64,000 nt of DNA, taken from assembly GCF_024170505.1 (NCBI RefSeq), contig NZ_JALJYG010000013.1, positions 1 to 64,000 on the forward strand, in the 5' to 3' direction. This DNA comes from Methanocalculus alkaliphilus (lineage in GTDB: Archaea; Halobacteriota; Methanomicrobia; Methanomicrobiales; Methanocorpusculaceae). The first letter of the stretch is position 1; each line of letters starts with the position of its first letter. The notes below the pieces were generated by a model that saw only the letters and a program-made list of their open reading frames with translations, searched no databases and had not been told where the DNA came from. This document shows positions 1-64,000 of the stretch, piece by piece. The translations under genes were made by a program, and so were the position numbers.

Positions 1-63
1 AAATGGGAGATCCAGTCTAATGCTATCGCCGACTACCTAAAGGATCCAAAGTATGCGCTCTAA
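1..63 (+). CDS. 3' end of an unidentified gene
   Basis: An open frame enters from the left edge and stops at 61-63 after 20 codons, ending in DYLKDPKYAL. Too little is visible to assign a family. It ends 17 bases before the next start, so the two may be co-transcribed. It could be the preceding gene, or the missing N-terminal half of the binding protein that follows in another frame; this cannot be settled here. Confidence 0.4.
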   Translation, partial: KWEIQSNAIADYLKDPKYAL

Positions 64-80
64 ATTTTTTTCGGAGGGTT

Positions 81-767
81 ATGCGTAAGTCCTATCAGGA
101 TGAACCGACCATCGACCTGATTGGAGATGAGATCCGTCTCGTCGGGGACGTCTTCTCAAGGGAGAATGATGCCGATGCACTTGCAGCGTATCTTGATGGC
201 CAGATCGCTGAGATACGGAAACGGACACAGGATATCCCCGAAGACGAAAGGGTTCGGATGATCCAGCTTGGTCTCTCCCCCCGTGCCCGGCAGGGAGGCG
301 GTGCCGGCATGGTATGGGGCCAGGATACGATAGAGTCCTACTTCATTGAAGAGATTGCACATGCTAAGAATGTCTACGAAGGAACAGGCGCTTTCGTCGT
401 TGTCTCAACCGAACAGATACTGGCACTTGATCCGGATGTTATCGTCCTTCCGACGGCACAGGGATACCATCCGGCCAGTGAACTCTATACCGCCCCGTAT
501 TACCGGAACCTGCAGGAACTGACTGCTGTGAAGAACGAGCGTGTCTATGCCCTCCCCTGGACACCCTTCAACTGGGCCAAACGCCTGGAGTATCCGATTG
601 AAGCGATGGTCATCGCAAAAGCGGCATACCCTGAGAGGTTCTCCGATATCAATGTCGGAGAATGGACACTGGAGTTCTATCAGGAGGTCTATGGTGTTGA
701 TGAAGCAACCGCACGGGAACTCAGGTCAGTCCAGTGGCTTGACTGGATGGCCAAAGAGAACTTCTAA
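81..767 (+). CDS. Iron/cobalamin-type ABC transporter binding protein, C-terminal part only
   Basis: The 228-residue product matches the second half of cluster-A (FepB/BtuF-like) substrate-binding proteins: a linking helix with IRLVGDVFSRENDADAL, then a C-terminal lobe including LALDPDVIVLPTA and NERVYALPWTPFNWAKRLEYP. Such proteins capture iron or cobalt chelates outside the membrane and usually have about 350 residues with a signal peptide. Here both the signal peptide and the first lobe are absent, yet a good ribosome site (GGAGG, 73-77) precedes the ATG. It is either a naturally short gene or the distal part of one broken upstream. The family call is fairly safe; function as a stand-alone protein is doubtful. 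Confidence 0.65.
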   Translation: MRKSYQDEPTIDLIGDEIRLVGDVFSRENDADALAAYLDGQIAEIRKRTQDIPEDERVRMIQLGLSPRARQGGGAGMVWGQDTIESYFIEEIAHAKNVYEGTGAFVVVSTEQILALDPDVIVLPTAQGYHPASELYTAPYYRNLQELTAVKNERVYALPWTPFNWAKRLEYPIEAMVIAKAAYPERFSDINVGEWTLEFYQEVYGVDEATARELRSVQWLDWMAKENF

Positions 768-842
768 CCTTTTTTTGTGAAAACCAGTGAAATTTCATTC
801 TATCAGATTTCATATGGTAGATGGATCAGGGAATACGATCCT

Positions 843-880
843 GATCCCCCCGATCAAAACCGTCAGCACCCCGGCGATCC
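843..880. repeat. Relict copy of the gene tail beyond atpD
   Basis: Bases 843-880 match 1518-1555 at 35 of 38 positions in the same orientation; the only difference is AAA for GCC in the middle. The 1518-1555 copy lies inside a small membrane-peptide ORF at the end of the ATP synthase operon. The relict has no open frame of its own. The two copies bracket the decayed TA/HicB patch at 0.89-1.48 kb. Confidence 0.7.
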
Positions 881-893
881 AAAAAAGTGTGAC

Positions 894-955
894 CACCATC
901 GGTCAGTTCGATCCCGATCCTGGAATTGCTGATGCGAATCCTGAAGTATGGGGTT
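894..955 (-). pseudogene. relE/parE toxin remnant
   Basis: Read on the minus strand this stretch encodes YFRIRISNSRIGIELTD, the conserved core of RelE-type mRNA interferases (compare YFRIRIGSYKIGFELTDD in the second copy near 55.4 kb). The first ~60 codons of the toxin are missing and the frame is soon lost. It directly abuts the 3' end of the antitoxin-like ORF at 956-1243, the usual antitoxin-toxin order. Confidence 0.65.
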
Positions 956-1243
956 TCAGGCAGATTTCTTAATATTGTTGTAATAATTCAGAGCACCGGC
1001 ACAATCAAGAAGCTCATCGTCGTCTGATTCGCGGATATACCCTGTAAGACCATACTCCTCAAAAAGGGAATCAGTCTCTTCGGCATCCACCACCAAACCG
1101 ACAGGCCCTCTCTCCCCGGATGAACAGGCACATTGCCGGGACCTCATGAACCATATACCCTGCAACACTATCTCTTCATCATACCCAGGGGTTGGGAGGT
1201 CCCGGTATTCATGCCGGAGAGGAATCAGCAGCATAGTGGCCAT
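956..1243 (-). CDS. Degenerate Phd/RelB-like antitoxin
   Basis: The 95-residue product shares its C-terminal half with the antitoxin at 55595-55798: FEEYGLTGYIRESDDDELLD here against IEDYGLEKYIHESDEEEPLD there, both ending with a YY-K-K-SA tail. The N-terminal half, which in the intact relative starts MLEIKRQYIVSED, is not recognisable. With only a toxin fragment beside it, this looks like a decaying TA locus. Whether the ORF is still translated is unclear. Confidence 0.5.
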   Translation of the reverse strand: MATMLLIPLRHEYRDLPTPGYDEEIVLQGIWFMRSRQCACSSGERGPVGLVVDAEETDSLFEEYGLTGYIRESDDDELLDCAGALNYYNNIKKSA

Positions 1244-1287
1244 TCCTCTCCATTATCATCGTATATATAGTAAAAAGTGGGGGTAAA

Positions 1288-1479
1288 ATGGAATTTCATG
1301 TATTGATTCGAGCAGATCCCGAAGATGGAGGCTATACTGTCAGCTGCCCGGCCATCCCCGGATGCCACTCGCAGGGCGAAACGGTTGAAGAGGCTCTTGA
1401 AAATATACGGGATGCCATTGCTGGCTGTATTGGAGAGACCGATGAAGAAAGAGGGGATATCAGCATCACCCTCATCTGA
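1288..1479 (+). CDS. hicB: HicB-like (UPF0150) orphan antitoxin
   Basis: The 63-residue protein has the HicB fold signature: FHVLIRADPEDGGYTVSCP, then IPGCHSQGETVEEALENI. HicB proteins neutralise the HicA mRNA interferase. No hicA-like double-stranded-RNA-binding ORF lies on either side, and there is no C-terminal DNA-binding extension, so this is an orphan of the short HicB type. It sits in the same patch as the relBE remnants, between the two copies of the atpD-tail sequence. A stand-alone role, or pairing with a toxin elsewhere, are both possible. Confidence 0.75.
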   Translation: MEFHVLIRADPEDGGYTVSCPAIPGCHSQGETVEEALENIRDAIAGCIGETDEERGDISITLI

Positions 1480-1484
1480 TCCCC

Positions 1485-1595
1485 TCAGATAACCCCGACC
1501 AGCACCAGTATCAGCACGATCCCCCCGATCGCCACCGTCAGCACCCCGGCGATCCCAAGTGCAAGGTACAGCAACGGCAGGTAATTATTCACCAT
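1485..1595 (-). CDS. Small membrane peptide at the end of the ATP synthase operon
   Basis: A 36-codon ORF starts inside the stop region of atpD (the ATG at 1595-1593 overlaps the TGA) and encodes [14 protein letters not shown] followed by a hydrophobic stretch with a GGIVLILVLVGVI end, a single predicted membrane helix. The overlap suggests translational coupling. Some methanosarcinal ATPase operons end with a small extra gene (ahaG), but I see no sequence basis to equate them. A damaged partial copy lies at 843-880. Confidence 0.45.
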   Translation of the reverse strand: MVNNYLPLLYLALGIAGVLTVAIGGIVLILVLVGVI

Positions 1596-2236
1596 CGCCG
1601 CTCCTCCCCCCGTGACTTGGTCCGCTTTCTCCTGAAGAGATCCTCCCGCTCCTGCTCCTCAAGATAGTCGGAGATATACGCGATGATCCCCTTCAGCCGG
1701 GGAATCAGGATCGAGTCGAGGGCATTTGTCCGCCGCCGGACCGATGCTATCCGGGAGGAGAGGCGGAGGATCGCCCCCTCCACCCCGGCGAGCCGGACTG
1801 CCGCATCCACAGCCTCAAGGGCGAGATCCGAGGCGGCATCGAGGCGGCCGTTCCCGGCAGCCAGCCCGTACCCCGGCATCTTCCCCGGCCGGAGGGGGTC
1901 CGGGATCGCAAATGCCGGGATACCCACCCCCATGATCCCCTTCTCTATTGCAGGGATATCCGGGATCGTCCGTTCGACAGCCGCCGCACTCTCCACCTCA
2001 CGCCGGGAGCCCGCCATCTCAGCCTCCATGAGGGCAGGATAGGCGGCGGCAAACGCCTCCTCCATTGTTCGCCGCATCTCATCCCGCCGCTTTGTCAGGG
2101 AGAAGAACTCCATCACCATCGCATCAAGCTTCTCCCGGAGGAGCTCATGCCCCTTCTCGGCGGTCACAAGCCTGCGGCGGACCTTCTGGAGTTCAATGCG
2201 TGTCGGTCTCAGCCCCGGCGGGAGGCGCCTGCTCAC
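1589..2236 (-). CDS. atpD: A-type ATP synthase subunit D
   Basis: Subunit D is the central stalk coiled coil that rotates inside the A3B3 head. The product (215 residues) has the family start, [19 protein letters not shown], long N- and C-terminal helices, and a C-terminal segment containing [21 protein letters not shown], the typical conserved region. The length is normal. Its start overlaps the atpB stop by 4 bases, so it is translationally coupled as the last classical subunit of the operon. Confidence 0.95.
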
Positions 2237-3621
2237 CCGGTCTCACCCCGGTAATACTCCCTGATGAAGTCGGGGTTGATCCGTTTCAGCTCCTCTTGTG
2301 GGAAGAGGGAGAGGAGATCCCAGGCACGATCGAGGGTCTCGCCTATCGAGCGGCCCTCATCCATCTTCTGCCCGACGAACTCCCCCTCAAACCGCTCAAG
2401 GAAGGTGAGATACAGCCGGTCGGTATCGGTCAGCCCCTCATCCCCGATGACCGCGACAAGCCCGGCGAGCCGCCGTCCACGGGCATACGCCGCATAGAGC
2501 TGGCTTGAGACATTCGCATGATCCGCCCGGGTCCTCTCCTTGCCGATCCCCCCCTGCATCAGCCGTGATAAACAGGGGAGGACATCAATCGGGGGATAGA
2601 TCCCTTTGCGGTGGAGCTCACGGGAGAGGACGATCTGGCCTTCGGTGATATATCCGGTCAGATCGGGGACAGGGTGGGTGATGTCGTCATCCGGCATCGA
2701 GAGGATCGGCAGCTGGGTGATCGAGCCGGGCCTGCCTTTCACCCTCCCGGCACGCTCATACAGGGAGGCGAGATCGGTGTACATATACCCAGGATACCCC
2801 CGGCGGGCCGGGATCTCCTCACGGGCGGCCGAGACCTCCCTGAGCGCCTCGCAGTATGCCGTGATATCCTGCATCACCACAAGGACATGCATCCCGCAGT
2901 CAAATGCGAGATACTCCGCCGCCGTCAGGGCGAGACGGGGGGTGACGATCCGCTCGATGGCGGGATCATCGGCACGGTTGAGGAAGAGGACCGCGTGTGC
3001 CCGTGCCCCGGTCTCGGAGAACTCCCTGATAAAGAACCGGGCCTCCTCATGCGTGATCCCCATCGCTGCAAAGACGACGGCAAAGGACTCCTCCGTCCCC
3101 CGGACCCGTGCCTGCCGGGTGATCTGGGCGGCGAGCCGGCTGTGGGGCAGGCCGGACCCGGAGAAGACCGGGAGTTTCTGCCCCCGGACGAGGGTGTTCA
3201 TCCCGTCGATGGCAGATATCCCCGTCTCGATGAAATCCTCGGGGAACTCACGCCTCGTCGGGTTGATCGCATACCCCGAGATCTCCATCTCCTTCTCGGG
3301 CACAACGCGGCCCCCACCATCTATCGGCTCGGCCGAGCCCGAGAAGATCCTCCCGAGCATCTCCTTTGCAACCGGCATCATCAGGGGTTTTCCGGTGAAC
3401 CGGACCGCCGATACATCACAGTCGAGATCGCGGGTCCCGCCAAAGACCATCACAATCGCCATCCCCATCCGTGACTCGAGCACCTGGCCGAGCCGCCGGG
3501 TGCCATCCGGCAGGAGGACATGGACGACCTCGTTATATCCGGCATCATCGATCCCGGAGACGGCAAGGATCGGGCCCGCCACCCGGACGACGGACCGGAA
3601 CTCACGGAGCGGCCGGGTCAT
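2233..3621 (-). CDS. atpB: A-type ATP synthase subunit B
   Basis: This is the non-catalytic partner of subunit A in the hexameric head. The 462-residue protein carries the archaeal B signature [20 protein letters not shown] in place of a true P-loop, plus [19 protein letters not shown] and a late conserved [10 protein letters not shown]. The length matches the family. It overlaps atpA upstream and atpD downstream by 4 bases each. Confidence 0.97.
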
Positions 3622-5378
3622 CGCCCGCCTCCTCCAAAGGCATCATCAATCTCATCCAGTATCGTCTCATAGTCTTCGGCAAACTCATCATGCGGCCGGG
3701 GTCCCATCCGGGCAAGCCTGCCGGTAACCGGGATCTTCGCCGCCTCCTCAGCCGTCATCCCCTCCTCGACCGCATCCCTCCCACGGACCAGGTAGCGGTG
3801 AATCAGCCGCATCATCCGGTACTGCTTCTCCGGGGGGCAGAAGGTATCGACCTCATCAAATGCGGACTGGATGAGGAACGATTCCCGCAGGATAGTGGCG
3901 ACATGGAGCGTGAACTTGTCCTGTTCAGGGAGGAGATCAGGCCCGACGAGCTGGACGATCTCCTCAAGCTCGCTCTCCTTCTGGAGCAGCCTGATGAGGT
4001 CACTCCGCATCCTGCCCCATTCCGCTCCGCCATGCTTCTCCCACCAGGGCTCTGCCAGATCGGCGTAGAGCGAGTAGGAGAGGAGCCAGTTCACCGCCGG
4101 AAAATGTCGCTGGTGGGCGAGATCGGCATCCAGCGCCCAGAAGACCCGGACGATCCGGAGTGTGTTCTGGGTCACCGGCTCTGAGAAGTCGCCCCCCGGC
4201 GGCGAGACCGCACCGATGACCGAGACCGATCCCTCCTCCCCGGACAACGCCGTCACCCTTCCCGCACGCTCATAAAAGTCGGCAAGCCGTGATCCGAGAT
4301 AGGCGGGATACCCATGCTCTCCCGGCATCTCCTCGAGCCGGCCGGAGATCTCCCGCATCGCCTCGGCCCACCGGGAGGTGGAGTCGGCCATCAGGGCGAC
4401 GGAGTACCCCATATCCCGGTAATATTCGGCGATGGTGATCCCGGTATAGACCGATGCCTCGCGTGCGGCAACCGGCATATTCGAGGTGTTCCCGATGAGC
4501 ACCGTCCGTTTCATCAGTGGCTCCTTCGTCTTGGGATCGATGAGGGCAGGGAACTGCCTCAGGACGTCGGCCATCTCGTTTCCACGCTCTCCGCAGCCGA
4601 CATAGACGACAATATCCGCATCCGACCATTTGGCAAGCTGGTGCTGGACGACGGTCTTTCCGGCGCCAAAGGGGCCCGGTACCGAGGCCGTCCCCCCCTG
4701 GACCATCGGGAAGAAGGAGTCGATCACCCGCTGGCCGGTGATGAGCGGCCGGACCGGGGGGAGCTTCTCATTCACCGGCCGGGGTACACGGACCGGCCAG
4801 CGCTGGAGCATCGTGATCTCATGGTCGTTCCCATCCCGGTCAGTCAGCCAGAGGACGGGGTCAAGCACCGTGTACTCACCCTCCGGGGCGACCTTCGCCA
4901 CCCTCCCGGAGAGATGGGGTGGAAGGAGGATCGAATGGATGATCCGGTTCGTCTCCGGGACCGTCCCGATGACAGCTCCCCCTTTCAGGTCATCCCCTTC
5001 GGCGACATCCGGCGTGAACCTGTACGTCTCCTCCCTCGGGAGGGCAGGGCTGCTCACCCCCCGGATGATGAAGTCGCCGGAGATGGATCCAAGCTCGGTG
5101 AGGGGCCTCTGGATACCGTCATAGATCATCCCGAGGAGGCCGGGGCCGAGCTCGACCGAGAGGGACATCCCGGTCCGCTGCACCGGCTCGCCGGGGGTGA
5201 TCCCGCCTGTCTCCTCATAGACCTGGATCGTTGCAAGATCCTCCTCAAGCCCGATGATCTCGCCGATCAGCTCGTCATCTCCGACATAGACGACCTCGTA
5301 CATCTGTGCTCCACGCATCCGGTCCGCCTCGACGACAGGACCGGTGATCCGGATTATCCTTGCTGTATCACTCAACAC
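3618..5378 (-). CDS. atpA: A-type ATP synthase catalytic subunit A
   Basis: The 586-residue catalytic subunit binds and synthesises or hydrolyses ATP. The P-loop GPFGAGKT is at about residues 235-242, preceded by the non-homologous insertion typical of A/V-type A subunits (roughly residues 115-185). Other landmarks are [33 protein letters not shown] and [17 protein letters not shown]. It starts 3 bases after the atpF stop. No intein or other insertion is present. Confidence 0.98.
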
Positions 5379-5381
5379 ACA

Positions 5382-5699
5382 TCACCCTGGCATCCCTTTC
5401 CCTGCAACACGCCGTATTGCGGCGGTCACGGCATCTTCTCCCTTGACGGGCCCTTCTGGCCCCGGTATGGCGATGACGGCCGGATAGACCGCCTGTGATC
5501 GCCCATGGTCGCTCAGGAGCGGGAGGATCTCCTCCTGGTACCGGTCGAGGATCAGGATGATCCCGATGGTATCATCCTCCAGTGCTTCACGGAGTGCTTC
5601 TTTTGCCTCCTCTCCGTCCTCGCACCTGATGACATCCTCAACCCCGGCAAGCCGGCAGAGGAGGGTCGTCGCCCGGTCACCGATAGCGATGATCCTCAT
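5382..5699 (-). CDS. atpF: A-type ATP synthase subunit F
   Basis: Subunit F is the small central-stalk protein that binds subunit D. The 105-residue product begins MRIIAIGDRATTLLCRLAGV and contains IGIILILDRYQEEILPLL, both standard for the family. It overlaps the atpC stop by 4 bases and precedes atpA by 3, the usual C-F-A order of archaeal operons. Confidence 0.93.
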   Translation of the reverse strand: MRIIAIGDRATTLLCRLAGVEDVIRCEDGEEAKEALREALEDDTIGIILILDRYQEEILPLLSDHGRSQAVYPAVIAIPGPEGPVKGEDAVTAAIRRVAGKGMPG

Positions 5700-6892
5700 G
5701 GACCGCCTCCTTCAATCACCATCATGGTGGCTCCCCTCTCCTCGCTAATGCCAAGTATCAGTCTCCCCGCCGCTGCCCTGAGGTTTGCGATCTCCATCTC
5801 AAGTGCCAGCAGGTACCGGATGATCGGCCCGCTTCCGAGATGATACTGGCTGCTGTTCATCCTGCCGACATCCAGAAGGCACCGGTTCAGGGCGATATCG
5901 ATCTCCCCGCTATTCCGCACCCCCTTCTCCATAAGAGGCTCGAGATACTGCCCGTACATCGTCTCCCTGAGGGCGGCCGCCATCTCGATGAGATCTGCCG
6001 TTCGTGCAAGCTCCTTCTGGAGATCGATGGTGATCTCAAAGCCGCCCTGCGGGATGAGGAAGGGGATGAGATCGCCCCCGTCAACCCCGGCAATCTTTCC
6101 ACGGGCGAGGATTCGGAGGTTTTCGCAGTCGATCATCCGACCTGCCATCATCACCGCCGGTTCGTACTGCGAGTCCTCAATCCCCCGGGCCGTCATCATC
6201 AGGCTCTGGTATGCACCGGCGATGAGTGCCGCTTCGAAGGCAGCAAAACCGACCGGTTCGCCGATCTTCATCCACTGCTCCCGGATACCGGGGGTGATCG
6301 CTGATCGTTCAAGCCTCTGGACCGCCTCTTCAATCGTATCGGAATATGCCGCCTTCCTGATTGCGGTCCCGCTCAGCCCTCCGACCGGGACTGCCCGTTC
6401 CATAATGAGATCGCGGGGGAGATTCCCTGCGATCCCCCGGAGGATGGCCGCCACCTCCCGAATGGCAAAGATCTGGGTGTAGGCGGTGATGAGCGGCCGA
6501 ATCGCATCGGGGACGCTCCCGGCGAGGTCCGCAAGCAGGCGGTAATGATGGGATCGGATCAGGTGTTCGCAGTCGTCAGGAGAGATCCCCTCCCTGTATC
6601 CGACATGATGGCCGATATGCTCGGCACGCTCGAAGAGTTCGAGGAGGTCGGCGGATGCAATGATCGACGCCACCCCTTCCCTGGTGACGAGCGGGTTGCC
6701 GATTGCACGGACACGTGCCGCCGGGTAGGCGAAGGATGCGATACTGAGGATGATCCGGAACCATCCTGCGGAGATCGCGATGAAGATGGCGACCATGAAG
6801 GCGATGGCGAGGCCGAGGGCGATGATCCCCGCCCCCTCGACCGTGAGGAGATCCGAGAAGATGCTCTCAATATCCAGTATCCCCACCTCCAT
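5696..6892 (-). CDS. atpC: A-type ATP synthase subunit C (AhaC)
   Basis: Subunit C caps the membrane rotor and links it to the central stalk. The 398-residue protein has an N-terminal hydrophobic helix (about residues 20-45), as in several methanogen AhaC proteins, then AYPAARVRAIGNPLVTREG and the helical repeats of the family. Its start lies 26 bases inside the atpE reading frame, so translation is probably coupled. Confidence 0.93.
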   Translation of the reverse strand: MEVGILDIESIFSDLLTVEGAGIIALGLAIAFMVAIFIAISAGWFRIILSIASFAYPAARVRAIGNPLVTREGVASIIASADLLELFERAEHIGHHVGYREGISPDDCEHLIRSHHYRLLADLAGSVPDAIRPLITAYTQIFAIREVAAILRGIAGNLPRDLIMERAVPVGGLSGTAIRKAAYSDTIEEAVQRLERSAITPGIREQWMKIGEPVGFAAFEAALIAGAYQSLMMTARGIEDSQYEPAVMMAGRMIDCENLRILARGKIAGVDGGDLIPFLIPQGGFEITIDLQKELARTADLIEMAAALRETMYGQYLEPLMEKGVRNSGEIDIALNRCLLDVGRMNSSQYHLGSGPIIRYLLALEMEIANLRAAAGRLILGISEERGATMMVIEGGGP

Positions 6893-7478
6893 AGAGGACT
6901 TCTGATACCCTCTGCGTCAGCTGGTTGCGCATATCCAGAAGCCGTGTCGGGAAGGTCTGATCACACCGGACGGCTCCATCCCTGGCAAGCAGGATCACCC
7001 CCCCGATCCGTATCATCGGATCATGCCTGGGAAGCGGTCTGACCGTCACATTGCTGATCCCTTCCGCCGCCTCCTCTGCTGCCTCCTGATCGTCGGCACG
7101 GCAGAGGATGGTGAGCGGCCCGTCATCGATCATCTCCCTGCCTTCAAGGATGAGGTGGCGGAGGATGCCGGGATAGGCGGAGGAGGATACCATCTCCGAC
7201 AGCTCCTCTTCGGCGATGGAGAAGACCTCCCCGATGCCATCCCACCGGGCCTTCCGCTCGGCCGCCATCGCCTCAAACTCAGCCTGGAGGAGGATGGAAC
7301 GCCGCATCGCCTCGATCTCCCGCTCCGTCTCACGCCGGATCTGGTCGGCCTTCTGCTCTGCCCTGAGGCGGGCCTTCTCCCTGATGCCTGCCGACTCTTC
7401 TTCTGCATCGTTTCGGATCCGGGCGATCTCCTCATCCCTCTCCTCCTCGATAAGCCGGATGATCACCTCCCTGCTCAT
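6867..7478 (-). CDS. atpE: A-type ATP synthase subunit E
   Basis: Subunit E pairs with H to form the peripheral stalk. The 203-residue product has a long charged N-terminal coiled coil (about residues 5-90, rich in E/R/A) and a globular C-terminal half. It begins immediately after the atpK stop and its 3' end overlaps atpC. The composition and position identify it although the family is weakly conserved in sequence. Confidence 0.92.
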   Translation of the reverse strand: MSREVIIRLIEEERDEEIARIRNDAEEESAGIREKARLRAEQKADQIRRETEREIEAMRRSILLQAEFEAMAAERKARWDGIGEVFSIAEEELSEMVSSSAYPGILRHLILEGREMIDDGPLTILCRADDQEAAEEAAEGISNVTVRPLPRHDPMIRIGGVILLARDGAVRCDQTFPTRLLDMRNQLTQRVSEVLYGGGDTGY

Positions 7479-8933
7479 CTAGAGTCCTCCGAAGAGCCCG
7501 ATACCAAACATGATCAGGATCGCAATCAGGAGGCCGAAGATGGCAAAGGTCTCTGCCATCACCGCAAAGACGAGGCTCTGGCCCATCGCCTCAGGGCGGC
7601 GGGCGACCGCACCGATGCCTGCCGCCGCCGTCATCCCCTGGCCGATGGCGGAGAGCCCGGCAAGCCCGACGGCAAAGCCCGATCCGATGCAGGCAAGCCC
7701 GGCCGCCGCGGTTGCGGTCACATCCCGGGTGATGATCCCGGTGAATGCCATGATCAGGATTGCGACGAGGAGGCCATAGATCGCCTGGGTCTCCGGCACA
7801 ACCGTGAAGACGAGCCCTTTCCCAAACATATCCTCACGCTCCGAGGTCGTTGCAATCCCTGCGGATGCGGATATCCCCTGGCCGATGGCGGATATCGCGG
7901 CAAATCCGACGGCGATACCGCAGGCGATGGATGCAAATCCGGCGGCAAGGGTGGCGGTCACATCCCGGGTGATCATCCCGGTGAATGCCATGATGAGAAT
8001 TGCGACAAGGAGTCCGTATATCGCCTGCGTCTCCGGGATGACCGAGAAGACGAGGGACCGGCCAAACGACTCCTGCTTCTCGGCGGTCGCCGCAGCTCCC
8101 GCCGCCGCCGCTATTCCCTGGCCGATGGCGGAGAGCCCGGCGAGCCCGATGGCAAATCCGCACCCGAGGGCTGCGATCCCAAGTGCGGGCTCCGTGATGG
8201 GATCGCCGGCGATCATCCCGGTGAACGCCATGATGAGAATTGCGACAAGGAGTCCGTAGATCGCCTGCGTCTCGGGGATGACCGAGAAGACGAGTGAGCG
8301 GCCGAACGCACCCTCATGCTCGGCAGAGGAGGCCGAACCGGCGGCGGCCGCGATCCCCTGTCCGATGGCAGAGAGTCCTGCGATGCCGACGGCGAGCCCG
8401 CACCCGATGGCGGCAAACCCGGTCGCCGTCGTGGCGACCTCATCGCCGGAGAGGAGGCCGGTGAACGCCATGATGAGAATTGCGACAAGGAGTCCGTATA
8501 TCGCCTGCGTCTCCGGGATGACCGAGAAGACGAGCGATCGGCCCATCGACCCCTCACGCTCGGCGGCGGTTGCAATCCCCGAGGATGCCGCGATCCCCTG
8601 TCCGATGGCAGAGAGTCCTGCAACACCGACCGCAAGCCCGGCACCGAGTGCCGCAAGCCCCATCGGGACCGAGACGGTGGTATCACCGCCGCCTATCACC
8701 CCGGTCGCGAGGAGGATGAGGACGGCGACGAGGAGGCCGTACATCCCCTGTGTCTGGGGGACCGCCTGGAAGACGAGCGCCTGGCCGAACTTCTCCGGTT
8801 TGATCGCGATGACCCCTGCTCCCGTCGCCCCGGCGATACCGACCCCGATACCGGAGCCGATGGCTGAGAGGCCGACGGCAAGCCCGGCCCCGATGACGGC
8901 GAGGATGAACCCGGCTGTTATCTCAGGTATCAT
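7479..8933 (-). CDS. atpK: A-type ATP synthase rotor subunit K (c), six fused hairpins
   Basis: The rotor subunit carries the coupling ions. The 484-residue protein consists of six tandem helical hairpins of about 80 residues (12 membrane helices), not the single hairpin of ~80 residues. Five hairpins have the ion-binding glutamate in the second helix: E141, E221, E301, E381 (all in PETQAIYG) and E461 (AETFAIFG). The first has Q60 (PQTQGMYG) instead. Hairpins 2-6 also keep a glutamine in the first helix (SAIGQG), which hairpin 1 lacks. Gln with Glu-Thr is the pattern associated with sodium coupling in this family; sodium use here is inferred. Start overlaps atpI by 4 bases. Confidence 0.97.
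   Translation of the reverse strand: MIPEITAGFILAVIGAGLAVGLSAIGSGIGVGIAGATGAGVIAIKPEKFGQALVFQAVPQTQGMYGLLVAVLILLATGVIGGGDTTVSVPMGLAALGAGLAVGVAGLSAIGQGIAASSGIATAAEREGSMGRSLVFSVIPETQAIYGLLVAILIMAFTGLLSGDEVATTATGFAAIGCGLAVGIAGLSAIGQGIAAAAGSASSAEHEGAFGRSLVFSVIPETQAIYGLLVAILIMAFTGMIAGDPITEPALGIAALGCGFAIGLAGLSAIGQGIAAAAGAAATAEKQESFGRSLVFSVIPETQAIYGLLVAILIMAFTGMITRDVTATLAAGFASIACGIAVGFAAISAIGQGISASAGIATTSEREDMFGKGLVFTVVPETQAIYGLLVAILIMAFTGIITRDVTATAAAGLACIGSGFAVGLAGLSAIGQGMTAAAGIGAVARRPEAMGQSLVFAVMAETFAIFGLLIAILIMFGIGLFGGL
7740..8580. repeat. 240-bp in-frame tandem repeats within atpK
   Basis: Near-identical blocks recur every 240 bases; for example the block beginning GTGAACGCCATGATGAG at 8221 recurs exactly at 8461, and a one-base variant stands at 7981. 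Because 240 is 80 codons, unequal recombination would add or remove a whole hairpin without breaking the frame. The high DNA identity between hairpins 2, 3 and 4 suggests recent duplication or gene conversion. Confidence 0.85.
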
Positions 8934-10912
8934 TGGTCATCCTCCAACAGGCGGGTGGTTGTCCGTCCCGATGCAAACGGGAGAAAGACCCGTCCGCCAC
9001 CGGTATAGAACGTCCCGAAGAACTCGACATACTGAAGACGAAGTGCATGGATAAAACCTCCGAGTGCCTGCAGAACAAGATTTGCCGCATGGCCTGCAAT
9101 GGAAAAGAGTACCGCGACGATGACGAGGGCCGGGTGGATGGACCCGATCATCTCTGCGAGAATATTGATGGTCATCGCGATCCCGGCGGTGGCGAGTGCC
9201 AGTGCCAGGATCCTCGTATAACTGAGCCAGTCACCAAGGAATCCGGTGATACTGAAGAACCCAAGCGGCCCCTCGACAAGGAAGATCAGCGCAGCCGCAA
9301 CAGCCGCTCCAAAACCGGCGGCAAGGATGACCGCCTGGGAGAACTCTGCCCATCCGAAGAAGGCAAAGAGGAGGATGGCCGCACAGGGCTGCAGGAGGAA
9401 CCAGACCCCGACGGATCTGAGCATCTCACCGGGCTTCCCTGTACTGAGATGGCGGTACGATGCGATCCCAAGGCCGATATTGAGATGGATGATCCCAAAG
9501 ATGAGTGCTCCCGTCAGGAGGATGAGGGGATCCATCAGGGGATCGATGGCGGCGAAGGGGACAGAAGCCCCGAAGAACCGGGGGAGGAGATCGCCGAAGA
9601 ACCCCCCCTGGAGGATGCCAAAGATTGTGCCGGAGATCCCGCAGGCGACGAGGACGATGGCGAGATCCCGTGTCGATCCCGGGGCACTCGCCGGGCCTGC
9701 AAGGAGGGCCGCTGCGATGATCGCAAGGAGAAGGCCATATCCTGCATCGCCGAGCATCACCCCGAAGGTGATGATCAGAATGGGGGCGATGAAGATGGTC
9801 GGGTCGATCTCGCGGTACCTCGGCCGTGCAAAGGTTGTGGTGAGGAAGGCGAAGGGTGCGAGCCACCATGGATGATCATACGAAACCGGAACCTCGGCAT
9901 CCCCGTCCTCCCCCGGCACCGACCGGTAGATGAGGGTTGCCCCGGCATGCTCATCCCCGATCCTTGTAAGATGCGGGATATCCTTCTTCCGGATCCAGCC
10001 TTTATAGAGGCGGAGATCCCGTGTGGATCCGGCAAGTGCGGCTGCATCGATCCGCTCCCTGGCAAGGGCAAGCTCCTCGGCGGCAGCCGCGAGATCACGG
10101 AGGTGATCCCCGGCGATCCGGTGCAGTCTCTCGTCGATACCCTCACGCTCCTGATGGAGATCTCCTCTGATCGAGGTGAGATCTGCGAGTGCATCAGAAA
10201 CCGTCTCCTCCCGTCTCGTGAAGGTAAATTCGGCAAAAGCACGGGCACGGAGGAGTTCATCGACCGCCTCCGCCGAGCGACGATGGACCGCGATGATCAC
10301 CACCATCCCCTCTTCCATGCACCTGCAGACAGAGGAGACGACTGCATCGGTGATCCCCTCCTCCTCAAAGACTGCATCGAGATCCTCACACTCATCAGTC
10401 GGGATGAGACCTGCCCTGATGACGATGAACCGGTGATCTGAACGGGGGGGAAGTCTCTCACTGAGGCATCCAAAGAGGGTGAGCTGCTCCTCCTCTTCAT
10501 CAAGGCGGATCAGATGCTCCTCGATGGCAGAACGGCGGGTTCTCAGGGTCAGAACCTCCCCGATCATCTCTTCATGGATCGATGCGGCATGAAGGATCTC
10601 CTCCGGGCTCCTTTCCGGGACCCCGACCGGCTCGGGCCTGATCGGGAGGAAGAATCCAGCGATCCTGCCACGCTCCCCCTGCACCTGGCTGGTGAGGATC
10701 TCAACCGCCCGCTCGGCCCGTGACTGTACGGCTGCAATATCCTGCCGGATGGCATCACGCCGGACAGGGGTGATGAGCGGTTTGAGATGGTCGTCGCCGG
10801 TGATCGGGGTCAGCTCAACGATCCCCGCCTCATGGACGGCCTGAAGAAAGGATCCGGCGTACCGGCGATGGATACCGATTGTGATCCGATGCATCTCAGC
10901 CGGATAGAACAT
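8930..10912 (-). CDS. atpI: A-type ATP synthase subunit I (a)
   Basis: Subunit I is the stator of the membrane motor and provides the ion half-channels. The 660-residue product has a soluble N-terminal half (about residues 1-330) that binds the peripheral stalk, then seven to eight membrane helices beginning near PTIFIAPILIITFGVMLGDA. The conserved segment LGDWLSYTRILALALATAGI contains the arginine needed for rotation. It overlaps atpH by 17 bases and atpK by 4. Confidence 0.95.
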   Translation of the reverse strand: MFYPAEMHRITIGIHRRYAGSFLQAVHEAGIVELTPITGDDHLKPLITPVRRDAIRQDIAAVQSRAERAVEILTSQVQGERGRIAGFFLPIRPEPVGVPERSPEEILHAASIHEEMIGEVLTLRTRRSAIEEHLIRLDEEEEQLTLFGCLSERLPPRSDHRFIVIRAGLIPTDECEDLDAVFEEEGITDAVVSSVCRCMEEGMVVIIAVHRRSAEAVDELLRARAFAEFTFTRREETVSDALADLTSIRGDLHQEREGIDERLHRIAGDHLRDLAAAAEELALARERIDAAALAGSTRDLRLYKGWIRKKDIPHLTRIGDEHAGATLIYRSVPGEDGDAEVPVSYDHPWWLAPFAFLTTTFARPRYREIDPTIFIAPILIITFGVMLGDAGYGLLLAIIAAALLAGPASAPGSTRDLAIVLVACGISGTIFGILQGGFFGDLLPRFFGASVPFAAIDPLMDPLILLTGALIFGIIHLNIGLGIASYRHLSTGKPGEMLRSVGVWFLLQPCAAILLFAFFGWAEFSQAVILAAGFGAAVAAALIFLVEGPLGFFSITGFLGDWLSYTRILALALATAGIAMTINILAEMIGSIHPALVIVAVLFSIAGHAANLVLQALGGFIHALRLQYVEFFGTFYTGGGRVFLPFASGRTTTRLLEDDQ

Positions 10913-11228
10913 CCCTGTCTCCCGTGACCGCCCTGATGATCACCCTCACCCCGTCTCTCTTCTTGGAGGCGGCGAGTGCATGCAGACGCTTCACCGCCTC
11001 CTCCGCATCGAGCGCCATCGTTTCCGCGACAGACTCCGCATCGCTTCGTGCCCGGCTGATCTCCTCTTCTGCCGCTCTCCGGGCCTTCTTCTCCTCTTCC
11101 CTGATATACTCTGCCGCTCTCTTCTCTTCTGATTCGATGGCTGATGCCGCCTCTGCCTTCGCAGCCTCGATCTGCGAGACGGCCTCCTCTTCGACCTTCA
11201 GGACGGCCTCGATATCATGAACGGGCAT
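10896..11228 (-). CDS. atpH: A-type ATP synthase subunit H
   Basis: Subunit H is the long helical partner of E in the peripheral stalk. The 110-residue product is almost entirely charged coiled coil (alternating E/A/K/R, residues 5-90) with a short C-terminal tail. It is the first gene of the operon, next to a TATA-like element. Part of its interior is duplicated in shortened form at 14.88-14.97 kb. Confidence 0.9.
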   Translation of the reverse strand: MPVHDIEAVLKVEEEAVSQIEAAKAEAASAIESEEKRAAEYIREEEKKARRAAEEEISRARSDAESVAETMALDAEEAVKRLHALAASKKRDGVRVIIRAVTGDRDVLSG

Positions 11229-11249
11229 ACTGGAGTTTATGGACGGCTC

Positions 11250-11260
11250 CTATATAAAAT
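11250..11260. promoter_or_regulatory. TATA element between atpH and aroQ
   Basis: The sequence CTATATAAAAT reads as a good archaeal TATA box on the plus strand, about 50 bases before the aroQ start at 11307. Its complement ATTTTATATAG could equally serve atpH, which starts 22 bases away; that would give a leaderless or very short-leader ATP synthase transcript. No second TATA box was found in the 78-base gap. Confidence 0.55.
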
Positions 11261-11306
11261 GAACACGAGGCGATCTTTTTTTATCTTTATGAGTTTATTT
11301 CTCAGT

Positions 11307-11591
11307 ATGGGTATCACTGAGATACGGGAGGAGATTGCCCGTGTGGATATGGAGATTCTGGAGCTTATCAGAAAGCGGCAGTCGCTTGCCGGGATGATGG
11401 CACAGGAGAAGATCAAAGCAGGCAGGCCGCCGGTCGATCCCGATCAGCGTGGCCAGGTGATCGCCCGGGCGGTGGATGTCGCGGTTGAGGCGGGGATCGA
11501 TCCCTCTGGCATCAAGGAGATCTTCACCCGCCTTGTTCTGATGAGTGAGCAGAAGCAGAGCGGGTGCATGGGGGATGGTAATCTGCCGTAA
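11307..11591 (+). CDS. aroQ: Chorismate mutase (AroQ class)
   Basis: It converts chorismate to prephenate in phenylalanine/tyrosine synthesis. The 94-residue all-helical product has the AroQ pattern: IREEIARVDMEILELIRKRQ with the first active-site arginine/lysine region, then MMAQEKIKAGRPPVDPDQR and a third helix. The ATG at 11307 was chosen over upstream in-frame starts because the family begins about here and the upstream codons overlap the promoter. The last ~65 codons are duplicated almost exactly at 14.97-15.16 kb. Confidence 0.88.
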   Translation: MGITEIREEIARVDMEILELIRKRQSLAGMMAQEKIKAGRPPVDPDQRGQVIARAVDVAVEAGIDPSGIKEIFTRLVLMSEQKQSGCMGDGNLP

Positions 11592-11648
11592 AAAGGGGTG
11601 GTTTTCCTCCCTCATGGGGGCTGTCGCCAGGTACCACTCCGGATCAAC

Positions 11649-12665
11649 TCAATCCTGGGAAAAAAGTGATTCAGCTCCGATTATCTCAAGAGGCTTTGAG
11701 GAATTCCCGCTGAATAATGTCTTGATGAGAGCTGATATAACAGAAGCATCTGTCAGATAGAGTCTCATATTCCCATTTAATTCCCATGGTTTCTCAATGG
11801 TAATGGCACAGTGTTCTGACAGGGATGAGATGGTATCCGTTGATCTGATGACTCCCCGCTCAGGATCCCATTCTGAGATCGCAATCTGAATGACTGTTTT
11901 GGGAATCCCAAAACCATTGCAATAGGGAATAATCACATCGTTTGGTAGGTATTTTCCATTCTCCTCGGATACACTTCTTTTCTTCACAAGAGCATTGAGA
12001 ATGGTTTTAACTCTCTTAACCGGTGTTCCTTCATCCTCCTGGACAAGCCCGGGAAGGGATGAGAAGACAGTACTGCCTGGAATTGTCTCAGCCCTCTTCA
12101 ACATCACTTCGACTTCGTCTGCATCAAACCCGTTGCTGAATGTGGAGATATTCTCCCCAGACGGTATTTCCCGGCCGATAGGAAGCTCCCATGAGAGATC
12201 ACAGAGAGCCAGAAGGACTTTCATCTCGTTGAATGTCGCAGGAATCATCCATGATTGAAGCCTGGTGGCATTATTACCTTCCATCCCAAACTGGCTGATA
12301 ACCCAGTCAGTTTTTAGTGATTCTCCGAAAGCCACCGTTCCGTCGTCGCCATGGAGCATTGTTACTGCATCTGATTCACGAGAGAAGATTGTCGTTATGG
12401 TGCTCTCTTTTTCTTCACCTGAAAAGGTGATGGTGATGATTCGGACAGGGGTTGCCAGTGTATTGAGTGTGCTGGCAAAAGAACTCATTATATTGCCCTG
12501 CTCATCAAGAATGCCGCCCTCTTTGAAGGATTGCAGGACAGGTTTCTTTGCCATGCTCTCTGTTTTGGGATCAAGATACGTAAGCGGGGTTCGATCACCC
12601 TCCCAGAATGATCCGAGTTCTCCAAGCATCCCGGTTTCAAGTGTATAGGTGGGCTTTTCGTTCAT
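11649..12665 (-). CDS. Unknown protein, second gene of an accessory pair
   Basis: The 338-residue product starts MNEKPTYTLETGMLGELGSF after a strong ribosome site (AAGGGGGG). No membrane helix or signal peptide is visible. It looks like a soluble mixed alpha/beta protein; a central block includes ATPVRIITITFSGEE and ESWELP-like patches (LCDLSWELPIGREIP). I do not recognise the family. It begins one base after the stop of the upstream membrane protein gene, so the two are co-translated and probably act together. Base composition is less GC-rich than the flanking ATPase genes, consistent with acquisition. Confidence 0.75.
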   Translation of the reverse strand: MNEKPTYTLETGMLGELGSFWEGDRTPLTYLDPKTESMAKKPVLQSFKEGGILDEQGNIMSSFASTLNTLATPVRIITITFSGEEKESTITTIFSRESDAVTMLHGDDGTVAFGESLKTDWVISQFGMEGNNATRLQSWMIPATFNEMKVLLALCDLSWELPIGREIPSGENISTFSNGFDADEVEVMLKRAETIPGSTVFSSLPGLVQEDEGTPVKRVKTILNALVKKRSVSEENGKYLPNDVIIPYCNGFGIPKTVIQIAISEWDPERGVIRSTDTISSLSEHCAITIEKPWELNGNMRLYLTDASVISALIKTLFSGNSSKPLEIIGAESLFSQD

Positions 12666-12666
12666 G

Positions 12667-14661
12667 TCACCATACCCCCCTTTCAATCTGCTGCTGTGTA
12701 TCGCGTATCTTCCGCTTGATCTCCCGAGTTTCTTCGAGCATCTCCTCCTTTGATGGCATGCTGTCGAGCCGGGATCTAAGTTCTCTTCTCCGGGTCTGGA
12801 TCTCCTGCCACTCGCTGGTAAGTTCTTTGGTAGTGACCTCTCTACCAAAAAGCTCCTCCTTTGCTTCATCAAGGGGTGTTTCAATTTCTAACTTTTCTTT
12901 GACACCATCGTAGATCGTCTGTTTGGGATCGGTTACTGCATCCCAGGTCTCCTTCCCCATCTTGAACATAGTCCTGACACCCTGCCTCTTATATTCCCTC
13001 TGAGCTCTTTCATAATCTGCCTGGATCTCTCTTCTCTCCTGCCAGGTGCTCCTGATCTCCTGTTCCCGGGTTTCCAGTTCGCTGATATGATCTCTCAGCT
13101 GTTGGATTCGCCACTCCGGCATCGTCTCCTCTCCCGGCTGGGTGGGTGCTTCAGGTGCTGCCGGGGGATCAGACATGATCGGGGCTTTTGGTATCCGTGG
13201 AGGTTCCACTTCCTGCTTCGGTTCTTGTGGCATCTCCGGTTCTACCGGTCCTTCAGGTTCTGGCTGCGGATGCTCCGGAGTGGGTGGTGTCTCCGGGGTT
13301 TTTGGCGGTTCTCTCTCTGGTATTGGCTCTCCTGGTGCTTCAGGCTCAGGCATCTCAGGGGCCACCGGTGCCTCCGGGGTTGTATCTGGAAGTTCCTGCT
13401 TTGGTGCTGCTCCTCCCTGATCCCCTGACTGTTCTCTGTATCTTCTGTACTCCGGGTTGTCCCGGTACGGATCGTCTGGTGTTCCCCTCCCAATGATCTC
13501 AGGAGGTCTTCCAACCTGCTCGGGATATTGTGTAAGACTACCATCAGCCTCAGTCTTCCCGATAGAACCCGCATCGCGGAACGGATCATCTGGTGTACCA
13601 GTACCGTATATACCGGAGTCGGGGCGTCCAGGTGAAGCTCCGGCAGCAGAAGTTCCCGCTGCTCCGGCTCCAGATGAGCCCATACCTGCTGTTATTCCCG
13701 CAAGCGAAGACGCACCGCCGGATATTGTCAGGGTTGAGAGAATGCCCGCTATTGTTGCAGATGCAGGAAAGATGCCAACAATGAGAGCGGTTCCGGTATT
13801 GTTATAGGGACATGAGCAGCTGCTGCTTATCGGCATCCCTCCGACAGCTGCGAGAACCGGGGTTGTGAGAAGGCTTGCCGCCATGAGAACCAGAATACCG
13901 GTCAGGGCAGTAGCAGCTTCAGGTGACCTCCCGGATCCCTTCTGCATGTGATACCAGTAGAGTGCATACCCCAGAGCCGCTATCGCAATAATGAGAGAGC
14001 CGATCCGGGGAATGAACGCAGCAAGCAGAAATCCTGCTGAACAACCGGTGATTACAAGGGTTGTTCGCTCTATCTCAAGGGGAGAGAAGGCAGGTTCATT
14101 CAGGAAGATCCGTTTCAGATCAGAATACCCGACGCCTGAGACGAGTAACAATACACTCTCCTCCCGTGCGGTGAATGAGAGGAGGAGGAGGATTGCAATA
14201 AGAATCGAAACAAGATAATTCTGGAAAATTGCACCGATAAGTCCACCTATGCCAATCCCGGCAGCGAGCAGAGCAGTTGATTCAGCCTCATAGAGGGATC
14301 TGGATTGGCTGATCCACTCTGGAACCTCCTTAATCTCCCTGATATAGCCGTCTACTCCATGCTGCCTGATCTTGAGAAACACTGTTGTTCCAAGCATCGC
14401 AATAAGCAGCCAGAATAAGGTTCCGGTAATCAACCCGTCAGTGACTGCGAGCATATTTCCAAGGAGGTCTCCTCTTCCACGGATGCTCTGGTTAATATAA
14501 AAGAGAACAAAGGTATGCAGGATATAGATTCCAATAAAGATACCAATGAAAAGTGGAATTGTTCTTTTCAGATTTCTGACCATCCCCTCAACCATAATAC
14601 CGGCAATATCTGCAAGTGTTTCGGGGCCGGGTGTATTCCTGGGTATATCGTTTCTCTCCAT
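12667..14661 (-). CDS. Unknown membrane protein with Pro-rich linker and coiled coil
   Basis: The 664-residue product has five layers in order: a short soluble start; about eight hydrophobic segments (residues ~30-310); a Gly/Ala/Ser-rich stretch; two copies of a GTPDDPxRD motif (GTGTPDDPFRDAG and GRGTPDDPYRDNP); a long Pro/Glu linker; and a charged C-terminal coiled coil of ~150 residues (HISELETREQEIRSTWQE onward). The layout suggests a membrane anchor displaying a cytoplasmic helical arm. No family is recognised. ATG 14661 is preferred over 14685 because GGAGTGG lies just upstream. Confidence 0.75.
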   Translation of the reverse strand: MERNDIPRNTPGPETLADIAGIMVEGMVRNLKRTIPLFIGIFIGIYILHTFVLFYINQSIRGRGDLLGNMLAVTDGLITGTLFWLLIAMLGTTVFLKIRQHGVDGYIREIKEVPEWISQSRSLYEAESTALLAAGIGIGGLIGAIFQNYLVSILIAILLLLSFTAREESVLLLVSGVGYSDLKRIFLNEPAFSPLEIERTTLVITGCSAGFLLAAFIPRIGSLIIAIAALGYALYWYHMQKGSGRSPEAATALTGILVLMAASLLTTPVLAAVGGMPISSSCSCPYNNTGTALIVGIFPASATIAGILSTLTISGGASSLAGITAGMGSSGAGAAGTSAAGASPGRPDSGIYGTGTPDDPFRDAGSIGKTEADGSLTQYPEQVGRPPEIIGRGTPDDPYRDNPEYRRYREQSGDQGGAAPKQELPDTTPEAPVAPEMPEPEAPGEPIPEREPPKTPETPPTPEHPQPEPEGPVEPEMPQEPKQEVEPPRIPKAPIMSDPPAAPEAPTQPGEETMPEWRIQQLRDHISELETREQEIRSTWQERREIQADYERAQREYKRQGVRTMFKMGKETWDAVTDPKQTIYDGVKEKLEIETPLDEAKEELFGREVTTKELTSEWQEIQTRRRELRSRLDSMPSKEEMLEETREIKRKIRDTQQQIERGVW

Positions 14662-14715
14662 CTGCACCACTCCATTGGCTATCAATGAAAATTTAGCGAT
14701 ACGCTTTCATTCTTC

Positions 14716-14732
14716 GTTATATTATATCAAGA
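14716..14732 (-). promoter_or_regulatory. Probable promoter of the two-gene module
   Basis: On the minus strand CTTGATATAATATAACG forms an AT-rich TATA-like element. Transcription would begin near 14698, about 37 bases before the chosen start at 14661. The surrounding 14.69-14.86 kb is otherwise empty. Confidence 0.45.
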
Positions 14733-14877
14733 TATTGTGAAGAATACACCAGGGGACTCATTTGCTAAAGCCCCTCCATTCCTTAATTATCGAAAATAGC
14801 GAACTTGATATGGGCTGAATGAAATACGTAACGTACACTCTCTGTTTACGGCCATCATACAGGTGTCCAAGACCCAC

Positions 14878-15169
14878 GTGACAAGGCGGCGAGTGCATGC
14901 AGACGCTTCACCGCCTCCTCCGCATCGCTTCGTGCCCGGCTGTTCTCCTCGTCTGCCGCTTTCCGGGATGATGGCACAGGAGAAGATCAAAGCGGGCAGG
15001 CCGCCGGTCGATCCCGATCAGCGTGGCCAGGTGATCGCCCGGGCGGTGGATGTCGCGGTTGAGGCGGGGATCGATCCCTCCGGCATCAAGGAGATCTTCA
15101 CCCGCCTTGTTCTGATGAGTGAGCAGAAGCAGAGCGGGTGCATGGGGGACGGTAATCTGCCGTAAAAAG
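14878..15169 (+). pseudogene. Shortened duplicate of the atpH-aroQ junction
   Basis: Bases 14965-15169 repeat 11391-11595 (offset 3574) with only about three differences in 205, giving an aroQ copy that lacks the N-terminal helix with its catalytic residue. Bases 14880-14964 repeat the interior of atpH (from about 10966 on), with a 30-40 base deletion between two CTCCGCATCG copies. The atpH and aroQ pieces are joined at the shared pentamer CCGGG, so the promoter and both gene starts are missing. Orientation is the same as in the original. Confidence 0.9.
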
Positions 15170-15192
15170 AATTGGAGAGCCGGGTCTCTCCC

Positions 15193-15375
15193 TTATGCTT
15201 TCCGGTAGATATTCAGGCCGATCTTGATCTCCTCATCACCGGGGATGGAGATATTCCCCTCGCTTGAGGCGATGATCGTTGACTTTCCGGACTTTGAGAT
15301 CCCAAACTCCTGTGTGAGATCCACCTCAATGATAAGTTTCGTCCCCTCCCGTCTCATCTCCATGTTCTTCATCAA
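15193..15375 (-). CDS. Small conserved protein of unknown function
   Basis: The 60-residue product contains IEVDLTQEFGISKSGKSTII and ends with KIGLNIYRKA, a pattern I recall from a widespread small family in archaea and bacteria annotated as hypothetical. There are no membrane segments or metal motifs. A second methionine two codons on may be the real start. It stands alone, just beyond the atpH-aroQ duplicate. Confidence 0.7.
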   Translation of the reverse strand: MMKNMEMRREGTKLIIEVDLTQEFGISKSGKSTIIASSEGNISIPGDEEIKIGLNIYRKA

Positions 15376-15504
15376 CAGGGATATGCATCCGGGTGCATTG
15401 AATCTGCCGAAGAGTTTCGGGTCTCTTTTATGTGTAATATTGTTAACTTTACCTAAATATTAATTAAAGTATGGGGATACCTCGCAGATATCCTCCGCTA
15501 TGTT

Positions 15505-15699
15505 TTATTCTTCAATAGAGGCTACACGGCCAACGGTGCCATCGGTCAGCCGGACCTTGATGCCGTGGGGGTGGGATGCCGAGTTCGTCAGAATGGCGGC
15601 TACCACCCCGCGGGTCGTCTTTCCACTCCGCTGATCCTCCTTCAGGACGATCAGGACCGTCGATCCGATCCTGATATCCGATCGGTTCCTGCCATTCAT
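15505..15699 (-). CDS. ywbE: YwbE family protein (DUF2196)
   Basis: The 64-residue product MNGRNRSDIRIGSTVLIVLK... with KEDQRSGKTTRGVVAAILT, HPHGIKVRLTDGTVGRV matches the YwbE family, small beta-rich proteins found across bacteria and archaea. Their function is not established; an RNA-binding-like fold has been suggested. Full family length. Confidence 0.85.
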   Translation of the reverse strand: MNGRNRSDIRIGSTVLIVLKEDQRSGKTTRGVVAAILTNSASHPHGIKVRLTDGTVGRVASIEE

Positions 15700-15762
15700 C
15701 CGTTATATATGGACGGAGGTGGGGATACACCTGTCGATGAGGGGGCGGATAGCTCTCTCCAC

Positions 15763-16071
15763 CTAACTCTCTACCTTCTTCAGCTCTGATCGGATCGCAT
15801 CGAAGTCCTCGTCGGTTGCATCTATCTCATAGAGGATGGTTCCGTACTTTGGGCAGAGTTTGGTGAACGGGAAGATGATCTTCTTCTTTTTGATCTTCAA
15901 CCCGACGAGCATCGGCGAAGAGAGGAGCATTTTGAGGCCGCGAAACTCAAAGCCGGGATGCATCTCGTACTGTTCTTTGGTGTTTTTCCTGACGTACTCG
16001 TTGACCTCATTGGTCTTTGCATCCATCAGAAGGACTTTACCGCCAAAGTTATTGACACAACGCTCTTGCAT
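15763..16071 (-). CDS. Hypothetical protein
   Basis: A 102-residue basic protein with FEFRGLKMLLSSPMLVGLKI and IIFPFTKLCPKYGTILYEID segments. No known domain recognised; no signal or clear membrane helix. Codon use matches its neighbours and the ORF is free of competing frames, so it is probably real. Confidence 0.55.
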   Translation of the reverse strand: MQERCVNNFGGKVLLMDAKTNEVNEYVRKNTKEQYEMHPGFEFRGLKMLLSSPMLVGLKIKKKKIIFPFTKLCPKYGTILYEIDATDEDFDAIRSELKKVES

Positions 16072-16154
16072 GAATAATTGTTCGCCTTTAATGGAATATA
16101 TATCTCTCTCATCAAGCCGTCAGGTACATATTGTCAGACGGAGTATGCTGGTAT

Positions 16155-16862
16155 ATGCCCGCACCCCTTGTTGGACGGAAGTTCGGTGTCAATGTCATTT
16201 CGCCCCCTGATATGGAGGACTGCAGAGGGCTGAAGGTCCTTGGAATCTCCGGTTCAAGCCGGCAGGCTCCAAACCTGAGCAAATCCGAGCGAATATTACA
16301 GCAGAGCCTCGATCTCTATGGATCATTCGGATGCACGACCCGGCTCATCAGGCTGAAGGATCTGAAGATTTACCATTGCGAAGGGAACTACTCTGAAGAT
16401 CCCTCGCAGTGCATCTACCCCTGCATGTCCACGCTGAAGTACCCCGATGACCAGATGCAGCAGGTCTATGACGCCATCCTCGAATGCGACATCCTCATCC
16501 TGGCATCACCCATCCGGTGGAACAACCATTCAGCGCTCATCCAGAAATGTATCGAGCGGCTGAACTGTATCGAGAACCAGTACTCCTGGTTCGGGAACCG
16601 GATGATCCAGAAGAAGGTGGCAGGGCTGATCATCATCGGCCATGTCGACGGTATCCAGCACGTCGCAGGAAACCTCTTCAACTTCTTCTCCTGGCTTGGA
16701 TTTTCGATACCCGATGTGGCGATCACCTCATGGGTGGGTGAGCATGATGAGGATACTACCCGCGACTGGGAGAAGATTGAGGCAAACCCCTATACCCAGG
16801 AGGATCTCGTCAACATGGTCCACAGCTCTCTCCATCTCGCCTGCTCTCTCAAAGAAGAATAA
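16155..16862 (+). CDS. NADPH-dependent FMN reductase / flavodoxin-like protein
   Basis: The 235-residue product has the flavodoxin-like FMN site: LKVLGISGSSRQAPNLSKS near the start and DILILASPIRWNNHSALIQK at mid-length. A Cys-bearing insertion (CEGNYSEDPSQCIYPC) resembles the cysteine region of iron-sulfur flavoproteins, though the spacing is not the standard cluster motif. ATG 16155 is preceded by GGAG; a TTG at 16131 and an ATG at 16212 are alternatives. Likely an electron-transfer or quinone/FMN reductase, followed by a flavin reductase gene 39 bases on. Confidence 0.8.
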   Translation: MPAPLVGRKFGVNVISPPDMEDCRGLKVLGISGSSRQAPNLSKSERILQQSLDLYGSFGCTTRLIRLKDLKIYHCEGNYSEDPSQCIYPCMSTLKYPDDQMQQVYDAILECDILILASPIRWNNHSALIQKCIERLNCIENQYSWFGNRMIQKKVAGLIIIGHVDGIQHVAGNLFNFFSWLGFSIPDVAITSWVGEHDEDTTRDWEKIEANPYTQEDLVNMVHSSLHLACSLKEE

Positions 16863-16901
16863 ACCAATACCATTAATCCCCTCCCAAACCATCCTTTCAG
16901 T

Positions 16902-17510
16902 ATGAAGACCGCCATCGGGCAGACCAACGCCCTCTACCCCTCCCTCATGCTCCTCGTCGGCGCAGAGGTGAACGGGCGGCCAAACTTCCTTGCGGTGGCC
17001 CATGCCGGGGTTATTGATGAGACCCATCTGATGATCTCGCTTGCTGCCACCCACCATACCACACAGGGGATCCTGGAGCATCGGGAGTTCAGTGTCAATA
17101 TACCGGATACCAGCCTCCTTGAGGAGACCGACTACTGCGGGATCGTATCCGGAAAGAAGACCGATAAGTCCGATCTCTTCACCATCGGGTATGGCGAACT
17201 GAAACACGCACCACTCATCAGGGAGTGCCCCGTCTCGATGGAGTGCCGGGTCACGCAGACGATGGAGCAGGGGAGGTACCTCATCTTCATCGGCGAGATC
17301 CAGATGACCTATGCAGATGATACAATCAGGGTCGGCAGGACGATTGACCCGGAGCGCCTCCAACCGATCTTCTTTGCGATGAGCACCCGCGGCTATTACG
17401 GGCTCGCCGGCCGCCTTGGCAGTGCATGGGATGTCGGGATGAACCTCCCGCTCAGGGAGCGTCAGGCATCATCTCATGAAGAGCGGAGTATTCTTCGGTC
17501 AGTTTTCTGA
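16902..17510 (+). CDS. Flavin reductase family protein
   Basis: The 202-residue product belongs to the FMN-binding split-barrel flavin reductases (LMLLVGAEVNGRPNFLAVAHAG; EHREFSVNIPDTSLLEETDYCGI). Archaeal members shuttle electrons through FMN or act in oxygen defence. Its C-terminal ~20 codons overlap the converging Na/Pi cotransporter gene by 59 bases, so the tail beyond SAWDVGMNLPL may be recently extended. It probably forms a unit with the FMN reductase upstream. Confidence 0.85.
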   Translation: MKTAIGQTNALYPSLMLLVGAEVNGRPNFLAVAHAGVIDETHLMISLAATHHTTQGILEHREFSVNIPDTSLLEETDYCGIVSGKKTDKSDLFTIGYGELKHAPLIRECPVSMECRVTQTMEQGRYLIFIGEIQMTYADDTIRVGRTIDPERLQPIFFAMSTRGYYGLAGRLGSAWDVGMNLPLRERQASSHEERSILRSVF

Positions 17511-19080
17511 TATCCCTGATCTTCCCGTTGGCGGCCTCAAGGATCGAGAGGATCTCAAGATATCTCGAATCCCCGCTCTCGTTTAATGCTGCGATACGTT
17601 TTAAGTAGAGGGAGTACTCCAGATTCAGTGCACGCTGAAGCTCGATATCCCGTGCACGGAGGGATCGGATCGTCTCCGGCGTGGACTGGGGGAAGGTGGC
17701 GGCAAGAGCCTGCATATTGGCATCAAATATTCGATAAATCCCCCATATCGACTCAACCTGCCCCTTTGGGAAGGCATGACCGGTCCGGTGGGCATTGCGG
17801 CCGACTTTTGCAAGATCACGGGAGAGATCAGCAAGCCGTTCAAGTTCGTTTGAGATACGAACAAGGAGAACGGTCTTCTTCGCCTGCCTCTCGGTGAGTG
17901 CCTTCTTTGATATCGTGAAGGTGGCCTTCTCGATCTCCTCGTCAATATAGTCGTTGAGGAGCTCCAGTTTTCCGGCTTTATGGTATGCCCGCTGAGGACT
18001 TTTTGCCGAGAAGACGGCAATTGCAGCATCAAACGCCTGGTCAGTGATCTCATAGAGGTGTGTCACCTCCTCTTCGATGAGAGGGATGACCTGGTTGACA
18101 TCGTCAGGAAGCCGTGATGGGAGGGACGCGGTCCGGAAGAGAATCTCCTCCTCCTCACCGGGGAGAGCCCGGGTAACGAACCGTCCAAATGGATGCACTG
18201 CCAGGATGAAGATAGCCGAGGTGACGACATTGAAGATCAGGTGCGCATTTGCCACCTGCTGGGCCTCAGTACCCCCGATCCATGCGATTGTACTGACAAA
18301 CGGTGTCAGAAGGGGGAGGATCATCAGGACACCCCCGACATTGAAGAACGTATGGGCAAGGGCTGCCCGCCGTGCGAAGAGATCGAGCCCCCGTGATGCG
18401 AAGAGGCCGGTTGTCGTCGATCCGATGTTGGCGCCAAGCAGGAACGGGACCGCCTCGGGCATCGTGATCATCCCCTCCTGGGCGAGGATGACCACAAGCC
18501 CGCTCGTCACCGCACTCGACTGAAATGCCGTTGTCACAAGGAAGCCGACGAGGATCGCAAGAGGAAGGAACGCTATCCCTCCAAGGATGCTGAGGACAAG
18601 CGGATCCCCTTTGAATGGCTCGATACCCCGTGACACAAGATAGAGACCGAAGAAGACGAGCCCGAAGTAGAAGATCGGCTTTCCAAGGAATTTATATCTC
18701 CCACCAATGATCCCGATCAGAAAACCTGCGATGATAAAGACGGGCCCGAAGGAGGTGAGCTGGTAGGCGACCAGCTGGGAGACGATGGTCGTTCCGATGT
18801 TGGATCCGATGATGATGCCAAGGCTCTGGGTGAAGGAGATTGTCCCTGTGTTGACCAGGTTGATGGCGATCACCGTGGTTGCCGCACTCGACTGGACGAG
18901 TGCAGTGATCCCGGCACCGAGGAGCAGACCCTTATACCGGTTTGTGGTGAGTTCTCCGAGGATCGCCGCAAACCTTCCTCTTGCCACGGCAAGGATCTCT
19001 TTGCTGAAGTTCTCGATGCCGAAGAGGAAGAGGATAACCCCGGGGAAGACACTGAAGATGAGCTCCCAGCCTGCAACCAT
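17452..19080 (-). CDS. Na/Pi cotransporter family protein with PhoU-like domain
   Basis: The 542-residue protein starts with an Na/Pi-cotransporter domain of about nine membrane helices (residues 1-310) containing two inverted QSS repeats, VQSSAATTVIAINL and FQSSAVTSGLVVIL, the substrate-site hallmark. A C-terminal helical PhoU-like region follows (residues ~340-530). It probably imports phosphate with sodium. Converges with the flavin reductase gene. Confidence 0.92.
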   Translation of the reverse strand: MVAGWELIFSVFPGVILFLFGIENFSKEILAVARGRFAAILGELTTNRYKGLLLGAGITALVQSSAATTVIAINLVNTGTISFTQSLGIIIGSNIGTTIVSQLVAYQLTSFGPVFIIAGFLIGIIGGRYKFLGKPIFYFGLVFFGLYLVSRGIEPFKGDPLVLSILGGIAFLPLAILVGFLVTTAFQSSAVTSGLVVILAQEGMITMPEAVPFLLGANIGSTTTGLFASRGLDLFARRAALAHTFFNVGGVLMILPLLTPFVSTIAWIGGTEAQQVANAHLIFNVVTSAIFILAVHPFGRFVTRALPGEEEEILFRTASLPSRLPDDVNQVIPLIEEEVTHLYEITDQAFDAAIAVFSAKSPQRAYHKAGKLELLNDYIDEEIEKATFTISKKALTERQAKKTVLLVRISNELERLADLSRDLAKVGRNAHRTGHAFPKGQVESIWGIYRIFDANMQALAATFPQSTPETIRSLRARDIELQRALNLEYSLYLKRIAALNESGDSRYLEILSILEAANGKIRDIRKLTEEYSALHEMMPDAP

Positions 19081-19117
19081 ACAGATAAGGATAGCCTATT
19101 TGATTAAAAAAGGTATT

Positions 19118-19987
19118 CTATCCTCGAATCATCGTACCGACGCCCTGATCGGTGAAGAGTTCAAGGATGAGGTTATGGGGGGCATTCCCGTTGATAATAT
19201 GACACCGTTCAACCCCGTTTCTGGATGCATAGATACAGGCGCCGAGTTTTGGGATCATCCCGCCCTGGATCGTCCCGTCTGCAATCATCGACTCCACCTC
19301 CGCGAGGGTCAGCCGGTGATAGATGGTTGTCCGGGCTTTGTCCATCACGCCATCAACATCGGTGAGTGAGACAAGTTTCCCGGCATCTAGGGCGACAGCA
19401 AGCTCTCCAGCCATGGTGTCCGCATTGATATTGAGGTTATTGCCCTGTTCATCGATGGCAAGCGGCGAGACGACGGGAATGTACCCGGAGTCGAGGAGCG
19501 TCCGGAGGAGGCCGGGATTGACCCGCTGAATCTCCCCGACATACCCGAGATCGACCTCCTCTTCCCGGTCCTCGATCGTCACCTTCTGGGCATCCATCTT
19601 CCGTGCGATCACAAGGTTGCCATCATTGCCGGAGATCCCGATTCCCCGTGCACCGTTCTGTGCGATGAGCGAGACGATGGTGTTGCTGATCTTCCCGGCA
19701 AGGACCATCATCGCAATCTCAAGGGTATCAAGATCAGTCACCCGGAGCCCGGCAACGAACTTCGGCTCCTTCCCCATCGCCTTCATCTTCTCGGTGATCT
19801 CAGGTCCTCCGCCATGGACGAGGACGACCCTCATCCCGATATAATGGAGGAGGACGGCATCCTCGATGACGGTATTCATGATCTTCGGATCGACCATCGC
19901 ATGGCCGCCGAGCTTGATGATGATCGTCTTTCCGTGGAACTGCCTGATGTAGGGGAGTGCCTCCATCAGGACATCTTCGCGTTTCAT
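19118..19987 (-). CDS. argB: Acetylglutamate kinase
   Basis: It phosphorylates N-acetylglutamate, the second step of arginine synthesis. The 289-residue product has the kinase signatures [39 protein letters not shown] and [14 protein letters not shown]. Full length. Its start overlaps argJ by 4 bases; it is the last gene of the argC-CBS-argJ-argB operon. It lacks an obvious long N-terminal arginine-sensing helix. Confidence 0.96.
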
Positions 19988-21129
19988 GTCGTATACTTCC
20001 CGTTAATCTCTACGTATTTCTCAGTCAGATCACAGCCCCAGGCGGTCGCCTCAGAGGAGCCGGAGTCGAGATCGATGCTGAAGACGACGGTATCGCCCTG
20101 CATCGCCATCTTCGCAACCTGCAGATCTGCAACGATCTCCCCTTTCAGGACAAGCGGTGACTTCTCTTCACCCGTTCCAATCCAGAGGGAGAGATCCGGG
20201 ATCTCAAAGTCAACACCTGCATACCCGGCAGCAGCAACGACACGCCCCCAGTTGGGATCATTCCCATAGACCGCGGTCTTGACGAGGGGGCTCGTCACCA
20301 CGGTCTTTGCGATCTTCTCCGCATCCTCTTCACTCCGTGCACCGGAGACGGCGACCTCGATCAGCTTCGTCGCCCCTTCGCCATCCCGTGCAATCTGCTG
20401 TGCAAGAGTGATGCATGCACTGGTGACCGCCTCTTCAAGCTCCCTCTTCCCGACACGGCCCGCTTCGCCGGTTGCGGTGAGGAAGACACAGTCATTTGTC
20501 GAGACGTCCCCGTCGACGACGATGCGGTTGAAGCTCCTCCGCACAGCCCTCTTCAGGATATCCTGGAGATCAGGGGCATCCACCTCGGCATCGGTATAGA
20601 CGAAGCCGAGCATCGTTGCCATGTTCGGTGCGATCATCCCGCTCCCCTTGGTGATGCCACCCACCGAGAAGCCCTCCCCCATGACGAGGGCATGCTTCTC
20701 GACGAGATCGGTCGTCAGTATTGCTTGTGCGGCGGCGATCTCGGCCTCTTCTGAGGAGACAGGGGTGAGTGTTCCTGCCTGCTGCCTGATGCGATCCATA
20801 TCGAGGTACCTGCCGATGACACCGGTGCTTGCAACACCGACTGCCATTGGATCCACGCCGAGGCACTCCCCGCCGATCTCCGCCATCCGTATTGCATCTG
20901 CAAGGCCACGCCTTCCGGTATAGGCGTTGGCACACCCGGAGTTGGCGATGATCCCCTCAATCCGGCCTGCCTTCATCCTCTCCGCCATCAGATCGATGAC
21001 CGGGGCACGTGCCCTGTTCCGGGTGAAGACGGCGGCACCTGTTCCGGATGCCCTGATGAGGGCAAGCCCGTACTTCCCCTCTTTTATCCCTGCCGCAGTG
21101 ACCCCTTTAACACCACAGATACTCTTCAT
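19984..21129 (-). CDS. argJ: Glutamate N-acetyltransferase (ArgJ)
   Basis: ArgJ moves the acetyl group from acetylornithine to glutamate and, in bifunctional forms, uses acetyl-CoA as well. The 381-residue precursor has the self-cleavage site in [13 protein letters not shown], where the threonine becomes the N-terminal nucleophile of the beta chain. Other landmarks: [20 protein letters not shown] and [16 protein letters not shown]. It overlaps the CBS gene and argB by 4 bases each. Confidence 0.96.
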
Positions 21130-21611
21130 TCTGCCATCTCCTCCCTCTCCCGTCCGATCCCCTCGACGATATCCGCCCGGGTGACGATCCCGGTGAGCTT
21201 TCCGTCCCGCAGGACCGGGAGGCGGGCGACCCCCTGCCTCAGCATGATCCGTGCCGCCTCCTCGACCGAATCATCTGCATCGATAGTGATGATCGGATAG
21301 CTCATCACCGAACTGACCGGGCGCGATCCGATATCCGAGAGTGCTTTCTTGGCCTTCTCCCAGTTGAAGAACTCGCGGATGGGGATCTCGATCACTTCAA
21401 GGGGCGAGGGGAGCCAGAGGTCCTCACTGGGCCCTTTCGTCTCAAGGAGTGCCAGGATATCCGATTCGGTTATCATCCCGATGAGGTTCTCCCCATCAAG
21501 GACGGGGAGGCCCCCGATCTTCTTCTCACGGATGATGCGTGCGGCATCCCGGATGGTAGCCTTCGACTGGATCGTCACCGGATCCTGTGTCATGACATCT
21601 TCTACATTCAT
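21126..21611 (-). CDS. CBS-domain protein in the arginine operon
   Basis: The 161-residue product is little more than a pair of CBS domains (MTQDPVTIQSKATIRDAARI; SVMSYPIITIDADDSVEEAA), a module that senses adenosine nucleotides. It lies between argC (9-base gap) and argJ (4-base overlap), so it is co-translated with arginine enzymes. A role in coupling arginine synthesis to energy status is an inference from position. Confidence 0.9.
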   Translation of the reverse strand: MNVEDVMTQDPVTIQSKATIRDAARIIREKKIGGLPVLDGENLIGMITESDILALLETKGPSEDLWLPSPLEVIEIPIREFFNWEKAKKALSDIGSRPVSSVMSYPIITIDADDSVEEAARIMLRQGVARLPVLRDGKLTGIVTRADIVEGIGREREEMAE

Positions 21612-21620
21612 CGGTATTCC

Positions 21621-22613
21621 TCATGGTGCGGCTGCGGGGAAGAGGAGCCCGTCGGTCTCGTTGAATCCGCAGATGATATTCATATTCTGGACAGCCTGGC
21701 CTGCAGCCCCTTTCATCAGGTTATCGATGACAGAGACGGCGACGATCCTCCGTCCCCCGTCTTCGATCTCAAAGGCGATGTCACAGAAGTTCGTCCCCCG
21801 AACACTGGCAAGTTTTGGCGTCTGAAGCCTGATAAATGGTTCATCCCGGTACATCTTCCGGTACCGCATTCGTATCTCGCCCTCTGTCACCGGACGTTCC
21901 GTCAGGATATGGGCGGTGGTGAGGATCCCCCGTGTCACCGGGACGAGGTGCGGGGTGAAGTGAACGGATGCCCGGGACCCGAGACGGGAGATCTCAAGCT
22001 CCATCTCCGGAAGGTGGCGGTGCGCCGTCCATTTGTAGGGATTGATGTTATCTGCGACATTTGGATAATGTGTCGTCTCGGAGACGGTATCCCCTGCTCC
22101 GGATACGCCGGTCTTTGAGTCATAGATGATGGTCTCTGCGAGATCGGCGACGGGTGCCGCTGCTAATGTGGCTCCGGTCGGGAAACAGCCGGGATTTGCG
22201 ATGAAGGAGGCTTTCTTAATAGCATCACGGTGAAGTTCGGGGAGTCCGTACGGAGCCTCAAAAAACGCGGTATGCGTGACCCCATAGATCTCTTCATATA
22301 TTCCCCGCGGGAGCCGGTAGTCCGCCGAGAGATCGATTGTTTTGATCCCACGTTCATGCAGTGATCCGGCATACTGCATCGCCACGGTATGGGGGACTGC
22401 CATAAAAACAACGTCAGCATCGATATCAGTGACATCAGGGTTCGTATAGGGGATATCGACGAAACCCTTCAGATGTGGCTGATCAAGACTGACCGGGGTG
22501 CCATCCAGTTTTCGGGATGTGGCACAGACAAGGTCGGTATGTGGATGGAGGGTGATGAGCCGCATCAGGTCTCCACCGGCATACCCGCTCGCTCCGATGA
22601 TCGCAATATCCAT
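21621..22613 (-). CDS. argC: N-acetyl-gamma-glutamyl-phosphate reductase
   Basis: It reduces acetylglutamyl phosphate with NADPH, the third arginine step. The 330-residue product starts [20 protein letters not shown] (the NADP-binding loop) and has the catalytic-cysteine region [19 protein letters not shown] 22613 was chosen because the nucleotide-binding motif begins at once; a longer in-frame extension has no support. First gene of the arg operon. Confidence 0.95.
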
Positions 22614-22665
22614 ACATGCTATCTCATCAGGCCGGGATAAAGTGTTTACCCCGGATGGCTCGCTT

Positions 22666-23586
22666 TCACTCAACTCCGCCGGGGATCGGATAGCCGGTTC
22701 GCCTGAGGAGGCCGGTTGCAAGCCCTTCGATCAGATCGCGCGACTCAAGCATCTCGAGAAGGTCTGTGGGAAGTGCTGATCTGCCGAGGCGGGCTCCGGC
22801 ATATGCACCGCAGATATAGGAGATTGTATCTGTATTGCCCCCGACCTGCGATGCGATCATCAGGAGTTTCTCAGGATCCGGTATCCGTGCTGAGAGGAAG
22901 AAGGCGAGAGGGACGGTCTGATAGACCGAACTGTCATTTCCAAGGCGATCCAGTGCCCCCTGGATGGTGATCCCCTCCTCGGCAAGCCGGAGTGCCTCCT
23001 GTATCCGTACCCCAAGGACCTCATCCTCCCGCAAGGCGGTCTCTGCGGCTTTCGCAAGCGGATCTTTATCTCCGGCGATGGTGAAACGGATCATTGCTCC
23101 GACCGTGACAGCACCTGCCAAGGCACCGGGATGGATATGGGTGACACTGCATGCCTGAACGAGCCTCTCTGAGCACTCGATGATATCGGTGTATGCAAGG
23201 GCAAACGGGATCGCAAGAGGAACGCATCCGGAGGTGGCTGAATGGACTGCGGCTTCCTTCCATCCCCTGTCCCTGAGGTGTTCACAGACGGCATGCAGTG
23301 CACTGTCAGGAAATCTGAGGAGTCCGTCTTCATAACAGCTCTTCAACCGGGCTGCATAGGCCCCTTCGGAAAATTCCCTGTCTCCAAGGAGCTTTCCCGC
23401 AATGAGCATCAGCTGGGTGTCGTCGGTGAACTGTCCGGGTTTCAGGGCATTGTTCGGGTGGCCTTTATATGCCTTCCGGAATCCGCGAAGTGGGGCATGG
23501 AGCCGGGAAGGTGCGGTCTCGTTTGGCATCCCGAGTGCGTCTCCGAGGGCAGCCCCAAGGAGGCACCCCCTGTACTGTTCGAGCAT
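22666..23586 (-). CDS. ADP-ribosylglycohydrolase family protein
   Basis: The 306-residue product has the family's metal-binding pattern: [17 protein letters not shown] near the start, [15 protein letters not shown], and the late [19 protein letters not shown]. Members remove ADP-ribose from proteins (DraG on nitrogenase reductase) or cleave related compounds. No draT or nitrogenase gene is nearby, but a glutamine synthetase-type gene diverges from it, so a nitrogen-related target is possible. ATG 23586 fits the family start. Confidence 0.9.
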
Positions 23587-23643
23587 TGATGGTGGGTTGA
23601 TTTGGAAGGTGATAATCCTTGCTGGTCGGCGGTGGTTATGGAA

Positions 23644-23710
23644 GGAAACTACCTTCTTATATTCTCTTAAAAAAATGATGCGAATTGCCTTACGAACCAT
23701 TATAATGGTT
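23644..23710 (+). promoter_or_regulatory. Promoter/operator before the glutamine synthetase-type gene
   Basis: The 16-base perfect palindrome AACCATTATAATGGTT (23695-23710) lies 21 bases before the ATG. About 35 bases further upstream is a TATA-like TTATATTC (23657-23664). GGAA-N6-TTCT at 23644-23657 resembles, with one mismatch, the GGAA-N6-TTCC operator bound by the nitrogen repressor NrpR in methanococci. The palindrome is seen; its binding protein is unknown and the NrpR link is speculative. Confidence 0.5.
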
Positions 23711-23731
23711 TTTCTCACACCGTACTCATAA

Positions 23732-25237
23732 ATGGTGCAAGCAGACACTTTTCAGAACCCTCATACTCTGGCCAGACTCCTTGGAAAACCGGCCGATCAG
23801 TTCAGTCGTGAGGATCTCATCCGTGCAGTTATCGAACTTGGGATCGAGATGATCAACTTCCGGTACGTCGGCGAGGACGGCAAATTAAAGACCCTGAACT
23901 TCGTCATCACCGGGAAGGAGCATCTTGAGATGATCCTGACAGATGGCGAGCGGATCGACGGATCACAGCTCTTCTCAAGCATCGAGGCGGGATCGAGCGA
24001 TCTCTATGTCGTACCACGATACCGGACAGCATTCATCAATCCCTTCACAGAGATCCTCACACTTGAGATCCTCTGTTCCTTCTATACAAATGAAGGAAAA
24101 CCCCTCCCGAGTGACCCCTCGAACATCCTGAGAAAGGCTCACCAGGCATTTCTGAAGGAGACGGGTGCCCGGTTCCATGCCCTTGCCGAACTTGAGTACT
24201 ATGTCATCTCGCCCCATGATCCCACCTATCCGGTCCTTGACCAGAAGGGATACCATGAGTCCCGGCCCTTTACCCAGTCTGAGGATCTCCGGGTCGAGGC
24301 ACTCAGGCTGATCGCCCAGGCAGGCGGGAAGGTGAAGTACGGCCATGCCGAGGTCGGATGTTTCACCCTTGACGGAACACTCTATGAACAACATGAGATA
24401 GAGTTCCTCCCCGTCCCGATCGAGGAGGCAGTCGACCAGCTGGCGATTGCAAAATGGATCGTCCGGATGCTTGGGGATATCTATGGTGTCCAGATCAGCT
24501 TTGCACCAAAGATCACCGTCGGCAAGGCGGGATCCGGCCTTCACTTCCATATGATGGCGGTGCGGGACGGTGAGAACCTGATGGTCAGCGAACGGCAGCT
24601 CTCGGGCTTTGCACGGAAGATGATCGCAGGTCTCCTCGACTGTGCAGGAGCATTAACCGCATTTGGCAATACCATCCCGACATCGTACCTCAGGCTCGTC
24701 CCCCACCAGGAGGCCCCGACCAATGTCTGCTGGGGCGACCGGAATCGCTCCGTCGTCGTCCGGGTTCCTCTTGGCTGGACCGGCGCAGAGAATATGATTG
24801 CTGATGCCAACCCGGCAGCACCGCCCGAGGTTTCAAAGCGTATTGCAAAGCAGACGATTGAGCTTCGGACACCGGATGGATCCGCGGATGTCTATCTGAC
24901 AGCCGCCGGCATCGTCGCCGCCTGCCTGCATGGTATCAGGATGCCGGATGCCCTTGATAAGGCAAGAGAGCTCTATGTCGATGGAAATATCTTCGATGAG
25001 AAGAACCGGGAGAAGCTTGCATCCCTTTCACATCTGCCAAACTCCTGTGTCGAATCGGCAGAGGTTCTTCTTGAGAAGCGTGCCGTCTTTGAAAGCGACG
25101 ATATCTTCCCGGCAAGCGTCATCGATTCGACAACCAGACGGCTCTTCGGATACCAGGATCGCGGCTTAAGCGAGCGGATCTATGGGAAGGAGAAGGAGTT
25201 CCGGGCGATTGTGGAAGAGTATATTCATGTTCAGTGA
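23732..25237 (+). CDS. Glutamine synthetase family enzyme
   Basis: The 501-residue product has both glutamine synthetase domains: an N-terminal beta-grasp and a catalytic barrel with HALAELEYYVIS, YEQHEIEFLPVP, GSGLHFHMM and DRNRSVVVRVP. The usual NPTVNSYKRL stretch reads NTIPTSYLRLVPHQEAPTN, so it belongs to a divergent subgroup that may be a true GlnA or a gamma-glutamyl ligase for another amine. It has no neighbours in the same operon. Preceded by a palindrome. Confidence 0.85.
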   Translation: MVQADTFQNPHTLARLLGKPADQFSREDLIRAVIELGIEMINFRYVGEDGKLKTLNFVITGKEHLEMILTDGERIDGSQLFSSIEAGSSDLYVVPRYRTAFINPFTEILTLEILCSFYTNEGKPLPSDPSNILRKAHQAFLKETGARFHALAELEYYVISPHDPTYPVLDQKGYHESRPFTQSEDLRVEALRLIAQAGGKVKYGHAEVGCFTLDGTLYEQHEIEFLPVPIEEAVDQLAIAKWIVRMLGDIYGVQISFAPKITVGKAGSGLHFHMMAVRDGENLMVSERQLSGFARKMIAGLLDCAGALTAFGNTIPTSYLRLVPHQEAPTNVCWGDRNRSVVVRVPLGWTGAENMIADANPAAPPEVSKRIAKQTIELRTPDGSADVYLTAAGIVAACLHGIRMPDALDKARELYVDGNIFDEKNREKLASLSHLPNSCVESAEVLLEKRAVFESDDIFPASVIDSTTRRLFGYQDRGLSERIYGKEKEFRAIVEEYIHVQ

Positions 25238-25452
25238 ACTACGTCCACCCTTTTTTTTATCGTATTGTTTGCTTTCTTTAATAATCGTGAAGAACAGGGC
25301 GTAAGATGCCTTTCCAACCGCTTTCTCCCTGATGGCATTGGCAGAATCAGGGCGGGTTTGTAACACGATGAAGATTTAAGGTGTTACTGTAATACGTATG
25401 ATAGGCAGGCTGGCTTCATGATGGTGCTCTATTCTCAAGAGGGTATGATTCG

Positions 25453-26406
25453 ATGACCGCAATCGAGACCTCCGGCCTGACGAAGCGCTTCGGCTCCCTC
25501 ACTGCCGTCGATGATCTGACAACACGCATCGATGGCGAGATCTTTGGTCTCCTCGGGCCAAACGGGTCAGGTAAGACGACGACGGTGAAGATGCTGACGA
25601 CCCTCATCTCTCCGACATCGGGGGATGCCCGTATCTGCGGCTATTCCATACAGGAGCATCCAAAGGAGGTCAGGGAGCATATCAGCTATGTCCCGCAGGA
25701 TATGGCCGTCGATCCGAAGCTGACCGGGAGGGAGAATGTCGTCTTCTTTGGGAAACTCTATGGAATCCCCCGTCCCCGGGAGGCTGCGGATGAGGCACTC
25801 GCCCGGATGGATCTCTCGGACCGTGCCGATGATCTGGTCCGGACGTACTCGGGAGGGATGCGCAGAAGGCTTGAGCTTGCACAGGCACTCGTCCATGACC
25901 CCTCTGTCCTCTTCCTGGATGAGCCGACGATCGGCCTTGATGTCGCTGGAAGGCGGCGGATCTGGGAGCATATCATCAGCCTGAAGGAGCGGGGGATGAC
26001 CGTCTTTGTGACAACCCACTATATGGATGAAGCCGATCATGCCTGTGATCGTGTCGGGATCATCGACAAAGGGAAGGTGATCGTCACCGATACCCCCGGG
26101 ATGCTGAAGGCATCGGTCTGCCGGGATATCGTTCTGATCCGATCAGATGACCGGTTCAAAGGGACCTTTCCGGAGGGCGTCACCTTCCTTGGACGAACCG
26201 GGGATGAGCTCCGGTTTGAGGTCGAGGATGGCGACGAGGCGGGGCTTGTCCTCTCCCGCCTTTTTGCAGAGAATGGGATGAAGGTTCGTTCCATCTCGGT
26301 ACGGAAGCCCACCCTTGATGATGTCTTCCTCTCCCTCGTCGGTGAGCAGGATGAACAGACCGCCTTTGATTTCACGCGGTTCAGGACGATGCTGCGGAGG
26401 CGCTGA
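25453..26406 (+). CDS. ABC transporter ATP-binding protein (DrrA-like)
   Basis: The 317-residue ATPase has Walker A GPNGSGKTTTVKM, the signature SGGMRRRLELAQAL, and Walker B VLFLDEPTIGLD, then a C-terminal extension typical of drug/lipid exporters of the DrrA family. It overlaps the permease start by one base (TGATG), so the two form one exporter. The substrate cannot be deduced. Confidence 0.93.
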   Translation: MTAIETSGLTKRFGSLTAVDDLTTRIDGEIFGLLGPNGSGKTTTVKMLTTLISPTSGDARICGYSIQEHPKEVREHISYVPQDMAVDPKLTGRENVVFFGKLYGIPRPREAADEALARMDLSDRADDLVRTYSGGMRRRLELAQALVHDPSVLFLDEPTIGLDVAGRRRIWEHIISLKERGMTVFVTTHYMDEADHACDRVGIIDKGKVIVTDTPGMLKASVCRDIVLIRSDDRFKGTFPEGVTFLGRTGDELRFEVEDGDEAGLVLSRLFAENGMKVRSISVRKPTLDDVFLSLVGEQDEQTAFDFTRFRTMLRRR

Positions 26407-27131
26407 TGATCCGGACACTCTGGTATGTGGAACGGGATCTGAGGCGCTGGCTCAGGGGCCGGATCAATCTCCTCTCCGCCCTGATCATGCCGGCCGCCTG
26501 GCTCATCTTCGTCGGCATGGCACTCCCGATCCGGTTTACTGATAATTATCTCGACTTCATCACGCCAGGTATCCTTGTCCTGACGATGCTGGGTGCGGCG
26601 TTGCAGGGTGGCTCTCTCCTGATGTTCGATAAGATCCTCGGCTTCCTTCAGAAGTTCCTTGCGATGCCATCGCCGCGTGAGAGTATCCTCTATGGCAAGA
26701 TCCTCTTCATCACCCTGCGGGGGATGATCCAGACGACGGTCATCCTGGTCTTTGCGATCATCCTCGGGGCGCAGTTCCTCGACCCGATCCTCCTTGCGCA
26801 GATCTATCTGATCCTCTTCATCTTCGGGGTCCTCCTCTCCTCGATCACGACGACGGTTGCCCTCACCCTTGAGGACCATGACACCTATGCGGCATTCAAT
26901 GCGATGATCGCGATGCCGCTCTTCTTTACAAGCAGTGCGCTGATGCCCTATGACCAAATGCCGTCCTGGCTCGCCGTCCTCGCACGGCTCAACCCGGTCT
27001 CCTATGCAATCGACGCGATCCGTGATCTCCAGGCGGGGATTCTCCCGGTTATGACGCTCGCCGGGCTTCTGATCGGTGCATTCGTCGTCCTCATGATCAG
27101 TGTCATCATCTTCAGGAGAGCAACGGTATAG
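26406..27131 (+). CDS. ABC-2 type permease (DrrB-like)
   Basis: The 241-residue protein has six predicted membrane helices and the ABC-2 family pattern (MFDKILGFLQKFLAMPSPRE; PLFFTSSALMPYDQMPSWL; RLNPVSYAIDAIRDL). It is the membrane half of the exporter encoded with the preceding ATPase. Confidence 0.92.
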   Translation: MIRTLWYVERDLRRWLRGRINLLSALIMPAAWLIFVGMALPIRFTDNYLDFITPGILVLTMLGAALQGGSLLMFDKILGFLQKFLAMPSPRESILYGKILFITLRGMIQTTVILVFAIILGAQFLDPILLAQIYLILFIFGVLLSSITTTVALTLEDHDTYAAFNAMIAMPLFFTSSALMPYDQMPSWLAVLARLNPVSYAIDAIRDLQAGILPVMTLAGLLIGAFVVLMISVIIFRRATV

Positions 27132-27211
27132 GCTTTGATCCCCCAAGCTGATGATCCCCCGATTTTTCGAAGGATAGAACAATACCCGATCAACAACAAC
27201 CATCCTCCCGG

Positions 27212-28138
27212 ATGACCCTCTCTGCTGCCGGCATTCTGATGGTCGCCGACCGGATCACCATCCTCCTGATCCTGATCGCGGTCGGGTACCTGGCGTTCCG
27301 CCTCGGGATCCTCGATCGCCAGGCGACCCATAAACTCTCGCTCCTCCTCCTGCACGTGACGATCCCGGCATTGATCATCGTCTCGATGCAGATCCCGGCC
27401 TCCCCCGAGCTCCTCTCAGGTGCAGTCGTCTTCTGCCTCGCGATCGGGGTCTTCTATCTCCTTGCGGCCACGGTCGCCTATTGTGGAACTGTCCTCCTCA
27501 GGATGGAGGATCGGGAGCGGGGGGTCTTCTCCTTTGCCATCCTCTTTGGAAATGTCGGGTTCATGGGGTTTCCGATTGCAGAGGCGCTCTTTGGTGCTGC
27601 CTCCCTCTTCTATGTGGCACTCGGAAACCTGGTCTTCAATCTCCTCGTCTTCTCAGCAGGTATCGTGATGATGACCGGCAGGTACGACTTCAACCCCCGG
27701 CTGCTCATCAACCCCGGGATTGCGGCTTCCTATATCGGCCTGACCCTCTTCCTCCTCGGTCTCCGGATACCGTCGCCCCTCTTCGATGCGATGGAGATCA
27801 CCGGCAACCTGACGACCCCGCTTGCGATGATCATCGTCGGGTCACTCCTCGCCACATTCCCTGCAAAAGAGATGATCGGGGATCTGAAGGCATATCTCGC
27901 AACCGTCCTCCGGCTCATCGTCCTGCCGATTGCGACCTATCTCCTCCTTGCTCCGCTGATCGCTGATCCCCTCGTCCTCGGGGTGCTTGTCATCCTTGCC
28001 GCGATGCCGGTCGCCTCGACCACAGCCATCTTTGCCGAGATCTACGGGGGTGACGAGCGGTTCGCGTCCCGCCTCGTCTTCGTATCGATGATCTTTTCGA
28101 TCATCTCGATCCCCCTGATCGGTGCCTTCCTCATCTGA
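27212..28138 (+). CDS. AEC family transporter
   Basis: The 308-residue protein has about ten membrane helices with the auxin-efflux-carrier pattern: AVGYLAFRLGILDRQATHKLS at the start, then FAILFGNVGFMGFPIAEALFG, and a final MPVASTTAIFAEIYGG helix pair. Such carriers move organic anions, often malate-like. An internal ATG at 27239 is an alternative start. Converges with the coenzyme M operon, overlapping by 8 bases. Confidence 0.9.
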   Translation: MTLSAAGILMVADRITILLILIAVGYLAFRLGILDRQATHKLSLLLLHVTIPALIIVSMQIPASPELLSGAVVFCLAIGVFYLLAATVAYCGTVLLRMEDRERGVFSFAILFGNVGFMGFPIAEALFGAASLFYVALGNLVFNLLVFSAGIVMMTGRYDFNPRLLINPGIAASYIGLTLFLLGLRIPSPLFDAMEITGNLTTPLAMIIVGSLLATFPAKEMIGDLKAYLATVLRLIVLPIATYLLLAPLIADPLVLGVLVILAAMPVASTTAIFAEIYGGDERFASRLVFVSMIFSIISIPLIGAFLI

Positions 28139-29246
28139 GGACTGCCGCCTGCATGAACCGATCCCGGATCTCAACCGGTGAGAGGGGGATATTGGGGACA
28201 TCGGCATTCCCGGGCCTGATGATCGTATGGATAAAGCGTGGGCCGGGGGTGCGATCCTGAATTGCCGCAGTGAGGTCTGCCTTCGTCTGGACCTGCCGGG
28301 TATGGGAGATACCTGCTGCCTGCGCAATCTGTGCGAGATCGGTGGTTGCATACCCCTGCGTAATCTGGTTGCCGGTTGAGCCGAAGGTGCCATTATCGAG
28401 GCAGATGATCGTCAGGTTCTCCGGCCTCACCGATGCGATGACCGGAAGGATCGCTGTTCCAAGGAGCGAGCCGTCGCCATCGATGACCACAACCTCCCTC
28501 CCTGACCTGAGTGCCAGGCCAAGGCCGATGGGTGATGCCTGGGTGTAGGACCCGAGCATATAGAAGTTCTCAGCCCTGTCTCCGGTAGCATACAGCTCCT
28601 TTGAGGGGATACCTATATTCGAGACGGCTAGGGCATCCCCAAGATGTGGCGACAACGCCTGGATGGCATCATATCGTGTCATCTGCGGGGGTTTGATCCG
28701 ACCTCCCGGTATTTCAGGTATGATCCGGCTCCTGTCAGGGAAGACCGGGGGCGGGCAGGTTCCCCCGGCAAAGCATGCAGGCGAGACGAGGGCGACGGTC
28801 GGCCTCCCCTCTGCATATGAAAGCCGGATCATCTCCCGGATGGAGGGGAGATCCTCCTCCCCCATCACGGCTGCATACGGGATCCCGGCTCCCTTCAGTA
28901 TCTCCGGAAGCCGGGAGTTGAATGGAACCTGTGCCGGGATTGCTTCATTATATACTCCCCGCCAGCTTGCGATGATCGGGAGGGGGAGGGAATATGTACC
29001 GTGGAGCGAGAGGAGGGCATTGAGCATATTCCCAAGCCCCGAGCTCTGGATCACCATTGCAGGCCTCCCCCCGGCAAGATACACGCCTGCCGAGACGCCC
29101 ACTCCGTCCTCTTCACGGAGGAGGGGTATATGGGTAAATTCTTCGGTGATACGTGCACAGAGGAGGCTGGCACGGTCACAGGGGAGGTGGGGGATGGTGT
29201 CGATCCCCTCCTCCCTGAAGATCGTGAGGATCGCTTCTTCAAACAT
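28131..29246 (-). CDS. comDE: Sulfopyruvate decarboxylase, fused alpha and beta
   Basis: It converts sulfopyruvate to sulfoacetaldehyde in coenzyme M synthesis using thiamine diphosphate. The 371-residue product joins the alpha part (residues ~1-165, with the catalytic-glutamate region LREEDGVGVSAGVYLAGG) to the beta part with the cofactor motif GDGS (257-260) ending at N285. Other methanogens encode the two as comD and comE; a fused gene is typical of this order. Its start overlaps cysteate synthase by 8 bases. ATG 29246 gives the family start. Confidence 0.92.
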   Translation of the reverse strand: MFEEAILTIFREEGIDTIPHLPCDRASLLCARITEEFTHIPLLREEDGVGVSAGVYLAGGRPAMVIQSSGLGNMLNALLSLHGTYSLPLPIIASWRGVYNEAIPAQVPFNSRLPEILKGAGIPYAAVMGEEDLPSIREMIRLSYAEGRPTVALVSPACFAGGTCPPPVFPDRSRIIPEIPGGRIKPPQMTRYDAIQALSPHLGDALAVSNIGIPSKELYATGDRAENFYMLGSYTQASPIGLGLALRSGREVVVIDGDGSLLGTAILPVIASVRPENLTIICLDNGTFGSTGNQITQGYATTDLAQIAQAAGISHTRQVQTKADLTAAIQDRTPGPRFIHTIIRPGNADVPNIPLSPVEIRDRFMQAAVLR

Positions 29247-30480
29247 GGTTCTTCTCCATAATGCAGACCGGGAGCTCTCCCGGCCTGATGATCTCTGCCG
29301 GCGTGACCGGGTATTGCTTCGTGACCGAGCGATATCCCCCGCCGGTGATATTGAGGAGGATACAGTCATCCTCTCCAACGGCACCGCGTTCGACGGCTCT
29401 GAGGAGGGCGGCGCAGGCGACGGCTGCTGCCGGATCGGGATCGATCCCCTCGGTCTCGTCAAAGAGAGTACCGGCACGGGCAGCATCCCTGTTTGTGATC
29501 CCATACATCGCCCCGCCACATGCCCGGAGGGCATCGAAGAGGCCGCCGGGGATGGCATAGGGGGGGGTCCTGTTCGTCAGGACATCGGCCTCCACCGCTG
29601 CTATCGCCTCTTCCGGATGGGGCATATCGATCGCCGGGATGATCTCCCGCCTCCCCGCCTGCCATGCCGAAACAAGCGGGATGAAGGGGAGGTTCTGGGC
29701 GAGGTGGAGGGTGGGGAGGGTGTTTCCGTATCTCCCATCCCCGATGAGCCGCAGCGACGCCTCCCATGCCGCGATAGCGCCGGTTCCGCTCCCGACCGCC
29801 TGGAAATACTGATCAGGAATCTTCCCGATGGTGGCGGCGGCATCAAGGAAGACGGTCCCCATGCCGTCCCGGCGGGCGACATTCTTTGCGCCCCCCTCCG
29901 GCCGGTACCCGGGGAGTGATGCGATCCTGTCGGCGACCGCGATCGCGTCGGCATAATCGCCGTCAACGCCGATGAGGGTGATATCTTCGGCCGGCTCCGT
30001 CGTCCAGATCCGCTCAAGCGAACGGACGGGAACGACGATGACGACCGGGTCACCGGTCTCCCTGGCGACCTCGGCGAAGGCCCGGCCGGTATTTCCAGCC
30101 GATGCGAGGACGATGGTGCCGCCGCCGGTCTCCCGATGCCGGACGAGGGTCGGCCAGGCCTCCAGCTCCTTGAAGGAGCAGGTCGGAACATATGCCCCCC
30201 TCTCCGGTGCATGGCCGGTAAACCCTATCCAGAGATTGGAGAGGCCGGCTTCACGACCAAAGCCCTCTGATCGGAAGGTGACGGGGCCGGAGCGTGTGGA
30301 TGGGATCTCTTCAACCGGCAGCCATCCCGCATAGCGGAAGAGGCCGGGCTCATCCCTCAGAACCAGCTTTGTTTCAGGATAGATCGCCCTGAGGAGCGCT
30401 TTGTGGCCATGCGGGCAGGCGAGCTCCCCGGTATCCGGGAAGGTGCTCTGGCAGACCGGGCAGCTGAGGAGATGGGTCAT
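29239..30480 (-). CDS. Cysteate synthase
   Basis: This threonine synthase-like PLP enzyme makes cysteate from phosphoserine and sulfite, the first step of the phosphosulfolactate-independent route to coenzyme M. The 413-residue product has a Zn-ribbon-like start (CPVCQSTFPDTGELACPHGH), the PLP lysine in TCSFKELEAW (K104), and the phosphate loop ASAGNTGRAFA. It sits directly before sulfopyruvate decarboxylase, which supports the assignment over threonine synthase. It overlaps the marker 16 gene by 4 bases. Confidence 0.9.
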   Translation of the reverse strand: MTHLLSCPVCQSTFPDTGELACPHGHKALLRAIYPETKLVLRDEPGLFRYAGWLPVEEIPSTRSGPVTFRSEGFGREAGLSNLWIGFTGHAPERGAYVPTCSFKELEAWPTLVRHRETGGGTIVLASAGNTGRAFAEVARETGDPVVIVVPVRSLERIWTTEPAEDITLIGVDGDYADAIAVADRIASLPGYRPEGGAKNVARRDGMGTVFLDAAATIGKIPDQYFQAVGSGTGAIAAWEASLRLIGDGRYGNTLPTLHLAQNLPFIPLVSAWQAGRREIIPAIDMPHPEEAIAAVEADVLTNRTPPYAIPGGLFDALRACGGAMYGITNRDAARAGTLFDETEGIDPDPAAAVACAALLRAVERGAVGEDDCILLNITGGGYRSVTKQYPVTPAEIIRPGELPVCIMEKNHV

Positions 30481-31712
30481 GTTCCCTCCTTCAGAAGGAA
30501 TGTCCCTTCCTGTATCCGCTGTGCAAGCCTCCGGCAGAGCCGCTCTGCCCGTGTCCTCTCTGACTGCCTCAGGGTGATTGGGATCTGTTGTTCATTATAG
30601 GCGAGGGCTCCAAGCCGTATCCGGTACACCCCGGCCTCGCAGGCCGACTGGCAGGTCCCACAGGCGAGGCAGAGCTTCCGGTCAATGGTGAGATCTTCCC
30701 GGATCGCTGCTGCCGGGCAGAGTATCCGTGCATGGCAGGGGGAACAGGAGATGCAGCTATCGGGATGATGCCGGACGGCCCGGTCGGTCCCCTGCCAGAC
30801 GGCACCGTAATCGGCAGATCCACGGGGTTTCCTCTCTTCTATCCCGGCGATGGGGAGTGGGATGTCGCCGTCCCGGATCAGAAGGGCCTGCAGGGATGCA
30901 TCGTCAAGGACAGGAACTGCGGCAGCGACCGAGGTGAGGCATTCGGGTCCTTCGGATGTTGTAAACCCGCCCATCATCAGAGGATCCATCCCTTTCATAT
31001 CGGCGGAACAGGCGAGATTCGGGCGTTGTGGTGTTGATCGCGTCCCTTCGCCGAGGATGATCCCGTCGGCGCCATTGAGGTGGATCGGGGTCCCCGGTCC
31101 GAGGGACCTGAGGGAGGGATCATTCTCGACGGGATTAATCTCTCCGCATCCTGAGACCGAGATCTCCCTGCATGGGCCGTGGAGGCCGGTCACCGAGAAG
31201 ATCGTCGGGGTGACCCCCTCCTCCTCGGCAAGGAATGCGGTATAATTCCGGAATGCCGATCGTGTCGTATGGAGCCTCGCCGCCGGGCAGTCATCAAGGG
31301 TGATGGTGGCGGAATGGGTCTGGCCGTCAGCAAACGCCTCGCAATGGATCTCCCTGCCCGCTGCGAGATCCGCAAAGAGGTGGCCTCCCCCATATCGGCC
31401 GTCACGGTGGGCAGTGCCATAGACGATACAGTCGATGAGGCCGAGCCGTTCGTTGGGGCAGGGGCCTGGAAAGGCCGGGACCCCGTTGAGAGTACATGAT
31501 ACGGCACGCCTGAAGGTGCCGGGCGGGGCAACCGGGATCGAGAGAACTGCATAGGTCCCCGACATCACCCCGAATGTTGCGCAGGTGACGATATCGACCT
31601 CCTCTGCCGTGAACTCCTCCCCGTCCCGCAGGCGCCTCTTAAACTCATCTGCCGGGATGACAACGGCAGTGCCATCCCGTATCTTCCGGTTGATCTCTCC
31701 CGGTGTCTTCAC
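30477..31712 (-). CDS. Methanogenesis marker 16 metalloprotein (DUF39 plus two 4Fe-4S motifs)
   Basis: The 411-residue product has an N-terminal DUF39/COG1900 domain with the conserved cysteine in TCATFGVMSG (C44), and a C-terminal pair of ferredoxin motifs, CISCSPCHARILCP and CLACGTCQSACEAG. The DUF39 relatives insert sulfide into aspartate semialdehyde to make homocysteine. Here the gene lies between coenzyme M genes, so conversion of sulfoacetaldehyde to coenzyme M by the same chemistry is an attractive inference, not proof. Overlaps both neighbours by 4 bases. Confidence 0.88.
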   Translation of the reverse strand: MKTPGEINRKIRDGTAVVIPADEFKRRLRDGEEFTAEEVDIVTCATFGVMSGTYAVLSIPVAPPGTFRRAVSCTLNGVPAFPGPCPNERLGLIDCIVYGTAHRDGRYGGGHLFADLAAGREIHCEAFADGQTHSATITLDDCPAARLHTTRSAFRNYTAFLAEEEGVTPTIFSVTGLHGPCREISVSGCGEINPVENDPSLRSLGPGTPIHLNGADGIILGEGTRSTPQRPNLACSADMKGMDPLMMGGFTTSEGPECLTSVAAAVPVLDDASLQALLIRDGDIPLPIAGIEERKPRGSADYGAVWQGTDRAVRHHPDSCISCSPCHARILCPAAAIREDLTIDRKLCLACGTCQSACEAGVYRIRLGALAYNEQQIPITLRQSERTRAERLCRRLAQRIQEGTFLLKEGT

Positions 31713-32320
31713 AGTCCGATCCCCTCCACTCTGACATGCAGTCCGTCCTTCTCCATGATAACCATATTCACGACACCAGTGTGGGAGAGGCCCATCATGC
31801 AGAAGCCGGGGAGGAACCGCTGCCTGTTGCCGAATGCAGGCTCACGCCTGACCGTCTCTGCGATCCCCTCGAAGGCATGGACATGGTATGCCCGGATATC
31901 CTTCACCTCCCCGTTCCGTGCTTCAAGAGGGGTTGTGACATGGCAGGAGATGATCCCGCTCACCGGATCGGCAGCGGTTACCCTGAGGGCATGGGTAATC
32001 GGGCAGCCTGCACCCGCGGGCCTTCCGATGACGAGATCCCCCCTCTGTATCTCCCAGCGTTCAACGAGATCCGGGCGGAAGGGGACGATATCCTTCCGGG
32101 TCGACGGCTCCCCCGGAAACGGGTGAAGGACGAAGTCGTACTCAATCCCAAGAAGATCAACTCCTGAATACCCGGTTGGCGCCTGTTTCTTCTCTTCCCC
32201 ATAGAACGGGCAGTCGGTCCGCCTCTTTGCACCAGCGGCAAGGAGAGCAGAGAATGCCATGCAGGTCTTCGCACCGCAGAGGCCGCAGTCCTTGCCGGGT
32301 GGCTTCCATGCCATGGTCAC
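31709..32320 (-). CDS. Fe-S cluster protein, methanogen-conserved
   Basis: The 203-residue product opens with a four-cysteine 4Fe-4S domain (CGLCGAKTCMAFSALLAAG with a later CPFYG), the type found in corrinoid and acetyl-CoA pathway proteins, and continues as an uncharacterised domain (YDFVLHPFPGEPSTRKDIVP; MGLSHTGVVNMVI). It overlaps the GTPase and marker 16 genes by 4 bases each. Likely an accessory or carrier for cluster or metal delivery, by context only. Confidence 0.75.
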   Translation of the reverse strand: MTMAWKPPGKDCGLCGAKTCMAFSALLAAGAKRRTDCPFYGEEKKQAPTGYSGVDLLGIEYDFVLHPFPGEPSTRKDIVPFRPDLVERWEIQRGDLVIGRPAGAGCPITHALRVTAADPVSGIISCHVTTPLEARNGEVKDIRAYHVHAFEGIAETVRREPAFGNRQRFLPGFCMMGLSHTGVVNMVIMEKDGLHVRVEGIGL

Positions 32321-33021
32321 TCACCCCGGAAGAGGTTATCTGCATCATCCAGCCGGCGGATCACACCAAAGTGATGGTTCCAGCCGATCTCTTTCTTCCC
32401 GATACAGACGGTGCAGACACCAAGCGGCGGGTTGCCCCGGAGGGTGATTGCAGACTCTTCCGTTATCTCCTCCTGCCCCTCGATCATCTGCATCAGATAC
32501 CGCATCCCGGTGCCGACGATGGCATTCGTCTCGATGATCTCAACGTCGGGTGCGACATCCCGGATTCCCTCCCTGAAGACCTCCTTCTCGGCCTGGGAGA
32601 CGAGATCCACCCTGGTGACGACGGCGATATCCGCAAGGGCGATCATCGGTGCCATCTTATATGGGGAATGTGTTCCCGAGATGGCGGAGATGACCGCGAT
32701 TCCAAGTGACTGCGTTGTGTAGGGGGTGCAGCGGAGGCAGAGGCCCGCCGACTCGATGATCAGGTACTCTGCCCCCGCCTCCCTTGCCCATCCGAGGGCA
32801 TCGGCGGTGACCATGATCCCGGCATGGTCCGGGCAGAGATCGCCGGAGATGAGCTTCTTTGCCGGTATTCCAAACTCCGCTGCGATCTCTTCATCCTCTG
32901 TTGCATAGATGACATCGATCTTGAGATATGCTGCCGACCGCTCCGGGAGATTCCGAAGGATCTGCCTGATCACCGCGGTCTTCCCGGCAGAGGGAGGACC
33001 GGCAACGATGATGAGCTTCAT
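32317..33021 (-). CDS. CobW/UreG/HypB-type P-loop GTPase
   Basis: The 234-residue product has P-loop AGPPSAGKTAVI, the switch region SGDLCPDHAGIM, DIAVVTRVDLVS (base specificity), and two cysteine pairs, GLCLRCTP and LGVCTVC, that could bind metal. Relatives deliver metals to enzymes. It lies between an ABC-type ATPase and an Fe-S protein in a tightly overlapping operon, suggesting a maturation machine. Confidence 0.82.
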   Translation of the reverse strand: MKLIIVAGPPSAGKTAVIRQILRNLPERSAAYLKIDVIYATEDEEIAAEFGIPAKKLISGDLCPDHAGIMVTADALGWAREAGAEYLIIESAGLCLRCTPYTTQSLGIAVISAISGTHSPYKMAPMIALADIAVVTRVDLVSQAEKEVFREGIRDVAPDVEIIETNAIVGTGMRYLMQMIEGQEEITEESAITLRGNPPLGVCTVCIGKKEIGWNHHFGVIRRLDDADNLFRGE

Positions 33022-33785
33022 GTGGCGGCGACCTGTTCGCTGAGTATTTCTCCGGATCGGAGCCGTTCCCGGAGGGAGGAGAGATAGTTGTCCATCTCGG
33101 TGACCTGCCTGAGAATGGATGCCTCTGCGCCGTCAGGCTCAAGGACCGCACGGACCGAGCCGTTCCCCATCACGATCCGCCGATCCGAGAGGAGTGAGAC
33201 AAGGGGGTCATGGGTGACGAAGATGACGGTTGTTCCCGACTCTTTGAGGCATGAGATGACGCGGTCGCGGAAGATTCCGGCGTTTTCAATCTCATCAAGG
33301 AGGATGATCGGGGCATGCGAGATGACGACGGCATCAGCGATGAGAAGGGATCTCGTCTGGCCGCCGGAGAGGGAGGAGATGCGTGTCCCGGATCGGATCG
33401 GCTCGCCGGTGAACTGGTTGGCAAGGCGGATCGTCTCTTCGATCCGATCCCCCTCCTCGATCTTCCGGGCCCGGAGATGCATCGAGAGGAACTCATGCAC
33501 CGTCAGGTCGGCGAGGCATTTGGTCGTCTGGGTGATGAGGGCGACCGGCTTGCAGGAGGGGTCGCGGACGAACCGCTCCGGTGGCGGGGCACCATCGACG
33601 AGGATCTGTCGTCCGGTGACGGTATCGCCCTGTGCAAAGACCTCAATATCGTTGATGAAGGCACTCTTTCCGGAACCTGTCGGGCCGACGATGGCGATGG
33701 TGTCGCCTGGCCGGAGATGGAGGGCCTCAAACGGCTCGGGAGCACCGTTCCGATCATGGCCCGGGAGGATGGTGATCGTGTACAT
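33018..33785 (-). CDS. Soluble ABC-type ATPase, methanogen-conserved
   Basis: The 255-residue ATPase has Walker A GPTGSGKSAFIND, signature SSLSGGQTRSLLIADAV, Walker B PIILLDEIENAG and switch histidine VTHDPLVSLL. There is no partner permease, so it is unlikely to be a transporter; stand-alone ABC ATPases in methanogens act in enzyme activation (for example the methyl reductase activator A2). First gene of the six-gene operon. Confidence 0.82.
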   Translation of the reverse strand: MYTITILPGHDRNGAPEPFEALHLRPGDTIAIVGPTGSGKSAFINDIEVFAQGDTVTGRQILVDGAPPPERFVRDPSCKPVALITQTTKCLADLTVHEFLSMHLRARKIEEGDRIEETIRLANQFTGEPIRSGTRISSLSGGQTRSLLIADAVVISHAPIILLDEIENAGIFRDRVISCLKESGTTVIFVTHDPLVSLLSDRRIVMGNGSVRAVLEPDGAEASILRQVTEMDNYLSSLRERLRSGEILSEQVAAT

Positions 33786-33984
33786 GATCAGGTTTCTCTA
33801 TCCGGGAGGTGATAACTGTTTCCCCATTGTGATATTTTATTTGTCTAAATTGTCCAAAATATCTAATAATTTAATCTTTATGTATAATTTTTACCCTGTA
33901 AATTAATGTATGCTCTCGACAGGGCTGACAAAGAAACCATTCGGTATGGTAGTGCCCATACCAGAAAAGGTGCGATCTCAAACC
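33786..33984. other. AT-rich intergenic promoter region of the coenzyme M operon
   Basis: About 200 bases without a gene. The part nearest the ABC ATPase start holds an AT-rich tract; on the minus strand AAATAAAATATCACAA (about 33827-33842) could be the TATA region of the operon. No RNA gene is evident. Confidence 0.4.
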
Positions 33985-34014
33985 CTAATCCAGATTAGTA
34001 CTAATCCGGATTAG
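33985..34014. promoter_or_regulatory. Two tandem 14-base palindromes at the ruvB 3' end
   Basis: CTAATCCAGATTAG (33985-33998) and CTAATCCGGATTAG (34001-34014) are separated by two bases; the second is a perfect palindrome, the first has one mismatch. The second overlaps the ruvB stop codon. Centre-to-centre spacing is 16 bases. This is the form of a paired dimer site for a regulator, here upstream of the coenzyme M operon, though a transcript-end role for ruvB is possible. Confidence 0.55.
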
Positions 34015-35006
34015 GATCTGCGCCCTGCAAGGAGATGCTCACTCGCCGCCTCTGTCGTCTCCCTCCCCTTCGGTGTCCGCTTCAGAAAGCCGATCCTGAT
34101 GAGATAGGGCTCATAGACCTCCTCGATGGTCCGGACCTCCTCCCCGATCGAGATGGCAATCGTCCGGACGCCGACCGGCCCGCCCGAGAAGTCCTCGGCA
34201 ACGACGGTGAGGATCCGGCGGTCGAGATCATCGAGGCCGAGGGGATCGATCCCGAGGATGCCAAGAGCAGCGTCTGCCGACTCCCGGGTGATGGTACCGT
34301 CCCCCCGGACCATCGCATAATCCCGGACACGCCTGAGGAGGCGGTTAGCGATTCGCGGTGTTCCACGGCTCCGTTGTGCGATCTCTTTTGCTCCCTCTTC
34401 GGTGATGGAGATCGAGAGGATTGATGCCGACCGTTTGACGATACTGAGGAGTTCATCGACCTCGTAGAGATTCAGCCGGAAGATCATTCCGAAGCGGTCA
34501 CGGAGGGGGGAGCCGAGGAGGCCGACCCGTGTCGTCGCTCCGATGAGGGTGAACCGGTCGAGGGGGAGCTGGATCGCCTTTGCCCCCGGTCCCTCCCCGA
34601 TCATTACGTCGATCATGTAATCCTCCATCGCCGGGTAGAGGATCTCCTCAACGACCGGGTTCAGCCGGTGAATCTCGTCGATGAAGAGGAGATCGCCATG
34701 GGTGAGGGCCGTCAGCTGGGCGGCCAGATCGCCGGGCTTGTCGATGACCGGCCCGGTGGTGCTCCGGATGGCCGCCCCCATCTCCCGTGCGATGATCTGG
34801 GCGAGGGTCGTCTTCCCAAGGCCGGGCGGGCCTGAGAAGAGGATGTGATCGAGGGTCTCGCCACGGAGCTTTGCTGCTTCGATAGCGATCCGGAGCGCCT
34901 CCTTGAGTTGTGGCTGGCCGACGAACTCGTCAAGACTCCCCGGCCGGATCGCGGGATCCTCGATATCATCCGTCATCCGGACTGGCGCTGTTATCCGGTC
35001 GGTCAT
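34011..35006 (-). CDS. ruvB: Holliday junction branch-migration ATPase RuvB
   Basis: RuvB is the hexameric motor that drives branch migration. The 331-residue product has [21 protein letters not shown]-loop [31 protein letters not shown], the sensor [19 protein letters not shown], and a winged-helix end. It is clearly of bacterial type and full length. It overlaps ruvA by 4 bases. Archaea generally use other proteins for this step, so the operon points to ancient transfer from bacteria. Confidence 0.97.
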
Positions 35007-35596
35007 TCTGATCGCTCCCTGAGGCGGGCGAGTGCCGCCTTGATGATCACCTGGACAGACTGGCGCTCCTCCGATTCGATGACGCTTTGGACTGCTTCAT
35101 CTGCCTCCCGCTCGGAGAAGCCGAGGGTGATAAGCGCAGAGATGGCATCTGATGCAGGCTGCGGAGAGGCAACCGCTCTGAGTGTTCCCGCCCGCTTCTT
35201 CATCGTCTCCTTCAGCTCGAGGATGAGCCGCTTTGCACTCTTTGGCCCGATCCCTGATATCCGGGTCAGGACCTTCTCATCCTCACCGATGATCGCCATA
35301 GCAAACTGGTCAAGGGATATCTGGGAGAGGATGTTTAATGCTATCTGTGGCCCGATTCCGGAGACGTTGATGAGAATGAGGAAGAGCTCCCGCTCGCCGG
35401 GATGGAGGAATCCATAGAGTGAGACAGCATCCTCCCGGACGACGAGATGGGTATGGAGCTTCACCGGAGTATTCATCTCCTCGATCTCCCGGAGATCCGG
35501 CTGGCTGACCCGGATGAGGTATCCGATTCCGCCGACATCGATGACGACGGTTCCCTCCCCGATGGAGGCGACTGAGCCGCTGATATGTGCAAACAT
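35003..35596 (-). CDS. ruvA: Holliday junction DNA-binding protein RuvA
   Basis: RuvA binds the four-way junction and loads RuvB. The 197-residue product starts [20 protein letters not shown], has the helix-hairpin-helix patches [14 protein letters not shown] and [17 protein letters not shown], and a C-terminal RuvB-binding domain ([16 protein letters not shown]). The ATG at 35596 is the family start; a longer upstream frame is the shadow of ruvC. Confidence 0.96.
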
Positions 35597-35600
35597 GGGT

Positions 35601-36074
35601 TCACCGAAGGGTATTGGTATGGCAGAGAGCGATGGCAAGGCCGTCGGCGGCATCGTCGGGGCGTGGGATCTCGTCCAGTCTGAGGAGCCGCCGTACCATA
35701 TCCTGCACCTGCTCCTTCTTTGCCCGGCCTGATCCCGAGACCGCCAGCTTGATCTGGTTCGGGGTATATTCGACGACCGGAATCCCCCGCTCCTCGATGG
35801 CAAGGAGGATCACCCCCCTCACCTCCGCAACCCTGATGGCTGATGTGACGTTCTTTGTGAAGAAGAGCTCCTCGACTGCGACTTCATCGGGGGCATGCTC
35901 TTCAATGAGGGCCGATATGCGGCGATAGATCTCATGGAGGCGGTGGCTCGTCGTCTGGCTGGTCCCGGAGGTCTCAATACAGCCGTTTTCAATATGCCGT
36001 ATGCTCCGGGTCCCCTTCTCGATGACACCGTACCCCACCCGGGCGATGCCGGGATCTATCCCGATGATGATCAT
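35601..36074 (-). CDS. ruvC: Holliday junction resolvase RuvC
   Basis: RuvC cuts the junction. The 157-residue product starts MIIIGIDPGIARVGYGVIEK with the first catalytic aspartate (D7), has the glutamate in PDEVAVEELFFTKN, and the final acidic pair in PRPDDAADGLAIALCH. Full length. It leads the ruvC-A-B operon, four bases before ruvA. Confidence 0.96.
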   Translation of the reverse strand: MIIIGIDPGIARVGYGVIEKGTRSIRHIENGCIETSGTSQTTSHRLHEIYRRISALIEEHAPDEVAVEELFFTKNVTSAIRVAEVRGVILLAIEERGIPVVEYTPNQIKLAVSGSGRAKKEQVQDMVRRLLRLDEIPRPDDAADGLAIALCHTNTLR

Positions 36075-36159
36075 GATCCGTACATGGATCTTCGGTCCTT
36101 ATGGTAAATACGGTTATGGAGTGGGATGTGAAAGTGAAGGGCGGGGACCTCCCCGGATC

Positions 36160-36579
36160 TCACGCCCCCCTCCCGCTCCCAAGCTCTGCCGAAGCCCCTG
36201 CGAGGAGCGCCATCATCGGGATGATCAGGTACCGGGAGCCGATCCCCATAAACCACTCCCATGGCCCCATCCCGAAGAGCCCGACCATCACCAGGAGATC
36301 AAGGGCCCAGTTGATGAGGAGCCAGCTCGTACCGATGGTCAGCCCGGCGGTGATCCAGGCCGTCTGCTGCGGAAGGGATCGGAGGTACAGGGAGATGAGG
36401 AGGGCTCCGGCGGCTGCCCCGGAGATGATCATGATGCTCTTGAAGGCGAAGATATCGATCTGTACTACCCCGTCCCTCCCGTAGAAGGGAAGAGAGAGGC
36501 CGAAGGGGATGAGCCAGGTGAGGATGCCATAGAGGAGGAGGCGGAGGTGCCGGTGCATGGATGAAAATGAGTCATTCAT
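36160..36579 (-). CDS. Small membrane protein, unknown
   Basis: The 139-residue product has four predicted membrane helices (YGILTWLIPFGLSLPF; IMIISGAAAGALLISLYL; AWITAGLTIGTSWLLINWAL; a last one near YLIIPMMALLAG). No family is recognised. An internal Met at codon 8 is an alternative start. It stands alone between ruvC and the defence-like trio. Confidence 0.65.
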   Translation of the reverse strand: MNDSFSSMHRHLRLLLYGILTWLIPFGLSLPFYGRDGVVQIDIFAFKSIMIISGAAAGALLISLYLRSLPQQTAWITAGLTIGTSWLLINWALDLLVMVGLFGMGPWEWFMGIGSRYLIIPMMALLAGASAELGSGRGA

Positions 36580-36647
36580 GTATCGTCAGGATTGCGGTTT
36601 GTACTTGGAACGCAGATCAGAGGTATTCCGCCTGGTTATCTGACATG

Positions 36648-36664
36648 GATTATATTTTATAATC
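36648..36664 (+). promoter_or_regulatory. Palindromic TATA region of the AAA-DUF4276 operon
   Basis: GATTATATTTTATAATC is a perfect inverted repeat (7-base arms, 3-base loop) containing a TATA-like core, about 42 bases before the ATG at 36706. As a palindrome over the core promoter it could be a binding site for autorepression, as is common in toxin-antitoxin and defence operons. Confidence 0.5.
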
Positions 36665-36705
36665 TGTGTGATTCATATAAGCGTATGGAGCGTGTATAGT
36701 CGATT

Positions 36706-37914
36706 ATGGGGGGGCCTGTTTTACAAGAGCTGTGTCTGAAGAATATCCTCTCATTTGGTCCGGATGCTCAGCCGATCCCGTTATCATCACTCAATGTCAT
36801 TATTGGACCGAATGGATCGGGGAAGTCCAATCTTATTGAAGCGATCAGCCTCCTTGCCGCAGCTCCAAAGGATCTCTCAGCTCCGGTCCGAGAGGCAGGG
36901 GGTGTCAGAGACTGGTTATGGAAGGGGGCAGACAGCCCTAAAGCCACAATTGAAGCCATCCTGTCGCTACCTTCCCATCCGGAGATGCCAATTCGCCATA
37001 CCATCTCATTTCGTGAACATGGAAACCGTTTTGAAGTGACTGCTGAGCGGATCGAGACATCAGCGCCATATCCGGGATATGATGAACCATACTATTACTA
37101 CCGGAATGATGCAGGGTTTATCAGGCTCAAGGGGAGAGCCAGATCAGAGGCGATGCAGGTCTCTGAGGGGGATGGTGGTGAAGAGCGCCAGCTCCCCCGG
37201 GATACGATAGATCCCGAACGATCCGTCCTCTCTCAGGTGAAAGATCCATACTACTACCCTGTACTCACCGGCCTGAATGAGGTATATAGCGGAATTCATA
37301 TCTACCGTGACTGGACATTTGGGCGGTACGCTCCCCCACGCCAGCCACAGAGGACCGACCTGCCCTCACGATATCTTCGTGCAAATAGTGAAAACCTTGC
37401 TCTGATCCTGAACAAACTTGCATTACATGATAAAACAACAATTCTTGAGGCGCTCAATGCCCTGTACCCGGAGATCGATGATTATCATATCCAGATCGTC
37501 GATGGGGGCGGGGTCCAGGTGTACCTGAAAGAGGGATCATGTGACATCCCTGCAACCCGGCTCTCGGATGGAACCCTCAGGTATCTCTGTCTTCTTGCTA
37601 TCCTCTGTCATCCGACTCCTCCGCCACTCATCTGCATCGAAGAGCCAGAGCTTGGGCTGCATCCGGATGTCCTCCCGACGCTTGCTGATCTGATGGTCTC
37701 TGCATCTGAACGGTGCCAGTTGATCGTGACGACTCACTCTGATATACTGGTGGATGCACTGACAGACATTCCCGAGTCTGTTCTCGTCTGTGAGAAGAGG
37801 AATGGAAGCACACATCTGCAGAGGCTGAAGCATGATGAGCTGAAGGACTGGCTTGAACGCTATAGTCTGGGTGAGCTCTGGATTAAGGGAGAGATCGGAG
37901 GGAAACGCTGGTGA
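36706..37914 (+). CDS. AAA_21-type (SMC-like) ATPase
   Basis: The 402-residue ATPase has P-loop GPNGSGKSNLIEAI (about residues 34-47), a signature-like LSDGTLRYLCLLAI, Walker B LICIEEPELGLHPDV and the switch VTTHSDILVDAL. This is the RecF/OLD-like branch without long coiled coils. Its stop overlaps the start of the DUF4276 gene by 4 bases. ATPases of this kind often act as sensors in phage-defence systems, with the partner as effector. Confidence 0.88.
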   Translation: MGGPVLQELCLKNILSFGPDAQPIPLSSLNVIIGPNGSGKSNLIEAISLLAAAPKDLSAPVREAGGVRDWLWKGADSPKATIEAILSLPSHPEMPIRHTISFREHGNRFEVTAERIETSAPYPGYDEPYYYYRNDAGFIRLKGRARSEAMQVSEGDGGEERQLPRDTIDPERSVLSQVKDPYYYPVLTGLNEVYSGIHIYRDWTFGRYAPPRQPQRTDLPSRYLRANSENLALILNKLALHDKTTILEALNALYPEIDDYHIQIVDGGGVQVYLKEGSCDIPATRLSDGTLRYLCLLAILCHPTPPPLICIEEPELGLHPDVLPTLADLMVSASERCQLIVTTHSDILVDALTDIPESVLVCEKRNGSTHLQRLKHDELKDWLERYSLGELWIKGEIGGKRW

Positions 37915-38549
37915 ATGATACAATATATCTGGAAGGAGGGGGTGGGAAAAAGGATTCAAAGGCCCTGAAATTAAACTGTCAGAAAGCATTCAATACATTA
38001 TTAGAGAAAATGGGGTATTCCGGGAGGATGCCACGGCTTGTTGCGAGTGGCAGCCGTGATGATACATTCTCTGACTTCAAAATCGCTCTCAAAAGCCGAA
38101 AAGACAGGTATATAGCGATGCTGATTGATAGCGAAGATCCCGTCCAGAATCCGGAAAAGCCCTGGGGCCATCTCAGGAAGCGTGATGGTTGGGATCGACC
38201 TGATCGGTCTGATGATGAGGATATCCTGCTGATGATGACCTGCATGGAGACATGGATCGCTCTTGATCGTGAGGCACTGAGAGAGTATTACAACAAACGT
38301 GGAAAGATCCAGGAATCTGCTCTTCCTCCCCTTTCGGGGATCGAAGGGCGCCATCGCCATGATGTACAGAATGGGTTGATGCAGGCCACGCGAAACACCA
38401 CCCAACCATATGCAAAGGGGAAGGTTTCGTTTGAACTGGTAGGCATGCTCAATCCTGATGTTCTGGAAGAACATCTCGTGGCGTTCCAGCGCATGAAACG
38501 TATTCTGGATGAGAAACTACAAGGGAGAGTAAAAAATGACACTTCTTGA
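37911..38549 (+). CDS. DUF4276 family protein (TOPRIM-like)
   Basis: The 212-residue product matches DUF4276: IYLEGGGGKKDSKALKLNC at the start, MPRLVASGSRDD, the acidic core YIAMLIDSEDPVQ, MTCMETWIALDREAL, and a C-terminal YAKGKVSFELVGMLNPDVL. The early glutamate and the DSED cluster resemble a TOPRIM metal site, so a nuclease is a reasonable inference. Overlap with the ATPase gene (4 bases) implies the two work together, as in PARIS (ATPase plus TOPRIM). Confidence 0.82.
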   Translation: MNDTIYLEGGGGKKDSKALKLNCQKAFNTLLEKMGYSGRMPRLVASGSRDDTFSDFKIALKSRKDRYIAMLIDSEDPVQNPEKPWGHLRKRDGWDRPDRSDDEDILLMMTCMETWIALDREALREYYNKRGKIQESALPPLSGIEGRHRHDVQNGLMQATRNTTQPYAKGKVSFELVGMLNPDVLEEHLVAFQRMKRILDEKLQGRVKNDTS

Positions 38550-38724
38550 CCGCATCCTCTCCGCCCTGAAACCAAAGCCGGACACCTCCCCCCGCCGGTA
38601 TCAACGATGTGCCTACTGCGGCAAACGCTCAGAGGATCCATGGACGGATGCAGAATGGGACCGCCGTGAGCGGATGTGTGAGGAATGCGAGTATGGGGAG
38701 ATGGCAGACGGAACGCTCTGGTAA
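38536..38724 (+). CDS. Small zinc-ribbon protein coupled to the DUF4276 gene
   Basis: The 62-residue product has two CxxC pairs, CAYCGKRSEDPW and MCEECEYGEM, forming a likely treble-clef/zinc ribbon after a basic N-terminal helix. Its start lies 14 bases inside the DUF4276 frame, so it is co-translated. It may be a third component of the system or a passenger. Confidence 0.65.
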   Translation: MTLLDRILSALKPKPDTSPRRYQRCAYCGKRSEDPWTDAEWDRRERMCEECEYGEMADGTLW

Positions 38725-38733
38725 AAACCGGGA

Positions 38734-39147
38734 TTAGTGGTGCTCTCCCTGCACCCACCGCTCCCCGTCCGGCGTATACTCCTTCTTCCAGATCGGGACC
38801 CGCTCCTTGAGCCGCTCGATGATATATTCGCATCCCTCAAACGCCTCCCGCCGATGGCCTGCACCGACCAGGATCAGGACGATGTTATCCCCGACTCTCA
38901 GGTCGCCGATCCGGTGGATGATATCGACGGATTTGATCGGAAACTTCGCAAACGCCTCATCCCGGATCACCTCAAGTTCCTCGACGGCGACCTCCTGGTG
39001 TGCCTCAAGCTCGATCCGCTCGATCCCGTCATCCCGGACGATCCCGATGAATGAGACCATTGCGCCCATATCGGGGGCTTTTCTCTCCTCGATTAGTCTG
39101 TTGATATCAAAGTCTTCCTGGGTAACCGTAACAACCATAGTATTCAT
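38734..39147 (-). CDS. moaE: Molybdopterin synthase catalytic subunit
   Basis: MoaE adds the dithiolene sulfurs to precursor Z. The 137-residue product has MVSFIGIVRDDGIERIELEA, VDIIHRIGDLRVGDNIVLIL, and the end KERVPIWKKEYTPDGERW with the catalytic lysines. It overlaps moaD by 4 bases. The tungsten/molybdenum cofactor serves formylmethanofuran and formate dehydrogenases in methanogens. Confidence 0.95.
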   Translation of the reverse strand: MNTMVVTVTQEDFDINRLIEERKAPDMGAMVSFIGIVRDDGIERIELEAHQEVAVEELEVIRDEAFAKFPIKSVDIIHRIGDLRVGDNIVLILVGAGHRREAFEGCEYIIERLKERVPIWKKEYTPDGERWVQGEHH

Positions 39148-39422
39148 CCTCCTGCTACCGGTGGGTACAGTGCAATCTCATCGCCGTCATTGAGGGCCAT
39201 GGCAGCGATCTCCTCCCTGTTCACCCGCTTCTTGTTTCTCATCAGAATGATGTACTTCCGCAGAGCACCCTCCTCGTCAAAGAGGGCAGATCGTGCGGCA
39301 GGGCTCTCTGCTGCAATCTCCTGAAGGAGTGCCTCAAGTGTTGCCTCCTCCCCCATCTCCCTGGTCTGTTCTGATCCGAATATCTCCCGAAACCGGGCAA
39401 ATGACTGCACTCTGATCTTCAT
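39144..39422 (-). CDS. moaD: Molybdopterin synthase sulfur carrier subunit
   Basis: The 92-residue ubiquitin-like protein ends in the required Gly-Gly (YPPVAGG), which carries the thiocarboxylate used by MoaE. The body has IRVQSFARFREIFG and LNDGDEIALYPP. Gene order moaD-moaE with a 4-base overlap is standard. Confidence 0.93.
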   Translation of the reverse strand: MKIRVQSFARFREIFGSEQTREMGEEATLEALLQEIAAESPAARSALFDEEGALRKYIILMRNKKRVNREEIAAMALNDGDEIALYPPVAGG

Positions 39423-39556
39423 CGATTCCTCCTGTTCAATACTTCGTCCATGGAAGGTAATAAACCATTATTTCGCGGCCCTTCCTGTTCCATGGCGAAG
39501 ATATTTATCGTCCGATACCTTAACAATTGTGAATAGGGATCTACGGTGACGATACC

Positions 39557-39883
39557 ATGAAATTACCCTGCCAGGTGATCGTCTGGGATGTTCTTCCGGC
39601 CATCAGGGCTGCCATCGCAGAGGAGCTGATCGCCTTCGGTTCGACCCAGCAGGAGGCAGCCGTCATCCTTGACTGTGCCCCCTCTGCAATATCACAATAC
39701 CTCTCCGGCAAGCGGGGGTACAGAATCGTCTTTGAGGATGAGATCCGCTCTCTCATCCGGGATCTGGCGGCAGATCTCCATGCTGGTGCGGAAAAAGATC
39801 TTGCAGCCCGAATCTGCCGGATCTGTGTTCAGCTGCGTGAAGGTGAGCGGGCCTGCGGAACATGCGAGGATGCTCATGACTGA
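39557..39883 (+). CDS. HTH regulator with Cys-rich C-terminus
   Basis: The 108-residue product has an HTH (FGSTQQEAAVILDCAPSAISQYLSGKRG) of the type seen in small archaeal COG2522 regulators, and a C-terminal cluster CRICVQLREGERACGTC with four cysteines that could bind metal or an Fe-S cluster. Its 3' end overlaps larE by 8 bases, so it may control sulfur or metal-cofactor functions. Confidence 0.8.
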   Translation: MKLPCQVIVWDVLPAIRAAIAEELIAFGSTQQEAAVILDCAPSAISQYLSGKRGYRIVFEDEIRSLIRDLAADLHAGAEKDLAARICRICVQLREGERACGTCEDAHD

Positions 39884-40658
39884 TCAGAAGAAGAATCTCG
39901 ATGCCGTCCTCAGGGAGAAGGCCCCCCTTGTTATTGCCTTCTCCGGGGGGGTGGACAGCTCGCTCCTCGCGGCGGTTGCGGCAGAGGCCGTTCCCGGCAA
40001 GGTCCGGTATATTCTCCTCGACTCCCCGATCATGCCCCGGCGGGCGATCGCTGATGCACGACGGATTGCAGAGGAGATCGGGATCGACCTTGAGTTCATC
40101 GACTTTCCTATCCTTGATGACGAATCATTCCGTGGTAACCCAAAAGATCGGTGTGCCATATGTAAACGGCGGTCGTCCGCGATCCTCAAAGAGTGTGCTG
40201 ATGGTGCGACAGTGGCCGACGGGGCGAACCTCTCGGATCTCGGGGAGTACCGCCCCGGTCTTGCCGTCTCGGATGAGGAGGGGATCGTTCATCCCTTCAT
40301 CGAGGCGGGGGTCGATAAGCGGGGCATCCGCGAGCTGGCACGCGAATGCCGGCTCAGCTTCTGGAATAAGCCCTCAAATGCCTGCCTTGTCACCCGGATT
40401 CCATATAATGAGCCGATAACCCGGGAGAGGCTGATGATGATCGAGGAGGGCGAGGAGGTCCTCGCCGAGATCGGCTTTTCGCAGTTCCGTCTCCGGGTTC
40501 ATGGCGATATTGCCCGGATCGAGGTGCCGAAAGAGGAGCTGGATGCGGTGATCGCCCATCGGGAGGAGATCCTCGAGGTTTTTAAGGGGTTGGGCTTCCT
40601 CTATGTCACCCTTGATCTTGGGGGATTCCGGAGCGGGAGTATGGATAGAATATTGTGA
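39876..40658 (+). CDS. larE: ATP-dependent sacrificial sulfur transferase LarE
   Basis: LarE-type enzymes adenylate a carboxylate and transfer sulfur, in lactobacilli for the nickel-pincer cofactor. The 260-residue product has the PP-loop FSGGVDSSLLAAVAAE, CAICKRRSSAIL, and WNKPSNACLVTRIPYNEPIT, where the cysteine aligned with the sacrificial or cluster-binding one lies. No larB or larC is nearby. ATG 39876 was chosen because the family begins just before the PP-loop. Confidence 0.88.
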   Translation: MTDQKKNLDAVLREKAPLVIAFSGGVDSSLLAAVAAEAVPGKVRYILLDSPIMPRRAIADARRIAEEIGIDLEFIDFPILDDESFRGNPKDRCAICKRRSSAILKECADGATVADGANLSDLGEYRPGLAVSDEEGIVHPFIEAGVDKRGIRELARECRLSFWNKPSNACLVTRIPYNEPITRERLMMIEEGEEVLAEIGFSQFRLRVHGDIARIEVPKEELDAVIAHREEILEVFKGLGFLYVTLDLGGFRSGSMDRIL

Positions 40659-40716
40659 CCGGCAGCCATCATCGAGTGGCCTCTTAGGTACAAAAGAACT
40701 GTTCCGGTGGATCAGG

Positions 40717-41082
40717 CTATCCCCGTATCATCACCAGCGTCATCTTGAACTTCGTGATTGCGCTGAGGGCATGGGGGACGTTTGCCGGAAAGATGATGGT
40801 CTCCCCTTCCTTCATCTGGAATGTCTCCCCGGCGATCCAGACCTCGCATTCGCCATCAAGGATTGTGACGACTGCATCATATGGTGCGGTGTGTTCGGAG
40901 AGGCCTTCATCCTCATCAAATGAGAAGATGGTGATGCTCCCTGCCTTGTTGTTGATGACCATCCTGCTTGCGACGGTCCCCTCCTGATAATCGACGAGAT
41001 CCGGAAGACTGAGGACCTTTCCCTTCAGCTCCTCACGATTTTTATCATGCTTACCAGGACTCTCCAGTTTAAACTCAGCCAT
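40717..41082 (-). CDS. Cupin-domain protein
   Basis: The 121-residue beta-barrel protein has both cupin motifs: GLSEHTAPYDAVVTILDGE and GETIIFPANVPHALSAI. The histidine set suggests a metal site. Substrate unknown; small cupins of this kind are common in methanogens as stress or sensor proteins. Confidence 0.85.
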   Translation of the reverse strand: MAEFKLESPGKHDKNREELKGKVLSLPDLVDYQEGTVASRMVINNKAGSITIFSFDEDEGLSEHTAPYDAVVTILDGECEVWIAGETFQMKEGETIIFPANVPHALSAITKFKMTLVMIRG

Positions 41083-41142
41083 ACTGCTTCTTCCTCCTGC
41101 TTCTTGTCTTCATGTATACTCTGCGGGTATAAAAATGGGGGG

Positions 41143-42756
41143 TTATGCCCCGACCATCCTTTTCATATCTTCCTCGACTGTGGTGTTTGGCTTGAGATCG
41201 AAGTTCTTCACCAGCACATCAAGGACCGTCGGAGAGACGAATCCCGGAAGCCTTGGGCCGAGGGTGATACCCTGTATCCCGAGGGAGAGGAGCGAGAGGA
41301 GGACGAGGCATGCCTTCTGCTCATACCAGGCGATGTTGTAAGCAATCGGGAGATCGTTGATCCCGACCCCGAAAGCCTCGGCAAGTGCCTGGGCGATGAC
41401 AACCAGGGAATAGCAGTCATTGCACTGGCCTGCATCCAGGACCCGTGGAATCCCGCCGATTGTCCCGAGATCAAGGCTGTTGTACCGGTACTTGGCACAC
41501 CCGGCGGTAAGGATGACCGTATCCTTTGGGAGCGCCTCTGCAAACTCTGTATAATACGCACGGTCTTTGCGCCTCCCGTCACAGCCTGCCATCACGATGA
41601 ACTTTTTGATGTCCCCGTTCTTCACCGCATCGACGACCGTCCCAGCTATTGAGAGGACCGCGTCATGGGCGCAGCCGGTGATGAGATCCCTCCCGCTCCC
41701 CGGAAGCGCCTGCGGGGGTTCTGCGGTCTTTGCTGCGGCGATGACTGCTGCAAAGTCCTTGGTGCCGTCCGCAGATGCCGGGATGTGGGCAATGCCCGGA
41801 TAACCGGCAAGCCCTGTCGTATAGATCCTCCCCTTGTAGGAGTCCTTTGGCGGGACGATACAGTTTGTTGTGACAAGGACCGGCCCGTTGAAGCTCTCAA
41901 ACTCCTCCTTCTGGTCTGGCCAGGAGCCGCCGTAGTTCCCGACAAGGTGTGCGTATTTCTTGAATGCCGGATAGGCATGGGCAGGCAGCATCTCGCCATG
42001 CGTATAGATATCGACTCCGGCATCCTGTGACTGCTCAAGGAGCATCTCAAGGTCTTTTAAGTCATGGCCGGTGATCAGAATACCGGGCCGGGATCCGGGG
42101 GTGGTCTTCACGCTTGTGATCTCCGGCTTTCCATATGCCCCGGTATTGGCTGCATCGAGGAGTGCGAGCACCTTCACACCATGCTCTCCACATTCGAGGA
42201 CGAGTGCGACCATCTCATCGACTGAGAGATCCCGGAGTGTTGAGGCGAGCCCTCTCTGGAGGAAGAGCTCGATATCCGGATCTCTCTTTCCAAGCACCTC
42301 GGCATGCGTATAGTAGGCGGCGATCCCCTTCATTCCGAAGAGGAGGGTTGAACGGAGCGAGCGAACATCTTCGTTCTCTGTGGCAAGGAGCCCGGCGGTC
42401 TTCCCCTTTGCCAGCATATCGGCTTCGGATGCCGGCTTCCAGGTGCATGCATCCGGCTCGTCCGTTCCTGCCGGGAGGCCGTCACGGATTGTGATTGCTT
42501 TCTTGATCAGATCAACAAATCTCTCCTTATCGAAGTTGACATTGGTCAGGGTCGCAAAGAGGGCATCCGCGATGAATAATCCGGCCTTCGGATCATCCTT
42601 TCCGGTCTCCATCGCCTGGAGATTCCGAACCGCAATTCCCTTGCAGAGATGGATGAGGAGATCCTGGTACACCGCGATCTCATCCTCCTTTCCACATACT
42701 CCTTTGACTGTACAGCCGTTTCCTTTGACGGTCTCTTCACACTGGTTACAGAACAT
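41143..42756 (-). CDS. hcp: Hybrid cluster protein (hydroxylamine reductase)
   Basis: Hcp reduces hydroxylamine or nitric oxide and protects against nitrosative stress. The 537-residue product starts [15 protein letters not shown], the N-terminal Fe-S site, and has later hybrid-cluster ligands in NCIVPPKDSYKGRIYTTGL, LTAGCAKYRYN and VLDAGQCNDCYSL. ATG 42756 follows a strong AAAGGAGG. Its first codons and promoter are repeated at 43200-43385, with an antitoxin gene inserted between. Confidence 0.96.
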   Translation of the reverse strand: MFCNQCEETVKGNGCTVKGVCGKEDEIAVYQDLLIHLCKGIAVRNLQAMETGKDDPKAGLFIADALFATLTNVNFDKERFVDLIKKAITIRDGLPAGTDEPDACTWKPASEADMLAKGKTAGLLATENEDVRSLRSTLLFGMKGIAAYYTHAEVLGKRDPDIELFLQRGLASTLRDLSVDEMVALVLECGEHGVKVLALLDAANTGAYGKPEITSVKTTPGSRPGILITGHDLKDLEMLLEQSQDAGVDIYTHGEMLPAHAYPAFKKYAHLVGNYGGSWPDQKEEFESFNGPVLVTTNCIVPPKDSYKGRIYTTGLAGYPGIAHIPASADGTKDFAAVIAAAKTAEPPQALPGSGRDLITGCAHDAVLSIAGTVVDAVKNGDIKKFIVMAGCDGRRKDRAYYTEFAEALPKDTVILTAGCAKYRYNSLDLGTIGGIPRVLDAGQCNDCYSLVVIAQALAEAFGVGINDLPIAYNIAWYEQKACLVLLSLLSLGIQGITLGPRLPGFVSPTVLDVLVKNFDLKPNTTVEEDMKRMVGA

Positions 42757-42868
42757 CGAAATCCTCCTTTGATATCTTTTTGATACGAGATACCTATTAC
42801 ATACTATATTATAAATAGAGGAGAGTTTCCAATAGTATACCATGCAGGAAGGGTGTACAGTCAATCTG
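42683..42868. repeat. Direct repeat, copy A (hcp start, promoter, truncated HxlR start)
   Basis: This 186-base stretch contains the first ~24 codons of hcp (minus), the shared promoter, and the first nine codons of the HxlR gene (plus), after which the copy meets a stop at the junction (MQEGCTVNL then TAA). It matches 43200-43385 at about 176 of 186 positions in the same orientation. Confidence 0.92.
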
Positions 42869-42941
42869 TAACCAACATCTCTACCTTCCGGAGTTTGAGC
42901 GGTAGTATCCCTTATGGTATACTGTGGAGTACTATAGTAAC

Positions 42942-43178
42942 ATGGCGACATCCCAGACGATTAAACTTGAATCTTCAACAAAAGAGCGGCTGAACAGGTT
43001 GAAGATCCATCCCCGTGAAACCTATAACGACTGTATTGAGCGCCTGATTGATGTGATATATGATGATGAACCCCTCTCTGAAGAGACCGTCAGGCGTCTG
43101 GATGAGGCAGAGATCTCTATAAAAGCTGGAAAATACAGGCCTCTTGACGACGCCATGAGGGATCTTGATCTCCTGTGA
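42942..43178 (+). CDS. Ribbon-helix-helix antitoxin-like protein
   Basis: The 78-residue product has the RHH-antitoxin layout: [35 protein letters not shown], and an acidic helical tail ending in MRDLDLL. It overlaps by GTGA a second frame starting [10 protein letters not shown], the expected place of a toxin, but that frame runs into repeat copy B after eight codons. Thus the toxin is lost and this is an orphan. A GTG at 42924 is an alternative start. Confidence 0.7.
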
Positions 43179-43199
43179 AACCCTTTGACATTGTCATCC

Positions 43200-43385
43200 T
43201 CCTCCTTTCCACATACTCCCCTGACGGTGCAACCGTTTCCTTTGACGGTCTCTTCGCACTGGTTACAGAACATCGAAATCCCCCTTTGATATCTTTTTGA
43301 TACAAGATACCTATTACATACTATATTATAAATAGAGGGGAGTTTCCAATACTATACCATGCAGGAAGGGTGTACAGTCAATCTG
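43200..43385. repeat. Direct repeat, copy B (hcp start fragment, promoter, HxlR start)
   Basis: The second copy of the 186-base unit. Here the hcp part (minus, [20 protein letters not shown] and a few more codons) breaks off, while the HxlR gene continues intact. So the native divergent hcp-HxlR pair has been pushed apart by about 517 bases and each half keeps a stub of the other. Confidence 0.92.
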
Positions 43386-43718
43386 ACGGTCCGATACCTC
43401 TCAAAGAAGTGGATGCTCTTAATCATCCTTGAGCTGTACAAAGGCGAAGCCTACACCCGCCGGTTTTCCGAGCTGCGGACCTCCCTGGATGGAATCACCC
43501 CGAAGGTCCTCTCTGAGCGGCTGAGGGAGCTTGAGGAAGAGGGGCTCCTCACCCGCCGTATTGATACCAGCGTCTTTCCGGTCCGCTCAGAGTACTGCCT
43601 GACCGAGAGCGGCCTTGAGATCGTTGATCTGATCCGTGATATTAAACGCTGGGCACTCAAATGGAAGATCGATAACATCCCCTGCGGTGAGCAGGACTGC
43701 AAGAAATGCATCCTTTAA
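43359..43718 (+). CDS. HxlR-family transcriptional regulator
   Basis: The 119-residue winged-helix protein has the family pattern: an early cysteine (MQEGCTVNL), LSKKWMLLIILELYKGE, RFSELRTSLDGITPKVLSERLREL and FPVRSEYCLTESG. Its C-terminus CGEQDCKKCIL adds three cysteines that could sense redox or nitrosative signals. Originally divergent from hcp, it is a good candidate for its regulator. Followed 10 bases on by the Fe-S protein. Confidence 0.9.
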   Translation: MQEGCTVNLTVRYLSKKWMLLIILELYKGEAYTRRFSELRTSLDGITPKVLSERLRELEEEGLLTRRIDTSVFPVRSEYCLTESGLEIVDLIRDIKRWALKWKIDNIPCGEQDCKKCIL

Positions 43719-43728
43719 GTGGTGAACC

Positions 43729-44559
43729 ATGAAGCGACAGATCATCAGTATTAATGAAGAGCTCTGCACCGGGTGCGGCGAATGTATCCCCGACTGCCCG
43801 GAAGGGGCGATACAGATCATTGACGGAAAGGCACGGCTGGTCAGCGACCTCTTCTGCGACGGACTCGGTGCCTGCATCGGGACCTGTCCTGAAGGAGCGA
43901 TCTCGGTTATCGAACGGGAGGCCGAGCCATATGACGAATGGGCTGTGATGCGAACCATCGTCCCGAAGGGGGAGGGGGTCATCAGGGCTCATCTTGCGCA
44001 CCTTGATGAACATGATCAGATGGACCTCTATGAACAGGCGATAGCCTATCTCCAGGAGCATGACATTCCGGTTCCCTATCATGAGAGGGGGCCGCAGGAG
44101 TGCCAGTGCTCTCATGGTGTCTGTCCGGGAACGGCATCCCGGAGCATCAGCCGGGACGATACGGGAACGCCAGGAATGAAGGAGGTACATTCAGAGCTCC
44201 GGCAGTGGCCGGTCCAGCTCCGGCTTATCAACCCGGCCGCACCCTGTTTTGATGATGCCGATCTCCTCATCTCGGCAGACTGCGTTCCGTATGCGTATGG
44301 AAATTTCCATGCAGGGCTCCTCAAGGATAAGGTCGTGGTCAACCTCTGCCCGAAACTGGATACTGACCTTGAGGGGTATATTCAGATTCTCGTTGAGATC
44401 TTCACCCTCCATACGATCCGATCACTAACCATTGCCCATATGGAGGTACCCTGCTGCAGTGCCGTTCATTATATCGTCGAACGTGCTCTCGAAGAGGCGG
44501 GAGTTGCAATCCCGATAAAGAATGTCGTGATCACCGTGAATGGCGAGATTCGCTCATAA
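43729..44559 (+). CDS. Ferredoxin-domain protein linked to hybrid cluster protein
   Basis: The 276-residue product starts with two 4Fe-4S motifs (CTGCGECIPDCPEGAI; CDGLGACIGTCPEGAI), then an uncharacterised domain with more cysteines (CQCSHGVCPG, APCFDDADLLISADC, VPCCSAVHYIV). Proteins of this layout often accompany hcp and probably feed it electrons. It follows the HxlR gene by 10 bases. Confidence 0.88.
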   Translation: MKRQIISINEELCTGCGECIPDCPEGAIQIIDGKARLVSDLFCDGLGACIGTCPEGAISVIEREAEPYDEWAVMRTIVPKGEGVIRAHLAHLDEHDQMDLYEQAIAYLQEHDIPVPYHERGPQECQCSHGVCPGTASRSISRDDTGTPGMKEVHSELRQWPVQLRLINPAAPCFDDADLLISADCVPYAYGNFHAGLLKDKVVVNLCPKLDTDLEGYIQILVEIFTLHTIRSLTIAHMEVPCCSAVHYIVERALEEAGVAIPIKNVVITVNGEIRS

Positions 44560-44588
44560 TTTTTTTAAAAAAAAAGTTTTTTTATGTC
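44560..44588. terminator. T/A-run transcript end between converging genes
   Basis: A run of Ts, nine As and another T run (TTTTTTTAAAAAAAAAG then TTTTTTT) separates the converging Fe-S protein and ahcY genes. Poly-T tracts terminate archaeal transcription, so it can serve both strands. It extends into the last codons of ahcY. Confidence 0.6.
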
Positions 44589-45805
44589 CCGACATTCCAG
44601 GAGGCCATATACTCCTCCTGCTCGGGGGTGAGGGTGTCGATGGTGCAGCCGAGGGATGCGAGTTTGATCCGTGCGATCTCCTCATCCATTGCCGTCGGTA
44701 CATCATGGACACCCGGGGCGAGGCTCTTTCCATGTTTGACCATGTATTCTGTTGAGAGTGCCTGGACTGCAAAGGAGAGATCCATCACCTCAATCGGGTG
44801 GCCCATCCCCTTTGGAACGGCGAGGTTCACAAGCCGTCCTTCTGCAAGGACGTGAATCTTCCGGTCCCCGAAGGTGTACGAGTCGATCCCGTCCCGGCGG
44901 CCGATCTCATCTGCGTTTGCATCAAGCCATGCGACATCAATCTCGACATTGAAGTGTCCTGCATTGCAGAGGATTGCACCATCACGCATCAGGGCAAACT
45001 CCGGCTCTTTCAGGATGCCGACATTCCCGGTTGTGGTGACGAAGAGTTCACCGATGGGTGCCGCCTCCCTGATCGTCATCACATCAAAACCGTCGAAGTG
45101 CGCCTGGAGGGCACGGCGGGGATCGATCTCGGTGACGATGACCCGTGCACCGAGTGCCCGTGCCTTCGTTGCAAGACCCCGGCCGCAGTACCCGTATCCG
45201 GCGACGACGAGATGTTTTCCTGCGATCAGGTTGTTGGTCGTTGCCATAATGGCAGTGAGCGCACTCTCGCCGGTGCCGTGGACATTGTCGAAGAAGTGCT
45301 TCATCGGGGTGTCGTTGACGGCAACCACCGGGAATTCGAGCTTTCCTTCTCCCGCCATCGACTTCAGCCGGTGGATCCCGGTCGTCGTCTCTTCACAGCC
45401 TCCGAGGACCCCGGGGAGGATGTCACGCCTGCCTGTATGGATATGGTGGATGAGATCCATCCCGTCATCGATGGTGATCGACGGTCGGGCATCAAGGACC
45501 TTGTCGATTGCGGCATAATACTCTTCATGTGAGCAGGCACGCTTCGCATAACAATGAATGTTCCCATCATTGAGTGCCTCTGCCACATCGTCCTGGGTCG
45601 AGAGCGGGTTGCAGCCGGTGATATGCACCTCTGCACCTCCTGCTGCAAGTGTCCGGGTGAGGACCGCGGTCTTCGCCTCGACATGGAGTGCCATCCCGAT
45701 GACGATCCCTTTCAATGGCTGTTCTCTGATAAAACGCTCCCGGATCTCCCTGAGAACCGGCATATACTGTTCCGCCCAGCGGATCTTTTCTTCACCTGTA
45801 TGCAT
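44582..45805 (-). CDS. ahcY: Adenosylhomocysteinase
   Basis: It splits S-adenosylhomocysteine (or, in many methanogens, S-inosylhomocysteine) to recycle the product of methyl transfer. The 407-residue product has VTGCNPLSTQDDVAEAL, the NAD loop VVAGYGYCGRGLATKARALG, and DGAILCNAGHFNVEID. It lies beside a SAM-dependent methyltransferase and near MAT, forming a methyl-cycle set on the same strand. Confidence 0.95.
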   Translation of the reverse strand: MHTGEEKIRWAEQYMPVLREIRERFIREQPLKGIVIGMALHVEAKTAVLTRTLAAGGAEVHITGCNPLSTQDDVAEALNDGNIHCYAKRACSHEEYYAAIDKVLDARPSITIDDGMDLIHHIHTGRRDILPGVLGGCEETTTGIHRLKSMAGEGKLEFPVVAVNDTPMKHFFDNVHGTGESALTAIMATTNNLIAGKHLVVAGYGYCGRGLATKARALGARVIVTEIDPRRALQAHFDGFDVMTIREAAPIGELFVTTTGNVGILKEPEFALMRDGAILCNAGHFNVEIDVAWLDANADEIGRRDGIDSYTFGDRKIHVLAEGRLVNLAVPKGMGHPIEVMDLSFAVQALSTEYMVKHGKSLAPGVHDVPTAMDEEIARIKLASLGCTIDTLTPEQEEYMASWNVGT

Positions 45806-45881
45806 TGTTTATCCCTGTCTGTATGAACTTCTCTTTATTCTGTTATCTTCCTTCTCTTTTCCTGTGGGAACTGCTTTTTGA

Positions 45882-46721
45882 TTATTCCTTCCGGAGACGG
45901 GCAACGAAGAGTGCCCAGCCGATCTTCTTCTCATAGCCCTTCTCGACCCAGAACCGGAGTCCCTCAAGGGCAGCGTCGATGATCCCAGCGGGAGCCCCTT
46001 TCTCGTTGATGAGTGTATCCCGTTTCCTCTCCACGATATCATGGACCTCCTGGTAGGATCGGGCCAGGTTGCCGCTCCCCAGATCCTGGATCTCAAGGAT
46101 CTCAAAGCCTGCTTCTCTCAGCTTCTCTTTATAAAGGTCGTGTGTGGCAATATTCGATGTCCTCACCCTGGCATAGACCCGTTCAGCCTCTTCACGGCTG
46201 AGGGTCTCCATCTCAAGGATGTCAGAGAAGACGAAGGTACCACCCGGTTTCAGGACACGTGCACACTCCCTGACGAGCTTTCCCTTATCCGGGCTGTGGA
46301 GCATCGCATCCTGGCTGACCAGGATATCAAACTCATCATCTGCGAAAGGCATGTTGTTGTAGTCCCCATCGACGACAGTGATCCTCCCGTCCAGACCCTC
46401 TTGTGCGTTCTTCATCCGGGCGTACGCATTCTCTTTCTCTGAAAGATTCAGCCCGAAGACCTTTTTGCAGTCAGTATTTTTGGCTATATACCGTGGAAGA
46501 CCGCAAAACCCGCTTCCGACATCGAGGATGACCGTCTGTGGGGTTATGGAGAGCCTCCCCACCAGATTCTCGTTTGCCTTGATTGCTGCTTCAAAGAAGT
46601 CATCGGTCTCATCAAAGATACCGAGATGGTGGTTCTCTCCACCCCAGCATTCTTTATACATCTCGTGAATTGCGCCATCGTAGAACTGTTGGGTGACTTC
46701 GATATATTCTTCTGATGTCAT
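45882..46721 (-). CDS. Sarcosine/dimethylglycine-type N-methyltransferase
   Basis: The 279-residue class I methyltransferase has motif I TVILDVGSGFCGLPRYIA, then NMPFADDEFDILVSQDAMLHSPD and ARVLKPGGTFVFSDI. The SQD-LHS pattern is shared with sarcosine/dimethylglycine methyltransferases that make glycine betaine. A strong GGAGGT precedes the ATG. The glycine-sarcosine partner enzyme is not in this window, so either it is elsewhere or the substrate differs. Confidence 0.8.
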   Translation of the reverse strand: MTSEEYIEVTQQFYDGAIHEMYKECWGGENHHLGIFDETDDFFEAAIKANENLVGRLSITPQTVILDVGSGFCGLPRYIAKNTDCKKVFGLNLSEKENAYARMKNAQEGLDGRITVVDGDYNNMPFADDEFDILVSQDAMLHSPDKGKLVRECARVLKPGGTFVFSDILEMETLSREEAERVYARVRTSNIATHDLYKEKLREAGFEILEIQDLGSGNLARSYQEVHDIVERKRDTLINEKGAPAGIIDAALEGLRFWVEKGYEKKIGWALFVARLRKE

Positions 46722-46794
46722 CAGATACCTCCAAATTGATTCTATTCTCTTTGTCTCATCGGATCAGCCGGTGGAATGACCGGAAAAAAAGGGG

Positions 46795-47667
46795 TTAGTT
46801 ATCTCCAATCCATCCATGGACTGTTGCCTGGTTGGCATTGATCCATGCCTGAGCGGCTTCCTCTGCCGGAGTTCCGGATTCGATATCGGTCATGACAGAT
46901 GCGATATCATCAGCGGTCCACTGGAAGCGTTCAAGGATTCCGTACGCCTCGGGATCATCCTCTCGAAGATCCATACGGGCAAGGGTGACGATGTCGTCAA
47001 ACTCTCCGTACTCCTTCCGTGGGTCGTCGAGGAACTTCAGATCGAAGCGTCCGAACTTCCAGTGCGGGCTCCATCCCGTCACTGCAACCCATTTCTCATT
47101 GTTGATGGAGGATCTGAGTTCGGCAGCCATGCCGGCACTGCTGCTTGCGACAAGTTTGTAATCGAGATCATAGCCTTCGATGGCATTCTCGGTCATCGTC
47201 ATGACACCTGCCCCCGGCTCGACACCGATGATCCGGTGATCAAATTTGTCGGCGACAGTGTTCATCTCCTCGATGGAGTCGATGGTGACATAGGCGGGGA
47301 CGACGATCCCATGCCGCCCTGATCCCTCGATATTTGCATTGACATAATCGATTCTGTCACCATACTCTTCCCAGAAGTGCTGATGAATATGCGGGAGCCA
47401 TGCATTCGTGGTGAAGTCGACATCACCGCTTGCAAGTGCTGCATAGAGCGGTCCTGCATCGACGGCGATGATCTCAACATCATATCCGGCCTGCGTAAAG
47501 ACCTCCTCAATGATATGGGTGCTGGCGATAGCACAGTCCCATGTGACATATCCTATTGAGATCTCTTTTCTTGGTTCTGCTTCGTCACCCATGCATCCAG
47601 CGATGAGGATGCCTGAGAGGATGAGAAGGCCCATACATACCGGGATACCAAACCTCTTCAAAATCAT
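46795..47667 (-). CDS. proX: Glycine betaine-type ABC transporter binding lipoprotein
   Basis: The 290-residue product has a signal peptide with lipobox (SGILIAGCMG) and an OpuAC/ProX domain: ISIGYVTWDCAIASTHIIEE, ASGDVDFTTNAWLPHIHQ, GVEPGAGVMTMTENAI. The aromatic residues in WDCA, NAWLP and GWSPHWKFGRF fit a cation-binding cage for betaine-like compounds. No permease or ATPase genes adjoin, so it either works with a transporter encoded elsewhere or binds for sensing. ATG 47667 begins the signal peptide. Confidence 0.88.
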   Translation of the reverse strand: MILKRFGIPVCMGLLILSGILIAGCMGDEAEPRKEISIGYVTWDCAIASTHIIEEVFTQAGYDVEIIAVDAGPLYAALASGDVDFTTNAWLPHIHQHFWEEYGDRIDYVNANIEGSGRHGIVVPAYVTIDSIEEMNTVADKFDHRIIGVEPGAGVMTMTENAIEGYDLDYKLVASSSAGMAAELRSSINNEKWVAVTGWSPHWKFGRFDLKFLDDPRKEYGEFDDIVTLARMDLREDDPEAYGILERFQWTADDIASVMTDIESGTPAEEAAQAWINANQATVHGWIGDN

Positions 47668-48015
47668 AATGAAACTCCGTTCACCCCGGTTATCCGGTGA
47701 TGAACAAAAGGCCATATCAGACCGATACCAGTTTAGATACCCCTTATTCAAAGTATTTATTGGGTACCTTTATATCAAATGAGGTTTTTCGGGGTGTATT
47801 TCTCAAACAATGACCAAAATAGAGGATTTCTTCTGGCCTGATCTCTCTCTTCCCTCATGAAAGCTATGCAGAATGGCACCCCCTTCTGAATATGGCGTGG
47901 GATAACCGCTCTCTTCCGGATATATAGGATATAGGTGCTTCTTCTTCCAGTAGCGACTGGAATACTCCTTTGAAACGGCTGCGCGAGTCGTTCTGATGAG
48001 AAAAAAAGTGATTTT
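47668..48015. promoter_or_regulatory. Intergenic region with the proX promoter
   Basis: On the minus strand TTGATATAAAGG (about 47769-47780) is a clear TATA box; transcription would start near 47745, giving a leader of about 80 bases for the binding-protein gene. The rest of the 348-base gap has no convincing ORF or RNA. Confidence 0.55.
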
Positions 48016-49200
48016 TCAGTGTTTGTTATGGATCCCTTTGATCAGGATCATCGGTGTGCCGGCATCTGCGGAACCACTGACGAGGTCGGCAAGGCTTGCC
48101 AGAACGTCCTTCATATTCCGGGGTGTCGTCCCTTCACATTCGATACAGTGGATCTCCCGTGCACGTTTGTACTCTTCCTCAAGGAGTTTTGTTATCTCTT
48201 CTTCTGATCTCCCCTCGGCATGGAACATATCAACCAGGTACTTCATCTTGAATCCCTCACGGAGGCTGTCGCCGATCCCCGGGGTGGCGCCGAAGGTGGT
48301 AATCGGGTCGGCGAGTTCGTAGATGCCGCTACTTGGATCTTTATATGCTCCATCACCGTAGACGATAATCTCAAGATGCTTGCCGGTCTTCTTCAGGATC
48401 GCATCCTGAAGGGTGCAGGCGAAGAGATCGGCGAGATGCGGGGCCAACTTCAGCCTCTCCTCCGAGGACATGTTACTCCCGAGGAGTCCCCATTCGGAAC
48501 CTGGTAATGAGGTCCCCTTGCTGCAGATATCCTGAAGGGTGCAGCAGTTGGGTATGAGAGCAGAGAGTGCTGCCCTTGTCTTCTCCCGTGTATGAATGTC
48601 GGCAGCGATGACGCCATCAGGAGTGAAGTCTGCGATCCGTGTCGGATCATTGCAGAGGAAGACGGTCGGTGTGGCTCCTGCCTCCCGGATGATCGACTCA
48701 TACAGGCCGATGTAGTTGACCCCGGTCAGCGGGTGGGTGAACTCCCGTGGAAGGTCGCCGGACCTGATCAGGCCTCCATGCTTCTCCCCAAGCTCTATTG
48801 CCACATCTGCCGGGATTATCTGGTTCCCTACCTCATCGTCCGGGAAGGAGAGCTGGACGATCACCTCACCGTGTGGGACCGCCCGGGCAATGCTCTTTAA
48901 TATGGGGGAGAACCGGTTGCGGCTCGCGATGGGGAAGACCACGCCAATCCTGCTCTCCGGGGTGAGGGAGAGGAGGCTTCGGATCTCTGCTGCGACATCG
49001 TCGATGTTGACAAAATTATTCTGGGCACGGGCAACGATCGATTCGGTGATGGCAAGGACATCACAGTCCTCAAGCATCCCGTCTGCATCCATTCTTGTGA
49101 TATCCGCAAGGATCATCTCCTGCAGATCTGTTCCCGGCACGATAACCCCCATTTTGATGCCGAATGCACAGGGTCCGATATAGTCTGGTAATTGAAACAT
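48016..49200 (-). CDS. F420-0:L-glutamate ligase (CofE)-like protein
   Basis: The 394-residue product belongs to the CofE-like family (MFQLPDYIGPCAFGIKMGVI; DVLAITESIVARAQNNF; SRIGVVFPIASRNRFS) but is much longer than the ~250 residues of F420-synthesising CofE. Its position between MAT and osmolyte genes rather than F420 genes suggests another gamma-glutamylation-type substrate. It follows MAT by 93 bases on the same strand. Confidence 0.78.
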   Translation of the reverse strand: MFQLPDYIGPCAFGIKMGVIVPGTDLQEMILADITRMDADGMLEDCDVLAITESIVARAQNNFVNIDDVAAEIRSLLSLTPESRIGVVFPIASRNRFSPILKSIARAVPHGEVIVQLSFPDDEVGNQIIPADVAIELGEKHGGLIRSGDLPREFTHPLTGVNYIGLYESIIREAGATPTVFLCNDPTRIADFTPDGVIAADIHTREKTRAALSALIPNCCTLQDICSKGTSLPGSEWGLLGSNMSSEERLKLAPHLADLFACTLQDAILKKTGKHLEIIVYGDGAYKDPSSGIYELADPITTFGATPGIGDSLREGFKMKYLVDMFHAEGRSEEEITKLLEEEYKRAREIHCIECEGTTPRNMKDVLASLADLVSGSADAGTPMILIKGIHNKH

Positions 49201-49293
49201 CTGATTCCCTCTCTATTAAATCTGGTATTCTATCGGAGATAAGCTATGATGATCGCTGGCTGGAGGAAGGTTCCTCCAGCCGCACTCCGCCTC

Positions 49294-50499
49294 TCAAAAG
49301 GTCTTCAGTTCGCCTTTGATGACCTTCTCGGTGATACTGGTGATGTTTGCCAGCCTCTCATTGACGATCTCCTCAACATCACGGGAGAGTGCGGCAAAGT
49401 CAGCCTCCTTCTCCGGGATGATCTGAACGCCGGCGACAAGGGGCTGGTCGATGGGCTTTCCGATCTGGGAGAGGAGACGGACGTACATCTCGGTGATCCC
49501 GTCGACCTTCATGCAGGCCTCCTGTGCGATCTCGGTGGCGAGGAGATTGTAAATCTTCCCGATATGGTTGATCGGGTTCTTCCCGCTTGCAGCCTCCATG
49601 CTCATCGGCCGGTTCGGGGTGATGAGCCCGTTGATCCGGTTGCCACGCCCGACGGAGCCGTCATCCCCCATCTCTGCGGAGGTGCCGTTTACGGTGAGGA
49701 AGATGCTGTTATTTTTGATGTCATCGGCAGTGTTTACGGCAACCTCGACCTTCCTGCCGGTGTGCTTCCGGGCAACTGCCTTGAGCTCCTCCTGCATGAG
49801 GGCGGTCATGTTGACATAGTCGTCCATGGATGAGCAGTACCGGTCCACCATTGCCGAGGCGATGGTGAAGGTCATCTGGTCGCCGTTTCGGAGTCCCATG
49901 ATCTTGATGTCATAGCCGATCATCGGATGCTTTGGGCGAAGCGTATCAGCGATCTCCTGGTTCATGGCGAGGATAATCTGTTCGACCTCGGAGAAGGGGG
50001 CATGTCCGACACCAAACGAGGTGTCATTGGCACGCGGGATCGGGCTGGCTCCTGATGGCTTGAAGACATCCCGGAGATCGGTTGAACCATCCCCCATCCT
50101 GCAGTCCACAATGATGTCCCGGTCCATGTTCAGGGTCGGGAGGGTCTCTGCAATATACTTCCGTGCTGCCTCGACAGAGATTGCATCGGTCGGGATGACA
50201 TGGCCTTCAAACTGTTTGGTTGCCCTGCCTGTCAGGAGGAGATAGATCGGCCGGACGATCTTTCCGCCGCCAAACGAGGGGATGGAGGCACCTGCAACGA
50301 CCTCGCCCTGATCGGTGTTATGGTGGAGGACACCGTCGCAGCGGTCTTCGTACTCCTGGCAGAGTGCCCGGCTGACCGCTTCGGCGACGCCATCGGCGAT
50401 GCTGTCGGGGTGGCCGATACACTTGCGCTCGACGAGTTCGATCTGCTGCTCTTCAATCGGTGTCTGGTCCAGGGATACAACATTGATGGTGCGTTTCAT
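49294..50499 (-). CDS. mat: Methionine adenosyltransferase, archaeal type
   Basis: It makes S-adenosylmethionine. The 401-residue product has the archaeal-class pattern: [58 protein letters not shown], and [23 protein letters not shown] 50499 (MKRTINVV) is chosen over 50511 because GAGG lies at the right distance before it. Confidence 0.95.
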
Positions 50500-50853
50500 A
50501 AAAAGCCTCATTTGTGGGTCATCTTGTACTGAATACTGGGAAAATGACCTTTATTCTACTATTACCCCGCCGAGTGACAAATAGCTTCTGCCTTACTCCC
50601 CGAGATCCGGGATATGGTACAAAAGCAGTCTGGGAGCTTGTCGTGCAATCTGTTGGAGTACCTCCTTGTATGGAGGCTATGTCCTTCGTATTGGCTCTCT
50701 TTTTAGGAATCAGAGGTTATATATCCCGTATTGTAGCAGATTCCACAGCATTGTCCGTCTGTACCTTCATTCATTACAGGCAGGTGCGCAGGTTCTTTGA
50801 CCCCTTCTGCTCTTCCTCGCATATTCCTGCATCTGGATCGACCAAGAAGGGGG
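50500..50853. other. 354-base gap without a gene
   Basis: No ORF here shows coding character. It carries a short hairpin (CCTCC-TTGTA-TGGAGG near 50670) and probably the MAT promoter in its first 80 bases. I see no RNA gene or repeat. Confidence 0.4.
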
Positions 50854-51456
50854 CTACCGGTCCCTGGCTATGATGAACGAGAGCTTCTCACCATCGGGTA
50901 TCGTAAGGATGAGATGGTGTGCATAGGCCGCTGCGAGGAGGGAGCCGATGGTATTTGCAAGCATATCCAGGGCCGTGTCAATATACCCGTGATTATAGGA
51001 TGATTGAAAGATGCTGTCGATGAACAACTCGCCGATCTCCCAGACGGCACCAAGGAGGAAGACGAGGATGATGATCCCAAGGTAGATCCCCGGAGGGCGT
51101 ACCCCGACTCCCCGGAGACTGAGGATGCAGAATACAGTGAAGATGATCAGCCCGAGTGCAAATCCTGAAGCGAGGTGGGCTATCTTGTCATACCATGGAG
51201 CATATATCCAGTAGTACCGGGCGATTCCCCCGGCACTGTGGATGAGGAGTGCCAGTCCAACAGCTCCCTTTGTGCCGGTGGGGAGATCTATCGAGAGATA
51301 CCATTCAATACCAAATGGAAGGATGATGAGAGCAATGGTGAGGAGGACGAAGAGAACCCTGAGCATATCCTGATGAAGGTATGCCTGTATGAGATATCCG
51401 ATGAGGATGATCTGGATCAGGATGACTGCTGCGGATTCAATTGCTTTTATTTTCAT
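50854..51456 (-). CDS. DUF2238/VanZ-like membrane protein
   Basis: The 200-residue product has six predicted membrane helices and the pattern YDKIAHLASGFALGLIIF, AVWEIGELFIDSIFQ, DTALDMLANTIGSLLAA, shared with DUF2238 (YjdF-like) proteins. Function unknown. Monocistronic. Confidence 0.75.
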   Translation of the reverse strand: MKIKAIESAAVILIQIILIGYLIQAYLHQDMLRVLFVLLTIALIILPFGIEWYLSIDLPTGTKGAVGLALLIHSAGGIARYYWIYAPWYDKIAHLASGFALGLIIFTVFCILSLRGVGVRPPGIYLGIIILVFLLGAVWEIGELFIDSIFQSSYNHGYIDTALDMLANTIGSLLAAAYAHHLILTIPDGEKLSFIIARDR

Positions 51457-51554
51457 TAAAAAGCACGTGATTAGGTCTATTGGATCTATTTTATAATTAT
51501 CGGTCGGGGTGAAGAGGGATACAAGCAGTTATGGTGCACCGGGCAGAATAGTGG

Positions 51555-52850
51555 ATGATGGCCGCACCGATCCGCTATCCCGCCTCCACGTTTGATATCT
51601 TCAATGTCTCATTCGAGCGTTTCTTTGATCCGGCGATGCACAGGATTGTTGTCTTTGATGGCGCCCTCGATGCCGGGGTTCTCCGGGAGGCGACGATGCT
51701 GCTGATCGGATCGAATCCGTACCTTGGAGCACGGTTTGCTGAGGATGGCGATCTCCCGGTCTGGGAGGCAATCCCCGAGGATGCCTGGGCGATGGCATTC
51801 TCGGTTGTGACCGGGGCCGGGGATGGACCCCTCCCCCGCCCCCCGCCACCCATCGATCCCCGGAAGGGACCGCAGGTGCTGGTGAGGCTGTACCGCAGGG
51901 GGGATGGCGATACCCTTTCTGTCACCTGCCACCATGGGTTCTGTGATGCCGGTGGGCTTGGGATCGTCACCCGGCAGCTTCTTTCAATCTACCGGAATCT
52001 GATGAAAGATCCGGCATACCGGCCCCCCAGGCTTGATTCCTATGACCGGGGGATGGATCAGATCCTCGATCTCTACACGGAGGATGAACGGCGGCAGGCA
52101 CTCCGGGATGAGGAGCCCTTCATCGACCGGTGGGGCTTTCCGTATGCATACACCGGCAGAGGGGAGCCGAAGATCGCATACCGGAGATTTTCACAAGAAC
52201 GGCTCGATGCTGTGAAGGCGTTTGGACGGAAGCATGGGGCAACGGTAAATGATATCCTCATCGGCTGTTACTTCCTGGCTCTCAAAAAGATACGGGCCGA
52301 TTTGTGTGATCATGGCGAACCTCGGTCGATCATGAGCTCTGCCGATCTCCGGCGGCACCACTGCATGGATACCGGCGATCTCCCAAGGAATTCGTCGGTA
52401 TCCTTTCAGATCACGCTTTCTCTCGATGAGGGTGCGGGGCTTGCGGATATCATCGGCGAGGTGACGGCGGTGATGGCCCGGAAGAAGCAGCGGGATCTCG
52501 GCCTTGCCTGCATCCTCTTCTATGAGACGCTTCTGGAGGGGGGGATGCCTGCTGTGGAAGAGTTCTTTGATGCGATCGCCCGGGGCCATGCCGAGGAGGG
52601 GCTGAAGAACCCGGTCTTCTCAAATCTGGGTATTATTGATCCTGATGATCTCACCGGGGGAGAAGATCTCCTCCCGGAGATCCGGGATGTCCAGACCCTC
52701 CCCTGCGTCTGCTGGCCGTATGGGTTTCTCCTCGTCGCCTCCACCTTCAGGGGGAGGCTGACGCTGATGACGGGATATGAGGAGGGGCCCTATGCGACGG
52801 AGACGGTGGAGCGGTTCCTCGGATGTATGGATGCGTATCTGCCGGGATAG
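51555..52850 (+). CDS. Stand-alone condensation-domain-like acyltransferase
   Basis: The 431-residue product resembles NRPS-condensation/PapA-type acyltransferases: CHHGFCDAGGLGIVTRQLL corresponds to the HHxxxDG motif with Ala for Gly, and an N-terminal PASTFDIFNVSFERFFDPA opens the fold. A second conserved area is KKIRADLCDHGEPRSIMSSADL. Substrate unknown; membrane-lipid or secondary-metabolite acylation is possible. A second Met follows the first, so start is uncertain by one codon. Confidence 0.72.
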   Translation: MMAAPIRYPASTFDIFNVSFERFFDPAMHRIVVFDGALDAGVLREATMLLIGSNPYLGARFAEDGDLPVWEAIPEDAWAMAFSVVTGAGDGPLPRPPPPIDPRKGPQVLVRLYRRGDGDTLSVTCHHGFCDAGGLGIVTRQLLSIYRNLMKDPAYRPPRLDSYDRGMDQILDLYTEDERRQALRDEEPFIDRWGFPYAYTGRGEPKIAYRRFSQERLDAVKAFGRKHGATVNDILIGCYFLALKKIRADLCDHGEPRSIMSSADLRRHHCMDTGDLPRNSSVSFQITLSLDEGAGLADIIGEVTAVMARKKQRDLGLACILFYETLLEGGMPAVEEFFDAIARGHAEEGLKNPVFSNLGIIDPDDLTGGEDLLPEIRDVQTLPCVCWPYGFLLVASTFRGRLTLMTGYEEGPYATETVERFLGCMDAYLPG

Positions 52851-52930
52851 GAGGGGGGCTCTTCTCATTCCGGAAAGCTCTTTCTTCTCCTGCATCTTAT
52901 GGTGCGATCATCTGAATACGAGAGGATACC

Positions 52931-53752
52931 ATGCAGCAGCTGACAACCATCGCCCGCCCCGTCGATCCCTCGTATCCGACGAACCGGGCGATCATCATCC
53001 TGATACTCCTGGTCTTCGCCGGAGGCTCAGGTGTGTATCTGTACCTGGGATCCGCTCCGTCTGAATCGTTCATCTCGGGGCTGGTCGCAGCAGTCGTCGT
53101 CTTTCTTGCATGGGCCATCGCCAGGGAGCTCGACCCTGACCCGGAGTATGCCGCCTTTCTTCCGGCTGCGATATCCATCCCTCTCCTTGTCTTCATTCCG
53201 GTCCATGGCCTCCTTGCACCACTCTTCCTCCTCCTCCTTCTCCGGGTGGTGAACCGGACGACCGGTCTGCCGGCTGGAGTCCTCGATTCTGCCGCCATCC
53301 TCCTCCTCTCCGGATGGCTGGTCTCTGCCGGGGTATGGATTGCGGGACCGGCAGCGGCTGCTGCATTCCTCCTTGACTGGCGGTTGCGGAGCGGCAACCC
53401 CCGGCAGATCTGGTTTGCGGCCGGGACGCTCCTTGTGATGCTGTCTATTCTGATGAGGGGCGGGGGGGGTCTCGCCGGGGCGGATCTGCCTGCCACTTCG
53501 TCGGGCTTTCTCCTGCTCCTCGCCGCCCCCCTTCTCTTTGGTATCGTCATCCTCAGGGGGGCTTCGATCCGTTCCCGGGATGATCGGGGGCATGGGGTAC
53601 TTGATGAGATGCGGGTGCAGACGGCCAGGGTCCTCGGCCTCACGGTTGTTCTGGTCTCGGTTGCCGCCGGTGCGATGAACCTCGTCTTCCCGGCATGGGC
53701 TGCGCTGGTGGGCCTTGGGATATATGGCGCTATCCGGTGGGTGGTACCATAG
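52931..53752 (+). CDS. Membrane protein, unknown
   Basis: The 273-residue product has seven to eight predicted membrane helices starting with AIIIILILLVFAGGSGVYLY and ending with a pair around LVFPAWAALVGLGIYGAIR. No charged motif or family is recognised. It follows the condensation-domain gene by 80 bases on the same strand and may belong to the same transcript. Confidence 0.7.
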   Translation: MQQLTTIARPVDPSYPTNRAIIILILLVFAGGSGVYLYLGSAPSESFISGLVAAVVVFLAWAIARELDPDPEYAAFLPAAISIPLLVFIPVHGLLAPLFLLLLLRVVNRTTGLPAGVLDSAAILLLSGWLVSAGVWIAGPAAAAAFLLDWRLRSGNPRQIWFAAGTLLVMLSILMRGGGGLAGADLPATSSGFLLLLAAPLLFGIVILRGASIRSRDDRGHGVLDEMRVQTARVLGLTVVLVSVAAGAMNLVFPAWAALVGLGIYGAIRWVVP

Positions 53753-53858
53753 CCCGGTTTCCGGGGTGAGAAAAGAGGTGGCGTCTCTGGCAGCCGCCAC
53801 CGAAGGGATGCAGTTTATGGGTGGGAGAGGGGTATGTGGTATGGAATGGGGGTGTTGA

Positions 53859-53999
53859 TCAGCCCTGCTTATACTCGCAGTACTGGCAGAGGGGGCAGGG
53901 ATAGATCTTCTCATCCGCAGACTCAAGGTTAATCGACTTTCCACACTTCTTGCAGACGTATCTGCCTGGTCCTGGCTGGTCGCCACACGTTACTGTCAT
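53859..53999 (-). CDS. Small zinc-ribbon / rubredoxin-like protein
   Basis: A 46-codon ORF encodes MTVTCGDQPGPGRYVCKKCG, then DEKIYPCPLCQYCEYKQG. Two CxxC knuckles (CKKC and CPLC) spaced by about 19 residues match the small zinc-ribbon proteins common in methanogens. It is too short for most ORF callers. It lies on the strand opposite the prenyltransferase, whose start must therefore be downstream. Confidence 0.8.
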   Translation of the reverse strand: MTVTCGDQPGPGRYVCKKCGKSINLESADEKIYPCPLCQYCEYKQG

Positions 54000-54150
54000 A
54001 ATGAATAGTTCGGATGTTTACGAATATATATTTTGTGGATGGATGTACGGGGTCTCTTCGACGATAGACGAGCATTCCGGGGTGGGCGGCAAATGGTGGT
54101 CCGGCATTCCCATGATAAACTATAAAGCCGGTTCCGATGCTCTTCTTATC

Positions 54151-55101
54151 ATGAAGCAGGAGGTACGGTCCGGCTCGGAACCGGGTATCAGCGTGTCAGC
54201 CATCGTCGATCTTGTCAGGATCGGGAGGCCGCAGTTCCTTGTCGCCGGTTTCTTCCTCTTCCTGCTCGGCGCCCTCTTTTCTCTCTCCACAGGGGGTATC
54301 TTCAGCCCCGAGCGGTTCCTCTGGGGGTATGCCGTCGTTGCGGCCGCCCATCTCAGTGTCAGTTATAGTAATGAGTATTATGACCGCTCATCCGATGATC
54401 CGGCTGTCCGCTCTCCGGTCTCCGGGGGGACCGGAATCCTCCCGGTGCGGCCGCATCTGGCAGGGTATGCCCTTGGAGCCGCCATCCTCCTCTCGGGTGC
54501 ATCGTTCCTCCTCGCCATCGGGTTTGTCACCGCCTTCTCCTGGAATCCCCTCTTCATCCCGTTTGTTCTTGGGGGGATATTCCTCTCCTGGGCCTACTCG
54601 GCCCCGCCCCTCCGGTTTTGCAGCCGGGGCCTTGGGGAGGTGGCAACCCTGCTGGCATTCGGCTTCTTCCTCCCCGCAAGCGGGTATTTCGTCATGGCAG
54701 GGACGATCAGCGGCGGTTTTCTCCTCTTCTCGATCCCGCTCCTCTTCCTCGGCCTCTTCTTCATCCTCAGTGTCGAGCTCCCGGACCGGGAGGTTGATCT
54801 CCGGTCAGGGAAGCGCAATATTGTGACACGGTTTGGGAGACGGAGGGCACGCCAGATCATCGCCGGAGCGGGGGCGGCGGCGTCTCTGTGCTACCTGGGA
54901 TATGCCCTGGCAGGCGGGGTGTCGGTCTCCTTCCCGGCCGGGTGGTTCCTCATCCCCGCCCTCCTTCCGCTTGCCGCCGGGATCGCCGGGCTGATCTCAT
55001 CCACGGAGGAGCGGGCGGCGGTCGGCAGGGAGGCAGGGATGAATCTCGGTGCGTTGGTTGTCTGTATCCTCGGGGGGTGCCTGATTTTGATTGGTATGTA
55101 A
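54151..55101 (+). CDS. UbiA-family prenyltransferase
   Basis: The 316-residue protein has about nine membrane helices and both Asp-rich sites: NEYYDRSSDDPAVRSP and SVELPDREVDLRSGKRNIV. These bind the prenyl diphosphate through magnesium. The acceptor (lipid head group, quinone-like ring or other) is not known. ATG 54151 is chosen because the upstream in-frame extension overlaps the zinc-ribbon gene on the other strand and a CTATAAAG element lies about 33 bases before. Confidence 0.85.
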   Translation: MKQEVRSGSEPGISVSAIVDLVRIGRPQFLVAGFFLFLLGALFSLSTGGIFSPERFLWGYAVVAAAHLSVSYSNEYYDRSSDDPAVRSPVSGGTGILPVRPHLAGYALGAAILLSGASFLLAIGFVTAFSWNPLFIPFVLGGIFLSWAYSAPPLRFCSRGLGEVATLLAFGFFLPASGYFVMAGTISGGFLLFSIPLLFLGLFFILSVELPDREVDLRSGKRNIVTRFGRRRARQIIAGAGAAASLCYLGYALAGGVSVSFPAGWFLIPALLPLAAGIAGLISSTEERAAVGREAGMNLGALVVCILGGCLILIGM

Positions 55102-55153
55102 GGGGTGTATCGCCACCGGAGGGGGCGAAATGATGATCGGAAGATAGATGTTG

Positions 55154-55293
55154 ATGAAGTACAACGGAAACCATATCGCATCCCGGCTCTGGGTCGCTGC
55201 CGATGAGATGCATACTCATTCCAGGCTGGATCTCCGGCTCGAATAGACAGTTTTCTCCCTGGTCAATCATTGTCTCTACACTGTCGAGACAAT
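55154..55293 (+). pseudogene. Relict of hsdM start joined to a DUF1016 fragment
   Basis: Bases 55154-55246 encode a 30-codon stub (starting MKYNGNHIASRLWVAADEM) closely matching the start of hsdM at 56140 ([17 protein letters not shown]) and then stop. Bases 55269-55293 are identical to 57903-57927 in the DUF1016 gene beyond hsdM, encoding IVSTLSRQ. The intervening ~1.7 kb is missing, so this is a deleted direct duplicate of the hsdM-DUF1016 segment lying on the far side of the relBE pair. Confidence 0.85.
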
Positions 55294-55319
55294 CAGGGTG
55301 GGGGTCGTTGACCTCCTAT

Positions 55320-55593
55320 TCAGGGGAAAACCGAGTATATCTCTTCCCTGCTTTTTACCCGGTGAAAGATTATGCGGCCGTCATCGGTCAGTTCAAAGCC
55401 GATCTTGTAACTGCCAATGCGAATCCTGAAATACCCCGGCATACCTCTCATCCGGCTGATGTCGAAGTCAGAAAAGATGTCATCAGAATCCGGAATTTTC
55501 TCAAAAAACTATCTCTTCAATACATTTTTGAAAAAGGTTCTGAATTCTTGACAGATCCTTCAGAAATGTCTTTTTATAGAAACAATCTGGCAT
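55320..55593 (-). pseudogene. relE: relE-type toxin gene with a one-base frameshift
   Basis: From ATG 55593 the frame reads MPDCFYKKTFLKDLSRIQNL and stops at codon 31 inside a run of six T (minus strand; As at 55503-55508). Removing one T restores a 90-residue RelE: EKIPDSDDIFSDFDISRMRG, YFRIRIGSYKIGFELTDD, RIIFHRVKSREEIYSVFP. The gene begins one base after the antitoxin stop. It is a young pseudogene, a sequencing error, or possibly a slippage-controlled gene. Confidence 0.85.
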
Positions 55594-55594
55594 T

Positions 55595-55798
55595 TCAGGC
55601 AGATTCCTTTAGTTTTCTGTAATATTTCAGAGCCTGGTTGCGATCCAGAGGTTCTTCTTCATCAGATTCGTGGATGTATTTTTCAAGCCCATAATCCTCA
55701 ATAATCGATTCAATCTTTTCGAATGTTGAGATATCGATCACCACGCTGACGGCCTTGTTATCCTCTGAAACGATATACTGGCGTTTTATCTCTAACAT
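55595..55798 (-). CDS. Phd/RelB-like antitoxin
   Basis: The 67-residue product starts MLEIKRQYIVSEDNKAVSVV and contains FEKIESIIEDYGLEKYIHES, a pattern of short antitoxins that precede RelE toxins in archaea. ATG 55798 has GAGGT upstream and is preferred to 55828. Its toxin partner follows after one base but is frameshifted. A degenerate relative lies at 956-1243. Confidence 0.8.
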   Translation of the reverse strand: MLEIKRQYIVSEDNKAVSVVIDISTFEKIESIIEDYGLEKYIHESDEEEPLDRNQALKYYRKLKESA

Positions 55799-56139
55799 AA
55801 TCCTGACCTCATTACCCATATGCCCCATTATACTATAAAGTCTCTATGTCTCATAATTTGATTCTGATTCAGGGGTATTCTCTATTGATACAGACAGGGA
55901 CCGCATAAGATGATGATTTCCCTTTTGAGAGCATATAACGATACATTGGCATTTGGGAACGGGTTCGGTAAAGACCTTCGGGGCTTGAGCGATCCTGAAG
56001 ATGGAATGAGAAATAAAAGTCTTTATCGTTCTTGCTGAGAGAGTAATCATTCAGACGAGATATGCGGGGATATGGCAGATCCCGTTGCCGATTACCCATC
56101 TCACCACTCAGCCTTATAACACAGACAGGTAGCAACTCC
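55799..56139. other. Gap between the antitoxin and hsdM
   Basis: About 340 bases without a convincing gene. On the minus strand TTTATAGTATAATG (near 55834-55847) is a likely TATA box for the antitoxin operon. The hsdM promoter should lie in the right half, but no clear box was identified. A long in-frame extension of hsdM to 56062 has no coding support. Confidence 0.4.
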
Positions 56140-57690
56140 ATGAACAACAACGGAAACCATATCGAATCCCGGCTCTGGGCAGCAGCCGATGAGCTGCGTG
56201 CCAACTCCAAGCTGAAATCATCCGAATACTCTGTCCCGGTTCTCGGGCTCGTCTTCCTCCGGTATGCTGATCACCGGTTCCAGGCGGCGGCAGCGAGGAT
56301 TGAAGGCGGGGGGAGCGGGAGGCGAAAGATCGGCCCTGATGATTATAAGGCAGAGGGTGTCCTGTACCTGCCGGAGAAGGCCCGGTTCTCACAGCTGATG
56401 ATGATCACGGAGGGCTCGCATATCGGAGAAGCGATCAACGAGGCGATGCGGGCAATCGAGGCCGAGAACCCGGATCTGAAGGATGTCCTCCCCAAGACCT
56501 ACAATCGCTTCGAGAATGCCCTTCTGAAGGAACTCCTTAAGACGATGAACTCGGTGCCGATGGATATCGAGGGGGATGCCTTCGGCAGGATCTATGAGTA
56601 CTTCCTCGGCAACTTCGCACGTGCCGAAGGGCAGAAGGGAGGGGAGTTCTTCACCCCGCTCGCCCTCGTCCGGCTGATCGTCGCCATCATCGAGCCGTTC
56701 CACGGAAGAATCTATGATCCCGCCTGTGGATCCGGGGGCATGTTTGTCCAGAGCGCCCGGTTCGTCGAGGAGCACCGGAAGAATCCGGGCTCCGAGCTGA
56801 GTGTCTTTGGCCAGGAGAAGGTCGGCGAGACCGTCCGGCTCGGGAAGATGAACCTCGCCGTTCACGGTCTTTCAGGCGATATCCGGGAGGGGAACGCCTA
56901 CTATGAGGATCTCCACAACGCACCCGGCAGGTTCGACTTCGTGATGGCAAATCCCCCCTTCAATGTGGACCGGGTTGATAAGGAGCGGCTGAAGGATGAT
57001 CCCCGGTTCCCCTTCGGCCTTCCGAGGGTGGATAACGGCAATTACCTCTGGATACAGATCTTCTACAGTGCCTTACATGAGAACGGGCGGGCGGGCTTTG
57101 TGATGGCGAACTCGGCATCTGACGCCCGCAGTTCTGAATGCGATATCCGGCGGCAGATCATCGCCGACCGTGCCGTCGATGTGATGGTCGCCGTCGGCTC
57201 GAACTTCTTCTATACCGTCACCCTCCCCTGCACCCTCTGGTTCTTTGACAAGGCAAAGCGGAAGACCGATCGGGCCGACCAGATCCTCTTCATCGATGCA
57301 CGCCATATCTACACCCAGGTGGACCGTGCCCACCGGGACTGGACACCCGCCCAGATCGAGTTCCTCGCAAATATCGCCCGTCTCTACCGGGGCGAGGCGG
57401 CAGAGAACCTCCACGAAAGTGCGGAGCTGATGGCTGAGCACTTCCCGGAGAACACCTACATCGATATCCCCGGTCTCTGCAAAGTGGCGACGATCGACGA
57501 GGTGGAGGCACAGGGCTTCAGCCTCAATCCTGGCCGGTATGTGGGGGTGAAGGCACGGGAGGAGGATGACTTCGACTTCAGGGAGCGGCTCGAGGAGCTG
57601 AACGAGGAGCTGGAGTTGTTGAATCTGGAGGCGAGGGAGCTTGAGGAGCGGATCGCGGAGAATGTGGGGAAGTTGTTGGAGGGGGAGTGA
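56140..57690 (+). CDS. hsdM: Type I restriction-modification DNA methyltransferase
   Basis: HsdM methylates adenine within the site recognised by HsdS. The 516-residue product has an N-terminal helical HsdM domain, motif [17 protein letters not shown] (residues ~193-208) and catalytic motif [11 protein letters not shown] (NPPF ~271), plus a C-terminal coiled coil. ATG 56140 matches the family start. Its stop overlaps the next ATG (TGATG). First gene of the island. Confidence 0.96.
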
Positions 57691-58154
57691 TGAGGAAGGA
57701 GGAGATCGTTTCAGTAACGAATGAACCTGATTCCCCACCTATAGAAATCGCTCTTCTGCAAGAACTGCGCATCTTAATCGAAGAGACACGTAAAGGCGTT
57801 TCTATTGCGGTCAATGCCTCCCTGACGCTACTCTACTGGCGGGTTGGCAGACATATCAATGAAGAGGTATTTACTGGTGAAAGAGCCAGATACGGCGAAC
57901 AGATTGTCTCTACACTGTCGAGACAATTGGAAATTTCATATTTAAGGGAATTCATCATCTTCAAAGAACCTCTTCAATGCAATTCCAGCATCGGGAATTG
58001 CAGGCTTGATGGGTTGAATGTTAGCGCTCTCTGGACGAAGGTAGCATGTATGCTACACAAAAGCACGATTCCTTTGGAAAAATCAGAAGATAATAAGTCG
58101 GTCAATTTTATTGTTTACAATTATTTTTTCAAGGAGAGAACTAATGTCCTTTAA
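57690..58154 (+). pseudogene. DUF1016 (YhcG N-terminal) gene with internal and C-terminal deletions
   Basis: The 154-codon frame matches the DUF1016 N-domain: LQELRILIEETRKGVSIAVN, LTLLYWRVGRHINEEV, YGEQIVSTLSRQL. The family has two LSRQL motifs about 30 residues apart; here the text jumps from the first to what normally follows the second (ISYLREFIIFKEPLQ, then CRLDGLNVSALWTKVACML). The C-terminal PD-(D/E)XK nuclease domain is gone. It overlaps the hsdS start by 11 bases. Probably non-functional. Confidence 0.7.
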
Positions 58155-59445
58155 AAATGATTGGAAAAAAACCAAACTAAATGATGTGATCAGTACACAG
58201 AAAGGATTTGCTTTCAAAAGTTCTTGGTATTGTGATGAGGGGCGCCCTATTGTTAAAGTAAGTGACTTCACAGATGACTCAATTAATGCAAATAAGATTA
58301 CAAATATTCCCAATGACATAGCAGAAAAATATCTTCGATATGAGTTGCAAGAGGGCGACGTAGTAATACAAACAGTTGGATCATGGCCAAATAATCCAGC
58401 ATCGGTTGTTGGGAAATGTATTCGTGTTCCGTACTCTGTTCATAATTCACTGCTGAATCAAAATGCAGTCCGACTTGATCCAAAGGAGATTATTTGCAAA
58501 TCTTTTCTATATTACTTATTGAGGTCTCCCATTTTTCGTTTTTATATTGTAGGTACCGCACAAGGAGCTGCAAGCCAAGCTGCAATCACTCTTGATTCAA
58601 TTCGGAACTATGAGTTTGAACTACCTCCCCTCCCCACCCAGCGAAAGATCGCCGCCATCCTCTCCGCCTATGATGATCTCATCGAGAACAACACCCGGCG
58701 CATCAAAATCCTCGAGGAGATGGCGCAGAACCTCTACCGCGAGTGGTTCGTCAAATTCCGCTTCCCCGGCCACGAGCACGCCCGGTTTGTGGACTCGCCT
58801 CTGGGGCGGATTCCGGAGGGGTGGGAGGTGAAGACGGTTGATGAGTTAAGTGATTTTATCTCAAGAGGTATTACCCCGAAGTATCAAAATAAAAGCGACC
58901 GTTACATAATCAATCAAAAATCTAATGCGGGTAATGAGATTAAAGTTGAATACCTTAAGGAATTAAATATTAATCTTAACATTCCAGAAAAAAAATTGGC
59001 TCGAACAGGAGATCTTTTAATTAATTGCCTTGGTGAAGGAACAATCGGGAGAGTTCATTTTTTTTTGCATCCAGATAATAAATGGGCCGTTGATCAACAT
59101 ATGTCAATATGTCGTTCTTCAAACGTAGCTAATATGGCTTTTCTTTATTACTTGATGAATTCACCTGAAGGGCAAGCAAAAATCCAGTCTCTAAAATCCG
59201 GAGGGACTAATATGACAACTTTTAATATATCCGAATTAAAAAAATTTGATTTGATATTTCCTGAAGGTACAATATTAAATAAATTTTATAAATACGTGAT
59301 TGGTTTTTTAAATTTTAAACTCACTTTACAAAGAAAAAATACCACCCTCCGCACCACCCGCGATCTCCTCCTCCCCAGGCTCATCTCCGGTGAGGTGGAT
59401 GTCTCCGATCTGAATATCACAATCCCCGAGGCTGCCATGACATGA
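58144..59445 (+). CDS. hsdS: Type I restriction-modification specificity subunit
   Basis: HsdS recognises the split DNA site. The 433-residue product has two target-recognition domains (about residues 1-160 and 235-395), each followed by a conserved helix (PPLPTQRKIAAILSAYDDLI and TTLRTTRDLLLPRLISGEV). The recognition domains are strikingly AT-rich while the conserved parts have the host's GC-rich composition, as expected of domain exchange. ATG 58144 follows AAGGAG. Overlaps the next gene by ATGA. Confidence 0.95.
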   Translation: MSFKNDWKKTKLNDVISTQKGFAFKSSWYCDEGRPIVKVSDFTDDSINANKITNIPNDIAEKYLRYELQEGDVVIQTVGSWPNNPASVVGKCIRVPYSVHNSLLNQNAVRLDPKEIICKSFLYYLLRSPIFRFYIVGTAQGAASQAAITLDSIRNYEFELPPLPTQRKIAAILSAYDDLIENNTRRIKILEEMAQNLYREWFVKFRFPGHEHARFVDSPLGRIPEGWEVKTVDELSDFISRGITPKYQNKSDRYIINQKSNAGNEIKVEYLKELNINLNIPEKKLARTGDLLINCLGEGTIGRVHFFLHPDNKWAVDQHMSICRSSNVANMAFLYYLMNSPEGQAKIQSLKSGGTNMTTFNISELKKFDLIFPEGTILNKFYKYVIGFLNFKLTLQRKNTTLRTTRDLLLPRLISGEVDVSDLNITIPEAAMT

Positions 59446-60887
59446 CCACCCCCGCCGATCTCACCATCCTTCTCCAGGAGGGCGAAGGCGTCACGCTCGA
59501 GTACAAGGAGCGAGTGAACGACTCCTTCGCCCGTGAGCTGGTCGCATTTGCCAACACCGCCGGGGGGCGTATCCTCCTTGGGGTGCGGGATGACGGGACC
59601 GTCAGGGGTATTCCCGACAGAAACGATCTCCGTGCCAGAATTCAGGATATCGCACGGAAATGCGATCCCCCGGTAAAGGTTCTGCTTGAGCGGATCGGCG
59701 AGGTGACCGTGGTGACCGTCCGGGAGAGTGCAGAGAAGCCGGTCCAGTGCAGTGACGGCTTCTTCTGGCGGCTTGGGGCGGTCTCGCAGAAGCTCTCCAG
59801 AAACGAGATCCGGGATCTCTTCCAGAAGGAGGGGGCGATCCGGTTCGATCACTCCGTCTGCACCCGGTTCTCCTATCCTGAGGACTTTGATACCGATAAA
59901 TTCAGGAACTGGCTTGGAAAGAGCAGCATCTACCGGGACGGATCGGTCGAGGATATCCTCGTCAATATCGAGGCGGCAGAACGATCAGGGGGGAGGCTGC
60001 TCTTCAGGAACGCCGGTGTCCTCTTCTTTGCAAAAGAGCCCCGCCGGTTCTTCAACCAGGCATACATCACCTGCCTCCTCTTCAAAGGCACTGTCAAGGT
60101 CCATATCCTTGACCGGAAGGACTTCGACGGCGGCATCATCGCGGATATCGAGGATGCACTCCGGTTCATCGAACGGAACACACGGACCGCGTATAGGATC
60201 GAGAAGCTCCAGCGGGAGGATATCCCCGAGTACCCGATGGCTGCCCTCCGGGAGGCGATCACAAACGCCGTCATGCACCGGGACTGGTTCATCGAGGGGG
60301 CAAATGTCTTTGTGGAGATCTTCACTGACAGAATCGAGGTCTCAAGCCCCGGCGGGCTCCCGAAAGGGATGCTGGTTTCGGATCTCGGCCATAAGAGTGT
60401 CCGGAGAAACCCGCTCATCGCAGATCTCCTTCATCGGATAGCCTACATCGAAAAAGCCGGGACCGGGATCAAGCGGATGCGGGATGGTGCCACGGCTCTT
60501 GGCTATCCCGCGCCGGAGTTCAGTTCAGGGAGCTTCTTCTCCGCGATCTTCTATCCGATGCCGACTGCTGAGAAGGATGATGGCAGTGGAGAGACGAGCA
60601 GGCACCCCGCAAGTACCCCACAAGCACCCCACAAGTACCCCACAAGTACCCCACAAGTGATCAACCTGTTACGGTGTGCATTAGATGATGCTTCAGCATC
60701 TGAACTTCAAATCAAACTCAATTTTAATGACCGTGTCCACTTTCTCAAAGAATATCTACAACCCGCTCTTGAACAGGGTCTGATTGAACGAACAATCCCC
60801 GATAAACCACGCAGCCCAAAGCAGCGGTACCGCACCACCGCCGCCGGGCGTGCACTCATCAAAGCAGCTGAGGAGGAGGAGAGATGA
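59442..60887 (+). CDS. AlbA_2/Schlafen-type ATP-binding regulator-like protein
   Basis: The 481-residue product has an N-terminal AlbA_2 domain (EGEGVTLEYKERVNDSFARE; LVAFANTAGGRILLGVRDDG), a central COG2865 region with an ATP-grip segment (LREAITNAVMHRDWF; SSPGGLPKGMLVSDLGHKS), a low-complexity linker built from an 11-base tandem repeat, and a C-terminal winged helix. Such genes often sit in type I islands. It overlaps hsdS and hsdR by 4 bases each. A regulatory or defence role is inferred. Confidence 0.88.
   Translation: MTTPADLTILLQEGEGVTLEYKERVNDSFARELVAFANTAGGRILLGVRDDGTVRGIPDRNDLRARIQDIARKCDPPVKVLLERIGEVTVVTVRESAEKPVQCSDGFFWRLGAVSQKLSRNEIRDLFQKEGAIRFDHSVCTRFSYPEDFDTDKFRNWLGKSSIYRDGSVEDILVNIEAAERSGGRLLFRNAGVLFFAKEPRRFFNQAYITCLLFKGTVKVHILDRKDFDGGIIADIEDALRFIERNTRTAYRIEKLQREDIPEYPMAALREAITNAVMHRDWFIEGANVFVEIFTDRIEVSSPGGLPKGMLVSDLGHKSVRRNPLIADLLHRIAYIEKAGTGIKRMRDGATALGYPAPEFSSGSFFSAIFYPMPTAEKDDGSGETSRHPASTPQAPHKYPTSTPQVINLLRCALDDASASELQIKLNFNDRVHFLKEYLQPALEQGLIERTIPDKPRSPKQRYRTTAAGRALIKAAEEEER
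60603..60657 (+). repeat. 11-base tandem repeat in a coding sequence
   Basis: Five copies of an 11-base unit (consensus TACCCCACAAG; first and third begin with C, first has one internal change) lie between the catalytic-like region and the winged helix of the AlbA_2 gene. Since 11 is not a multiple of three, gain or loss of one copy shifts the frame and removes the C-terminal domain, and breaks coupling to hsdR. Confidence 0.9.
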
Positions 60888-63800
60888 CCCCTGCCGGATA
60901 TACAGAGAATGACCTCGTTGAGCAGCCCGCCATTGCAGTCTTCAGGGAGCTTGGCTGGGAGGCGATCAACGCCTATGACGAGTTTGATCACGGTGTCAGC
61001 ACCCTTGGCAGGGAGACGAAATCCGAGGTCATCCTCAAGAGAAATCTGCGTGAAGCCCTGCTCCGGCTCAACCCGGATGCACCCATCGAGGCAATCCATG
61101 AAGCAATTGCGGATCTCACCCGTGACCGCTCCCGAATGAGCATGGCCGCCGCCAACCGGGAGATCTATCACCTCTTGAAGAATGGTATCCGGGTACCGGT
61201 TCCGGACCCGGATGGCGATGGCGAGACGATTGAGCTTCTGCGGATCATTGACTGGGAGAAGAGCAGAAACAACGACTACCTCCTCTGCTCCCAGTTCTGG
61301 GTCACCGGGGAGATGCACACCCGGCGGGCCGATCTCGTCGGCTTCGTCAATGGCATCCCATTCCTCATAATCGAGCTGAAAGCCGCCCACCGCAGGCTTG
61401 AGACGGGATTTTCCGGCAATATCCGGGATTACAAAGACACCATCCCCCGGCTCTTCCAGCCAAATGCGATGATCATCGTCTCAAACGGAAGCCAGAGCAG
61501 GGTGGGGAGCGTCACTGCGGGATGGGAACACTTTGCCGAATGGAAGAAGGTGGGGAGTGAGAAGGAGCCGGGGCGTATCTCGCTTGAGACGATGCTCCAT
61601 GGGATCTGTGCACCGGACCGCCTCCTCGATATCGTCGAGAACTTCACCCTCTTCCAGGAGATCCCGGGGGGCCTCATCAAGCTGGTCGCAAAGAATCACC
61701 AGTACCTCGGTGTCAATAATGCAATCGACGCCCTCACCGATATCCGGGAGCGGGATGGAAAGCTCGGTGTCTTCTGGCATACCCAGGGGAGCGGCAAGAG
61801 CGTCTCGATGATCTTCTTTGCCCAGAAGGTCCTCCGGAGAGTTCCCGGCAACTGGACCTTTGTCATCGTCACCGACCGGCAGGAGCTTGATACCCAGATC
61901 TACAGGAACTTCGTATCGGCAGGGGTCGTCACGGAGAACAGGGCCCAGGCAGAGAACAGCCTCCATCTCCGGCAGCTGCTCACCGAGGATCACCGGTACG
62001 TCTTCACCCTCATTCACAAGTTCAGGACTGATAAAGGAGAGAGGCACCCGGTCCTCTCCAGACGGGGGGATATCATCGTCATCACCGACGAGGCGCACCG
62101 GAGCCAGTACGATACCCTTGCAATGAATATGCGGACCGCCCTTCCGAATGCCGCCTTCCTCGCCTTCACCGGCACCCCGCTGATCGCCACAGAAGAGAGG
62201 ACCCGACAGGTCTTTGGTGAGTATATCAGCGTCTATGACTTCAAGCAGTCGGTGGATGATGGTGCAACCGTCCCGCTCTATTATGAGAACCGGATTCCGC
62301 AGCTCCAGCTGACGAACGAGAACCTGAATACGGATATGGCAGCACTCCTCGAAGATGCCGAGCTTGATGAGGCACAGGAGAAGAAGCTTGAGCGTGAGTT
62401 TGCACGGGAATATCACCTGATCACGCGGGATGACCGGCTTGAGGCAATTGCACGCGACCTCGTCGATCACTTCACCGGTCGGGGTTTCCGGGGCAAGGCG
62501 ATGGTGATCGCAATCGACAAGGCGACCGCCATCAGGATGTATGAGAAGGTGAGGAGATACTGGGATACCAGGATCAGTGACCTTGTTGCAGAATCCACCG
62601 GGGCAGAGGGTGCTGACCGGCAGGAACTCCTCGATACCATCGCCTGGATGAGAGAGACGGATATGGCGGTCGTCGTCTCGCCGGGGCAGAACGAAATCGC
62701 GGAGATGGCGGAGAAAGGGCTTGATATCCGGCCCCATCGCAGGCGGATGGTCGAGGAGGATCTTGAGACTCGGTTCAAGCGGTCGGACGATCCCTTCCGG
62801 CTGGTCTTCGTCTGCGCAATGTGGATAACCGGCTTCGATGTCCCAAGCTGCTCCACCCTGTACCTCGACAAGCCGATGCAAAACCACACCCTGATGCAGA
62901 CGATAGCACGGGCAAACCGGGTCTATCCCGGGAAGGTGAGCGGGCTAATCGTCGATTATGTCGGGGTCTTCAGGAATCTTGAGAAGGCGCTTGCCATCTA
63001 TGGTGCAGGGGGGGAGGGCGATACTCCGGTGGAGGATAAATCCGCTCTCGTTACCGCACTTCAGCAGGCACTCTCCGAGACCCGGAGCCTCTGCGAGGAG
63101 CATGATGTCGATATCGATGCGATACAGGCTGCCGAAGGATTTGACCGCATCGCCCTGAAGGATCGTGCTGTTGAGGCCCTCCTTATCTCAGAAGATGTCA
63201 AACGCCGCTTCCTTGACTGTTCCAATACGACCCAGCGCCTGTACAAGGCGGTCCTCCCTGATCCGGAGGCGAGACGGTTTGCCGCCCAGGTCTCCCCGAT
63301 CCGGTTCATCGCCGATGGTATCCGGTCGCTCATGCCGCCGGTTGATATCTCAAACGTGATGGACCAGGTCGGGGAGCTGCTTGACCGGTCGATAGCCACC
63401 GATGGCTACACCATACGGGAATCGGATCAGCGGTATGGAGAAGAGCAGCTCATTGACATCAGTGGGATCGATTTTGAAGAGCTCGCCCAAAAGTTCAGAC
63501 AAGGCAAAAAAAGGACGATGAACGAGAGGCTGAAGGGAAGTGTCGCCCGAAAACTGATGGCGATGGTCCGGCTCAACCGCACCCGGATGGATTATCTCGA
63601 GCAGTTCCAGAAGATGATCGAAGAATATAATGCCGGGAAGCTGAGCGACGACGAATTCTTCCACCGCCTCGTCGCCTTCACAAAGAGCTTAAACGAGGAG
63701 GAGCAGCGGACCGTCAGCGAACAGCTCAATGAGGAGGAACTGGCGATCTTTGACCTCCTGACAAAACCGATGATCGAGCTCTCTGCCGCCGAGAGGAAGC

Positions 63801-64000
63801 GGGTGAAGGCAACCGCCCGGAAGCTCCTTGCCACCCTGAAGGAGGAGAAGCTGGTCCTTGACTGGCGCAAACGCCAGCAGACGCTCTCGGATGTCCGGCG
63901 GACAATTAATACCATGCTGGATGAGTGCCTGCCGGAGGTCTATACGACGGAGCTGTATGAGGAGAAGACGGTAGCGGTCTTTCAGCATGTGTATGATGTG
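60884..64000 (+). CDS. hsdR: Type I restriction enzyme R subunit (partial at right edge)
   Basis: HsdR translocates and cuts unmethylated DNA. At least 1039 residues are visible. The nuclease site is RRADLVGFVNGIPFLIIELK (residues ~148-167), Walker A is HTQGSGKSVSM (~299-309), the helicase box is DEAHRSQYD (~402), and later motifs include FLAFTGTPLI and MQTIARANRVYPGK. The frame is open to the window end. ATG 60884 overlaps the previous stop by 4 bases. Confidence 0.96.
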   Translation, partial: MTPAGYTENDLVEQPAIAVFRELGWEAINAYDEFDHGVSTLGRETKSEVILKRNLREALLRLNPDAPIEAIHEAIADLTRDRSRMSMAAANREIYHLLKNGIRVPVPDPDGDGETIELLRIIDWEKSRNNDYLLCSQFWVTGEMHTRRADLVGFVNGIPFLIIELKAAHRRLETGFSGNIRDYKDTIPRLFQPNAMIIVSNGSQSRVGSVTAGWEHFAEWKKVGSEKEPGRISLETMLHGICAPDRLLDIVENFTLFQEIPGGLIKLVAKNHQYLGVNNAIDALTDIRERDGKLGVFWHTQGSGKSVSMIFFAQKVLRRVPGNWTFVIVTDRQELDTQIYRNFVSAGVVTENRAQAENSLHLRQLLTEDHRYVFTLIHKFRTDKGERHPVLSRRGDIIVITDEAHRSQYDTLAMNMRTALPNAAFLAFTGTPLIATEERTRQVFGEYISVYDFKQSVDDGATVPLYYENRIPQLQLTNENLNTDMAALLEDAELDEAQEKKLEREFAREYHLITRDDRLEAIARDLVDHFTGRGFRGKAMVIAIDKATAIRMYEKVRRYWDTRISDLVAESTGAEGADRQELLDTIAWMRETDMAVVVSPGQNEIAEMAEKGLDIRPHRRRMVEEDLETRFKRSDDPFRLVFVCAMWITGFDVPSCSTLYLDKPMQNHTLMQTIARANRVYPGKVSGLIVDYVGVFRNLEKALAIYGAGGEGDTPVEDKSALVTALQQALSETRSLCEEHDVDIDAIQAAEGFDRIALKDRAVEALLISEDVKRRFLDCSNTTQRLYKAVLPDPEARRFAAQVSPIRFIADGIRSLMPPVDISNVMDQVGELLDRSIATDGYTIRESDQRYGEEQLIDISGIDFEELAQKFRQGKKRTMNERLKGSVARKLMAMVRLNRTRMDYLEQFQKMIEEYNAGKLSDDEFFHRLVAFTKSLNEEEQRTVSEQLNEEELAIFDLLTKPMIELSAAERKRVKATARKLLATLKEEKLVLDWRKRQQTLSDVRRTINTMLDECLPEVYTTELYEEKTVAVFQHVYDV

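Follow-up and report, generated by a model that had tools for sequence, protein, structure and literature searches.

The window, i.e., the whole 64,000-nt stretch of DNA analysed here, belongs to the genome (G000) of a methane-producing archaeon, Methanocalculus, and holds four small accessory cassettes, each lying between direct repeats of native sequence. It was compared with seven congeners (G001–G007, G003 being M. chunghsingensis), all genomes being draft assemblies. The bracketed arrangement had been described in an earlier note, and all of the repeat pairs (4/4) were recovered by two methods, with self-BLAST E-values of at most 2.5e-8. The pairs are mutually unrelated in sequence, and the idea that the four cassettes have a target sequence or ends in common was dropped. 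An integrase family was absent among the interval proteins searched, and the cassette ends are not shared. The reported absence of a transposase holds for the cassettes, but an IS end lies at 1–95 of the window, where it borders none of them. Family searches place toxin-antitoxin genes in pairs 1, 3 and 4.

The first pair lies next to the ATP synthase operon and comprises the following features:

843–883: truncated copy of a small membrane ORF by the ATP synthase operon (41 nt, 90% identical to 1518–1558)
897–948, reverse strand: relE C-terminal relic (83% to 55382–55433)
956–1243, reverse strand: RelB-like antitoxin relic (PF18506, E=8e-5, under the curated cut-off)
1288–1479, forward strand: HicB-like antitoxin (PF15919, E=5e-10)
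1485–1595, reverse strand: native small membrane ORF (36 aa) before the ATP synthase operon, containing the other repeat copy, 1518–1558

The small membrane ORF is kept ahead of atp in the congeners examined. The gene order in M. chunghsingensis is relB-hicB-hicA-Dam-AIPR-smallORF-atp. In G000, contig C9 has Dam-AIPR with an end of the small ORF, and the window has relB-hicB and the remainder, contigs C9 and C13 being taken as adjacent from synteny with G002. Pair 1 is thus read as a reciprocal loss, since the two places split the single order of M. chunghsingensis between them.

The second pair encloses a two-gene module at the atpH-aroQ junction (gene names follow the earlier sequence reading):

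10967–11595: native copy with the atpH 5′ half, the divergent promoter and aroQ (chorismate mutase)
11649–12884, reverse strand: module gene 2 (411 aa), without family match, with related DNA in G002
12667–14685, reverse strand: module gene 1 (672 aa), without credible family match, with relatives in one congener (85%) and one other genus (42%)
14884–15169: decayed atpH-aroQ copy that has lost two internal segments, one at a 10-nt and one at a 5-nt microhomology

The decayed copy reproduces 10967–11595 minus two internal stretches, its three pieces (~290 nt in all) being 100%, 94% and 98% identical to the native sequence. Family searches with the module returned nothing credible, and the 145 nt after it, considered as a pointer to a donor, have no convincing match in the genus. 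The empty site, with a single repeat copy, is present in G001, G004 and G007.

The third pair occupies the promoter region between hcp and hxlR, and is where the comparison with the seven congeners shows the mechanism best:

41143–42951, reverse strand: hcp ORF (hydroxylamine reductase equivalog, residues 66–601 match), with its true start probably near 42758
42680–42868: left copy with the hcp start, the promoter and the first 27 nt of hxlR (189 nt, 94% to 43197–43385)
42869–42899, forward strand: carried donor flank, two pieces of the DUF5591 gene 5′ region (compared with the G007 donor and G000:C20)
42924–43178, forward strand: RHH antitoxin (DUF7557 family; PF24434, E=3.8e-12)
43175–43198, forward strand: relE 5′ remnant (8 codons), cut by a deletion at a TCATC microhomology
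43197–43385: right copy with an hcp 5′ fragment, the promoter and the hxlR start (189 nt, 94% to 42680–42868)
43359–43718, forward strand: HxlR-type regulator (PF01638)

The claim that one copy stays with the working gene while the other is truncated fails here, as each copy supplies the start of a working gene, hcp from the left one and hxlR from the right one. The RHH antitoxin, described as standing alone, does so in the window, where relE is lost after codon 8, but the M. chunghsingensis cassette has both RHH and RelE: there, a PF05016 toxin adjoins the gene orthologous to the PF24434 antitoxin of the window. From the adjacency of these genes, the cassette is a predicted type II toxin-antitoxin RHH-RelE (DUF7557/ParE_toxin). 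The hcp-hxlR junction is empty in four congeners (G001, G004, G005, G006), and G005 and G007 carry this RHH-RelE cassette upstream of a DUF5591 gene. DUF5591 flank accompanies the moved cassette of M. chunghsingensis left and right, and at the right edge the cassette meets hcp in a common 10-mer, TCATCCTCCT. This 10-nt junction of the duplication is read in one genome, G003, and is unreadable in the window because the relE deletion removed it. A relE 3′ scar persists upstream of DUF5591 in both G000 (G000:C20:621-) and G003 (C20:122955-). Donor and target have the same orientation and lie ~19 kb apart on one G003 contig and ~5 kb apart in G005. The four promoter copies of G000 and G003 cluster together, with 92–96% mutual identity vs 80–86% to the empty sites; the duplication therefore arose within this lineage, and a foreign-circle origin of the pair was rejected on this ground. 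A search for hcp-hxlR sequence at the DUF5591 donor site found none. Taken together, the arrangement reads as an RHH-RelE pair that once lay upstream of the DUF5591 gene and was carried into the hcp-hxlR promoter region by a tandem duplication whose two copies then lost different portions, rather than by a foreign circle.

The fourth pair lies beside hsdM, with the features:

55154–55228, forward strand: hsdM 5′ relic (75 nt, 83% to 56140–56214)
55236–55293: relic of the hsdR-DUF5591 spacer, including a 25-nt motif found in DUF1016 too (sequence comparison)
55318–55508, reverse strand: relE relic
55595–55828, reverse strand: RelB antitoxin (PF18506, E=3.8e-25)
56140–57690, forward strand: intact hsdM (type I methyltransferase; family search)
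57687–58154, forward strand: DUF1016 N-terminal fragment gene (PF17761)

This bracket had been described as repeating parts of hsdM-DUF1016. The hsdM part stands, as do the 25 nt common to 55269–55293 and 57903–57927, but the longer homologue of 55236–55293 is the spacer downstream of hsdR (G000:C20:210-267; 58 nt, 79%), so the DUF1016 origin was dropped in favour of the hsdR-DUF5591 spacer. The palindrome-like 25-nt motif was also considered as a repeat element; it occurs at three sites in G000 and one each in G003 and G006 and is not a family. The relic order, hsdM′ to hsdR downstream spacer to relBE, is colinear with hsdM..hsdR, and the decay of both relics is near equal (83% and 79%).

The duplications differ in age, and the cassettes are not all recent arrivals. 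Pair 2 is found only in G000 among the genomes compared, with copies 98% identical; pair 3 is older than the split from M. chunghsingensis, and pair 4 is old (79–83%).

The common bracket pattern generalises beyond the window. In a blind scan of a 900-kb sample of G000 beyond the window, six more non-paralogous brackets turned up. Toxin-antitoxin genes lie in three of the six vs 0.11 expected (P=5e-5), and in 2/5 brackets of a blind scan of M. chunghsingensis (P=0.04); the list of toxin-antitoxin families was seeded with those first met inside brackets, and this over-representation in both species is therefore somewhat overstated. The intervals hold mostly toxin-antitoxin or defence-type genes, and random intervals hold housekeeping genes. 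Such scars are rare in a sister-genus sample. One bracket, at mtrA, contains no accessory gene. At the DUF447 locus, the empty site with a single repeat copy occurs in G002, G006 and G007. The copies of G004 form their own group, apart from those of G000 and G003; such grouping by lineage implies that the locus was hit more than once or underwent gene conversion, and a concerted origin across species was dropped. In M. chunghsingensis, stacked insertions are seen at the DUF447 3′ end.

We consider the brackets to be trimmed scars of local tandem duplications, with a probability of roughly 60%; the detailed support comes from pair 3 and is extended to the others, pairs 2 and 4 being compatible but less resolved. 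In this process, an illegitimate recombination using a microhomology of a few nucleotides would join the far edge of an accessory-gene segment into an upstream native gene, producing a tandem duplication of a segment which holds a resident toxin-antitoxin or other accessory gene. Deletions at short repeats would then take out the intervening native genes from one copy and the accessory gene from the other. The product would be a native gene, the accessory gene and a truncated native copy, with the accessory gene keeping its orientation but shifted over a distance of kilobases to tens of kilobases. Later decay would wear down the truncated copy and sometimes the toxin too. Once the second accessory copy is gone, repeat recombination would delete the sole remaining one, and addiction or benefit may then guard the arrangement. 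Sister copies internal to the lineage flank the moved gene at pair 3 (against four empty sites) and at pair 2, and a colinear donor on the same chromosome and in the same orientation, with remnant or complementary loss, is found for pair 3 (DUF5591 scar, 5–20 kb) and pair 1 (Dam-AIPR on C9). An intermediate with two intact copies was not seen in the draft genomes compared. It is a tentative extension that toxin-antitoxin genes lock tandem duplications by penalising repeat recombination to a single copy, so that scars persist and the genes contribute to their own relocation and to archaeal gene-order change.

An insertion with long target duplication, in which a circular or replicative intermediate of the moving cassette is inserted and 40–300 bp of target are duplicated, would give the same anatomy with varying repeat length. 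Single-copy empty sites in relatives at pairs 2, 3 and DUF447 agree with it, as do the addiction-type genes between the repeats of pairs 1, 3, 4 and five blind brackets. Pair 2 and the bracket at C5 57884–59304 (98.5%) look like single interrupted targets with a copy on each side. Plain insertion fits equally well at pair 2 and the blind brackets on contigs C2, C5 and C6, because the donor position was not located there. At pair 3, however, no hcp-hxlR homology was found at the donor site, so that a circle would have had no partner for recombination. A tandem duplication yields carried flanks and a microhomology joint without an extra step, and the relocation keeps orientation within 5–20 kb. 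We regard such insertion as unlikely. Site-specific mobile elements that have lost their integrase, with the repeats as att sites, would account for direct repeats that are often at gene ends and for the stack at DUF447. However, the repeats are unlike in every case, cover gene 5′ ends and promoters and range from 41 to ~300 nt, neither integrase nor shared ends were found, and one RHH-RelE cassette occurs at two unrelated sites, making this origin very improbable.

The bias in gene content could also reflect survivorship rather than a route: duplications and deletions would be ubiquitous, with scars enduring only where an addictive or useful gene lies between the repeats and vanishing elsewhere because repeat recombination restores the single copy. 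The contrast between bracket and random intervals and the wide range of scar ages accord with this, and it follows the same reasoning as the SNAP model (PMC7055797). Yet the toxin is lost or decayed in pairs 1, 3 and 4, so that addiction cannot hold them now, and the mtrA bracket has no accessory gene to retain. As a full explanation it is rather doubtful, somewhat more so than insertion, but it is compatible with tandem duplication and loss and does not exclude it. Chance similarity, ordinary paralogy or assembly artefact might be suspected where a repeat is just 41 nt (pair 1) or 83% identical (pair 4) and the genomes are drafts; given the E-values, the sharing of pair 3 with an independent isolate and the divergence of the copies, which excludes misassembly, the probability is negligible. 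Tandem duplication followed by deletion is thus the favoured one of the two routes offered by the earlier note, backed by the details of pair 3 and the reciprocal loss at pair 1, and nothing positive spoke for a circle carrying host DNA. Its observation of four bracketed cassettes is as a whole partly confirmed, and its interpretation of one common route partly supported.

These results bear on an open question, the transposon-free movement of chromosomal toxin-antitoxin genes. In Methanocalculus, small toxin-antitoxin or defence genes are often found between an intact gene and a broken version of it. The arrangement resembles a scar of local duplication with subsequent patchy deletion and points to relocation without transposons, and in two species the intervals between duplication scars are enriched in toxin-antitoxin genes. 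At pair 3 one move can be followed stepwise, as the empty and donor sites are seen together with the flanks carried along, the joint at a microhomology and the scar left behind at the donor. A concrete and testable route, duplication leading to reciprocal loss and possibly held by addiction, is offered for a pattern that has been on record for restriction-modification genes since 2000.

Several known systems share parts of this pattern. In Haloquadratum walsbyi, archaeal deletions occur at direct repeats of ~4–20 bp (PMC3119063), like the short-repeat deletions through which pairs 2 and 3 decayed, but have no tie to duplication scars around relocated genes. Transposed genes of Arabidopsis likewise lie between direct repeats homologous to the target site, and reinsertion of a circle was proposed (PMC2869330), whereas the target homology that such a circle needs was not found at the pair 3 donor. 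The SNAP model explains gene-order change by tandem duplication with loss: a segment is duplicated, different genes are lost from each copy to give a new order, and unique genes in each copy block reversion (PMC7055797). The present case differs in its scale of kilobases to tens of kilobases, its microhomology joints and its toxin-antitoxin bias for the unique gene between the repeats. The anatomy itself resembles that already known from Helicobacter restriction-modification genes. In H. pylori, these were inserted with long target duplication (Nobusato et al. 2000, as cited in PMC1643837 and PMC3874152), and, as far as the citing accounts describe it, both cases combine addiction-type accessory genes with variable host direct duplications of ~100 bp and no transposase. 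By the same accounts, the present case differs in its archaeal host, its toxin-antitoxin and Schlafen/AlbA-type genes and its visible donor site, carried flanks and donor scar, which speak for duplication plus loss. What appears to be new is the bias for toxin-antitoxin genes, together with the archaeal setting and the scars at the donor.

The window takes up most of contig C13 (64,301 bases) of G000, a Methanocalculus genome of 2.09 Mb in 37 contigs. Two methods, a seed-extension search and self-BLAST, each recovered all four of the direct-repeat pairs that bracket the accessory cassettes. The comparison included M. chunghsingensis K1F9705b (G003), whose contig C20 is syntenic with the window at 82–96% identity, and the further congeners G001, G002 and G004–G007. 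The earlier note offered two routes for the cassettes: integration of a circle carrying flanking host DNA, or tandem duplication followed by deletion. The second is favoured, in the form of tandem duplication with reciprocal loss, on the basis of joints, scars and sister copies at pair 3 and of complementary loss at pair 1. This mechanism is well supported at pair 3 and probable at pair 1.

Pair 3 contains the entire divergent hcp-hxlR promoter in duplicate, and thus hcp and hxlR each retain their own copy. The proposed rule that one copy stays with the working gene and the other is truncated fails here, as both working genes have a promoter copy. The hcp-hxlR junction is unbroken in four congeners. 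The arrangement in G003 is the same as in the window, with a cassette 285 bp longer that encodes both an RHH antitoxin and a toxin of the RelE/ParE family. The RHH-RelE cassette also lies upstream of a DUF5591 gene in G005 and G007, and at this donor site in G007 it too stands in a bracket, made by a direct copy, 116 bp long, of the DUF5591 5′ region (G007:C548:1492-2297). The relocated cassette of G003 is flanked by DUF5591-derived sequence on the left (AACCAACATCT and CTACCTTCCGGAGTTTGAG) and on the right. On the right, the transition to the hcp fragment falls precisely on TCATCCTCCT, which is a 10-mer common to the donor flank and hcp; on the left, the cassette is joined with hxlR at TCTG. 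Upstream of DUF5591, G000 and G003 both still have a scar of the relE 3′ end. The four promoter copies are 92–96% identical among themselves, versus 80–86% to the uninterrupted sites. These joints and scars are observed directly, and from them we infer the sequence of steps. In the simplest history, a tandem duplication would have spanned from inside hcp to just past relE; all of the stretch from the hxlR start to the cassette would then have gone from the left copy, and the cassette itself from the right one. Within the window, relE was deleted at a TCATC repeat, probably later.

At pair 1, the gene order in G003 is relB-hicB-hicA-Dam-AIPR-small ORF-atp. In G000, contig C9 carries Dam-AIPR with about 24 nt of the small ORF and, after them, a vitamin B12-uptake-type cluster which, by colinearity with G002, continues across an IS onto the window start. 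Next in the window come a 41-nt small-ORF copy, relE′, relB′, hicB and the intact small ORF. The retention is complementary, each copy holding what the other lost. The IS end (window 1-95; G000:C9:1-95), common to several contigs, appears to interrupt this cluster, part of which lies on C9 and part on C13, and a 9-nt target duplication seems to accompany it. Within the ATP synthase operon, a single long ORF with about six 240-bp repeats (window 7479-8933) probably encodes a multi-hairpin proteolipid (c/K) subunit.

Pair 4 had been described as repeating parts of hsdM-DUF1016. The hsdM part is confirmed as a relic; the piece next to it is what remains of the spacer that follows hsdR, and its match with the DUF1016 gene extends over only 25 nt. 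The window order is hsdM′, hsdR-downstream spacer, relBE, hsdM. X2 and hsdM are joined directly in G005, G003 has X1-X2-relBE with hsdM deleted, and X1-X2 is absent in G000. The order seen in the window is the one expected if a left copy lost its middle, and replacement of an old restriction cluster by a new one is a possible alternative. The scar is old, since both relics are only about 80% identical to their sources. In G003, G004 and G005 the type I restriction cluster has as its neighbour a two-gene defence-type system, which is deleted from G000 at about 55165 of the window; in G003 (C20:116088-118092) it consists of an AriA-like AAA ATPase (PADLOC AriA, E=2.6e-30) and a 240-aa gene without a match. 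The Schlafen/AlbA_2 gene of the restriction cluster contains 11-nt tandem repeats (window 60599-60657).

Pair 2 reproduces the divergent atpH-aroQ region except for two segments deleted from its interior, one between two CTCCGCATCG repeats and the other at CCGGG. Downstream of aroQ (window 11595 / 15185) the junction is a hot spot for insertions, with no insert in three congeners and differing inserts elsewhere. aroQ and the gene after it are adjacent in G001, G004 and G007; G003 and G005 share at the same point an unrelated 2-kb insert without a duplicate, which from its sequence we take to be a methyltransferase and an endonuclease-like gene. In G002 the two-gene module of pair 2 lies next to the window's 15.5-kb gene. 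The duplication is recent and restricted to G000, so that duplication after insertion and insertion with target duplication both fit. The module (window 11649-14685) encodes a 672-aa membrane protein with a proline-rich linker and a 411-aa partner, neither of which matched anything in Pfam or PADLOC, or anything credible in NCBIfam. In a search of 61 genomes, strong relatives of the 672-aa protein were confined to G002 and to a single genome from a different genus of the order.

Direct pairs with an identity of at least 78%, 52 bits and a gap below 6 kb were sought in a blind scan of 900 kb of G000 outside the window. Inspection then removed tandem paralogues, repeat proteins and short-gap pairs, which left six brackets.

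Brackets in G000 outside the window
HicB (with HicA), beside DUF447
PIN toxin, beside GHMP kinase, 98.5%
RelE-RHH, beside hexapeptide transferase
Schlafen/AlbA_2 protein
AAA-DUF4143 ATPase
Presumed mtrA of the mtr operon, copied in part in tandem (535 bp, 95%; G000:C1:16816-18277), no accessory gene between

The enrichment against random positions that had been suggested as a check was found: toxin-antitoxin genes occur in three of the six, against 0.11 expected for the same intervals placed at random (P=5e-5), and in two of five brackets in 548 kb of G003, against 0.36 (P=0.04), both P values being optimistic because bracketed examples served as seeds for the list of toxin-antitoxin families. 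By inspection, 22 random intervals held no toxin-antitoxin gene. Of the other G003 brackets, one contains a DUF4062-Schlafen pair, one a YhcG nuclease and one a DUF2254 membrane protein. A G003 bracket also contains an MNT-HEPN pair, and its counterpart in G000 the Schlafen protein listed above. In a sister genus of the same family (G010; one genome, 400 kb), one such bracket was found, around what is presumably a P-type ATPase gene, judging from its sequence. G003 also has a dense island of HicAB, PIN, MNT-HepT and RelE-type genes (C12:10.4-20.8 kb) flanked by direct copies of apparent nucleotide-sugar dehydrogenase sequence. In the same genome the DUF447 3′ end is stacked three times (C15:39974-43756), with a HicB gene and a Schlafen/AlbA_2 gene between the copies.

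The excess of addiction genes between repeats may be a survival effect. Where the sole remaining copy lies between the repeats, recombination tidying up the duplication would also remove the antitoxin. No paper linking toxin-antitoxin genes with long target duplications was found to describe such brackets in the mostly open-access literature searched. Deletions at short repeats are already known in haloarchaea (PMC3119063). The brackets have the same anatomy as the "insertion with long target duplication" described for restriction-modification genes (PMC3874152, PMC1643837), and the logic of the loss step is that of the SNAP model (PMC7055797). What is new in comparison is the bias towards toxin-antitoxin genes, the setting in an archaeal lineage and the evidence on the donor.

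What the first reader, a model, noticed from the sequence alone, without database searches (positions are those of the whole stretch)
28131..33785. Six-gene coenzyme M operon pairing marker 16 with an ATPase-GTPase-FeS trio
Six genes overlap by 4-8 bases each: ABC ATPase, metal-type GTPase, Fe-S protein, marker 16 (DUF39 plus two ferredoxin motifs), cysteate synthase and sulfopyruvate decarboxylase. DUF39 relatives are known to insert sulfide into an aldehyde (aspartate semialdehyde) to give a thiol. Sulfoacetaldehyde, the product of the last enzyme here, needs just such a step to become coenzyme M. The inference is that marker 16 performs it and that the trio matures its clusters.
Basis: partly seen in the sequence, partly recalled or inferred. 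Interest (0 to 1): 0.75.

Follow-up and report, generated by a model that had tools for sequence, protein, structure and literature searches.

The report
Coenzyme M operon with mystery trio
This is an ordinary methanogen gene cluster for making coenzyme M, whose last enzyme (marker 16) was identified by others in 2019-2025; its three accompanying helper genes turn out to travel with the sulfite-using first step, even in bacteria that do not make methane, and so are probably not there to mature marker 16.

Summary
In detail: six minus-strand genes, 28131-33785, overlap by 4, 4, 4, 4 and 8 bases and encode an ABC ATPase, a HypB/UreG-like GTPase, a PF04060 Fe-S protein (COG2000), marker 16, cysteate synthase (CS) and a fused ComDE. 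The host is a Methanocalculus relative. That marker 16 makes CoM is already published (PMC12068725: ComF in M. acetivorans), and the same paper notes the trio beside CoM genes, role unknown. The second inference, that the trio matures marker 16, is not supported. M. acetivorans has a working ComF and no COG2000 protein. Methanoregula-type loci keep trio-CS-ComDE without ComF. A divergent trio in Methanosarcinia sits between CS and ComDE while ComF lies on the opposite strand. Clostridia carry the intact trio behind ComA or ComA-ComB, with no ComF nearby. In 99 Methanomicrobia the trio tracks CS (phi 0.82) better than ComF (0.68); in Bacillota 15 of 16 trio genomes have ComA, against 61 of 184 others. 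CS and ComA are unrelated enzymes whose common substrate is sulfite. My best reading is that the trio is an NTP-driven metalloprotein module serving sulfite-dependent C-S bond formation, perhaps supplying sulfite. That mechanism is inferred and untested.

The parts
33018..33785 (-). ABC-type ATPase, 255 aa, no membrane partner gene adjacent; trio gene 1
   Evidence: PF00005 2.3e-14; Walker A, LSGGQ, Walker B and H-loop conserved in alignment A1
32317..33021 (-). HypB/UreG-class GTPase, 234 aa; invariant D-x-CPDH, CxxC (C95/C98), second CxxC (C203/C206) and H217; trio gene 2
   Evidence: PF02492 9.1e-14; UreG 4hi0, HypB 2hf8
31709..32320 (-). COG2000-type Fe-S protein, 203 aa: CFeSP-like N-terminal 4Fe-4S motif plus a beta domain with invariant C106, H110, C174, H180; trio gene 3
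   Evidence: (PF04060 6.4e-10); COG2000 name from PMC12068725
30477..31712 (-). Methanogenesis marker 16 = ComF, coenzyme M synthase, 411 aa
   Evidence: TIGR03287 509 bits, cut-off 364; PF01837; function from PMC12068725
29239..30480 (-). Cysteate synthase, 413 aa
   Evidence: TIGR03844 604 bits, cut-off 325
28131..29246 (-). Sulfopyruvate decarboxylase, ComD and ComE fused, 371 aa; start ATG at 29246
   Evidence: TIGR03846 and TIGR03845 above cut-off

Best explanation
The cluster is a CS-type (phosphoserine route) coenzyme M operon. CS makes cysteate from phosphoserine and sulfite, a housekeeping aminotransferase elsewhere gives sulfopyruvate, ComDE gives sulfoacetaldehyde, and marker 16 (ComF) replaces the aldehyde by a thiol. 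The ATPase-GTPase-Fe-S trio is a separate three-protein module that serves the sulfite-consuming C-S bond-forming entry step (CS here, ComA elsewhere) rather than maturing ComF. Most likely the GTPase, a HypB/UreG-type metallochaperone, loads a second metal site (C106/H110/C174/H180) in the Fe-S protein, the ATPase powers or gates this, and the Fe-S protein then produces or hands over sulfite from reduced sulfur so that toxic free sulfite does not accumulate. Shown here: the operon, the family identities, the association with the sulfite step, the independence from ComF, the invariant Cys/His. Known from others: the ComF function. Inferred: the metal loading, the role of ATP, sulfite as product.
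For: ComF: PMC12068725. Trio is one unit: Fe-S and GTPase sets identical, 68 of 68 genomes. Trio follows CS better than ComF in 99 Methanomicrobia: phi 0.82 against 0.68; 7 genomes have CS+ComDE+trio without ComF (loci). A divergent trio clade in Methanosarcinia is placed CS-ATPase-GTPase-FeS, then ComD-ComE in several, with ComF on the opposite strand or outside the locus. M. acetivorans has CS-ComDE-ComF and no COG2000 hit at E<=0.001 (identity by 5,751,492-bp length and MA3297/MA3298 coordinates). Clostridia: ComA-ComB-trio in L164 and L166, ComA-trio in L155. Bacillota: ComA in 15/16 trio genomes and 61/184 others, p=2e-6; 7/7 among genomes not brought in by trio loci or the small class search, p=6e-4. 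ComA-type archaeon AUK006 has trio-ComF-ComA-ComB-(sulfolactate dehydrogenase)-ComDE. Sulfur genes near some trios: TauE/SafE (L110, L162), SsuA-like (L091, L110), ThiF, LarE. Eight invariant Cys/His in the Fe-S protein across 31 sequences.
Against: In Methanosarcina-type genomes a second trio travels with a second ComF copy and no CS or ComDE nearby (L118, L313-L315). One Auribacterota contig has the trio genes inside a pseudaminate-type sugar cluster with no ComA found in that genome, and its SDR is not a UDP-sulfoquinovose synthase. Two further bacterial trio genomes (G102, G105) lack a ComA hit. M. acetivorans and three Methanomicrobia genomes have CS without the trio, so it is not needed for CS. 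A test that trio genomes lack the sulfite-forming AprA was uninformative (0/15 against 5/61, p=0.58). Clostridia and AUK006 may represent one evolutionary association with ComA. Fisher tests ignore relatedness. No metal, cluster or activity was measured.
Confidence: 0.45

Rival explanations
1. One reading: the trio assembles or repairs the Fe-S clusters of marker 16 (ComF).
For: Directly upstream of ComF with 4-base overlaps here and adjacent to it in most Methanomicrobiales; a second trio plus second ComF sit together in Methanosarcina without CS or ComDE nearby; trio and ComF co-occur in 57 of 99 Methanomicrobia genomes.
Against: M. acetivorans ComF works with no COG2000 protein; 15 of 18 Methanosarcinia genomes without any COG2000 match have ComF; E. 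coli expressing MJ1681 makes CoM (PMC12068725); trio without ComF in 11 Methanomicrobia genomes and ComF-less trio loci in Clostridia.
Confidence: 0.15
2. The trio is a metal (for example nickel) insertion system for some other enzyme that happens to be co-regulated with sulfonate synthesis.
For: GTPase is of the HypB/UreG class; a paralogous trio in Methanoregula-type genomes has a His/Asp-rich C-terminal tail on the Fe-S protein; trio copies occur away from any CoM gene.
Against: No recurrent client metalloenzyme seen beside the trio; the recurrent partners CS and ComA belong to a PLP enzyme family and a family without a known Fe-S or Ni cofactor (family knowledge).
Confidence: 0.2
3. The trio is itself an alternative CoM synthase that takes over the last step where ComF is lost.
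For: Seven Methanomicrobia genomes and 12 named loci keep trio plus CS (usually ComDE) and lack ComF.
Against: Clostridial trio loci have neither ComDE nor ComF, so no sulfoacetaldehyde route is visible there; all ComF-less Methanomicrobia genomes have an L-ASST-type COG1900 protein that could do the step (PMC12068725).
Confidence: 0.07
4. The trio acts in sensing, uptake or salvage of sulfonates (CoM, taurine) rather than in sulfite supply.
For: An SsuA-like protein without obvious signal peptide, with an HTH protein, lies divergent to the trio in several Methanoregula-type loci, and an SsuA-like protein lies beside a trio-linked ComF in L313.
Against: The ATPase has no permease partner; conserved Cys/His and the CFeSP-like domain point to redox or metal chemistry.
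Confidence: 0.13

Closest known systems
M. acetivorans CS-ComDE-MMP16 locus (MA3297-MA3299), PMC12068725
   Same: Same three pathway enzymes; ComF function shown genetically
   Different: No COG2000 protein in that genome; ComF lies on the opposite strand and is not in one operon
CoM loci with ATPase, Ni-GTPase and COG2000 genes in Fig 2B legend of PMC12068725
   Same: Same trio beside the same pathway genes, in isolated methanogens
   Different: That legend leaves the role unknown and does not describe ComF-less trio loci or bacterial ComA-ComB-trio loci
HypB / UreG nickel GTPases
   Same: Same P-loop GTPase class, conserved Cys/His metal-type motifs
   Different: Below the HypB and UreG family cut-offs (56.5 and 31.7 bits against 121 and 204); CxxC in place of the usual CP/CPH motif; fixed partners are an ABC ATPase and a COG2000 protein
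Corrinoid Fe-S protein (CFeSP) large subunit N-terminal 4Fe-4S domain
   Same: Same CxxCGxxxC...C domain; Foldseek local match to 4c1n over 38 columns, 42% identity
   Different: The rest of the protein is a beta domain with no match in the PDB at E<=0.001; no corrinoid domain
L-aspartate semialdehyde sulfurtransferase (COG1900a; MA1821-1822)
   Same: Same PF01837 family as marker 16 and analogous aldehyde-to-thiol reaction
   Different: Separate subfamily, below the TIGR03287 cut-off; essential Cys54 has no essential counterpart in ComF (PMC12068725)

Membership tests
Marker 16 / ComF (TIGR03287) | Score above the curated family cut-off | tested here: met
   509.2 bits against 363.95
Marker 16 / ComF (TIGR03287) | COG1900/PF01837 domain plus C-terminal ferredoxin motifs | tested here: met
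   PF01837 2.1e-88 over residues 16-407; two Cys motifs, one with unusual spacing
Marker 16 / ComF (TIGR03287) | Converts sulfoacetaldehyde to CoM | not testable with these tools
   Shown for relatives in PMC12068725
Phosphoserine-type CoM pathway | Cysteate synthase and ComDE present together | tested here: met
   TIGR03844, TIGR03845 and TIGR03846 all above cut-off
HypB nickel-incorporation GTPase | Score above the HypB cut-off | tested here: not met
   56.5 bits against 121.2
UreG | Score above the UreG cut-off | tested here: not met
   31.7 bits against 204.2
CODH/ACS gamma (CFeSP large subunit) | Full-length match including the TIM-barrel and corrinoid domains | tested here: not met
   Only residues 8-46 match
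Fe-S maturase dedicated to marker 16 | Trio occurs wherever marker 16 occurs | tested here: not met
   4 of 61 ComF genomes in Methanomicrobia and at least 15 in Methanosarcinia lack it
Fe-S maturase dedicated to marker 16 | Trio absent where marker 16 is absent | tested here: not met
   11 Methanomicrobia genomes; trio loci without ComF in Clostridia
Sulfite-step module (proposed) | CS or ComA present in trio genomes | tested here: inconclusive
   Methanomicrobia 63/68; Bacillota sample 15/16; exceptions include one Auribacterota MAG and G102, and a trio-ComF unit without nearby CS in Methanosarcina

The most novel reading that the evidence does not exclude
The ATPase-GTPase-COG2000 trio is a previously unrecognised, NTP-driven metalloprotein system that makes or channels sulfite under anaerobic, sulfidic conditions for C-S bond formation, shared by methanogens (for coenzyme M) and by Clostridia (for sulfolactate).
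Probability: 0.25. Interest if true: 0.8.

Novelty: new member of a known kind. Interest (0 to 1): 0.5.

Why it matters
Coenzyme M is needed for all biological methane formation, and its synthesis starts with sulfite, which damages the methanogenic machinery (PMC10322725). I found no paper in the held library that says where this sulfite comes from in sulfide-fed cells. The comparative result moves the uncharacterised trio from the last to the first step of the pathway and names bacteria in which it can be studied without methanogenesis, so a long-standing gap becomes testable with simple genetics.

Tried and rejected
Rfam and tRNA scans: nothing. Two AlphaFold models of the Fe-S protein (pLDDT 82 and 89) searched against the PDB: no match for the beta domain, only the CFeSP 4Fe-4S domain. 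SDR between trio genes in the Auribacterota contig tested as a UDP-sulfoquinovose synthase: it is a general epimerase/dehydratase. AprA as an alternative sulfite source: no significant difference. The sigma-70/terminator scan found about as many sites as shuffles and does not cover archaeal promoters. Paper searches for the sulfite source in CoM synthesis gave nothing direct. Methanobacteriota in the GTDB sense (Methanococcales, Methanobacteriales) could not be sampled, because no genome handle of that phylum was reached. The trio ATPase was not searched genome-wide because ABC ATPases are too numerous; it was checked at the loci instead. ComC, ComDE and ComF were not searched genome-wide in Clostridia, only at the loci read.
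Full report
OBSERVATION. The six genes are present exactly as described: minus strand, 33785 down to 28131, overlaps 4, 4, 4, 4 and 8 bases. Family searches identify an ABC ATPase, a cobW/HypB/UreG-type GTPase, a PF04060 Fe-S protein, marker 16 (TIGR03287, 509 bits, cut-off 364), cysteate synthase (TIGR03844) and a fused ComDE (TIGR03845 and TIGR03846). The genome (G000, 2.09 Mb, 37 contigs) is closest to Methanocalculus chunghsingensis (94-98% protein identity for trio and ComF). The same order recurs in many Methanomicrobiales loci, so the operon is real and conserved.

MARKER 16. PMC12068725 (PLoS Genet 2025) shows that an M. acetivorans marker 16 deletion has a CoM-dependent growth defect, is a CoM auxotroph without sulfide, and is complemented in trans; it cites earlier work in which E. 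coli carrying MJ1681 forms CoM. It also reports that the conserved cysteines C200 and C202 are not essential, that L-ASST may compensate, and, in the Fig 2B legend, that an ATPase, a Ni-binding GTPase and a COG2000 Fe-S protein often lie beside CoM genes with unknown role. What was open is the role of the trio.

DOES THE TRIO BELONG TO MARKER 16? Four lines of evidence say no, or not specifically. (1) In 99 Methanomicrobia genomes (tabulated) Fe-S protein and GTPase occur in exactly the same 68 genomes. Trio and ComF: both 57, trio only 11, ComF only 4 (phi 0.68). Trio and CS: both 63, trio only 5, CS only 3 (phi 0.82); one of the five, G074, has its locus cut by a contig end. Seven genomes keep CS, ComDE and trio but no ComF. 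(2) Loci show ComF cleanly missing: ATPase-GTPase-FeS-CS-ComDE in Methanoregula and Methanogenium loci (L102, L103, L106, L111-L114, L124, L140, L148, L149; also L137, without a ComDE hit in the contig). G056 has two loci, one trio-CS-ComDE and one ComF-ComDE. (3) In 120 Methanosarcinia genomes ComF passes the cut-off in 103, yet 18 genomes have no COG2000 match and 15 of these have ComF. One is M. acetivorans C2A: contig length 5,751,492, CS and ComDE at the published MA3297 and MA3298 coordinates. A divergent trio (ATPase ~45%, GTPase ~41%, Fe-S ~34% identity) is placed directly after CS and in several loci before ComD and ComE, with ComF on the opposite strand or outside the locus (L308-L310, L312, L316-L318, L320-L322). 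(4) The intact trio exists in Clostridia at loci without ComF, CS or ComDE.

THE SULFITE STEP. In Clostridia L164 and L166 the order is ComA-ComB-ATPase-GTPase-FeS; in L155 it is ComA-trio (ComA PF02679 3.9e-88, ComB PF04029 6.1e-70). In 200 Bacillota genomes, 16 have the Fe-S protein and 15 of those have ComA, against 61 of the other 184 (p=2e-6); leaving out genomes that entered through trio loci or the small class search it is 7 of 7 (p=6e-4). The archaeal MAG AUK006 has trio-ComF-ComA-ComB-sulfolactate dehydrogenase-ComDE. CS is a PLP enzyme derived from threonine synthase and ComA belongs to an unrelated family; what they share is sulfite as substrate (established pathway knowledge; PMC12713407, for CS). 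In a concatenated GTPase/Fe-S tree the divergent Methanosarcinia clade is separated by a long branch, and adjacency to CS holds in both clades with different gene order; the Clostridia, Auribacterota and AUK006 form one clade (support 80-98), so the ComA link may be a single event. Nearby sulfur genes in some loci (TauE/SafE in L110 and L162, SsuA-like proteins, ThiF, LarE) fit but do not prove the reading.

ANATOMY OF THE TRIO. Across 31 Fe-S proteins, C12, C15, C20, C37 (the 4Fe-4S motif) and C106, H110, C174, H180 are invariant. Across 13 GTPases D61, C63-P-D-H66, C95, C98, C203, C206 and H217 are invariant. By sequence the GTPase is nearest to UreG and HypB but far below their cut-offs. 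The Fe-S model (pLDDT 89) is a CFeSP-like cluster domain plus a beta domain with no PDB match. This suggests a metalloprotein with a dedicated chaperone GTPase and ATPase. Which metal, and what reaction, is not known.

WHAT SPEAKS AGAINST MY READING. A second trio with a second ComF and no CS or ComDE nearby occurs in Methanosarcina-type genomes (L118, L313-L315). An Auribacterota contig has the trio genes in a pseudaminate-type cluster, with a general SDR and no ComA in the genome. Two other bacterial trio genomes lack ComA. CS works without trio in M. acetivorans. The AprA test was uninformative. Relatedness was not corrected for. Methanobacteriota were not sampled.

VERDICT. Operon confirmed; marker 16 part already known; maturation part not supported; best current hypothesis is a module for the sulfite-dependent entry step (confidence about 0.45), with sulfite production or delivery as the more specific and less certain form (0.25).

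Noticed in passing
window 34011-36074 (-): Bacterial-type RuvB and RuvC genes (with a RuvA-like ORF between) directly upstream of the CoM operon in an archaeon; archaea usually use Hjc instead.
   Followed up: partly
L090:8882-10232 (G001): Deletion scar: ATPase pieces and the first half of the GTPase run into the C-terminal part of ComDE; Fe-S, ComF, CS and ComD are lost, as if the operon was removed in one event in a likely CoM auxotroph.
   Followed up: partly
L092:8264-11873 (G065): Decaying operon: GTPase with three in-frame TGA, CS broken by stops, no ATPase detected, ComF and ComDE intact (MAG of about 400 contigs).
   Followed up: partly
L077:8211-10546, L078:8086-10417 and relatives: Paralogous trio in Methanoregula-type genomes, away from CoM genes; the Fe-S protein has a C-terminal extension ending in a His/Asp-rich tail (HGHARHGHDDDD), suggestive of metal binding.
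   Followed up: partly
L091:6101-7534, L094:5853-7365, L096:6484-7977, L110:6915-7874: SsuA-family-like protein without obvious signal peptide (with an HTH protein in the first three), divergent to the trio; possible sulfonate-responsive regulator. HTH alone also in L213-L215.
   Followed up: partly
L163:7037-17130: Auribacterota MAG contig with trio genes interleaved in a PseB-PseC-PseG-type nonulosonate cluster.
   Followed up: partly
L082:8099-14567: Lone trio beside ThiF, a B12-binding corrinoid-type protein, a methyltransferase-like protein and an ASKHA-type corrinoid activator-like protein (judged by reading the sequences).
   Followed up: no
L137, L139, L171, L173: MAG contigs labelled Nanohalarchaeota, Nitrospirae, Methanomassiliicoccaceae and Bacilli carry Methanomicrobiales- or Methanosarcina-like CoM operons; probably binning errors.
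   Followed up: no
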